Source of the DNA: Neocallimastix lanati (nom. inval.)
Taxonomy: Eukaryota; Neocallimastigomycota; Neocallimastigomycetes; Neocallimastigales; Neocallimastigaceae
Assembly (NCBI GenBank): GCA_016946835.1
Contig: JACVTC010000355.1
Span: forward strand, 1 to 39,614
DNA: 39,614 nucleotides
Direction: 5' to 3'
Under the pieces are notes generated by a model. That model was not told where the DNA came from. It saw only the letters and a program-made list of their open reading frames with translations, and ran no database searches. Of the stretch, positions 1-39,614 are shown piece after piece; positions within the stretch are counted from its first letter, which is position 1; every line of letters starts with the position of its first letter. Both the position numbers and the translations under genes were made by a program.

Positions 1-456
1 GACCTGGTTAAAGATGTTGCCAATATAGAAGTCAAACTTAAACTGGCACACTTATTGGACTTATGTCCTAAATTTCGTACCGGGTTTAACAAAGAACAAA
101 AATTAATTAAAGTACCAGTAAAGAATTTTTAATAAATGCTTTATCATTATTAAGCGACTATAAAGTTATCAAAGTAAATGGTACTATTGAAGGATCCTAC
201 GCAGAAATATTCTTAGACTCTTGTGCAAGTGTTAATTTAATTACTGCTGCTGCATTCGAGAAGTATAAAATAAATAAAACGGCCGTTGGAACTATTTCGG
301 AAAGAATATTCCAGGCTTATTCTAATAATTATATTTCTTCGGATGTATACGAATTAGAAATTGAAATAGGCGGCTACACTTTCAAAGACTATTTCAGAAA
401 ATAGAAAAAGATGATTTTCGACGTGTTAATTGGTATTGACACGCTTAAGAAAATAG
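1..456 (+). pseudogene. Cys-0: decayed Ty3/gypsy fragment (linker and protease)
   Basis: Translated pieces match the linker/protease junction of Cys-1: a segment ending LLDLCPKFRTGF corresponds to LLDLFPKFRSEF in Cys-1, and a second segment carries the protease-like motif FLDSCASVNLI and then LIGIDTLK. The two segments are in different frames, with a TAA at 130-132. A further in-frame TAG sits near 400, where Cys-1 reads FRKIDKDD. Homology ends abruptly at about 456, where the Chr-1 LTR begins, and the remainder is not found on the far side of Chr-1. The fragment also runs off the left window edge. It is therefore a non-functional remnant of an element in the same lineage as Cys-1 and Cys-2. 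Confidence 0.85.
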
Positions 457-1101
457 TATAACAAAATATTATAATAAATATAATAACACTCAAAAAAAAC
501 AAAAATTATTTTATTTTTTATTTATTTTTTTTTCTTTTATTATAATTATTTTATTAATTATATTTATTATAATACTATAAGCCGCAAGGGTTGATATAGT
601 ATTAATATTAAAAAAAGTTTTATTAAAAAATTAAGTTTTATTAACTAAACAAAATTAAAATAAAAAACACAAAGAAAAGAATATTTGTTAATAAGAATTT
701 TACTCATATTTATATTTTTTTCAAAAGTTAAAGTTATTAAAAAATAAAAATAAAAGTTTCTAAAAAGTTCTTAAAAATCGAAAAATTTAGAAAAAATAGA
801 AAACAATAGAATTAAGAATTTAATAGAATAAATTTTAATTAATTAAACACAAGAATTATCAAGAAATTCTAGTAATTTCTTGAACTATAAAGAATCTTCT
901 AGATATTTTTTAGAATAAAACTATAAAATAATAATAAATGTGAATCGAACCCTAAGTAGTTTGATTCATGGTATTAGTTACTAACAACTATACCAGAAAT
1001 AATATTTTTTTAAATTTTAATTATTGTGTTTTAAAACTTTATTGAAAATAAACTAAATATTTTAAAATAATAAAATAATTGTAATATTAATCTGCTGTTA
1101 T
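457..1101 (-). repeat. Chr-1 3' LTR
   Basis: This 645-bp repeat matches 6684-7244 almost base for base (about four differences by eye, mostly T-run length). Its last ~85 bp match 16458-16536 with many more differences. In sense (minus) orientation it holds a tRNA-like module near its 5' end, a TATA-like stretch, a GTGTTTTTTAT site complementary to the primer site, and a 9-bp hairpin AATACTATA/TATAGTATT at 571-603 with a GC-rich loop. Confidence 0.9.
942..995 (-). promoter_or_regulatory. tRNA-like Pol III module (box A + box B) in Chr-1 3' LTR
   Basis: Read on the minus strand, 995-985 is TGGTATAGTTG, a full match to the box A consensus TRGYNNARNNG. 950-942 is GTTCGATTC, a full match to box B GWTCRANNC. 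Start-to-start spacing is 45 nt, as in tRNA genes. Box A lies in a strong hairpin (TGGTATAGTT pairing with AACTAATACCA) that resembles a D-arm. The T-arm stem does not pair beyond the closing G-C and no acceptor stem is obvious, so this is not a functional tRNA. Transcription by Pol III is inferred. Confidence 0.7.
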
Positions 1102-1137
1102 TAACTCTCTCCTTTAGAGACGGATTCCAGGACGTCT
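1102..1137 (-). promoter_or_regulatory. Chr-1 polypurine tract with upstream hairpin
   Basis: In sense orientation the 3' LTR is preceded by CTAAAGGAGAGAG, a polypurine tract expected to prime plus-strand DNA synthesis. Immediately before it is a hairpin with stem AGACG/CGTCT (1118-1122 and 1133-1137) and a 10-nt loop. The other four Ty3 elements have a similar hairpin in the same place. Confidence 0.75.
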
Positions 1138-1144
1138 TAGGGTT

Positions 1145-1296
1145 TGGTTGATTTGGAAATTTTTGTGGAATTCGGCAAGAAGTTTATTGCAATGAAGGAT
1201 CTAAAGGTTCCAATGAGTTTTTCAGAATCATCATAACCTTGTCCAATGAATTAAATATTTAATTTTGTTATGAATTTCTTTGAATCAAGAATAGAT
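1145..1296 (-). pseudogene. Chr-1 chromodomain remnant
   Basis: Downstream of the C-terminal ORF the sense strand still encodes chromodomain-like words, but in different frames: VESILDSKKF directly after the EYE that ends the previous frame, then IHWTRL, then GYDDSE. Chr-3 has the same domain (EYEVEQILDKR then YLIKWKGYP). At least two frameshifts and a stop disrupt it here, so no chromodomain can be made. The domain normally follows integrase and guides integration by binding modified histones. Confidence 0.65.
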
Positions 1297-1650
1297 TCAA
1301 CCTTCATATTCTTTTTCTCCATTAAGTATAATAGGTTTTGGAGTTGGGATATTTCTTTCTGTAAATTCATTTTCATAGGCTGGCTCCAGAAGTGAAACGT
1401 TTGGAAAACTGGAAAGACCCCTAAAAGAGTTTGGTAACTTTAATTTATAACTTACATCTGAAATTTTCTTTAAAATAGTAAATGGACCAGATTTCTTAGG
1501 AGCAAGTTTACCTTTTTTATTATTTATTAAATCATTCCTTAACAGCCAAACTTTTGAGCCAACTTTAAACTCAGGCGGAGACATATGTTTATCATCATAA
1601 TATTTTTTTTGAAAATTAACTGCACTTTGAAGATTTCTCTTTAAGTACAT
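1297..1650 (-). pseudogene. Chr-1 integrase C-terminus (GPY/F module), frameshifted from main ORF
   Basis: This 117-residue frame continues the integrase of the main ORF. It contains the spacer KKYYDDKHMSPPEFKVG, then KVWLL and the GPY/F-type module SGPFTILKKISDVSYKLKLP, ending near EYEG. It overlaps the main ORF by 35 bp in another frame. At the junction the sense strand reads GAGAAATCTTC where the aligned protein expects GAGAATCTTC, so a single inserted A explains the break. The apparent ATG at 1650 is internal and unlikely to be a real start. It ends at a premature stop before the chromodomain. Confidence 0.85.
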
Positions 1651-4600
1651 TTCTTAATTCTTTTAAGTCTTTAGCAATAATTTCAGCACGAGGGACAATA
1701 GAAACATCTGGAGTAGAAGGATCAAATTTAGGATTGAACCCATAATTAAGAAAGAAAGGAGTAGCATTTGCAGATTCTTGTATTGTGTTATTGTAAGCAA
1801 ATTCTGCAAGAGATAAATATTCTATCCAATTATTTTGTTGATAATTAACATAACATCTTAAGTATTGTTCAAGTATTGCGTTTACCCTCTCCGTTTGACC
1901 ATTAGTTTGCTGATGATGAGCAGATGATAAACAAAGATCAACATGAAGTAAATTAAATAATCTATTCCAAAATTTAGAAGTAAACTGAGTACCTCTATCC
2001 GACACAATATCCTTTGGCAGACCATGAAGTTTGAAAATAGAATTAAGAAATTGTTCAGCACAATCCTCAGCAGAGGGAACTGATTTAAAGGGAACAAAAT
2101 GAGCCATCTTCGTAAAGCGATCAACTACGACAAGAATACAAGACATACCATTGGAAGAGGGAAGATCTGTTATAAAATCCATTGAAATTGATTCCCAAGG
2201 ATTATTGCCAATGGGTAAAGATTTAAGTAAACCGTAAGGTTTATGACGAGGAGCTTTTGAAGCGCAGCACACATTACAAGTACGAATATATTTTTTAATA
2301 TCCTTATGCATACCAGGCCACCAATAATTTCTAGAAACTAAGTCAGAGGTTTTATTTATGCCAAAGTGGCCAGCAGTAGGAGAATCATGACAAGAACAAA
2401 GAATTTTAAATCTAAGGCATTCAGGAATATAAATAAGATTGTCATATAAAAGAATACCATTGGAGAACGAAAGGAGATCAACCGAAGCAATGGGTTTCTC
2501 ATTAGCAGAAGGCTTTTCAAAATATATCTTAACATTATTAAAGAAAGGATCCTTGGAGTAACACTTTTTAATTTCATCTTGTAGATTTGATTCAATAGAG
2601 ATCCTTGAAGTAAAACAAAAATTTTCCGGTTTAAGTACTTGGTAAGGTTTAGCAGGTTCATGATTATCATAATCAGGACGGCGAGATAAAGCATCTGGCT
2701 TACCACCGCGAGAACCTGGACGATACTCAATTTGAAAGTCAAATCGAGTAAAGAACATTGACCATCTAATTAAACGTTGTGAAAGCTGTTCTGGTTTCTT
2801 AAAGTAGAGTAGATTTCTATGATCAGTAAGAACTTTAATAGTATTCTTAGCACCTTCTAAATAGTACCTCCAAGTTTCAAAAGCAGTCTTAATAGCAAGT
2901 AACTCTTTATCATAAATTGGATAATTGCATTCAGCAGAGGTAAAAGCTCTAGAATAGAAAGCAATTGGATGAAGCTTATTATCTTTAGAGCTAACTTGGG
3001 ATAAAATACATCCAAGCGCAAAATTACTTGCATCCGTTTCAACAAAAAATTGAGAATTAGGATCAGCAGGAATAAGGATGGGAGCAGAAGTAAAAGAACG
3101 TTTAAGAAGTTCAAAGGAGTCATTAGCATCTTTTGACCAAACAAAAGGAACATTTTTTCTTGTAAGTTTATTAAGAGGATAAGCAATTTTAGCAAAATTT
3201 TTTATAAAGCGTCTGTAGAAATTGGCTAGGCCAAGAAACGATTGAACTTCTTTAACTGTAGTTGGAGCAGGCCAATCTAAAATAGCTGAGACTTTCTTAA
3301 TATCCATCTTAAGACCATCTGAAGATACATAATATCCTAAAAATTTAACTTCGAACTTATCAAACTCACATTTTTCAAGGTTAACATGTAAATGAAATTT
3401 CCTAAGTTGTAATAGTACTTTTTTAACGTGTAAATGATGTTCAGAAAGATCATCAGAAAAAATGATAATATCATCAATATAGGCATAACAAAATTTACCT
3501 AAATAGTCACTTAATGCAGTATCAATCATTCTTTGAAAACAGGCAGGTGCATTCTTGAAACCGAAAGGCATAACTCTAAATTCAAAGTGTCCTAAGCTAC
3601 ATACAAAAGCTGTTTTGTATTCATCTCCAGACCTGATACGAATTTGGAAGTAAGCAGATTTTAAATCAAGCTTTGAGTAATACTTATGACCAGGAGCTTT
3701 ATTAAAAATAACAGTTGTTAAAGGCATAGGATAACTATCTCTAATGGTGATTTCATTAAGTTTCCTAAGATCAATATACATACGTAACTCACCATTATCT
3801 TTTGGAGCAAATAAAATTGGATGACCAGCTTCTGATTTTGACCTAACAATAAAACCGTATTTTAAATAGTCTTTAATAATTTTTTCTAAAGCTATTTCTT
3901 CGGGAATTGTAAGGGGATAAATTGCACTATAATATAACTTAGTATTAGGTTTAAGGTCAATAGCACAATCAAAACTAGAATGAGGAGGTAAGATTTTAGC
4001 TTCTTCTTCACTAAATACATCAGAGAATTCTAGATAAATGGCGGGAAGTGTTTTATTTGGAGTATCCATGTTTGGGGAAGAGGCAATTGAATTCTTCAAC
4101 ACGGAAGGAGAAATAGAAGAATTATCAAACAAAGAATTATTAGGGGTGCATGAACTGGAATAGGCTGGTTTCGAAGAGATAGAGTCGGAAGTATTCGAAG
4201 TAAGAGAAAGTGAAGTAGAGTTAACCGAGGTCGAGGGTACTGATTCAACAAAGGAAGAATCTGACGCATTGTTATTACTATTGCAAAAGCTTAAAATATT
4301 ATTGTTGAAATCAATTGATGATTTATTTTTTTTAAGAAATCTAGAACCAATTAAGCACTCAAATTTGTCGTTCAAATCAATAACAAAAAATTCTGTTAAG
4401 ACCTGAAGGTTACTAACTTTAAATAATATTGGTATAGTTTTACCAACAACGTCTTTGCCACCACCAATACCAGTAATGTTATCAGCTTCTAAATTATCAT
4501 GTACAAGCTTAAAATTATTAATTTTAGCAAAATTACTATCCATAAGATTCAAGTCGGAGCCGGAATCTATAAGAGCCTTAGCTTTAATCCATTTATTTTT

Positions 4601-5446
4601 GTAGTTAAAGGAACACTTAATAATACAATCTTTATTAAATTTCTTAGAAGAATTAGATCTAGCCATATGGGAGGAGCCAGGTTTATTTGCTCGCTTTGGA
4701 CAATTTATTAACTTATGGCCTGATTGTCCACAATATAGACAAAGCCCTTCTTTAATTCTTCTTGCTCTTTCTTCAGGGGATAAATGAGAGTAATTTGAAT
4801 CATTATTTGATTTGAAAAAAGAATTAGAATTGGCGTTTCTATTATTACTAGAGTTAAATCTATAATACTTCCTATTATTACGAGAATTATTATTATTATT
4901 ACTGTTATTTCTAGAATTGTAATTGTTGATCGTTGCGAATCGAGTCATTTGATGATCTATACGATTGGTAATTCGCATTAGTTCACTTAATTTGGCAGGA
5001 GGAGGGAACAAACTAATTACTCTTTCTTGAAGTCTTGGTAGCAATCCTTCAATATAAACATCCATTAAGGCAAATTCATTCCAGTCCGTTTTTTCCGAAA
5101 GCCTACGGAATTCATTATTGTAATCAGTGACTTTACCATATGCTTTTTGCTTAATATGCATAAGAGCTTGATTACAATTAAAAACTGCATCTACGTCACT
5201 GAATCTATCCTTCATAAGTTCAATGAAAGCGTTAAAATCGTCAAGGACTGGGTTATTTTCATTCATCAAGTCTGCAGCCCAATCCATAGCTTCATCTCTT
5301 AACAAAGTGATGGTATAAGCTACTTTTAACGGATCATTGGTGAAATATTCAGGACGAAGTGCAATGGCTAACCCAACATAAGCTAAAAATCCCTTGAGCT
5401 TAGCTGAATCGCCATTAAAATGAAAATCGTTTGATGAAGAAGACAT
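1616..5446 (-). CDS. Chr-1 Gag-Pol polyprotein (Ty3/gypsy chromovirus)
   Basis: This 1276-residue single ORF encodes capsid, nucleocapsid, protease, reverse transcriptase, RNase H and integrase of an LTR retrotransposon. In order: Gag capsid (about 1-230), CCHC zinc knuckle CLYCGQSGHKLINCP (residues 236-249), protease ALIDSGSDLNLMD (Asp294), RT with LDLKSAY (Asp594) and YIDD (Asp658/659), RNase H TDAS (Asp806), KELL and TDH, and integrase HHCC finger (residues 1020-1060) with D1090, D1150 and E1186, a D,D(35)E spacing. All catalytic residues are present. Gag and Pol are fused in one frame, as in Tf1-like chromoviruses. A one-base insertion near 1635 removes the last part of integrase and the chromodomain, so the copy is probably not autonomous. 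The start is the first ATG after the leader. Confidence 0.92.
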   Translation of the reverse strand: MSSSSNDFHFNGDSAKLKGFLAYVGLAIALRPEYFTNDPLKVAYTITLLRDEAMDWAADLMNENNPVLDDFNAFIELMKDRFSDVDAVFNCNQALMHIKQKAYGKVTDYNNEFRRLSEKTDWNEFALMDVYIEGLLPRLQERVISLFPPPAKLSELMRITNRIDHQMTRFATINNYNSRNNSNNNNNSRNNRKYYRFNSSNNRNANSNSFFKSNNDSNYSHLSPEERARRIKEGLCLYCGQSGHKLINCPKRANKPGSSHMARSNSSKKFNKDCIIKCSFNYKNKWIKAKALIDSGSDLNLMDSNFAKINNFKLVHDNLEADNITGIGGGKDVVGKTIPILFKVSNLQVLTEFFVIDLNDKFECLIGSRFLKKNKSSIDFNNNILSFCNSNNNASDSSFVESVPSTSVNSTSLSLTSNTSDSISSKPAYSSSCTPNNSLFDNSSISPSVLKNSIASSPNMDTPNKTLPAIYLEFSDVFSEEEAKILPPHSSFDCAIDLKPNTKLYYSAIYPLTIPEEIALEKIIKDYLKYGFIVRSKSEAGHPILFAPKDNGELRMYIDLRKLNEITIRDSYPMPLTTVIFNKAPGHKYYSKLDLKSAYFQIRIRSGDEYKTAFVCSLGHFEFRVMPFGFKNAPACFQRMIDTALSDYLGKFCYAYIDDIIIFSDDLSEHHLHVKKVLLQLRKFHLHVNLEKCEFDKFEVKFLGYYVSSDGLKMDIKKVSAILDWPAPTTVKEVQSFLGLANFYRRFIKNFAKIAYPLNKLTRKNVPFVWSKDANDSFELLKRSFTSAPILIPADPNSQFFVETDASNFALGCILSQVSSKDNKLHPIAFYSRAFTSAECNYPIYDKELLAIKTAFETWRYYLEGAKNTIKVLTDHRNLLYFKKPEQLSQRLIRWSMFFTRFDFQIEYRPGSRGGKPDALSRRPDYDNHEPAKPYQVLKPENFCFTSRISIESNLQDEIKKCYSKDPFFNNVKIYFEKPSANEKPIASVDLLSFSNGILLYDNLIYIPECLRFKILCSCHDSPTAGHFGINKTSDLVSRNYWWPGMHKDIKKYIRTCNVCCASKAPRHKPYGLLKSLPIGNNPWESISMDFITDLPSSNGMSCILVVVDRFTKMAHFVPFKSVPSAEDCAEQFLNSIFKLHGLPKDIVSDRGTQFTSKFWNRLFNLLHVDLCLSSAHHQQTNGQTERVNAILEQYLRCYVNYQQNNWIEYLSLAEFAYNNTIQESANATPFFLNYGFNPKFDPSTPDVSIVPRAEIIAKDLKELRNVLKEKSSKCS

Positions 5447-5534
5447 TGAAAGAATTATTAAATTATAAACAAGTTTAAGAATTGCAATAGGAAGATTTAT
5501 TTAATATTATCACTATTATTATTATTATTATTAT

Positions 5535-5578
<44 letters not shown>

Positions 5579-5840
5579 TGCTCCCGAATGAAAATTGTAA
5601 TGATAAAGAATTATAAATTATTATTTTTCTAGGCTTTTAATTTAATTGCTGATTTAAATTTTTTTTTTTTTAAATTTAATTTGGTAAATATAATAACTAG
5701 ACTAAATTTCACTCTTTTATGCCTTACAACAAAATAAAAAACCGGCAAGAGTTACTAACTAGAGGTATATACTAGACCTCAAAATAAAAAATTATAAACT
5801 ATATATTTTAAAGTCGCTTTACCTTCACGACCAACCTATA

Positions 5841-5887
5841 GCCTTCGGTGACTATAGTTCCTTATTCGCCAGAGCTTATTCGAATAG
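5841..5887 (-). other. Conserved leader block shared with Cys-2
   Basis: On the plus strand CTTCGGTGA, GTTC-TTATTCGCCAG-GCT and TCGAATAG occur here (5843-5887) and again in the Cys-2 leader (29991-30060), though the two elements belong to different lineages. In sense orientation CACCGAAGG is the loop of a hairpin closed by CTATAG/CTATAG here and by CTTAT/ATAAG in Cys-2, which suggests a conserved RNA fold. Function is unknown; packaging, dimerisation or translation control are options. Confidence 0.6.
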
Positions 5888-6138
5888 AGCAACCACCGAA
5901 CTGTTGAAGTTGGTTGGTAGGATGTGGCTTTCGTTTAATCCACACGCTCTTCACGCCCTAGGGGTATGAAGCCCGTTTATATTCGAATAATTAACGGCTA
6001 TAGTTTCTAACCTACTGAAACTAGTTACTAACCGCCGAAACTCTGTTTATGAGCTCTAATCGCTCCTAGTATATTTAAATATTATATTTACCTGTAATAT
6101 TCTTTAAAAAGTCTCAAGAACTGTAGAACTTCTTAAAG

Positions 6139-6171
<33 letters not shown>

Positions 6172-6280
6172 TCAAAAAATTTTTTTTTTTTTCGCCTAGA
6201 TAGATTTTGGTATTATTGTGAGTTTGCTATTAATACCAAAAACCGAGAATTTTATTTTTTAAAGAAAAAAAAAAAGTAGA

Positions 6281-6600
6281 TTCAAGAAGCAAGGCTGAAC
6301 CCAAAGAAGATATCAGAGACTAAGAGAAGAAGAGATTTTGTCCAAAAGTAGAAACCAAGAATCAGAAACCCGAAACCAATGGAAACAAAAACCAAGTCCA
6401 AAACTAAGAAATCTGAAACCAATGGAAACAGAAACCAAGACCAAAAATAAGAAATCCAAGGCAAACAGAAAGAATCTAACCAAAAGTGGAAACCTGAAGC
6501 CAATAAGATAAGTAGCCAAACAGAAACCAAAAACAAAGGAAACAGAAAATCCGAGAGATTCAAAAAATAAAGTCCAAAAAGAAAACAAAAAGGCAGTAGA
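6281..6600. repeat. Minisatellite in Chr-1 leader
   Basis: Degenerate repeats of a unit close to 43 bp, with GAAACCAATGGAAAC followed by AAACCAAG and AAATAAGAAATC. The clearest pair spans about 6370-6460. Purines dominate the plus strand. Confidence 0.7.
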
Positions 6601-6672
6601 CACTAATTCCAAAAGAAGGCTTCAAACCAAACAAAAGGGTAGATATATCAAGGCACGGCGTCTAAATCTTGG

Positions 6673-6683
6673 GTGTTTTTTAT
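6673..6683 (-). promoter_or_regulatory. Chr-1 putative self-priming primer-binding site
   Basis: Directly after the 5' LTR the sense strand reads ATAAAAAACAC. This is perfectly complementary to GTGTTTTTTAT inside the LTR (plus 6886-6896; also 660-670), which lies about 44 nt downstream of a sense TATA-like stretch (TATAAATATG, plus 6931-6940). No TGG-starting tRNA site is seen. This arrangement matches Tf1-type self-priming, where the 5' end of the RNA anneals to the primer site. Confidence 0.65.
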
Positions 6684-7244
6684 TATAACAAAATATTATA
6701 ATAAATATAATAACACTCAAAAAAAACAAAAATTATTTTATTTTTTATTTATTTTCTTTCTTTTATTATAATTATTTTATTAATTATATTTATTATAATA
6801 CTATAAGCCGCAAGGGTTGATATAGTATTAATATTAAAAAAAGTTTTATTAAAAAATTAAGTTTTATTAACTAAACAAAATTAAAATAAAAAACACAAAG
6901 AAAAGAATATTTGTTAATAAGAATTTTACTCATATTTATATTTTTTTCAAAAGTTAAAGTTATTAAAAAATAAAAATAAAAGTTTCTAAAAAGTTCTTAA
7001 AAATCGAAAAATTTAGAAAAAATAGAAAACAATAGAATTAAGAATTTAATAGAATAAATTTTAATTAATTAAACACAAGAATTATCAAGAAATTCTAGTA
7101 ATTTCTTGAACTATAAAGAATCTTCTAGATATTTTTTAGAATAAAACTATAAAATAATAATAAATGTGAATCGAACCCTAAGTAGTTTGATTCATGGTAT
7201 TAGTTACTAACAACTATACCAGAAATAATATTTTTTAAATTTAA
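6684..7244 (-). repeat. Chr-1 5' LTR, first part (interrupted by Cys-1)
   Basis: Direct repeat of 457-1017. It is broken after 7244 by the Cys-1 insertion and resumes at 16458. The last four bases TTAA (7241-7244) are the Cys-1 target-site duplication. Confidence 0.9.
7168..7221 (-). promoter_or_regulatory. tRNA-like Pol III module in Chr-1 5' LTR
   Basis: Same module as at 942-995: box A at 7221-7211, box B at 7176-7168 on the minus strand, 45 nt apart. The Cys-1 target-site duplication lies 20-23 bp upstream of box A, where a Pol III start site would be expected. Confidence 0.7.
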
Positions 7245-7863
7245 TGATGCATGTCCAATAAAAATAATAGAAAATAATAGAAAAATTATTTAGAAAAATT
7301 ATTAATATAAATATTTATTAAAAATTTATTTTATATAATGAATCTTAAAATATATTATTAATATATTATTAAAGATAATTTATTATTATTAATTATTAAA
7401 ATATTAAATTAAATAATAATATTAAAAAATATTAAAAGAATTGTTGATAATATAGTAAAATTAGTTATATTAATTATAACGGAGATTGAATGTTTAATTA
7501 AATTGATGTTAATATTAAAATAATTTTTAAATAATGTTAAACAATATGAATTAATAGTTATAAGTAAAAAGTTATGAATATTTATATTTATTAATTAATT
7601 TTAGTGTTTCGATAAATAAAATTTATAAAATTAGTAAAAAATATAATTATGAAAATAATTTATAAATAAATATTTTCTTTTTTTTTAAGGAATAATAATA
7701 AAACATGTATTTTTTTTTTTATGATAAAATATAATAAATAAAATAATAAAAGATAAATAAATAAAAAGTAAATATAATTATTGTAATATAATATTCTTGG
7801 AGTAATTCCCTTTTGCACAAACGCCCAACTAACATATACGGTATTTAATAAAATATCGTATCA
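7245..7863 (+). repeat. Cys-1 5' LTR
   Basis: A 619-bp repeat starting TGATGCATGTCC. It ends in an imperfect 11-bp hairpin (ATACGGTATTT/AAATATCGTAT) finishing in TCA. It is paired with 15836-16453. Confidence 0.95.
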
Positions 7864-7904
7864 AAAATGGTGGAGAATCCGGGCGTGCAAACCAAGAATA
7901 TTAT
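7788..7904 (+). promoter_or_regulatory. Cys-1 primer-binding site and U5-leader stem
   Basis: TGGTGGAGAATCCGGG at 7868-7883, four bases after the LTR, is the complement of a tRNA 3' end (reading CCCGG, a 7-nt acceptor strand, then ACCA). I cannot name the tRNA. The site is bracketed by long complementarity: ATAATATTCTTGG (7788-7800) pairs with CCAAGAATATTAT (7892-7904), TTTGCA (7812-7817) with TGCAAA (7886-7891), and CGCCC (7822-7826) with GGGCG (7881-7885). That is 24 base pairs with bulges only on the U5 side. Retroviral U5-leader stems are comparable. Confidence 0.75.
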
Positions 7905-8075
7905 GAAATTTATATTTATATTGATATTTACTTTTTAAAAAATAAAGACAATTAAATAATTAATATTAAATTAAAATTAAATAATTAATTTTTTTATAAT
8001 ATTAATATATAAATTTATATAAAAAAAAAAAAAAAAAAAAAAACGCCTAAAATTATTATGATTATTATTAAATAA

Positions 8076-8233
8076 TAATTAAAGGTAACTGGGAGTTCGA
8101 ACCAGAATAAAAACGAATAAGTCTTTAATTATTATTATTAGTATAGTTAATTTTTTTTTTATTATCATCTTTATTAGTAATTAAAGACAACTGGGAATTC
8201 GGACCAGTATAAAAACGAATAAACCTTTAATTA
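8076..8233 (+). other. Duplicated two-tier hairpin in Cys-1 leader
   Basis: Two copies (8076-8131 and 8178-8233) each have a perfect outer stem TAATTAAAG/CTTTAATTA, an inner stem CTGG/CCAG, and the 3' strand ATAAAAACGAATAA. Differences between copies fall mainly in the inner loop (GAGTTCGAA versus GAATTCGGA), while both stems are retained. This suggests an RNA element such as a packaging or translation signal; its role is unknown. Confidence 0.65.
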
Positions 8234-8319
8234 AGAAATGATATTATAATAAAAAGTAGTAATAGTTTAATATAAAAATTAATATTAAATAATATTTTAT
8301 TAATAGTATATGTGATAAT

Positions 8320-8715
8320 ATTTAGAAAAAAAAATAATAGATAATATTTTAATAATAATAATAAATAATATTTTAGTAATGGTGAATTAAGTAATAATTA
8401 ATAATAATAAATGATATTTTAGTAATAGTGAATTAAGTAATAATTAATAATAATAAATAATATTTTAGTAATAGTGAATTAAGTAATAATTAATAATAAT
8501 AAATAATATTTTAGTAATAGTAATATTTTAGTAATAGTGTATAAAATAAGAATTAATAATAATAATAATAATAATTAAATGATATTTTAGTAATAGTGAA
8601 TTAAGTAATAATTAATAATAATAAATAATATTTTAGTAATAGTGAATTAATAATTAATAATAATAAATAATATTTTAATAATAGTAATATTTTAGTAATA
8701 GTATATAAAATAAGA

Positions 8716-8759
<44 letters not shown>

Positions 8760-8760
8760 T
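8320..8760 (+). repeat. 46-bp minisatellite and AAT microsatellite
   Basis: A unit of about 46 bp (AATGATATTTTAGTAATAGT then GAATTAAGTAATAATTAATA) is repeated five or more times. A longer variant is interspersed, and the array ends in (AAT)n. Confidence 0.85.
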
Positions 8761-8845
8761 AATAATAACAATAATAAAAATAATATTATTATACTCGTAA
8801 AAGTATATAAGAATATAATTTCAAATTAAAATAATAATTAGATAA

Positions 8846-10150
8846 ATGGCGGACGCTTCGAAAATTAGAAGAGACTTACCATACTTAGCAAATTATGGTA
8901 AGGACATAGATTCTTGGATAGAAGATTTCAAAAATGTTATGGAAATTTACAACATTGAGGAACCAAACAGAATTTTTATTTGGGTAAAGAACGCAGTAGA
9001 GGCTGACATAAAAAACCTTTTAAAATCTTTATGTACTACAAGAAATAATGTTAAAAGGTTTCCCTCATATAAAGAAATCCAGAGAGCCATTGAAGATTAT
9101 TTAGAAATTACTCAAAATGATAAGTGTTCAATTTTAAAGGCCTTAAAAATAAAAAGAAATGAAACAATTAAAGGATTTAATTATAATTATTTAACTCTTT
9201 ATCATCGACTTGACTTGGAATATAAAAAATTAATATGTGTCGATGATTATTTAAATGCTATACATGATAGGGTATATGTACATTCTCAAGTAATTTTGGC
9301 CAACTGTAAAACATTAACAGAAGCGTTCGAAGTAGCAGAACGTGCAGAAAAAGCTGAAGTACGAACTATAACAAACAAAAATTCTCAGAATGTTATGGTA
9401 TATCAAAACAACATAAATAAAAATAATAACAATTTATTAAATCATCCAATTTATAGGAGCTTAAGAGAACATGGAAATAATTTAGATAATTCATATCAAG
9501 CGTCATCATATGTTATGGGTTATATAAATGAAAACTCCACCAATAATAGAATGTTTACACCAGGTAGATATAGTAACTATAAAAATAAAAGTTTTAATAA
9601 TAATAATAATTATTATCACGGAGTAGAACAAATTCAACAAAATAATACTTATGATACAAGAAGATTCTATAATAACTACGAACCAAAAGCTAGAAAATCA
9701 GTTATGTGTTACTCATGTAAACAAGTAGGACATAAAGCTTATGAATGTCCTAATAATAAAAATAATGGTAGTAATAGAAATAATAATCTTTATAATGTGA
9801 ATAATAATGATATGGGTAATAATTATAATAATAATTTTGATTATAATAATAATAGTAATAAATATAACAATTATTATAATAATAGTAATAAAAATGGCTA
9901 CAATAATTCTTTTAATGGTAGTAATTATTACTTTAATAAAAATAATAAATTTACTGGAAATAATATTGCTAATAGAAATAATAATAATTTTAATGAGAAT
10001 AATATTCCCACTGGAAATAATAATTTTAATAGAAATTCTAATGGAATAAATCAGGATATTAATACTACTAGTTCAAATATTAATAGTAATTTCAAAGCTA
10101 ATGTAAATAATAATAATAATAATGGAGATAGCTTTAATAATTTAAACTAA
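8846..10150 (+). CDS. Cys-1 Gag (capsid and nucleocapsid)
   Basis: This 434-residue structural protein is predicted to assemble the virus-like particle and bind the genomic RNA. Residues 1 to about 170 form the capsid-like region, similar to Cys-2 Gag (for example DIDSWIEDF against DIDSWCEEF, and AERAEKAE against AERAEEIG). A CCHC zinc knuckle CYSCKQVGHKAYECP sits near residues 288-301. The C-terminal 130 residues are almost entirely Asn with Asn-coding AAT runs, an expansion absent from Cys-2. The ORF ends at TAA, immediately after the slippery heptamer TTTAAAC. The start at 8846 is the first ATG after the leader and matches the Cys-2 N-terminus in register. Confidence 0.93.
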   Translation: MADASKIRRDLPYLANYGKDIDSWIEDFKNVMEIYNIEEPNRIFIWVKNAVEADIKNLLKSLCTTRNNVKRFPSYKEIQRAIEDYLEITQNDKCSILKALKIKRNETIKGFNYNYLTLYHRLDLEYKKLICVDDYLNAIHDRVYVHSQVILANCKTLTEAFEVAERAEKAEVRTITNKNSQNVMVYQNNINKNNNNLLNHPIYRSLREHGNNLDNSYQASSYVMGYINENSTNNRMFTPGRYSNYKNKSFNNNNNYYHGVEQIQQNNTYDTRRFYNNYEPKARKSVMCYSCKQVGHKAYECPNNKNNGSNRNNNLYNVNNNDMGNNYNNNFDYNNNSNKYNNYYNNSNKNGYNNSFNGSNYYFNKNNKFTGNNIANRNNNNFNENNIPTGNNNFNRNSNGINQDINTTSSNINSNFKANVNNNNNNGDSFNNLN

Positions 10151-10173
10151 ATAATGGGAGAAGGACAACTCCC
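10141..10173 (+). promoter_or_regulatory. Cys-1 -1 ribosomal frameshift signal
   Basis: TTTAAAC (10141-10147) is phased T TTA AAC in the Gag frame, and the next codon is the Gag stop TAA. After an 8-nt spacer a hairpin GGGAG (10156-10160)/CTCCC (10169-10173) follows. The -1 frame is open from here through 11565 and begins with residues conserved in Cys-2 (GRR-TP-NQTK). UUUAAAC is a well-known -1 slippery site. Cys-2 has the same heptamer, spacer and stem. Confidence 0.88.
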
Positions 10174-11565
10174 GTTAACCAAACCAAACTTCAAACTTAT
10201 AATAAAAATAATAGTATTAATGAAGAATATGTAAATTTAACATACTCTCCCAAGTTAAATAATAATACTATGAAAATAAAAAATAATTATAATAATACTA
10301 ATGATAATAATTTACATAATAATAATAATAATAATAACTTACATAATAATAATAATAATAATAATAATTCATATAATGCTAGTGCAACTTCAAATAATGA
10401 TGTAATAAATAATGGATATCCTTATAATGATAATTCACATAATTATGATATAAACAATAATTATTTAAATAAGAATAATAAAATAAATTATACAAACAGT
10501 TTATTTGATGATAATCATACAAGTATTGATAATATTTATTCCAATAATAATAATAATAATAACTTAAATAATATAGAATATCTTAGTAAGAATACTAGTA
10601 ACGGTTATAAATTAAATAATAGTAATCATAACAACATCTATGAAAATGACACTATTAATAAACAAGTTAACAATGATGTTAATATAAATAATACTTATAA
10701 AAATAATAATGATGATCAAAGTAACAATGAAATTGATTTAAATAGAATTTCTATAAATGATAATGAAAAGAAAATTAATAATGAACCTAATTCAAATAAT
10801 ATTTATAATAATTTTGATAATTACCATAATGAGGAAATTATCGCTGTTGCCCAAAAGAAAGGTAAAAATAATTCAATAAAAATCTCCCCATATACCAAAG
10901 AAATAAAGAAAAAGCTTATAGATAATCCAGTTCCAATTATTACAAATGCTATGAAGAAAAATACTATTATGAAAAGAAAATTAAACGTTAATAAATTAGC
11001 AACTACAGGAACACCTGATATGATAATAGATGAGGGAGGAACGAATGTCAAACTATCAACAGAAAAAGAAGAAGGTAAAGAATTTAAAGAAAATAAAGAT
11101 CATAAAAATGTTACTTTCAATGAATCTATTGAAATTTTTGAGGATTCACAACCACCAACTAATCAAACAATAACTAATAATAATACAAATAAATTAGAAT
11201 ATTTGGATCTTTCTTATATCAATCAACCAAATATTAGAAATGTAAAAAAAGCGAATAAATTGAATAAAATAAATGAAATACTGAGCAGTAACAAAGATGA
11301 TATACCCATCAATGTTAAAAGTTATTCCAAGCCAGAGAAACACATAAAAATGATGGAAGATTTTAATGAATTTAAAATTAAGGACTTTATCAAGGAAGTA
11401 GCATCAACCGAAGTCATAACGAAGTTAGTATATTTGTTAGACCTGTTTCCAAAGTTCAGGTCAGAATTTACAAAAGCATTAAAATTAACCGAAGGAAAAG
11501 AGAAAATAAAGAAAAATTTGAATACATCTTTTAATAAATGTAATGACAATTATAAGCCAACATAA
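10141..11565 (+). CDS. Cys-1 Gag-Pol linker region (read by -1 frameshift)
   Basis: This is the -1 frame downstream of Gag. An ATG occurs at 10270, but the frame is open from the slippery site, so I treat it as a frameshift extension of Gag. The first 200 residues are low-complexity Asn-rich. The last 120 (from about IDEGGTNVKL) contain IKDFIKEVASTEVITKLVYLL and LFPKFRSEFTKALKL, which match the segment before protease in Cys-2 (LLDVSPKLRADFIKALKL). In Cys-2 the equivalent region is continuous with Pol, but here it stops at 11563-11565, overlapping the Pol ORF by 23 nt in the +1 frame. Its function beyond a linker is unknown. Confidence 0.8.
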   Translation, partial: FKLNNGRRTTPVNQTKLQTYNKNNSINEEYVNLTYSPKLNNNTMKIKNNYNNTNDNNLHNNNNNNNLHNNNNNNNNSYNASATSNNDVINNGYPYNDNSHNYDINNNYLNKNNKINYTNSLFDDNHTSIDNIYSNNNNNNNLNNIEYLSKNTSNGYKLNNSNHNNIYENDTINKQVNNDVNINNTYKNNNDDQSNNEIDLNRISINDNEKKINNEPNSNNIYNNFDNYHNEEIIAVAQKKGKNNSIKISPYTKEIKKKLIDNPVPIITNAMKKNTIMKRKLNVNKLATTGTPDMIIDEGGTNVKLSTEKEEGKEFKENKDHKNVTFNESIEIFEDSQPPTNQTITNNNTNKLEYLDLSYINQPNIRNVKKANKLNKINEILSSNKDDIPINVKSYSKPEKHIKMMEDFNEFKIKDFIKEVASTEVITKLVYLLDLFPKFRSEFTKALKLTEGKEKIKKNLNTSFNKCNDNYKPT

Positions 11566-14500
11566 AGTGATTAAAGTTAAAGGCACTGTGGATAAGAAAC
11601 CAGCTGAAATTTTCTTGGACTCGTGTGCTAGCGTTAATTTGATTACCACTACGGCTTTAAAAAAATTTAAAATTAATAAAAATCCTATTGGGAGAATATC
11701 CGAAAAAATTTTTCAGGTATATTCCAACAATTCAACTTGTTCAGATATTTATGAACTAAAAATATCTATTGGAAATTACACTTTTATCGATTACTTTAGG
11801 AAAATTGATAAGGATGATATCTTTGATATATTAATAGGTATTGACACACTTAAACGAAATAGATTTGATATAAATTTAGTTAATGATACCTTATATCATA
11901 TTGATGAAAATAATAATCCTATAGAATTAGCTTCTTTATTTTATGATGTTAGCTTGAGTCCTTCTGAAAGTACAAATAGAATTAATGACGAAGAAAATAA
12001 TATGAATAAGGAGAATAATATAAATAATAATTCTTCTGAAGAGAATGATGAGGATTCTGAAACTAGTTGGAGTGACAATGATAATAATAATGATAATAAT
12101 AATATACTTTTTACATATGCTAAATCAGAGTTACCTAATATTAACATAAATAATTTTAATGTAAAATTACCTTTCTTTAATAGTGTCGACATCGATAAAG
12201 AAAATAATATCAAAATAAAAACGAATAATAATAAGAATGATGATAAAATTGACAATTATAAAATAAATGATCATAAAATTAATTCTAAAGTTACAAACAA
12301 TATAAATCCCATACTACATTCTAAACTTCCATCAAAAATCGATTCTGATCAAAACGGCAATAACAAATTAAATAGTAATTATAAATTAGTAGATAGAAAT
12401 ATTGAAAGGAAAGAATATAAGAATAAAACGGTTGATATTACAACACAATTGATTCCATCTCTTTTATTAATAACTAATGAAGTACTACATAATGAAAACG
12501 AGGTTTGCACAGACGACACAATATCTAAACTGGAAATGATTCACTCTATTGTAAAAAAATTACCAGAAAATTTGAAAGCTGATGTAGAAAAATTATTTTT
12601 AAATTATATTAGTGTTCTTGCACTGAAAACTGACGATTTGGGTTCGTCAAAGCTATATCCTCATAGAATTAATTTAATACCAGGAACAACACCTATTAAA
12701 CAGAGGGCCTACCGTATTTCAAAAGTGCAAGCTGATGCACTTAAAAAGGAATTAATTAAACTTATAAATAATAACTTAATTGTCCCTTCTAGTTCTCCTT
12801 GGTCTTCTCCTGTAGTACTGGTACCGAAAAAGAATGGTCAAGTGAGAATGTGTGTTGACTACAGGAAGATTAATAATTGTACATTAAAGGACGCTTATGC
12901 ACTTCCTTTAATAGATGATATACTTTACTATGTTAGCGGTGATATTTCTATTTTGTCTACTATTGATCTCTTCTCAGGGTACCATCAGATTCCTATGCAT
13001 TCTGATGATAAAGATATCACTTGCTTTACGACCATTTACGGAAACTTTAATTTTGAAGTTATGCCTTTTGGACTATGCAACGCTCCCGCTACTTTTCAAA
13101 GGGAGATGAACAGAATATTTTTTGATTTAATCGGAGTATGTGTTTTTATTTACATAGATGACTTAGTTATTTATTCTCCTTCATTAGATCAACACATCAA
13201 AGACCTAGAAAAAGTATTCCTCATTCTTGCTAATAATGGATTAAAAGTGAATTTTGAAAAATGTGATTTCTTTAAAGAAGAAGTTGAGCTCCTTGGTCAT
13301 ACTCTTTCTACTAAGGGTATAAAACCTATGAATTCTAAAATAAAAGTTATTGCTAATTGGTTACCTCCTTCTAATTTAAAACAGTTACGTTCTTTCTTAG
13401 GGGCAATTGGATATTACCGGAAATTCATTAGCCATTTTGCCCAAATTGCTAAACCTTTATATGATTTAACAAAAAAGAATGTTCCTTTTGTTTGGTCTAC
13501 CGAATCTAATAATGCATTTGAATTTTTAAAAATTCGTCTTATTAATGCACCTATATTGTCACCTCCAAATTTTGATAAACCATTTATTGTTCGTTCAGAT
13601 GCATCTAAATCAGGAATTGGCGGGGTACTACTTCAGTTAGACGATGACAACATTGAGAAGCCATTATATTATGAAAGTAGGACACTTTCCAATTCTGAAA
13701 TCAATTATAGCATTACAGAACTTGAGGGGCTTGCCGCATTTTACTGTGTCATGAAATTTAAACCTTTTCTCACTGGTAATAGTTTTGAGACAATTCTTTA
13801 TACCGATCATAAGCCTTTAGTTTACATATTTAAAAATAAAGAACCTTCTTCAGCAAGGCATGTCAAATGGATAACTGAGTTAAGTATTTTAAAAATTAAA
13901 GTGTTATATGAAGAGGGGAGGAGGAATGTAGTTGCTGATGCACTATCTAGATTACATTCTAACAATGAAAAATATATAATCAAAAATATAAAAAATGATG
14001 ATAAACATATAAAAAATAAAAATAAAAGAAATAATATAAAAAATTATAATAAAGATGTATTCAACCAAGTTATAAATAATGAAATTCAAAATTGTGAAAT
14101 TAAAAATAATGAAGAAATTAGAAATAAGAAAAATACTAAAATTAATAAAATAAAAGAGTTAGTGGATGAAATTAAGATCAATAGTAATAATGAAAATTAC
14201 AAAATGGAATATGAGGAAATTAAAAATAATGTAAATAACATTAATAAGTTTAATAATAAATTACATAATAATAATAGTGAAAATAATGGAGTGAAAAATA
14301 AATTGAATGTGAATTATATGGTATTTCAAACTGAAGAAAATAATAAACATAGTTTTAATAATAATGATAATAATAATAATAATATTAATCATGTTAATAC
14401 TAATAATAATGATATTGATGATAGTACTGAAATACTAAATGATTTCTATAAAAAAATAATAAACCAGAAATTTGTATTAATTGATGGAGTTCAGTATTAT

Positions 14501-15614
14501 AAAGATAATAATGAATTAAGAAAAGTAATATTTAATGATAATGAAAAATGGGAACTTATTAGTAAAGCTCATTGTTTAGGACATGAAGGTAACTTTAAAA
14601 CCTACCATCGTTTGAAAAGGAACTATTATTGGATAGGAATGAATAAGGATATCAGATTATTTATTAAATCTTGTCATGTATGTCAATTATGTAAACCACA
14701 ACCACCGAATGTATTTACAGAAGATTTAGCTACACCCCCAGGTCTACCTTTTACTCGGGTAGGATTGGATTTAGTTGGACCCTTATACGAATCTTTCAGA
14801 GGTAATAAATATATAATAGTACTTGTAGATTATTTAACAAAATGGGTGGAAGCTGAAGCATTAGCCAAAACAGAATCAGAAGATGTCATTAGATTTTTAA
14901 ATAATATATTTTCAAGACACGGGATTCCAGAGATATTAATTACTGATAATGGCCCGCAATTCATATCTGATAAAACAAAAGCTTTCCTAGATTTAAATGA
15001 TGTCTATGTACATTATATTAGTACTTATCATCCTGCTTCTAACGGAGAAGTTGAAAACAGGAATAGAGAAATAGTCAAATATATTAGAATTCTTAAAAGC
15101 CAATTTAAAGAATTAAGTAAACAAAATCAAGAATGGGATGATATTTTACCTAGTGCACTTTGGGCTTTAAGAACAACAAAAAATGAAGTTACTAAATTTA
15201 GTAGTTTCGAATTACTCTATGGTAGGAAAGACTTACAACCATTTGAATTAGCAATTAATATTGACAAAAGATTTCCTGAAGAATCAGAAGAAGAATATTT
15301 TGTTCGAAAATTTATTAATCACCATAATTGGATTTCTGAAGCAATCAAAAATATTGAAACTGCAAATGAATTATGGAAAGATAGGAGAAGACAGATTAAA
15401 AGATTAAGAAGTGAATTCAAACCAGGAGACCTAGTTTTAGTTAGAAATTTCAATCGAAGGAAACTAGACCCTTATTATATCGGACCATTAAAAATAGTTA
15501 AACAGCAATTTAATACTGTCACAGTATGTGATCCTTATACGAACGAAATTGCAGAGAGAAACATTCATCTAAAAAATGTAATTCCATATATTAGTAATTT
15601 CCTAAATTATAATC

Positions 15615-15619
<5 letters not shown>
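11543..15619 (+). CDS. Cys-1 Pol polyprotein (protease, RT, RNase H, integrase)
   Basis: The 1358-residue ORF starts right before protease: FLDSCASVNLI (Asp26) has Cys where retropepsins have Gly. RT has VDYRKIN, TIDLFSGYHQIP and YIDD near residue 536. RNase H has SDAS (about 685) and YTDHKPL. An Asn/Lys-rich insert of roughly 160 residues (13960-14450) separates RNase H from integrase and is missing in Cys-2. Integrase has the HHCC finger (HCLGHEG to CHVCQLC, about 1010-1052), then LDLVGP, TDNGPQF and NGEVENR for D,D,E, then the GPY-type module YYIGPLKIVKQQFNTV. No chromodomain follows. The frame is +1 relative to the linker ORF, so expression needs a second recoding event, reinitiation at the 11543 ATG, or the copy is mutated. 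The TAA runs into a 51-nt poly(A). Confidence 0.93.
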
Positions 15620-15670
<51 letters not shown>

Positions 15671-15835
15671 ATGATATATATATAAAAAAAAAAATTTTGA
15701 TATATATAAAAAATATAAAAAAAAAAATATATAAAAAAAATATTATAAAATATATAATAGTATTATTAGTTTAATAAATATTTTAATATGCTTATAGACT
15801 TCAAGGGACGAAGTCTAAGCTAAGTGGGGGCATCT
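15618..15835 (+). promoter_or_regulatory. Cys-1 3' untranslated region: poly(A), hairpin and PPT
   Basis: A-tract at 15618-15668, AT-rich spacer, then a hairpin TAGACTTC/GAAGTCTA (stem arms within 15795-15817, loop AAGGGAC) and the purine stretch AAGTGGGGG directly before the LTR. Cys-2 has the same hairpin and the same GGGG-containing tract. Confidence 0.8.
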
Positions 15836-16453
15836 TGATGCATGTCCAGTAAAAATAATAGAAAATAATAGAAAAATTATTTAGAAAAATTATTAATATA
15901 AATATTTATTAAAAATTTATTTTATATAATGAATCTTAAAATATATTATTAATATATTATTAAAGATAATTTATTATTATTAATTATTAAAATATTAAAT
16001 TAAATAATAATATTAAAAAATATTAAAAGAATTGTTGATAATATAGTAAAATTAGTTATATTAATTATAACGGAGATTGAATGTTTAATTAAATTGATGT
16101 TAATATTAAAATAATTTTTAAATAATGTTAAACAATATGAATTAATAGTTATAAGTAAAAAGTTATGAATATTTATATTTATTAATTAATTTTAGTGTTT
16201 CGATAAATAAAATTTATAAAATTAGTAAAAAATATAATTATGAAAATAATTTATAAATAAATATTTTCTTTTTTTTTAAGGAATAATAATAAAACATGTA
16301 TTTTTTTTTTATGATAAAATATAATAAATAAAATAATAAAAGATAAATAAATAAAAAGTAAATATAATTATTGTAATATAATATTCTTGGAGTAATTCCC
16401 TTTTGCACAAACGCCCAACTAACATATACGGTATTTAATAAAATATCGTATCA
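15836..16453 (+). repeat. Cys-1 3' LTR
   Basis: A 618-bp copy of 7245-7863 ending GTATCA. It is followed by the TTAA target duplication. Confidence 0.95.
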
Positions 16454-16457
16454 TTAA

Positions 16458-16536
16458 TTATTTATTTTAAAACTTTATTGAAAAATAATACTAAATATTA
16501 AAATAATAAAATAATTGTAATTATTAATTCTGTTAT
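16458..16536 (-). repeat. Chr-1-type 5' LTR, outer end beyond Cys-1
   Basis: Continues the interrupted LTR. It aligns with 1018-1101 and ends CTGTTAT. This ~80-bp stretch differs from the 3' LTR at eight or nine places by eye, while the part left of Cys-1 differs at about four in 560 bp. See findings. Confidence 0.8.
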
Positions 16537-16689
16537 AAATATTAATAATTATTTTAAATTTTATAATTAATAAAAAAATATTTCTAATAAAACGAATTAT
16601 TTATACAGATAGTGTAAACCTATTGAGTTTTCTCCTTTCTGTGTTTCTATATCTCATCCCGCCTTTACAATAGAAGCACCTCCGTTACA
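16537..16689 (+). repeat. LTR-G: truncated LTR end plus primer site remnant
   Basis: Resembles the last 150 bp of the Chr-3 LTR (AAAACGAATTA, then AGTGTA-ACCTATTGAG) and ends CTTTACA near 16669. Next comes ATAGAAGCACC, related to the Chr-3 primer site ATAAAAGCACC. GTGTTTCTAT at 16641-16650 is complementary to it with one G-U pair, again as in self-priming. The internal region stops within about 10 bp, at CCGTTACA, before copia sequence starts. The rest of this element is absent. Confidence 0.6.
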
Positions 16690-16885
16690 GGTATAAAAGA
16701 ATAAAAAATATATTTGATAAAACTATAAAATATATTAAAACGGATAATGGACTTGAATTCGCGAATTCGAAATTTAGAGAATTTTTAAATAACGAAGGTA
16801 TTGTTCATCAACTTACAGTACCTTATAATCCACAACAAAACGGAAGGGTTGAAAGGCTTAATGGAACTGTTATTAGTAATGCTAG
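16690..16885 (+). pseudogene. Cop-1 integrase core, left half (Ty1/copia)
   Basis: An open frame carrying the integrase catalytic core: TDNGLEF holds the second Asp and NPQQNGRVERLNG the Glu, with 35 residues between them as in D,D(35)E. The first Asp, the zinc finger, protease and Gag are missing upstream, where LTR-G abuts. The frame breaks at 16885 within codons for ISNAS. It resumes in register at 36550, where the sequence restarts with the duplicated GCTAG and reads ASAMLEDAKLSRRFWEDA, a typical copia integrase continuation. So this is one gene split by the Chr-3 nest. Confidence 0.88.
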
Positions 16886-17498
16886 TGTATGTAAAATATT
16901 TAATAATTTGAATACGTATTTAAATGTAATGTAATGTAAATTATTGTGGATAAAAATGTTTTCCAAATTTTTAATATAAATTTAAATGTATTCCAAATTA
17001 TTAATTTAAATAATTTTCTCAAAAATTTATGCCTAAATTATTTGGAGAATTTACGTAACAATTACTCAGTTGAATCACGAAACTTCATAAATTAAAAAAT
17101 AATTAGTCATTAATTAGTTAAATTAAAATAATTAAAGAAATATTGCCTTTTCCGTTTGTTTACAAAAACTTGCCGTTTTGTTTACTTGTCTTTTAAATTA
17201 TAGAAATTCTAAAAATAAAAATAGCAAGTTGTGGTTTAGTAAATTGGTTTTCACAACTTGGCAAAATTTAAATTAAATATATGGATAGAATATATTTAAT
17301 CATATAATTAATGAATTAAACTCTAAATTTTCTTCATAGAAAATTTTAGAAAAATTAGATAGTTTTAAATAGGATTTATATTAAAATAATTCATAACATT
17401 TCATGTAATTTATTATATAATGTAATTGATAATATAAAATAATATGTTTATATAATTTATTAAAATTTATTTTGATTTAAAACTTTATTTTGAAAAAG

Positions 17499-17544
17499 TA
17501 TAAAAAGAGTTAATTTTTCAACTATTGAACGATAGTTGGAAAAT
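17499..17544 (+). promoter_or_regulatory. Chr-2 core promoter and self-primer sequence
   Basis: TATAAAAA at 17499-17506 is followed 35 nt later by AGTTGGAAAAT (17534-17544), the place where a Pol II transcript would start. That 11-mer is the exact reverse complement of the first 11 bases after the LTR (17857-17867). It also lies in a hairpin CAACTAT/ATAGTTG. Confidence 0.75.
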
Positions 17545-17642
17545 CGTATAGAATAGGAAAATTTAAATTTTATTATTAGTTTCGTAACTATTATTAGAAT
17601 AGTTACTTTCTTATAAAACAATTATATTATAGTTTGTAAAAC

Positions 17643-17692
17643 CTTAACTGCTAGTGGGAACTCCGGAAAGGACCCTGCGTTACCCAGTTAAG
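17643..17692 (+). other. GC-rich stem-loop in Chr-2 R/U5
   Basis: Perfect outer stem CTTAACTG/CAGTTAAG encloses a GC-rich 34-nt interior (with GTGGGAACTCC and GGACCCTGCG) in otherwise AT-rich DNA. The 3' LTR has the same sequence at 23508-23557. It would be present at both ends of the RNA. Its role is unknown. Confidence 0.6.
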
Positions 17693-17856
17693 TGGTTGTT
17701 GAAAATTAGTTAATAAATAAAATAAATAAATAAAAGAAATTAAAAAAAAGAAAATAATTAATTAAATAATAGAGGTTTAAGATATAGTGTTATTAGTGTA
17801 GTAAAGTTAGTTTAGAATAGCCACAAACCTAGACTTGATAAGTATTTTATTTTACA

Positions 17857-17867
17857 ATTTTCCAACT
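17857..17867 (+). promoter_or_regulatory. Chr-2 self-priming primer-binding site
   Basis: ATTTTCCAACT starts at the first base after the 5' LTR and pairs perfectly over 11 bp with AGTTGGAAAAT in the LTR. Tf1 of fission yeast uses an 11-nt self-primer in the same geometry. No tRNA-type TGG site is adjacent. The rest of the leader (17868-18086) has a 42-nt poly(A) tract at 17942-17983. Confidence 0.8.
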
Positions 17868-17936
17868 CTTTAGAATAGAAGTTTACCTTTGTGGCATTGT
17901 TAAGAAATAAGGAATAGTTAATATTTTTAGTTTTAG

Positions 17937-17986
<50 letters not shown>

Positions 17987-18086
17987 AGTTTAAAATTAGT
18001 AATAGTAAATAAAGGTGGATTTAATAATTAGATATAGTATAGTATATAGTTTATTGTTTAGTAATAAAAATAGGTTTATAAATAGA

Positions 18087-21000
18087 ATGGAGTATTTGAG
18101 AATCAACAACCAAGACCCAGGAGCTAGGAGAGACTTTGACGCAGTCTCTGAAGCCAGCTCCATGGAAGTAGAAAATGAGGCTGGTAATCACGTCAATACC
18201 AGGGCACGCCTCATTCCAAAACCTAAGGTATTTTCAGGAAAAAGGAACGAACTGTCAGCGTTTTTAGGCCAAATTTCAAGATATTTCAAATATAACTTAG
18301 AAGGTGAAGCAATTGAAGATGACGAATTCAAGATAGATGTAGTGAGCAGCTACTTAGATGGAACCGCCGCAGAATGGTATGCTGACTTGTGTAAAGAAGA
18401 AAGCCCCTTGCTCCAAAGTTACGATCTCTTTATAAATGCATTAAAAGAAAGATATAAAACCTGTGCCAGTACCGATGTAGCCAACAGTAGGATTACGAAG
18501 ATAAAAAGCCACCATTATTGTTCTCTCGCCGAATACTGTGATCAGTTCGAAAAGGTAGCCAGAGACTCCTCCTTTAATGATGAAGCCAAGATTCACTTTT
18601 TTATTGATGGATTGCCAGCAAGAGCAAAAGAAAGAACAAGATTGATCTATCCCAGGATCAGGAAACTCAACGAACTAATTAATGTGGTATCTGCCAACGC
18701 TGAAGAAGACCGTCGTGTTTTTGGAAATGACCCCATGGATGTAGACCAGAGAAGAATTAGACCTTTTAGCAGAAGTTTAGGAACAAGCCGCTACAGGACT
18801 AATTACCAAGATACCGAAAGAAATTATGGAATGCCGCCAGCAAATAAATTGTCAAGAATTAAGAAATGTTTTATATGCAACAGTACTAATCATTTGAAGT
18901 CTAACTGTCCTAAACAAAAAGAGAAAATTCGGAGAAGAGAAAAGGTATTACAGATAACTGTTAGTAAAAAGAGTTTATCTCACACCTACAATGTAGCTAT
19001 CAAGTTCAGAGATGGATTAATCCTAAAGGCAATTTTAGATACCGGATCTGACATTAACTTAATTGATAGAAAAGTTGTCGACAGGTATGGTATTCCAATG
19101 CAACGTCTTCGTTATGAAAAGAATGTTTTAGGTATTAACGGAAATGGAATTATCCGCTATGAAACCATTCCTTTAACTATGGTTATGGGTCAGCATTCTG
19201 AAACTATTAATTTTTACATTTATAATTTACCTGAAGGAATACCCATTATCCTTGGAAATCCATGGTTAAAGAAACACTGCCCAACAATTGAATTTGACCA
19301 TGGAAATATTAGATTCAGTTCTCAGTATTGTAAAAGAAACTGCTGTGCTACCGCTGAAGAAATTGCCAGAAGAGTTGAAGAAAAAAGAAGAAAAGAAGAA
19401 GAAGAACGCAGGAATAAAATCCAATTAGCAAAAGAAATTATTAATTATAAGGTTGAAAATAATAAAGATAATTGTATTAGATTAGATAATGATGATTTTA
19501 AAAGTAGTTTAGAGATTGAAAAAAATAAAGCATATATTCGTAAAGTATGTAGTAAAAAGGCTGTTATGAAAAAAGCCTTAGTTAAGAAAAATAAGAGTTT
19601 AAAAAGAAAAAATTTAAATAAAGATAAAATTGAAAATTATGTATTTTATTGTGTTTCAAAAACTGAAAGTAAAGATAAAGTTTTACGTGTTATTAGAGAA
19701 AAATGTGAAAATGTAAAAAGGAATACTAGTATTGATCGAGAAAAACAAGATAGAAATAAAATTAATATAAAAGATGAAGTTAAAGAAGAGATTCCAGAAC
19801 AATATAAGGAATATAAAAATGTATTTGATGAAAGAGAATGCGATAAATTACTTCCTCACCGGTTGTATGACTGTAAAATTAGATTAAAGGATGATGTTGA
19901 CTTATTTTATGGTCCTTTATATCCATTAACGGAGGAAGAACGTGAAGCTTTAAAAGAATATATCAAAGAAAATTTAGAAAAAGGCTTCATTAGACCTTCA
20001 ACATCTCCTGCTGGTGCTCCAATTTTATTCGTTAGAAAAAAGGATGGAAGTTTAAGACTTTGTGTCGATTATCGAAGACTTAATGAAAATACTATAAGGG
20101 ACTCCTATCCACTCCCTTTAATCACCGAGCTTTTTGACAGATTGAGAGAAGCTAAGTATTTTACTAAGTTAGATTTAAAATCAGCATATAATCTAGTAAG
20201 AATTCGTAAAGGAGATGAGTATAAAACCGCTTTCAGAACAAGATATGGTCATTATGAATACCGAGTAATGTCCTTTGGATTAAAGAATGCACCTGCTACT
20301 TTCCAACACTTTATTAATGATGTATTAGGGGAATACTTAGATGAATTCGCTTTCGCTTATATTGATGATATACTTATATACTCAAACACTCTAGAAGAAC
20401 ATCGCGTGCATGTGAAGAAGATTCTTAAACGTTTGCAAGAAAGTGGACTTTATGCAAAATTAAGTAAGTGTGAATTTGAAGTACAGAAAACAACATTCTT
20501 GGGGCACGTAATATCCAATCAAGGAATTTCCATGGATCCGGATAAAGTTAAGTCTATCTTAGAATGGCCAATACCAACTACAGTCAAAGAAGTACAATCA
20601 TTTATAGGTTTATGCAACTACTACCGAAGATTCATCCCAAACTTTGCTAAAATTGCTAAGCCGTTACACAACTTAACAAGAAAAGATGTTAAATATGAAT
20701 GGACTGAAGAATGTTCTGCCGCATTCGAAACTTTAAAGAAACTCTTTACAAAAGAACCAATACTTGTTCATGCAGATCCAGAATTACCGTTTATAGTAGA
20801 GACAGATGCAAGTAATTTTGCAATTGGTGCCGTATTATCTCAAAGAAATAAGGATACAAATGAGTTACATCCAATCTGTTATTATTCTAGAGGTTTGTCC
20901 AAATCTGAAAGAAACTACCCTATTTATGACAAGGAACTTTTAGCTGTTAAGTGTGCATTACAAGAATGGAGACATTACCTTGAGGGTTCAAAACACCAGT

Positions 21001-22721
21001 TTACAATTTTCACAGATCACAAAAATCTTACTTTTCCTCGTAAGCCAGAACTTCTATCTCAACGACAAATTAGATGGAATTTATTTTTGTCACGATTCGA
21101 TTATAAATTGCAATATAGACCAGGAAAAGAGGGTGGAAAACCAGATGCTTTTTCAAGAAGACCAGACTATGAAGATAAAGAAATTGAGGATGAAGAAGAC
21201 TCAACCCCGTGCTTCGCTATCATGGACTTAGATAATAATTCATACCCTTCAATCCAAGGTCAACTAAAAGAGGAATTAATAAAGAATACAAAAGAGGATA
21301 AATTTATCCAGGAATTAATTAGCGTAAAGAAAGGAGTATCGACTACTAACAATAAATATAAAAGTAAAATGAAAGATTTCGAACTTGAGGAGGATGGATT
21401 ACTTCTTTATAAAGGACTTATCTTTGTTCCTAACAAGATGAAAGATATTATTATCGGTATCCACCATGATAATCCTGTGCAAGGCCACTTTGGAATTCTT
21501 AAAACTAAAGAAGTTATTAGTAGAAATTTTGTTTGGTTCAGAATGACGGATGATATCGTAAAGTACATTGCTTCTTGTAAGATTTGTTGTCAAGCTAAAG
21601 ATGATCGTCATAAACCATATGGATTACTTCAACCGCTCCCTACTCCAAAAAGACCATGGTCATATGTTTCAATGGATTTCATCACTGATTTACCTAAATC
21701 GAGAGACAAATCAGTAATTATGGTTATAGTAGACAGATTAACTAAAATGGCTCATTTTATCCCATTTAGAAACCTTCCGACCGCTGTTATCGCTGCAGAT
21801 GTTTTCTTTCGTGAAATCTTTCGCTTACACGGCCTTCCAGATGATATTGTTTCGGATAGGGGTTCTCAATTTACCTCGGAATTTTGGACACGATTATGCA
21901 GTCTATTAGATATTCGTCAAAATTTGTCAACAGCACATCACCCTCAAACAGATGGTCAAACTGAACGAGTTAACGGTATATTAGAACAATTTTTAAGGTG
22001 CTATATTAACAAAAGAAAAAATAACTGGATGGACATTCTTCCCTATGCTGAATTCGCATATAATAACACATTACAACAATCGACTAATCAGACACCATTC
22101 TTCTCAAATTATGGTTTTAATCCAAAATTCAATCCAGTTATACCTGCTGATAGCAGAAGAACAAGTACCATTGACCATGTTGAACAAATAAGGAAAAACA
22201 TGCAATTCCTCAAGAAAAATTTAGAAAAAGCTAAGGAAAGATATAAGAGATATGCAGATCACTTAAGAATTGTAGGACCAAAATTAAAAGTAGGTGATAA
22301 AGTTTGGTTAAAGCGTCCAGACTTACTTCCAAAAGGTCCTTCTAAATTGACTAACAGAAAACTTGGTCCTTTTAAAATTATTGAAAAAACAGGCCCTGTT
22401 TCTTATAAATTAGAATTGCCTGATACTATTAAGTGTCATAATGTTTTCCATATTTCAAACCTAGAACCTTACAATGAAAGAGAATTTGATGAATCAAGTG
22501 CAAGTACTAATACTCGAATTACTTCGATCGCTACTGATACTGAAGGAAAGGAACCTTTGAAGATTGTTGCCGCTAAAGTTGTTAACAATAAACCTCTTTA
22601 CTTTATGTTATGGAAAGGACTTCCAGCTACTGAATGCACTTGGTTTTCTGAAGAAGAAATCTCCGATCCTCAATTAGTTCAAGAGTTCAATAGAACTAAT
22701 AGAGTTCCTTCGAGATTATAA
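18087..22721 (+). CDS. Chr-2 Gag-Pol polyprotein with chromodomain
   Basis: The frame is open from an ATG at 18015, but the first 24 residues are AT-encoded and uninformative, so I prefer the ATG at 18087 (MEYLRINNQDPG), about 1544 residues. Numbering from 18015: Gag capsid (70-230), CCHC knuckle CFICNSTNHLKSNCP (285-298), protease AILDTGSDINLID (Asp342), a Lys/Glu-rich linker (445-590), RT with LDLKSAY (about 720) and YIDD (about 781), RNase H ETDASNFA and FTDHKNL, integrase HHCC (HHDNPVQGHFG to CKICC), MDFITDLP, SDRGSQF and QTERVNG, GPF module (LGPFKIIEKTGPVSYKL), and a C-terminal chromodomain (YFMLWKGLPATECTWFSEEE, about 1530). All catalytic motifs are present with no frameshift or stop. 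The stop codon lies inside the hairpin preceding the PPT. Confidence 0.95.
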   Translation: MEYLRINNQDPGARRDFDAVSEASSMEVENEAGNHVNTRARLIPKPKVFSGKRNELSAFLGQISRYFKYNLEGEAIEDDEFKIDVVSSYLDGTAAEWYADLCKEESPLLQSYDLFINALKERYKTCASTDVANSRITKIKSHHYCSLAEYCDQFEKVARDSSFNDEAKIHFFIDGLPARAKERTRLIYPRIRKLNELINVVSANAEEDRRVFGNDPMDVDQRRIRPFSRSLGTSRYRTNYQDTERNYGMPPANKLSRIKKCFICNSTNHLKSNCPKQKEKIRRREKVLQITVSKKSLSHTYNVAIKFRDGLILKAILDTGSDINLIDRKVVDRYGIPMQRLRYEKNVLGINGNGIIRYETIPLTMVMGQHSETINFYIYNLPEGIPIILGNPWLKKHCPTIEFDHGNIRFSSQYCKRNCCATAEEIARRVEEKRRKEEEERRNKIQLAKEIINYKVENNKDNCIRLDNDDFKSSLEIEKNKAYIRKVCSKKAVMKKALVKKNKSLKRKNLNKDKIENYVFYCVSKTESKDKVLRVIREKCENVKRNTSIDREKQDRNKINIKDEVKEEIPEQYKEYKNVFDERECDKLLPHRLYDCKIRLKDDVDLFYGPLYPLTEEEREALKEYIKENLEKGFIRPSTSPAGAPILFVRKKDGSLRLCVDYRRLNENTIRDSYPLPLITELFDRLREAKYFTKLDLKSAYNLVRIRKGDEYKTAFRTRYGHYEYRVMSFGLKNAPATFQHFINDVLGEYLDEFAFAYIDDILIYSNTLEEHRVHVKKILKRLQESGLYAKLSKCEFEVQKTTFLGHVISNQGISMDPDKVKSILEWPIPTTVKEVQSFIGLCNYYRRFIPNFAKIAKPLHNLTRKDVKYEWTEECSAAFETLKKLFTKEPILVHADPELPFIVETDASNFAIGAVLSQRNKDTNELHPICYYSRGLSKSERNYPIYDKELLAVKCALQEWRHYLEGSKHQFTIFTDHKNLTFPRKPELLSQRQIRWNLFLSRFDYKLQYRPGKEGGKPDAFSRRPDYEDKEIEDEEDSTPCFAIMDLDNNSYPSIQGQLKEELIKNTKEDKFIQELISVKKGVSTTNNKYKSKMKDFELEEDGLLLYKGLIFVPNKMKDIIIGIHHDNPVQGHFGILKTKEVISRNFVWFRMTDDIVKYIASCKICCQAKDDRHKPYGLLQPLPTPKRPWSYVSMDFITDLPKSRDKSVIMVIVDRLTKMAHFIPFRNLPTAVIAADVFFREIFRLHGLPDDIVSDRGSQFTSEFWTRLCSLLDIRQNLSTAHHPQTDGQTERVNGILEQFLRCYINKRKNNWMDILPYAEFAYNNTLQQSTNQTPFFSNYGFNPKFNPVIPADSRRTSTIDHVEQIRKNMQFLKKNLEKAKERYKRYADHLRIVGPKLKVGDKVWLKRPDLLPKGPSKLTNRKLGPFKIIEKTGPVSYKLELPDTIKCHNVFHISNLEPYNEREFDESSASTNTRITSIATDTEGKEPLKIVAAKVVNNKPLYFMLWKGLPATECTWFSEEEISDPQLVQEFNRTNRVPSRL

Positions 22722-22754
22722 GTCGCTCAGGGGCTCGACTTAAACAGAGGGGCA
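22719..22754 (+). promoter_or_regulatory. Chr-2 pre-PPT hairpin and polypurine tract
   Basis: Stem TAAGTCG (22719-22725) / CGACTTA (22736-22742) with a 10-nt loop containing AGGGG, then AACAGAGGGGCA directly before the LTR. The Gag-Pol stop codon TAA is the first three bases of the stem. Confidence 0.8.
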
Positions 22755-23721
22755 TGTAAAATATTTAATAATTTGAATACGTATTTAAATGTAATGTAAT
22801 GTAAATTATTGTGGATAAAAATGTTTTCCAAATTTTTAATATAAATTTAAATGTATTCCAAATTATTAATTTAAATAATTTTCTCAAAAATTTATGACTA
22901 AATTATTTGGAGAATTTACGTAACAATTACTCAGTTGAATCACGAAACTTCATAAATTAAAAAATAATTAGTCATTAATTAGTTAAATTAAAATAATTAA
23001 AGGAATATTGCCTTTTCCGTTTGTTTACAAAAACTTGCCGTTTTGTTTACTTGTCTTTTAAATTATAGAAATTCTAAAAATAAAAATAGCAAGTTGTGGT
23101 TTAGTAAATTGGTTTTCACAACTTGGCAAAATTTAAATTAAATATATGGATAGAATATATTTAATCATATAATTAATGAATTAAACTCTAAATTTTCTTC
23201 ATAGAAAATTTTAGAAAAATTAGATAGTTTTAAATAGGATTTATATTAAAATAATTCATAACATTTCATGTAATTTATTATATAATGTAATTGATAATAT
23301 AAAATAATATGTTTATATAATTTATTAAAATTTATTTTGATTTAAAACTTTATTTTGAAAAAGTATAAAAAGAGTTAATTTTTCAACTATTGAACGATAG
23401 TTGGAAAATCGTATAGAATAGGAAAATTTAAATTTTATTATTAGTTTCGTAACTATTATTAGAATAGTTACTTTCTTATAAAACAATTATATTATAGTTT
23501 GTAAAACCTTAACTGCTAGTGGGAACTCCGGAAAGGACCCTGCGTTACCCAGTTAAGTGGTTGTTGAAAATTAGTTAATAAATAAAATAAATAAATAAAA
23601 GAAATTAAAAAAAAGAAAATAATTAATTAAATAATAGAGGTTTAAGATATAGTGTTATTAGTGTAGTAAAGTTAGTTTAGAATAGCCACAAACCTAGACT
23701 TGATAAGTATTTTATTTTACA
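22755..23721 (+). repeat. Chr-2 3' LTR
   Basis: 967-bp copy of 16890-17856. It is followed by GTGTA, the target duplication, and then the remaining Chr-3 LTR. Confidence 0.95.
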
Positions 23722-23726
23722 GTGTA

Positions 23727-23740
23727 ACGAATCCTAAAGT
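23727..23740 (+). repeat. Chr-3 5' LTR, middle piece (nt 5-18)
   Basis: ACGAATCCTAAAGT equals nucleotides 5-18 of the intact 3' LTR at 36032-36045. It lies between Chr-2 and Cys-2. Its last four bases AAGT are duplicated at 31491-31494. Confidence 0.93.
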
Positions 23741-24611
23741 TGGTACAGAACTGAAGAATTTTTATCATAAAATAATATATTCTAATAATTAAAGAAAATT
23801 TTAAATTCTATTCTATTATTCTAATCTATTATTCTAATTTAAAAATCTAAATACTAAACAATTTAAACTAAAATAAATTATTCAAAATTAAGATAACCTA
23901 ATATAAATAATTTAACTAACAACTATAATTATTAAAACTATTAACCAAACACTAAAAACCTTTAAACACTTAATACAAAACTTAAATTATTTTTAATTCT
24001 AACTTTATTTAAAATAAACTATTTTATTTTTATTATTTAATCTATTCTAACTTTATTATTTAAACTATACTAATTTATTATTTAAACTATTTAAATTTAA
24101 TTATTTAAACTAATTTTATTTTAATTTAACTATCTAAATTTATCATTTAAACTCGAAAATATCAAAAGAATAATATAATAATAAAGTTGTAAGAAAAAGA
24201 GAGAGAACTAAAGTATTGTACTACTTTGTTCTTTTTATACATTTAGAATAGTTATTTGATTGGATTAGAATAAAAATTTAATAATAAAAATTTAATAATA
24301 AAAATTTAATAATAAAAATATAATAATAAAAATTTAATAATAAAAATTTAATAATAAAAATTTAATAATAAAAATTTAATAATAAAAATTTAATAATAAA
24401 ATATAATAATAAAATATAATAAACTATTAAAATATTATTAAGTATTACAATATTAAATAAAGATAATAATTAATACATTTTCTAATTTATTATAACTAAA
24501 TTTATAATTATTTTAATATTTTAACATTAATTATTTAATTCCACTAATATTAATAATTTTTAATCTTTAATAATTATATATAATTTTAATTATTTTATTT
24601 GTTCCGTAACA
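23741..24611 (-). repeat. Cys-2 3' LTR
   Basis: 871-bp LTR. It contains about ten copies of a 14-bp repeat (AAAAATTTAATAAT) near 24270-24400 and a sense TATA-like TATAAAAAG near 24235. Confidence 0.95.
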
Positions 24612-24651
24612 TAATGCCACCCCTAAGCTCAGACTTCGTCCCCTGAAGTCT
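24612..24651 (-). promoter_or_regulatory. Cys-2 pre-PPT hairpin and polypurine tract
   Basis: Stem AGACTTC (24631-24637) / GAAGTCT (24645-24651), loop of 7 nt. The sense purine-rich tract TTAGGGGTGGCA follows up to the LTR. The hairpin contains the last codons and stop of Pol, yet Cys-1 has it in untranslated sequence, so it is conserved as nucleic acid rather than as protein. Confidence 0.8.
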
Positions 24652-27600
24652 CGATTTCGCATAATTGATATGGAACAATATTTTTTAAGTGAACATTTCT
24701 ATCGGCAATTTCGTTTGTTACTGGATCACAAAGTGTTACTGTGTTGAATTGTTTCTTAACGATTTTCATAGGGCCTAGAAAGAAAGGATCAAGTTTTCTT
24801 CTATTTATACACTTAATCATTACTAAATCTCCGGATTTATATTCAGCTTTAAGTCTTTTCATCTGTTTTCTTCTGTCTTCCCATATTTTATTGGCAGTTT
24901 GAATATTATTGATTGCTTCCTTTATCCATTTATAATGGGTTGTAAATCTTCTTATTAAAAATTCTTCATTACTTTCGAAATCTTCTTTTTTGTCTAAGTT
25001 CAATACTAATTCGAATGGCTGGAGATCACGTCTACCATATAATAATTCGAAACTAGAAAATTTCGTTGTTTCATTTTTACTTGTACGCAACGCCCATAAA
25101 GCACTTGGTAATATTTCATCCCACTGAGAAGTATTTTTATTACAAAGAAGTCTTAAATATTTCCCAATTTCTTTGTTGCGGTTTTCGACTTCTCCATTTG
25201 ATTCTGGATGATAGGTTGCTATAAAATGAACATAAACACCATATAAGTCGAGGAATGCTTTTGTTTTATCGGAATTAAACTGGGGTCCATTGTCTGTTAC
25301 AATTATTTCAGGAATACCGTGACGAGAAAAAACTTTGGATAAAAATCTTATAACATCATCAGATTCTATGTATTTAGTTGGCTCTGCTTCTACCCATTTT
25401 GTTAAGTAATCTACTAAAACAATTATATATTTATTTCCATTTTTTGTTGTGGGTAATGGGCCTATAATATCTAGACCAACTCTTGTGAATGGTAAACCTG
25501 GTTTTGTTGCTATATCTTCAGTTTGATAATTAAATGACTGAGGTCTAAAAAGCTGACATCTTTTGCAAGTTCTAACTATGTATTTCACATCCAATATCAT
25601 ATTGGTCCAATAATAATCTCTTTTAAGTCGATTATAAGTTTTAAATACTCCTTCGTGACCAATTTTATGAGCACTAAGTATAAGTTTAATTCTTTCTTTT
25701 TCATTATAAATAACTTTTCTTAATTTTCCATCATCCTTAAAAAATTTTTCACCATTAATGATTACAAATTTATCTTTAAAGCTTGATAAAAGATTATTTT
25801 CGTTCATTTCAGAAGTTATTGTTGCAACTAATTCATCATTTTTCGTTTTTAACCTTGATAATGCATCAGCGATAACATTTTTCTTTCCTGGTTCGTATAA
25901 AACTTTAACATTAAGCATTGATAAAAGTAAGACCCATCTTGTTTGTCTTGAATTGTTTGTTTCTTTATTTTTAAATAATCCTACTAAAGGTTTGTGATCC
26001 GTGTAAAGAAGCGTCGTATATTTGTTTCCAGAAATATATGATTTAAATTTTTTAACGCAGTAAGTCGCGGCTGTTCCTTCCAGATCCGTAATTGCATAAT
26101 TTCTTTCCGCCGGTTTTAAAGAGCGACTTACGAAGTGAATTGGTTTTTCATTGTTATTTTCATCCTTTTGAAGTAATACGCCACCTATTCCGTCATAGGA
26201 AGCATCAGTTCTAATAATAAATTGTTTTTCGAAATCGGGCATAGTAAGTATTGGAGTTGAAACTAGTTTATTTTTTAATTCATTGAAACTTTCTTCTTGT
26301 TCATTTTCCCAAATAAATTTAACTCCCTTTTTTAAAAGTTTGAATAATGGTTTTGCAATATTCGCAAAGTTGAATATAAATTTACGATAGTATCCAACTG
26401 CACCGAGAAATGATTGTAATTGTGTGATATTTTTGGGAGGTATCCATTCTAAAATAACTTTTATTTTATCTTGAATTGGAGAAATACCATTAATCGACAA
26501 TGTATGTCCTAATAGTTCTACTTTTTCTTTAAAGAAATTACATTTTTCTAAGTTAATCTTTAATCCATTTTCTTTTATAATTTCAAATACTTTTTTAAGA
26601 TCTTCAACATGTTGTTCTAAGGAAGGAGAGAATATTACTAAGTCATCAATATAAACAAACATACATACACCAATAAGAGGGAAAAATATTCTGTTCATTT
26701 CTCTTTGGAAGGTACCTGGAGCATTACACAATCCAAAAGGCATAACTAAAAATTGATAATTACCGTACATTGTCGTGAAACTTGTTTTTGGAATATCTTC
26801 TTTATTCATGGGTATTTGGTGGAATCCAGAAAATAGGTCAATTGTTGTGAATATTTTTACTTGTTTACCAATAGAAAATAAAATTTCATCGATAAGAGGT
26901 AGCGCATAAGCGTCCTTGATTGTAACGTTATTCAATTTTCGGAAGTCAATACATAATCTCCATTTTTTATTTTTCTTGAGAACTAGGATAACCGGAGAAG
27001 ACCAAGGAGAGTTCGAGGGTTCGATTAATTTGTTTTTAATAAGTTTTTCTAACTCCTTTTTAAGTGCTATAGCCTGAACTTTTGAAAGTCTATAACATTT
27101 TTGTTTTATTGGTTTAGTATTCATTTCAAGTTGAATGTTATGTGGAAGTAACTTGGTTGGTTTTAACTCATCAATTTTAGTAGCAAGAATAGAATAGAAT
27201 TCATTAAAGATTTCTTTTATTTTATTTTTAAACTTATTCGGTACTCCATTAATTATTACTTCTATCATTCTATCCTTTTCGTTAATTTCTTCATTAAATT
27301 GTTTTTTTATTTTTTTATTTCCTGTTTCAAGATTTGAATTTTTTGTATTTATTGGTTCTTTTAGTATCGTATTATTTTTCTTACTATTATCTTCCTTTAT
27401 AAAGCAATATAAATAAGAATTATTATTAATATCAGAGTTTGTTTCATCATATATTATTATAGATTCAGCATCATCATCATTATTATTAATAATATTTCCA
27501 TTATTGCCTTTACCAAGTTTTATAATATATTCCCAAGAATCATCTTCTTTCATTAAACATAGATTATTGTTAAGAGGATTGATGAATAAATTGTTTTCTT

Positions 27601-28534
27601 TAAGTGTTCTGTAGCCAATTAATATATCAAACAAATTTTGATCATTATCAATGACTCTGAAAATATCATGTATAACTAATTTTCCAATTTTAATATTTAG
27701 TAAATAAATTTCAGTGTAAACGTTTTCTTTTGATAATACTTGTACAATGTTGTTCTTAACAAATCCTATAGGTTTAATTTTATTCAATTTATTTAGGAAG
27801 TTTTTTGTGATAATGTTGATACTGGCACATGTATCTAAAAATGCTAAACCTTTAATATCATTAATAAAACATTCAACAGTTGCTACATCTTCTCTATGCA
27901 TGGCAGACAGTACGATTTCTTCAGGTGATTCATTAAGAGTTTCAGGACTTTTGAGTTTTAATGCCTTAATAAAATCTGCACGAAGTTTTGGACTAACATC
28001 TAATAATTGTGGAACTGTAATATTAGCAAATTTTGAGCTTATATCCTTACAAATGTCATACTTTGGTTGTCCTTCCATAATTGTGATTTGCTTATTAAAA
28101 TTAGAGTCTTTAACTTTCTTTTCAGCTAACTCGATACTTGGAAGTTTAGCTTTTTCTTTGTGTTTATTCGTTTCTTTATTATTAATGTTTAAAATTTCAT
28201 TTTCTCTTTGTTTTCTTGCGTTCTTTTTTGCTTTATTAATTGATGGTTGACTTATTACAGAAACATCAATTTGGTTAAGTTTTTCTGTTTCATTTGGATA
28301 TATTTTGTCGATTGAAACTGCATCATCTTCGATTTCGATATTCTCATTGTTAGTTTTTGTATTAGAATCAATTTGATTATTTTGATTAATTGTATTATTT
28401 TCTTTATTTTTCCTTTTGTTTTTTCCATATGGTTTTTCAATTAATAAATTTGTTTTTTTTCTAATAGCAGTAGCTACAATTTCTTCTTTGGTTTGATTAG
28501 TGGGAGTTTCCCTTCTCCCTTTTAGAAGTTTAAA
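24629..28534 (-). CDS. Cys-2 Pol (read by -1 frameshift from Gag)
   Basis: The frame is open from the slippery site (28534) to the stop at 24629. An internal ATG at 28078 (MEGQPKYDICKD) is not needed. The first ~150 residues are a Lys/Asn/Glu-rich linker, followed by LLDVSPKLRADFIKALKL. The protease motif AFLDTCASINII (Asp codon near 27835) again has Cys for Gly. RT has CIDFRKLNN, TIDLFSGFHQIP and YIDD (near 26650). RNase H has RTDASYDGIGG and YTDHKPL. Integrase has the HHCC finger (HKIGHEG to CKRCQLF), LDIIGPL, TDNGPQF and NGEVENR, then FFLGPMKIVKKQFNTV. There is no chromodomain. All catalytic positions are present and I see no stop. It is co-expressed with Gag at a reduced ratio by the frameshift signal. 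Confidence 0.94.
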   Translation of the reverse strand, partial: FKLLKGRRETPTNQTKEEIVATAIRKKTNLLIEKPYGKNKRKNKENNTINQNNQIDSNTKTNNENIEIEDDAVSIDKIYPNETEKLNQIDVSVISQPSINKAKKNARKQRENEILNINNKETNKHKEKAKLPSIELAEKKVKDSNFNKQITIMEGQPKYDICKDISSKFANITVPQLLDVSPKLRADFIKALKLKSPETLNESPEEIVLSAMHREDVATVECFINDIKGLAFLDTCASINIITKNFLNKLNKIKPIGFVKNNIVQVLSKENVYTEIYLLNIKIGKLVIHDIFRVIDNDQNLFDILIGYRTLKENNLFINPLNNNLCLMKEDDSWEYIIKLGKGNNGNIINNNDDDAESIIIYDETNSDINNNSYLYCFIKEDNSKKNNTILKEPINTKNSNLETGNKKIKKQFNEEINEKDRMIEVIINGVPNKFKNKIKEIFNEFYSILATKIDELKPTKLLPHNIQLEMNTKPIKQKCYRLSKVQAIALKKELEKLIKNKLIEPSNSPWSSPVILVLKKNKKWRLCIDFRKLNNVTIKDAYALPLIDEILFSIGKQVKIFTTIDLFSGFHQIPMNKEDIPKTSFTTMYGNYQFLVMPFGLCNAPGTFQREMNRIFFPLIGVCMFVYIDDLVIFSPSLEQHVEDLKKVFEIIKENGLKINLEKCNFFKEKVELLGHTLSINGISPIQDKIKVILEWIPPKNITQLQSFLGAVGYYRKFIFNFANIAKPLFKLLKKGVKFIWENEQEESFNELKNKLVSTPILTMPDFEKQFIIRTDASYDGIGGVLLQKDENNNEKPIHFVSRSLKPAERNYAITDLEGTAATYCVKKFKSYISGNKYTTLLYTDHKPLVGLFKNKETNNSRQTRWVLLLSMLNVKVLYEPGKKNVIADALSRLKTKNDELVATITSEMNENNLLSSFKDKFVIINGEKFFKDDGKLRKVIYNEKERIKLILSAHKIGHEGVFKTYNRLKRDYYWTNMILDVKYIVRTCKRCQLFRPQSFNYQTEDIATKPGLPFTRVGLDIIGPLPTTKNGNKYIIVLVDYLTKWVEAEPTKYIESDDVIRFLSKVFSRHGIPEIIVTDNGPQFNSDKTKAFLDLYGVYVHFIATYHPESNGEVENRNKEIGKYLRLLCNKNTSQWDEILPSALWALRTSKNETTKFSSFELLYGRRDLQPFELVLNLDKKEDFESNEEFLIRRFTTHYKWIKEAINNIQTANKIWEDRRKQMKRLKAEYKSGDLVMIKCINRRKLDPFFLGPMKIVKKQFNTVTLCDPVTNEIADRNVHLKNIVPYQLCEIETSGDEV
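28502..28534 (-). promoter_or_regulatory. Cys-2 -1 ribosomal frameshift signal
   Basis: In sense orientation TTTAAAC (28534-28528), phased T TTA AAC, is followed by TTC TAA (the Gag stop). After 8 nt comes a hairpin GGGAG/CTCCC (28519-28515 and 28506-28502) with loop AAGGGAAA. The -1 frame leads directly into Pol. Heptamer, spacer length and stem are identical to Cys-1. Confidence 0.92.
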
Positions 28535-29577
28535 TGATCGTTAGAAGAGCCTTGATTTTGATTTTCGAATTCAGCAAGTTGTTTGAAAGAATATGGACAA
28601 TGTTTATAGTAATGTCCTTGTTGTCCACAACGATAGCATGTAATCGGTGATTTTTTGGTAATAATTTTCTTTCTATTCTGGTTAGTTTCATTATTCGTAA
28701 ATTCATTATTAAGTCTTGTATCATCGAAATTTTGCTTAATATTCACTAGATTATTTTTTTGCTCGTATTCTTCTTGATTATAAGTTCTTTTATTATTGGC
28801 AATCTTTGGATTACTAAAACCATGCTGGAATTCATTAAATTCATTATAATTTTGATAATTTGGTTGATTCCTTTTATTGTATGAGTTGTATAATTGCTTT
28901 CTACTATAATTTTGATTGTGATTTTGGTTATAACTTTGATTATAATTCTTATTATAAATCGAAGAATTAAATTGTTTGAAAGGATGAACATTATTTCTGT
29001 AATAAAATGGTTGGGAATTAAAAACTGTTGTCATTACTGCTTCATTAGCGGCATCTCCAATTTCTTCGGCTCTTTCTGCCAATTCAGCTTCTTCGAATGC
29101 ATCTTCTAAGTCGAAACATCGTTGGGTTATGACTTGAGATCTAGCATAAGGTCGATAGATTATTGAATCTGCGTAGTCTTCAACAGTAATAAATGTTTGG
29201 TAAATTTTCGGTAGATTATTATAAATTTTCTTGTATCTCCAATTAAAGTTCTTTATACTTTCTCCTCTTCTAATTTTCATTCTTTGTAACCTTTTACATT
29301 TCTCTTGGGGTGTTATCTCAAGTTCATTTTCTATTGCTTTTTTGATTTCTTCAATAGAAGGGTAGATATCATTTTCTTCTTCGTTCTTGGTATGTAATTC
29401 TTGTAAAGTCCCTTTTAACTTTCCATCGACACATTCGATAGCCCATGTGAGTATATTTTTTGGATTATTTATATCTGCTAGAGACATAATTCTTGTAAAT
29501 TCTTCGCACCAAGAATCTATATCTCTTGCGTTTTCGTTGAGTCTTGGTAGAATTCTTTGTAGTTCTAATATTTTCAT
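28522..29577 (-). CDS. Cys-2 Gag (capsid and nucleocapsid)
   Basis: A 351-residue structural protein of the virus-like particle. The N-terminal capsid region (about 1-180) is homologous to Cys-1 Gag: RDIDSWCEEF, KIRRGESIKNF and AELAERAEE have counterparts there. A Tyr/Asn/Gln-rich middle (190-300) follows, then one CCHC knuckle CYRCGQQGHYYKHCP (about 314-327), then the C-terminus GSSNDHLNF. It overlaps Pol at the frameshift site. It is shorter than Cys-1 Gag because it lacks the long Asn tail. The start is the first ATG after the leader. Confidence 0.93.
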   Translation of the reverse strand: MKILELQRILPRLNENARDIDSWCEEFTRIMSLADINNPKNILTWAIECVDGKLKGTLQELHTKNEEENDIYPSIEEIKKAIENELEITPQEKCKRLQRMKIRRGESIKNFNWRYKKIYNNLPKIYQTFITVEDYADSIIYRPYARSQVITQRCFDLEDAFEEAELAERAEEIGDAANEAVMTTVFNSQPFYYRNNVHPFKQFNSSIYNKNYNQSYNQNHNQNYSRKQLYNSYNKRNQPNYQNYNEFNEFQHGFSNPKIANNKRTYNQEEYEQKNNLVNIKQNFDDTRLNNEFTNNETNQNRKKIITKKSPITCYRCGQQGHYYKHCPYSFKQLAEFENQNQGSSNDHLNF

Positions 29578-30489
29578 TTTGGAATTTTATTTGAAATTAT
29601 TAATTGATGTATGAATGGATGGGTTTTCTTTTTGATTATAAATTTTATTATCACTTCCTAATTTATTTCTTAATTTGATGGATGGATTAATGAAATTTTA
29701 TTTTATTTCTAATTTTATTATCGCTTGTTATATTATTTCTTAATTGATGGATTGATGAATGAAATTTTAATTTAATTATTAATTTTATTGTCACTTTTTT
29801 ATTTAAGTTGATGGATGGATGTGTTGAGTATAATTTTTCAATTCTCTATTTGAATTAAATATTGAACTAATTGAATTTAAAAATAATTGTTATTGGATTG
29901 AAATATTGTTTATTGAAATTTTCCACTGAATTTTATTAATGACAACTTTATTTTATATTCATATAATAATTCTAAAAAAAAACCTTATAACTTCGGTGAA
30001 ATAAGTTCATTATTCGCCAGTGCTCGATCTTGTCCGGAAACCCTGCCAACACTCGAATAGTTAACAAACTACGGAGATGTGTCGTGGGGAGTATAAATTT
30101 ATATTACTCCGGGACGGAAAACCGCACTCACAAAATCGACTAAAAACCTTAATTAATAACAAATTGGAATCACCCTAATTCGTTATTAATTAATTTCCTT
30201 ACGGTTTACACACTGTATATGAATTATTATATTTTTTGGTTTTGTTATCTTCTTTGAGTTAAAATAATAAATTAATATTAAATTACTATTAATTATTATA
30301 ATTATTATTTTTTTTTTTCTAACTCTAATTTTATTAAAATTTTTATATTATTTACTTATATTTTATTTTATTTATTTTATTTTATTTTATTTTATTTTTT
30401 TTTTTTTCTAATTAAAATTTTATACTATTTCCTAATTAACTAATTAATTATTTATTTTTTATTTATTATTATTTTTATTCTATCAATTA

Positions 30490-30522
<33 letters not shown>

Positions 30523-30592
30523 CTATTTCTAAACTTTATTAATTAATAAAATTTTTCTAAAATTATTATTTTCATATTATTTTATTTCTTCA
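29578..30592 (-). other. Cys-2 5' leader (untranslated)
   Basis: No ORF of note. The leader has imperfect repeats with GATGGATG-type and TTTTATTATC-type words near 29600-29830, a GC-richer structured block at 29985-30190 sharing motifs with Chr-1, and a 29-nt tract that is poly(A) in sense (T on plus, 30494-30522). Confidence 0.75.
29991..30060 (-). other. Conserved leader block shared with Chr-1
   Basis: Plus-strand words CTTCGGTGA (29991-29999), GTTCATTATTCGCCAGTGCT (30005-30024) and TCGAATAG (30053-30060) parallel 5843-5887 in Chr-1. In sense the CACCGAAG loop is closed by CTTAT/ATAAG. It lies about 410-480 nt upstream of the Gag ATG, a distance similar to that in Chr-1. Confidence 0.6.
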
Positions 30593-30657
30593 GGTCCTGC
30601 ATAGCTCGCCAAATCTTTATGGTACAGAACTGAAGAATTTTTATCATAAAATAATAT
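30574..30657 (-). promoter_or_regulatory. Cys-2 primer-binding site and U5-leader stem
   Basis: In sense, TGGCGAGCTATGCAGGACC (30611-30593), 8 nt after the LTR, complements a tRNA 3' end (CCTGC, 7-nt acceptor strand, G, CCA). The tRNA is not identified. It is bracketed by two paired arms: ATAAAATAATAT (plus 30646-30657) with ATATTATTTTAT (30574-30585), and CTGAAGAA (30630-30637) with TTCTTCAG (30586-30593). That gives 20 bp with an 8-nt bulge on the U5 side, the same plan as Cys-1. Confidence 0.75.
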
Positions 30658-31490
30658 ATTCTAATAATTAAAGAAAATTTTAAATTCTATTCTATTATTC
30701 TAATCTATTATTCTAATTTAAAAATCTAAATACTAAACAATTTAAACTAAAATAAATTATTCAAAATTAAGATAACCTAATATAAATAATTTAACTAACA
30801 ACTATAATTATTAAAACTATTAACCAAACACTAAAAACCTTTAAACACTTAATACAAAACTTAAATTATTTTTAATTCTAACTTTATTTAAAATAAACTA
30901 TTTTATTTTTATTATTTAATCTATTCTAACTTTATTATTTAAACTATACTAATTTATTATTTAAACTATTTAAATTTAATTATTTAAACTAATTTTATTT
31001 TAATTTAACTATCTAAATTTATCATTTAAACTCGAAAATATCAAAAGAATAATATAATAATAAAGTTGTAAGAAAAAGAGAGAGAACTAAAGTATTGTAC
31101 TACTTTGTTCTTTTTATACATTTAGAATAGTTATTTGATTGGATTAGAATAAAAATTTAATAATAAAAATTTAATAATAAAAATTTAATAATAAAAATAT
31201 AATAATAAAAATTTAATAATAAAAATTTAATAATAAAAATTTAATAATAAAAATTTAATAATAAAAATTTAATAATAAAATATAATAATAAAATATAATA
31301 AACTATTAAAATATTATTAAGTATTACAATATTAAATAAAGATAATAATTAATACATTTTCTAATTTATTATAACTAAATTTATAATTATTTTAATATTT
31401 TAACATTAATTATTTAATTCCACTAATATTAATAATTTTTAATCTTTAATAATTATATATAATTTTAATTATTTTATTTGTTCCGTAACA
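30620..31490 (-). repeat. Cys-2 5' LTR
   Basis: 871-bp copy of 23741-24611. It includes the 14-bp repeat array near 31148-31280. It is followed by AAGT and the resumed Chr-3 LTR. Confidence 0.95.
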
Positions 31491-31494
31491 AAGT

Positions 31495-31997
31495 TAGTAA
31501 AATTGTTGTTGTAGTCTGGTGGTAATACACCATGACAATGAAGCCGAATTTCTTAGGTTCGACTCACACCCTTTCCCAATCTAAATTATTTTTAGTTAAT
31601 TAATTAAATTATTGTAGAAAGTTCTAGAGTTTCTTTGGTTAATATTATATAACTAAATGAAACTAGAAAGTTCTATTTTAATAATTATTTTATCATTTTT
31701 CTATAAGATTCATTTTCTAGAAAGAAAACTTAATTTTTTCGAACTTTCGTTAATCTTAACTTTTTCCGAAACTGTTTTTCCGAAAAAGTATAAATAAGCG
31801 TGAATTTCTCAATAAAAAATAATTTTTCTTTGTGCTTTTATTAACTAGTTAAAAGTAATTCGAAATATTACAATAACTAATTAATAATAAAAAAATAATA
31901 ATAAATTTTATATTTTAATAAAAAATATTAATAAAACAAATTTTTTAAGAAAACGAATTACTTATTAGTGTAGACCTATTGAGTGTAAATCGTTACA
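31495..31997 (+). repeat. Chr-3 5' LTR, main piece (nt 19 to end)
   Basis: Matches 36046-36549 with two substitutions and one A-run difference by eye. It holds the tRNA-like module, TATAAATA at 31789-31796 and the self-primer site at 31827-31841. It ends TCGTTACA. Confidence 0.95.
31512..31565 (+). promoter_or_regulatory. tRNA-like Pol III module in Chr-3 5' LTR
   Basis: Box A TAGTCTGGTGG at 31512-31522 (10 of 11 consensus positions) and box B GTTCGACTC at 31557-31565 (full match) start 45 nt apart. A D-arm-like hairpin TGGTG/CACCA (31517-31521 and 31528-31532) overlaps box A. The words ACCATGA and TTAGGTTCGACTCACA parallel the Chr-1 module, so both probably share an origin. T-arm and acceptor stems do not form, so it is not a tRNA gene. 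The same module is at 36063-36116. Confidence 0.7.
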
Positions 31998-32014
31998 ATA
32001 AAAGCACCCAAAGA
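31998..32014 (+). promoter_or_regulatory. Chr-3 self-priming primer-binding site
   Basis: ATAAAAGCACCCAAAGA starts at the first base after the LTR. It pairs with TCTTTGTGCTTTTAT in the LTR (31827-31841) over 15 bp, with only the CC at 32007-32008 bulged. That LTR site lies about 38-43 nt downstream of TATAAATA, so it should be the RNA 5' end. Confidence 0.75.
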
Positions 32015-33346
32015 AAAGAAGCCCAGTACCCCTGCACTAAGGACTAGCCAAGGGAAATCTACCAACTCAAGAAATCAAGGAAATCAAGGAAATCAAGGAT
32101 ATCTACCAACTCAAGAAATCAAGGAAATCAAGGAAATTAAGGAAATCTACCAACTCAAGAAATCAAGGAAATCAAGGAAATCTACCAACTCAAGAAATCA
32201 AGGAAATCAAGGAAATCAAGGATATCTACCAACTCAAGAAATCAAGGAAATCAAGGAAATTAAGGAAATCTACCAACTCAAGAAATCAAGGAAATCAAGG
32301 AAATCTACCAACTCAAGAAATCAAGGAAATCAAGGAAATCTACCAACTCAAGAAATCAAGGAAATCTACCGAATCAAGAAGATTTATTATAAAGCGAATA
32401 AAATAAAATAAATTAAATTACAGATACTATTCTAAACAACATCTCGCATTAAATAGTACTCTACTCTCCGAATAAATATTTATTTTAAATATAATTAATT
32501 TTAAATTTCTTACGTTATATATAAAGGCTTGCCTGGCTCCCAAAGCGACGATAGTTGAGCATCGTTACCATAATACTTTGTCGTTCAGATTCTGTTGATA
32601 ACTGGGGAAGATAATTTGTTGTACTTTTTCATGCTAACAAAGGTTAGATACAAACAAAAATACAATTACATTACTTCCTTCTACCATTAATTGGTACTAA
32701 CAATCGACTTAATCTGCGTTTATCGATAAAGAGCTAAAGAGACTTACCACGCAAGGCTTTAACAAATTATATATTTCCTGGCTCAATACTATATGATTTG
32801 GTTTATAACAATTCAATAAGAAATAAAGATTAATCAAATAAAATAAATATTTAATTACTCCTATATCTTCCAAAATAATTATATATTACTTTATCACTAT
32901 AAAAAAAAAAAAAAAAAAAAAAAAATCTTAATCACGGGATATATCAAAAAAATCAACTCTGAAAATATCCAATCTCAAATCACTCTCAAAATCAATCTGA
33001 AATTTTATATCAACTTAATGCAATAAATTTTAAATCTCAATAATCTTTTCTAAATTATTTCCAGCTCTCTATAACTATTAAATTACTATAATAATATATA
33101 TACAAATCTACTATACCTAATTTAGTATATTATATAAATTTAAAATTTCAATACCAAACCTTATTTAATTCTAAATAATTCCAGTGGGATCAATTATTAC
33201 TATTTATATATTCAAATCCTCCTTAATCAAAATTATATTATAATTCAATTCCTCTCTATTATACTGAAAAAATCGTTCTTAAATATATCTTATTCCAACT
33301 TATTCAATAATCAACTATAAAAATAACAGTGAAACTTATATTCAAA
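32015..33346 (+). other. Chr-3 5' leader (untranslated)
   Basis: No coding potential is apparent. It contains a minisatellite (32057-32390), a GC-richer island (about 32520-32770) with hairpin ACGAT/ATCGT near 32550-32570, and a 25-nt poly(A) tract (32901-32925), then AT-rich sequence to Gag. Confidence 0.75.
32057..32390 (+). repeat. Minisatellite in Chr-3 leader
   Basis: Built from two words, AAATCAAGG (9 bp) and AAATCTACCAACTCAAG (17 bp), in a higher-order pattern: a block of roughly 120 bp starting GGATATCTACC is repeated twice and decays at both ends. The A-versus-T variant AAATTAAGG recurs at the same place in each block, showing duplication of whole blocks. Confidence 0.9.
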
Positions 33347-33877
33347 ATGGAAGAAAACAATTTTGCCAACGCAACCTATAAGGATGGTTTTGCCGGAGAT
33401 AGACGCTACCTTAAGGGATTCTTAGCTAAAATGAATTTAATCTTCATGATTCACCCTGATCGATTCAATAATGATGAAACAAAAGTAATCTACGTTATTT
33501 CTAGGTTATATGGTAATGCTATGAATTGGGCAGCATTACTTATGGAGAATCAGGACCCTTGCTTGTTAAATTACGAAGCCTTCGTTGAAAGAATGAAATC
33601 TGTATATGGGAGTTATGACTCAACATTCATTGCAAATCAGAAACTCAGAACTATAAGACAAAAACGGTTAGGCGACATTAGAAGCTATATACTCGAATTC
33701 AACTCTTATGCCGACGAGTCATCTTGGAACGAAGAAGCGAAAATGGACGCATTTCTTGTTGGTTTAAATGATCAAATCGCTACAAGAATTCTGGAAATGT
33801 TCCCTGGTCCAAGATCTCTTACTGCTATGCAAACTATAGCTTCCAGAATAGATGGCCGTCTATCAGCCCATAGGTAA
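33347..33877 (+). pseudogene. Chr-3 Gag capsid, ended by an in-frame stop
   Basis: The frame opens at an ATG at 33329, but MEENNFANATYK at 33347 is the likelier start. It is homologous to Chr-1 Gag: RRYLKGFLAKMNL against KLKGFLAYVGL, AMNWAALLM against AMDWAADLM, and ASRIDGRLSAHR against TNRIDHQMTRFA. It stops at TAA 33875-33877, just where the linker to the zinc knuckle begins, and the same frame continues open beyond. A lone nonsense change is most likely, although readthrough cannot be excluded. Confidence 0.85.
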
Positions 33878-34753
33878 TTTACAAATAATCAAAATCGATC
33901 AAACAATAACCTTAATAACAACAATTCTAATAAGAAAAGATGGAATTTTTATAAGAAAGGTTCGAATTCTAAACATTATGGACCCCTATCCGACGAAGAG
34001 AAAGAAAGAAGAAAAAGAGAAAACCTTTGTTTATATTGTGGATCCTCAAATCATACTCTAGGCAATTGTCCACTCAAAAATAAGAAAAAATCACCCTCAA
34101 GCACTTCTCATATTACTAATCCTGAACCAAAGGCCAAAGAAAGAACAAGAATCTCAGATCAACAAAATTTGAGTCTTCCTATATTTGAATTCACTCTCAA
34201 TGTTTTAAAATCATCAGTCAAAACTAAGATTCTTCTAGATTCAGGTTCTCAACTTAATCTTATGGATGTCTACTTTGCCAATGAAAATAACATTCCTTAT
34301 TCATCCGAAACCATTCATCCTGAAGTAGGAGGAATTGGTGGTACTCAGAAAATTCTCGGGGAAACTTTGCCAATTTCGATCAGCTATAAAAATCACAATT
34401 GTAAAACTAAGTTTTATGTCGTCGATTTACCTTCTTATTGTGCTCTTCTTGGCGCTGAATGGCTCTCTACTCATAATCCAACAATAGATTTCTCTTCTAA
34501 AACACTTCATTTTAATTCAAAATATTGTATTAATAATTGTCTCGTTATTCCAAATACTTATACAACCTTCATTCCTTCATGCAATTTAATAAACGAAATT
34601 CCAAAAAATTCCGATAATTCGGACAGCCAAAAAATTGAAGAAATTAACAATTCAGAAGAAAAAATATCTAATGAAATAATTAATAATACTAAGAACCAAC
34701 ACAAGGAACCCAACGAAGATAATAAAAATGTTATCTATCTTTTACCCAACTAA
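33878..34753 (+). pseudogene. Chr-3 nucleocapsid and protease region
   Basis: Continues the Gag frame after the stop: Asn-rich linker, CCHC knuckle CLYCGSSNHTLGNCP (about 34028-34072), then protease LLDSGSQLNLMD (Asp codon 34238-34240) and GAEWLSTHNPTIDFSS. It ends at TAA 34751-34753, and homology continues in another frame from 34728, so there is a frameshift here. The canonical D-S-G-S protease separates it from the Cys lineage. Confidence 0.85.
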
Positions 34754-35632
34754 ATTATCCTCATTTATGGATGTTTTTAGTGAAGTCACTGCGAACATGC
34801 TACCCCCTCATCGACAATATGATTGTGAAATTAATTTGAAACCAAACACTAATTTATATTACGGCCCAATATATCCATTTCATCACCAAATAAATGGTTT
34901 AACGGAGAGGGTGAACTCCGTTATCGAACAATACTTAAGATGCTATACAAATTTCAAAGGATCTAATTGGAATGACTTCCTTTACTTAGCAGAATTTAGC
35001 TATAATAACACCATTCAAGAATCCACTAATCATTCACCTTTCTTCGCTAATTATGGATTCAATCCCAGACATTCTCCCGAAGTCCCCCACAAATGTTGAA
35101 GTACCTAGAGCAGAAGAACTTGTTAAAAACCTTGCAGAATTAACCAAGGAATTAAAAGAAAATATTAAAATAGCAATTGAAAAACAAGAGAAATATGCCA
35201 ATAAGCATCGTATGGAACCACCTGAATTCAAGAAAATGACAAAGTTTGGATCAATAGTTCTCTAATTATAAAGAATGGTAACAAAAAGCTTAAACCAAGA
35301 AAATTAGGACCTTTTAAAATCCTAAGCAAAATATCTCCTGTTTCGTATAAACTTGACTTGCCAAAAATCTTAGGATTCATCCAATCATGCATGTCCTCTG
35401 ACCTTGAACCGTACTTTGAAGATAAGTTTGGAAGAAACCAAGAACCACCACCAATTATCATTAACAACGAAGAAGAGTACGAAGTTGAACAAATATTAGA
35501 CAAACGAACTCATTATGGGAAATCCAATACTTGATAAAATGGAAAGGATATCCGCTTTCAGAAGCTTCTTGGGAACCTGAGGAAAATCTTAATTGCCCCA
35601 AACTCTTGAAAAAATTCAATAAAAATAATTAA
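34728..35632 (+). pseudogene. Chr-3 Pol remnant: RT start fused to integrase end and chromodomain
   Basis: The frame from 34728 has the pre-RT segment MDVFSEVTANMLPPHRQYDC and YYGPIYPF. At about 34880 it jumps in frame to HHQINGLTERVNSVIEQYLR, which is the Glu region of integrase. In Chr-2 these points lie some 670 codons apart, so RT, RNase H and most of integrase are deleted. Frameshifts near 35090, 35235 and 35515 break the remainder, which still shows the GPF module (LGPFKILSKISPVSYKL) and a chromodomain (EYEVEQILDKR, then YLIKWKGYPLSEASWEPEEN) ending at 35632. This element cannot transpose on its own. Confidence 0.9.
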
Positions 35633-36027
35633 AATAACTTAACTAGAAATGAATCTCTAATAACTTTAAATTTTATAGTATATTATATAATTATATGATT
35701 AAATTATATTATTAAATTATTAATATTAAACTTATTATTATTGTTAAAACCTAATTTTTCCTTTATATTATTTTATAACTTATATTTAAAAAAAAAAAAA
35801 AAAAAAAAAAATCTATAATAAACTGTAAACTTTATTAATATCATGTAACAAAAATAATTATTAAATATGTTATTTCATGTAATTAATTATTAATATCATG
35901 TATTATTATTTTTATTATTTCATACTATTAAGCAAAAAAGAAATTCACACTTAAATATTTTATTTATTCATTGTAGTCTAGTTTAACTTTAAGATTCGTC
36001 TGGTATCCGAATCCTGGAGGAGGACCA
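35633..36027 (+). promoter_or_regulatory. Chr-3 3' untranslated region, hairpin and PPT
   Basis: AT-rich with a 24-nt A tract (35788-35811). A hairpin GATTCG (35993-35998) / CGAATC (36008-36013) with a 9-nt loop is followed by the polypurine tract CTGGAGGAGGACCA (36014-36027) abutting the 3' LTR. Confidence 0.8.
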
Positions 36028-36549
36028 TGTAACGAATCCTAAAGTTAGTAAAATTGTTGTTGTAGTCTGGTGGTAATACACCATGACAATGAAGCCGAAT
36101 TTCTTAGGTTCGACTCACACCCTTTCCCAATCTAAATTATTTTTAGTTAATTAATTAAATTATTGTAGAAAGTTCTAGAGTTTCTTTGGTTAATATTATA
36201 TAACTAAATGAAACTAGAAAGTTCTATTTTAATAATTATTTTATCATTTTTCTATAAGATTCATTTTCTAGAAAGAAAACTTAATTTTTTCGAACTTTCG
36301 TTAATCTTAACTTTTTCCGAAACTGTTTTTCCGAAAAAGTATAAATAAGCGTGAATTTCTCAATAAAAAATAATTTTTCTTTGTGCTTTTATTAACTAGC
36401 TAAAAGTAATTCGAAATATTACAATAACTAATTAATAATAAAAAAAATAATAATAAATTTTATATTTTAATAAAAAATATTAATAAAACAAATTTTTTAA
36501 GAAAACGAATTACTTATTAGTGTAGACCTATTGGGTGTAAATCGTTACA
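36028..36549 (+). repeat. Chr-3 3' LTR (intact)
   Basis: 522 bp, TGTAACGAATCC...AAATCGTTACA, with an 8-bp perfect terminal inverted repeat. It contains the tRNA-like module (36063-36116). It is followed by GCTAG and the resumed Cop-1 integrase. Confidence 0.95.
36063..36116 (+). promoter_or_regulatory. tRNA-like Pol III module in Chr-3 3' LTR
   Basis: Box A at 36063-36073 and box B at 36108-36116, identical to the 5' LTR copy. No insertion has occurred upstream of this copy. Confidence 0.7.
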
Positions 36550-37968
36550 GCTAGTGCCATGCTGGAAGATGCCAAATTAAGTCGTAGATTTTGGGAAGAT
36601 GCTGTCTCCACAGCAAATTATATACATAATAATATACCTCACAAAGGAAACAACAATAAAGTCCCCTTTGAAGTATTATTTGATAAAAAGGTAAATTACA
36701 ATAAATTTAAAGTTTTTGATTGTAAATGTTTTTATTACGTTCCAAAACAATTTAGAAAGAAATTTTATAACTCTACCCTTCCAGGCATATTTATTGGATA
36801 TGATAATTTAAATCCAACTGCATACAAAATATATGATTACAATAACAATAAAGTTATATTATCTCGTGCAGTGGAATTCTTTGAGGATATTCCTGGAAAT
36901 GTTGGAAATCCTAATACTATTCCAGATATTGTTAATTTTACAATTTTTTCTGAAGATAATAATAACGATGATATTCAAGAAATTTTTAAAGATTTTAATT
37001 ATAACAATCAAAGTGATTTAAATAATAATATAAATTTAAATAATAATTTTAACCAAAATAATTTAATTAAAAATTTTAATCAAGATAACCTTAATCATAA
37101 TAATTTAAATAATAATTTAAATTTTATTAATAATAATTTAAATGGTCAATTAAATTTTAATATAAAAGAAAATAATATAAACGAAAAATTAAATTCACAA
37201 AACATAAATGCTCCATTGAATAATTTAAATCCGGACATTTATAATAATTATTTTCAAAATGAAAATTATAATAATTTTTCTAATGAAAATAATGATCATT
37301 TAAATAATAAAAATAATTTTAATAATTTAAATAATAATAATAATTTAATAAATAAAAATGATTTAAATATTAATTTGGATAAATTAAATAAATTATCAAA
37401 TAATTCAAATGTAAACAAATCTTCAAATTCAAATTTAATTGAGGAAAATATCGATACATATTTAAAGGATATCTCAAATAAACAGAAAGGGAAGGAAATT
37501 GCTAACACTAGTGAAGAAAATTTACAAAATGTAATTTCATTTGAAAACGAGGAATTGAAACATACTCAGAATTCAAACAATTCGAATGATGTAAACAAAA
37601 AATCAAATTTTATAAATGTAAATAAAAAACCAAATTTAATTCAACATAATAATTTTATTAATAACTCGTTTAAAAGTAATGTTTATTCAGATAAGCAATT
37701 AAGTGAACGCGTAAGTAATACTGTAAGTAATAATGATACTATAAAACAAATTGATAAACGCGTAAGTAATAACACGAGTAATATTGATAATGTAAATTCT
37801 AATGAAATAAACATGTTAAATAATAATGAAAACAAAATTAATGAAAATGATAATATAAATACAAATTTAAGTAATATAAATGACCCAACCAATTTAATTG
37901 CGAAAGAAATAAGTAATGATATTAATAATTATAATAATGTTAATAAAAGATATAATTTAAGAATGTAA
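36550..37968 (+). pseudogene. Cop-1 integrase C-terminal part and Asn-rich linker
   Basis: The frame continues the copia integrase interrupted at 16885: SRRFWEDAVSTANYIHN, VPFEVLFDKKVNYNKFKVFDC and LPGIFIGYDNLNPTAYKIYD are the standard copia integrase C-terminal sequence. From about residue 140 it becomes a 330-residue Asn-rich linker encoded mainly by AAT, ending KRYNLRM. The stop TAA at 37966-37968 is followed by an open frame shifted by one base that leads into reverse transcriptase, so a single frameshift separates the two parts. The ATG at 36559 is internal. Confidence 0.88.
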
Positions 37969-38348
37969 ACAAAAGGTTAGATAATAAATTAAAAAATAAT
38001 AATTCAAATTCAAAAGAAAAGAAAATTAAAACTAAGGATTCGAATAAACACAAAAATAATTCTAAATTCATTAATGAAGATAAACACTCAAACAATTCAA
38101 ATTTAAAAAATAAAATTAAGAATAATTCTTTGGAAAGGAAAAAAGTTAAGGAATCCGTGATTTCAAATGAAAATAAACAAATTAATTCTAATTTTAAAAA
38201 TAAAAATTCAATTGAAGATAAACAAGTTAATTCTACTAATTTAAATAATTCCAAAGACAAATTTACAAAAATGAATTCAGATAATTTCAATGACAATTCA
38301 AATTCAAATTCAAATTCAAATTTAAATAATTTAAATGACAGTAAATTA

Positions 38349-38393
<45 letters not shown>

Positions 38394-39614
38394 TCCTTAA
38401 GAGTGAATAAGAAAAGAAAATCTAAAAGAAATAATACTGAAGTTCGCAAGAAATATAAAACTTTTAACATAGAAGATATATTAGATGACAATGATACACC
38501 AATTAGTGAATCACCTTTTAGCGAATCCAGTATTATTGAATACAAAAGAAAACTTAGAAAAAGAAAATATAATCGTATCAATAAATCTAATATAGGTAAT
38601 TATGAAAGTAAAAAATATAAATCTTTTAATATAGATGAAATCATGGAAAATAATGCATTCATGGCTGTCGATATGAAGAAAGAATCTGATGAACCAAATT
38701 CTTATCAGGAAATTTTCTTTCGAAAAGATAAAGATGAGTGGATTACAGCAATTAATAATGAATTAAATAATATGAAGAAAATGAATGTTTATACGCCTAT
38801 TAAGAAACTTCCTAAAGGTGTTAACGTTATTTCTACTCGTTGGGTATTTAAAAACAAACACGATGCTAATGGTAGAGTATATAAGAAAAAGGCAAGATTA
38901 GTGGCACGTGGTTTTACTCAACAATATGGAATAGATTATAAAGAAACATTCGCACCCACTTTAAAACAAGATACAATTAGGATTATTACTTCTATAGCTG
39001 CAAAGAATAATTATAACATACATCAATTAGATATTAAGGCAGCTTATTTAAATGCAAAATTAAATGAAGACATATATATGGAACTACCAGAAGGTGACGA
39101 CTATCAAGGAATGAAATATTGCAAGTTAAACAAAGCTTTATATGGTCTTAAACAAGCAGGACGTATGTGGAATGACACTCTAAATGAAGCTCTAATTGAC
39201 ATGAATTTTAATAGACTATTAAGTGAACCTTGTCTGTATGTTAAAAGGAATACACATAATAAAATTATTTGCCTTCTAGGTGTATATGTAGATGATATTC
39301 TCATCACAGGTGAAAATAAAGAAATTTTAAAAGTTATATTAAAACCATGTTCAAATATGATTCCAATTAATAATAAAAAATTAAAAGAGAAAACATTTAA
39401 TTCAACAAAATATAGACAAGCCGTTGGTAATCTATTATATCTTGCCATATGTACAAGGCCAGATATCTTATTTTCGGTAAGTAAAGCATCACGTAAAAAT
39501 CAAAATCCAAATTATGAGGATTGGTTTAATGTCTTAAAAATATTTAGGTATTTAAAATACACACCAAATTATGGAATTAAATTTAGTAAAAATGATAATT
39601 ATAATTTTGAGGTC
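37965..39614 (+). pseudogene. Cop-1 reverse transcriptase and RNase H start (partial, deleted)
   Basis: The frame is open to the window end. A Lys/Asn/Ser-rich linker (including (AAT)n at about 38350-38390) leads to copia RT from about 38700: DEWITAINNELNNM, TRWVFKNKHDANG, ARLVARGFTQQYGIDYKETFAP, LDIKAAYLNA (first Asp), ALYGLKQAGRMW and YVDDILITG (catalytic pair). After ITGENKEILKVIL it passes straight to KPCSNMIPINNKK, whereas copia RTs normally have roughly 60 more residues between, so an in-frame deletion near 39340 removes part of RT. TKYRQAVGNLLYLA and TRPDILFSVS follow. RNase H is cut by the window edge. This copy is inactive. Confidence 0.9.

Follow-up and report, generated by a model that had tools for sequence, protein, structure and literature searches.

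The window analysed here, a 39,614-nucleotide stretch of Neocallimastix lanati DNA (contig JACVTC010000355.1), raises the question of why retrotransposons that inserted into the LTRs of other retrotransposons lie just upstream of the box A of a tRNA-like box A/box B module (Table 1). A first-pass annotation had described this geometry, and its coordinates, target duplications, distances and orientations were borne out when re-read from the sequence. In the left part of the window, Cys-1 (plus strand) interrupts Chr-1 (minus strand) about 100 bp inside its 5' LTR; box A of the Chr-1 module (TGGTATAGTTG, minus strand) begins at 7221, with the Cys-1 duplication at -20 to -23 relative to it and 23 nt separating Cys-1 from box A. 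In the right part, box A of the Chr-3 module (TAGTCTGGTGG, plus strand) begins at 31512, the Cys-2 duplication lies at -18 to -21 and the gap is 21 nt. A third element, Chr-2, lies right at the beginning of the Chr-3 LTR, approximately -32 to -36 from box A, with the target duplication GTGTA at 16885-16889 and 23722-23726.

Table 1. Elements, LTR-borne modules and target duplications in the window.
Feature	Position	Strand	Basis or remark
Chr-1 intact 3' LTR, tRNA-like box A/box B module	939..995	-	Exact module-pattern match
Chr-1 gag-pol frame, 1276 codons	1616..5446	-	Element whose 5' LTR took Cys-1
Chr-1 5' LTR, box A/box B module (pad used by Cys-1)	7165..7221	-	Module-pattern match
Cys-1 4-bp target duplication TTAA	7241..7244 and 16454-16457		Read from sequence
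Cys-1, Ty3/Gypsy, without chromodomain match	7245..16453	+	Repeats and Pfam RVT_1, RNase H, integrase core
Chr-2, chromodomain element at outer edge of Chr-3 LTR	16890..23721	+	Pfam Chromo (PF00385), E 3e-8
Chr-3 5' LTR, first 18 bp, severed by Cys-2	23723..23740	+	Equals 3' LTR start at 36028
Cys-2, Ty3/Gypsy, without chromodomain match	23741..31490	-	Repeats and Pfam
Cys-2 4-bp target duplication AAGT	31491..31494 and 23737-23740		Read from sequence
Chr-3 5' LTR, tRNA-like box A/box B module (pad used by Cys-2)	31512..31570	+	Module pattern
Chr-3 chromodomain piece	35489..35629	+	Pfam Chromo (PF00385), E 5e-14
Chr-3 intact 3' LTR, same-type module	36063..36121	+	Module pattern; upstream side uninterrupted

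Cys-1 and Cys-2 are Ty3/Gypsy elements by their Pfam order (RVT_1, RT_RNaseH, Integrase_H2C2, rve) between paired LTRs, which lie at about 7245-7863 and 15836-16453 in Cys-1 (LTR length 618) and at about 23741-24611 and 30620-31490 in Cys-2. Both are placed alike, the 5' LTR adjoining the module and transcription being directed away from it. Pfam finds the chromodomain behind the integrase that defines chromoviruses in Chr-2 and Chr-3; Chr-1, the 3' end of which is broken into frames, gave no Chromo match in its long frame or in two further pieces. The segment upstream of the module in the Chr-1 3' LTR is uninterrupted (C285:981-1044).

Genome-wide, we compared 63 distinct junctions (39 of Cys-1 and 24 of Cys-2, from 75 and 30 listed places), those with identical flanks having been merged into one. 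Of the 5' flanks, 61 are 100 bp or longer (the short flanks L014 and L052 are excluded), and 21 of these have an outward-strand box B at 60-79 nt from the junction. Three further matches lie 140-259 nt out and a single inward-strand match lies at 60-79 nt; 500 letter shuffles of the flanks yielded 0.1 on average and never more than 2. tRNA genes called by ARAGORN adjoin 13 of the 63 junctions, always with a gap of 12-16 nt to the first tRNA base and with box A 19-23 nt away, 12 tRNA contexts of Cys-1 and Cys-2 deriving from few tRNA clusters, some of them near-identical copies. That Cys elements insert at a fixed distance upstream of tRNA genes, as the Pol III targeting inferred by the first-pass annotation would predict, is supported by these 13 junctions. 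The annotation's further claim that the arrays spare real tRNA genes fails because such genes also serve as targets: they are the commonest of the single recognisable ones (13 vs 9 tRNA-like modules or remnants), and only the tRNA coding part is spared. Duplications in solo and full copies are 4 bp long and varied in sequence (TTAA, TTTT, TATT, TTTG, TCGC, ACTG, GGTG and ATTT were read). Rfam, searched up to E 1 at 20 chosen loci of 135, revealed no 5S, U6, 7SL or RNase P behind non-tRNA flanks. Most of the non-tRNA Cys flanks resemble LTR termini.

The proposed self-nesting arrays are supported by stacked LTRs, another LTR terminus being the only neighbour at 40 of the 62 evaluable Cys junctions (for L072, L092, L093 and L096 this assignment is weak). 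In two stacked loci only, L032 and L091, a tRNA gene follows past the neighbouring LTR, which counts against the Pol III targeting proposed below. The neighbours stand approximately 3-8 bp off, a spacing that use of one site by both inserts would produce.

The modules themselves are conserved: across the genome, 144 copies of the Chr-1 module and 64 of the Chr-3 module were counted at up to 3 mismatches. Just upstream of box A, 38 of the 64 Chr-3 modules are interrupted, a count made up of 34 script calls (tolerance 16-27 nt from box A), L119 and L134 judged by eye, and C290 and C115 known from their Cys-2 junctions, and leaving out L123 (intact apart from an indel) and L127 (which has a deletion); downstream, 62 of the 64 are uninterrupted (upstream vs downstream, Fisher p 9e-14). 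All 34 called junctions fall 19-24 nt from box A and display 20 different 14-nt LTR ends, those of L130, L132 and L135 being less typical. Some of these ends also occur 12-16 bp before real tRNA genes, at L008, L023, L032, L058 and L091 among others. Chr-type LTRs act as the landing pads that had been postulated, in the same geometry as tRNA genes, and the sharp peak at about -20 from box A that had been set as the check is present at both. Chr-1 occupancy is at most 34 of the 100 listed identical modules (of 144), in which the intact upstream segment is absent; the figure is an upper bound because the upstream sides were not read.

Orientation and choice of LTR are skewed as well. Neither box B nor a tRNA gene occurs in any of 31 Cys 3' flanks (a 32nd row, in L024, is a primer-binding site and was excluded), compared with the box B in 21 of 61 5' flanks (p 5e-5), and throughout the sample it is the 5' LTR of Cys-1 and Cys-2 that faces the module. 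In 10 of 14 Chr-3 LTR pairs the 5' copy is occupied and the 3' copy intact, the reverse being found in none; over all paired pad LTRs, a comparison in which nine derived Chr-1 module places were added to the 100 listed, the near-identical 3' copy is hardly ever interrupted. Because the 5' LTR faces the module and the 5' copy is preferred, these patterns favour recognition of an assembled complex rather than of DNA sequence, and from position, orientation and 5'-LTR bias we infer that this would be the Pol III complex.

It could be argued that tRNA upstream regions happen to share with Chr LTRs a DNA motif that the integrases read in the absence of any Pol III complex, since the Chr-3 pad insertions fall within six positions inside one AAAGT/GAGTTAG stretch. 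However, such a stretch is not common to tRNA upstream regions, the target duplications differ widely, and near-identical 3' LTRs are hardly ever used, and we consider a shared motif very improbable. The apparent LTR terminus at 40 of 62 junctions might likewise mean that LTR ends are the true target and proximity to tRNA secondary, an idea to which we give almost no credence: insertions at tRNA genes require no LTR, the Chr-1 site is 23 nt from box A yet some 100 bp inside the LTR while those of Chr-3 are about 11-16 bp inside, and the spacing between neighbouring LTRs fits one site used twice.

Pad occupancy would be inflated if a few composite elements or duplicated loci had been copied, and some loci do point that way: L001, L002 and L003 are one event, a junction and pad variant are common to L099, L100 and L107 and to L102 and L108, and C285 and C290 resemble copies. 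Against this, the 34 called junctions comprise 20 LTR ends and, by our own grouping, about 28 combinations that differ in end, offset or pad variant, and copying is an unlikely explanation of the occupancy.

Very probably, then, Cys-1, Cys-2 and other LTR families integrate in the manner of Ty3 at the expected Pol III start, that of LTR-borne modules included, and so form stacks. The insertion point lies 12-16 bp before the first tRNA base, or 19-24 nt ahead of box A; duplications are 4 bp wherever both sides are read, and the 5' LTR of Cys-1 and Cys-2 points towards the gene. The Chr-1 and Chr-3 LTRs carry a homologous, putatively active box A/box B module of tRNA origin, which has ceased to score as a tRNA; its boxes are probably bound by TFIIIC, which would position TFIIIB immediately upstream, the arrangement found on tRNA genes, and an incoming integrase would dock on this complex. 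Because the insertion leaves the module in place, later elements can enter between it and the earlier insert, and stacks build up.

Chr-2 had been included in the same pattern by the first-pass annotation; its distance was measured correctly, yet it is an outlier. We rejected it as a Pol III-targeted element: the window site lies outside 19-24 nt, and 0 of 96 Chr-2 5' junctions fall within 150 bp of a box A among the modules listed (100 of the 144 Chr-1 modules, plus 64 of Chr-3), in a comparison made by positions only, with a pattern that demanded a non-A base before the LTR and for that reason missed the window's own junction and similar ones. Given this count, the insertion of Chr-2 in the window is probably incidental.

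Among the closest known systems is Ty3 of Saccharomyces cerevisiae, a Ty3/Gypsy element that enters, via TFIIIB, a few bp from where Pol III starts on tRNA genes (PMC5911963, PMC8632968). Cys-1 and Cys-2 similarly insert upstream of tRNA genes, with a scatter of a few bp around one position, but their targets include modules in other elements' LTRs, and in our sample their 5' LTR always lies towards the module. DGLT-A of Dictyostelium is also a Ty3/Gypsy element without a chromodomain, its insertions lying about 15 bp ahead of the mature tRNA, and later elements between the gene and an earlier element are mentioned (PMC5006619); it inserts in both orientations (PMC5911963), whereas the flank counts above place Cys elements in one orientation only, and the available portions of these sources describe no LTR-borne pads for it. 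TRE5-A, a non-LTR element of Dictyostelium inserted about 47 bp upstream, resembles the Cys elements in treating A/B box pairs outside tRNA genes like tRNA genes, but its extra sites, in the accessible part of that account, are on the rDNA element and not in another mobile element (PMC5391098). Conversely, Cassandra, Helenus and Ajax (TRIMp3) have LTRs with a box A/B or promoter part that derives from a tRNA or from 5S, and the possession of a tRNA-derived LTR module is a trait that Helenus has in common with Chr-1 and Chr-3; the TRIMp3 elements are short and non-autonomous, and their use as targets is not mentioned in the excerpt available (PMC10886601), whereas Chr-1 and Chr-3 have gag-pol frames, with module pairs 4.4-7.6 kb apart. 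Beyond these sources, our literature search found nothing on LTR-borne or nested Pol III targets, on LTRs of gag-pol elements that serve as heavily occupied pads, or on such targeting in anaerobic fungi. Ty3-like targeting is already known; the 5' LTR facing the module and the 5'-copy bias are new.

Pol III-targeted integration is usually framed as a strategy that spares the host. A bolder reading, which we offer tentatively and with some doubt, is that the LTRs of large gag-pol retrotransposons retain functional Pol III promoters that serve as movable landing sites for a guild of Pol III-targeting elements, the contrast between 5' and 3' copies being a fossil record of promoter occlusion in which only the 5' copy holds a Pol III complex. 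If so, one group of genome parasites lives off another, and mobile elements disseminate the targets, such that safe sites rise with transposon load and arrays become self-feeding; insertions would also reveal which A/B-box modules are occupied in vivo. The sharp difference in insertions between near-identical LTRs of one element would make Pol III assembly and occlusion on transposons testable from sequence.

Four homologous module types were recognised, with 43-44 nt from box A to box B, and the two types beyond those of Chr-1 and Chr-3 probably also sit in LTRs. One locus, C666, was rejected as an additional Chr-1 pad insertion, its flank carrying the third module type. Two results count against the proposed Pol III targeting: Rfam detected no tRNA in the module loci, and the Chr-3 module folds no better than shuffles (z -0.9; the Chr-1 module has a z of -3.4).

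The window, in which LTR retrotransposons are nested in one another, comes from a 199 Mb assembly of 762 contigs. The distances between insertion and box A reported in the first-pass annotation were re-read in the sequence and are correct: in both cases the target is a tRNA-like box A/box B module (pad) carried in the LTRs of the gag-pol elements Chr-1 and Chr-3, the 4-bp duplications lie upstream of box A, at 20-23 bp for the element Cys-1 and at 18-21 bp for Cys-2, with both elements directed away from the module. Chr-2 had been counted in the same pattern, which the analysis does not support; its 5-bp duplication is more distant from box A, at the outer margin of the Chr-3 LTR. Ty3/Gypsy pol domains are present in Cys-1 and Cys-2; a domain search found no chromodomain match in either, nor one in Chr-1, and a chromodomain is present in Chr-2 and Chr-3. 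Among the 120 relatives of the Cys-2 pol listed, one named protein is from Neocallimastix californiae (99% identity over one third of the query), followed at lower identity by five entries labelled Orpsp1, which we take to be Orpinomyces. An anaerobic gut fungus of the genus Neocallimastix is therefore the probable source of the window.

Coordinates of elements, modules and minor features (window positions unless a contig is given)
Feature	Position	Strand	Observation
Cys-1	7245-16453	+	
Cys-1 leader	8080-8240		segment with a box B-like stretch, two imperfect copies
Cys-1 leader	8300-8775		tandem repeats of 46 bp
Chr-2	16890-23721	+	
Cys-2	23741-31490	-	
Chr-3 leader	32009-32462		tandem repeats, unit longer than the 46 bp of the Cys-1 leader
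Copia-like element (by eye)	16740-16888, 36559-39614		interrupted by Chr-3
GCTAG	16881-16885, 36550-36554		duplicated at the Chr-3 insertion into the Copia-like element
Chr-1 modules	G000:C334:2045776-2066776		four, evenly spaced at ~6981 bp; tandem LTR/interior array
Chr-3 copies L075, L117	C115:198622, C116:2332		identical module variant and 6447-bp LTR spacing; the LTR end at the pad differs between the two, suggesting two hits on a locus that had been duplicated
Third-type module, L098	C666:9180-9480		Cys-1 upstream; other LTR-like sequence cuts just behind box B
tRNA copies	G000:C555:170732-399007		many high-scoring (63 candidates scored genome-wide), some at ~540-bp intervals (329729-333608), resembling a tandem array

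The start of the Cys-1 LTR occurs at 160 genomic places with at most three mismatches. Patterns admitting mainly 5' junctions gave 75 places for Cys-1 (41 + 34) and 30 for Cys-2, from which 63 distinct junctions were read, 62 of them evaluable (locus L052 is too short). At 13 of the 63, ARAGORN places a tRNA gene 12-16 nt off and directed outward from the insert, so the earlier proposal that real tRNA genes are spared is not supported; with box A taken to begin at tRNA base 8, this spacing corresponds to 19-23 nt from it. A box B is found 60-79 nt out in 21/61 flanks of at least 100 bp (shuffles average 0.1). Classed by eye, the 62 junctions comprise the 13 tRNA genes, nine tRNA-like modules or remnants (two each of Chr-1, Chr-3 and a third type, one of a fourth type, one degenerate, and one half tRNA-Met that lacks box B), and 40 that have, about 3-8 bp away, a TG resembling the end of another LTR, L072, L092, L093 and L096 being the least certain. 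The first nine letters of this neighbouring end recur at one or more other junctions in 31 of the 40, mostly with a different spacer.

The pads themselves are heavily occupied. Among the 64 genomic copies of the Chr-3 module, the flanking 46-mer is intact downstream in 62 and upstream in 24 (Fisher p 9e-14). Of the 40 non-intact upstream sides 37 were read, and 35 stop abruptly at an apparent foreign LTR end; of the other two, one is intact with an indel and one is a deletion. With three already known, 38/64 modules are interrupted. The 34 junctions called by script carry 20 different 14-nt LTR ends and stand 19, 20, 21, 22, 23 and 24 nt from box A in 2, 4, 14, 7, 5 and 2 cases. The peak upstream of box A predicted in the first-pass annotation is thus present at tRNA genes and Chr-3 modules alike (mode 21 in the latter), and its core proposal, that targeting is of Pol III type and Chr LTRs serve as landing pads, is supported. 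The Chr-1 module has 144 copies at three mismatches or fewer, at least 100 of them identical across 57 nt; the intact upstream segment is missing in 34 of the 100 identical modules listed, an upper bound for occupancy, as sides were read only where already fetched. The Chr-1 site hit in the window was hit independently in L004, and again in L011, in a 3' LTR.

Ty3-style insertion at the expected Pol III start, of tRNA genes and of LTR-borne modules, is very probably what these junctions record. Ty3, Tj1, Yarrowia elements and DGLT-A are known to target in this way (PMC5911963, PMC5006619), and TRE5-A targets include A/B boxes outside tRNA genes (PMC5391098). LTR-borne Pol III modules are also known, in short non-autonomous elements (PMC10886601), whereas the Chr pads sit in gag-pol elements; the open-licence papers searched gave no match for heavily occupied pads of that kind. 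The ecology between transposons that this describes is unusual.

The module is tRNA-derived and promoter-like rather than a tRNA gene. In four module types box A and box B are 43-44 nt apart, TTTT follows 23-33 nt after the start of box B, and the types align to each other at z 6-8; for the adjoining 58 bp the alignments give z -0.4 to 1.9, save Chr-3 versus the fourth type (5.1). Rfam found no tRNA at the module loci and folding is mixed, the Chr-1 module as RNA folding better than shuffles (z -3.4) and the Chr-3 module not (z -0.9). By resemblance, the third and fourth types likely also reside in LTRs.

Insertion is oriented: 0/31 usable 3' flanks contain a tRNA gene or, 40-110 bp out, a box B, against 21/61 5' flanks (p 5e-5). 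It also favours one LTR of the target. Pad elements were recognised as module pairs at most 26 kb apart, a limit allowing for the longer module spacing that an insertion in the 3' LTR creates. In 14 Chr-3 pairs the 5' LTR is hit and the 3' intact in ten, both are intact in three and both hit in one; in 36 Chr-1 pairs only the 5' side is non-intact in ten, both are intact in 23 and both non-intact in three (14-18 kb apart). The reverse occurs in neither set; L011 falls outside these pairs. A raw sign test gives 2e-6 to 2e-5, and grouping pairs that we consider copied from one event leaves about 16 independent 5' cases against one. The two LTRs being near-identical, the bias points to an assembled complex as what is targeted. 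In retroviruses, read-through that begins in the 5' LTR occludes the 3' copy, and a similar occlusion is the reason we favour for the bias.

In the 24 distinct tRNA contexts of the fetched loci, an LTR end lies 12-16 bp upstream in 18 (the query LTR in 12, other LTR ends in six), a proportion that is not a genome rate, these loci having been picked for Cys insertions. One further context, L055, where the tRNA is uncertain, shows no clear LTR end, and the remaining five each consist of a tRNA-Cys immediately following another tRNA. Stacking of LTRs is seen in L032 and L091, where the tRNA gene lies immediately past the neighbouring LTR. In L008, L023, L024, L058 and L091, tRNA-Ser comes first with tRNA-Cys roughly 12-16 bp behind it, and the LTR end lies upstream of the first only, which suggests that the pair is one transcription unit.
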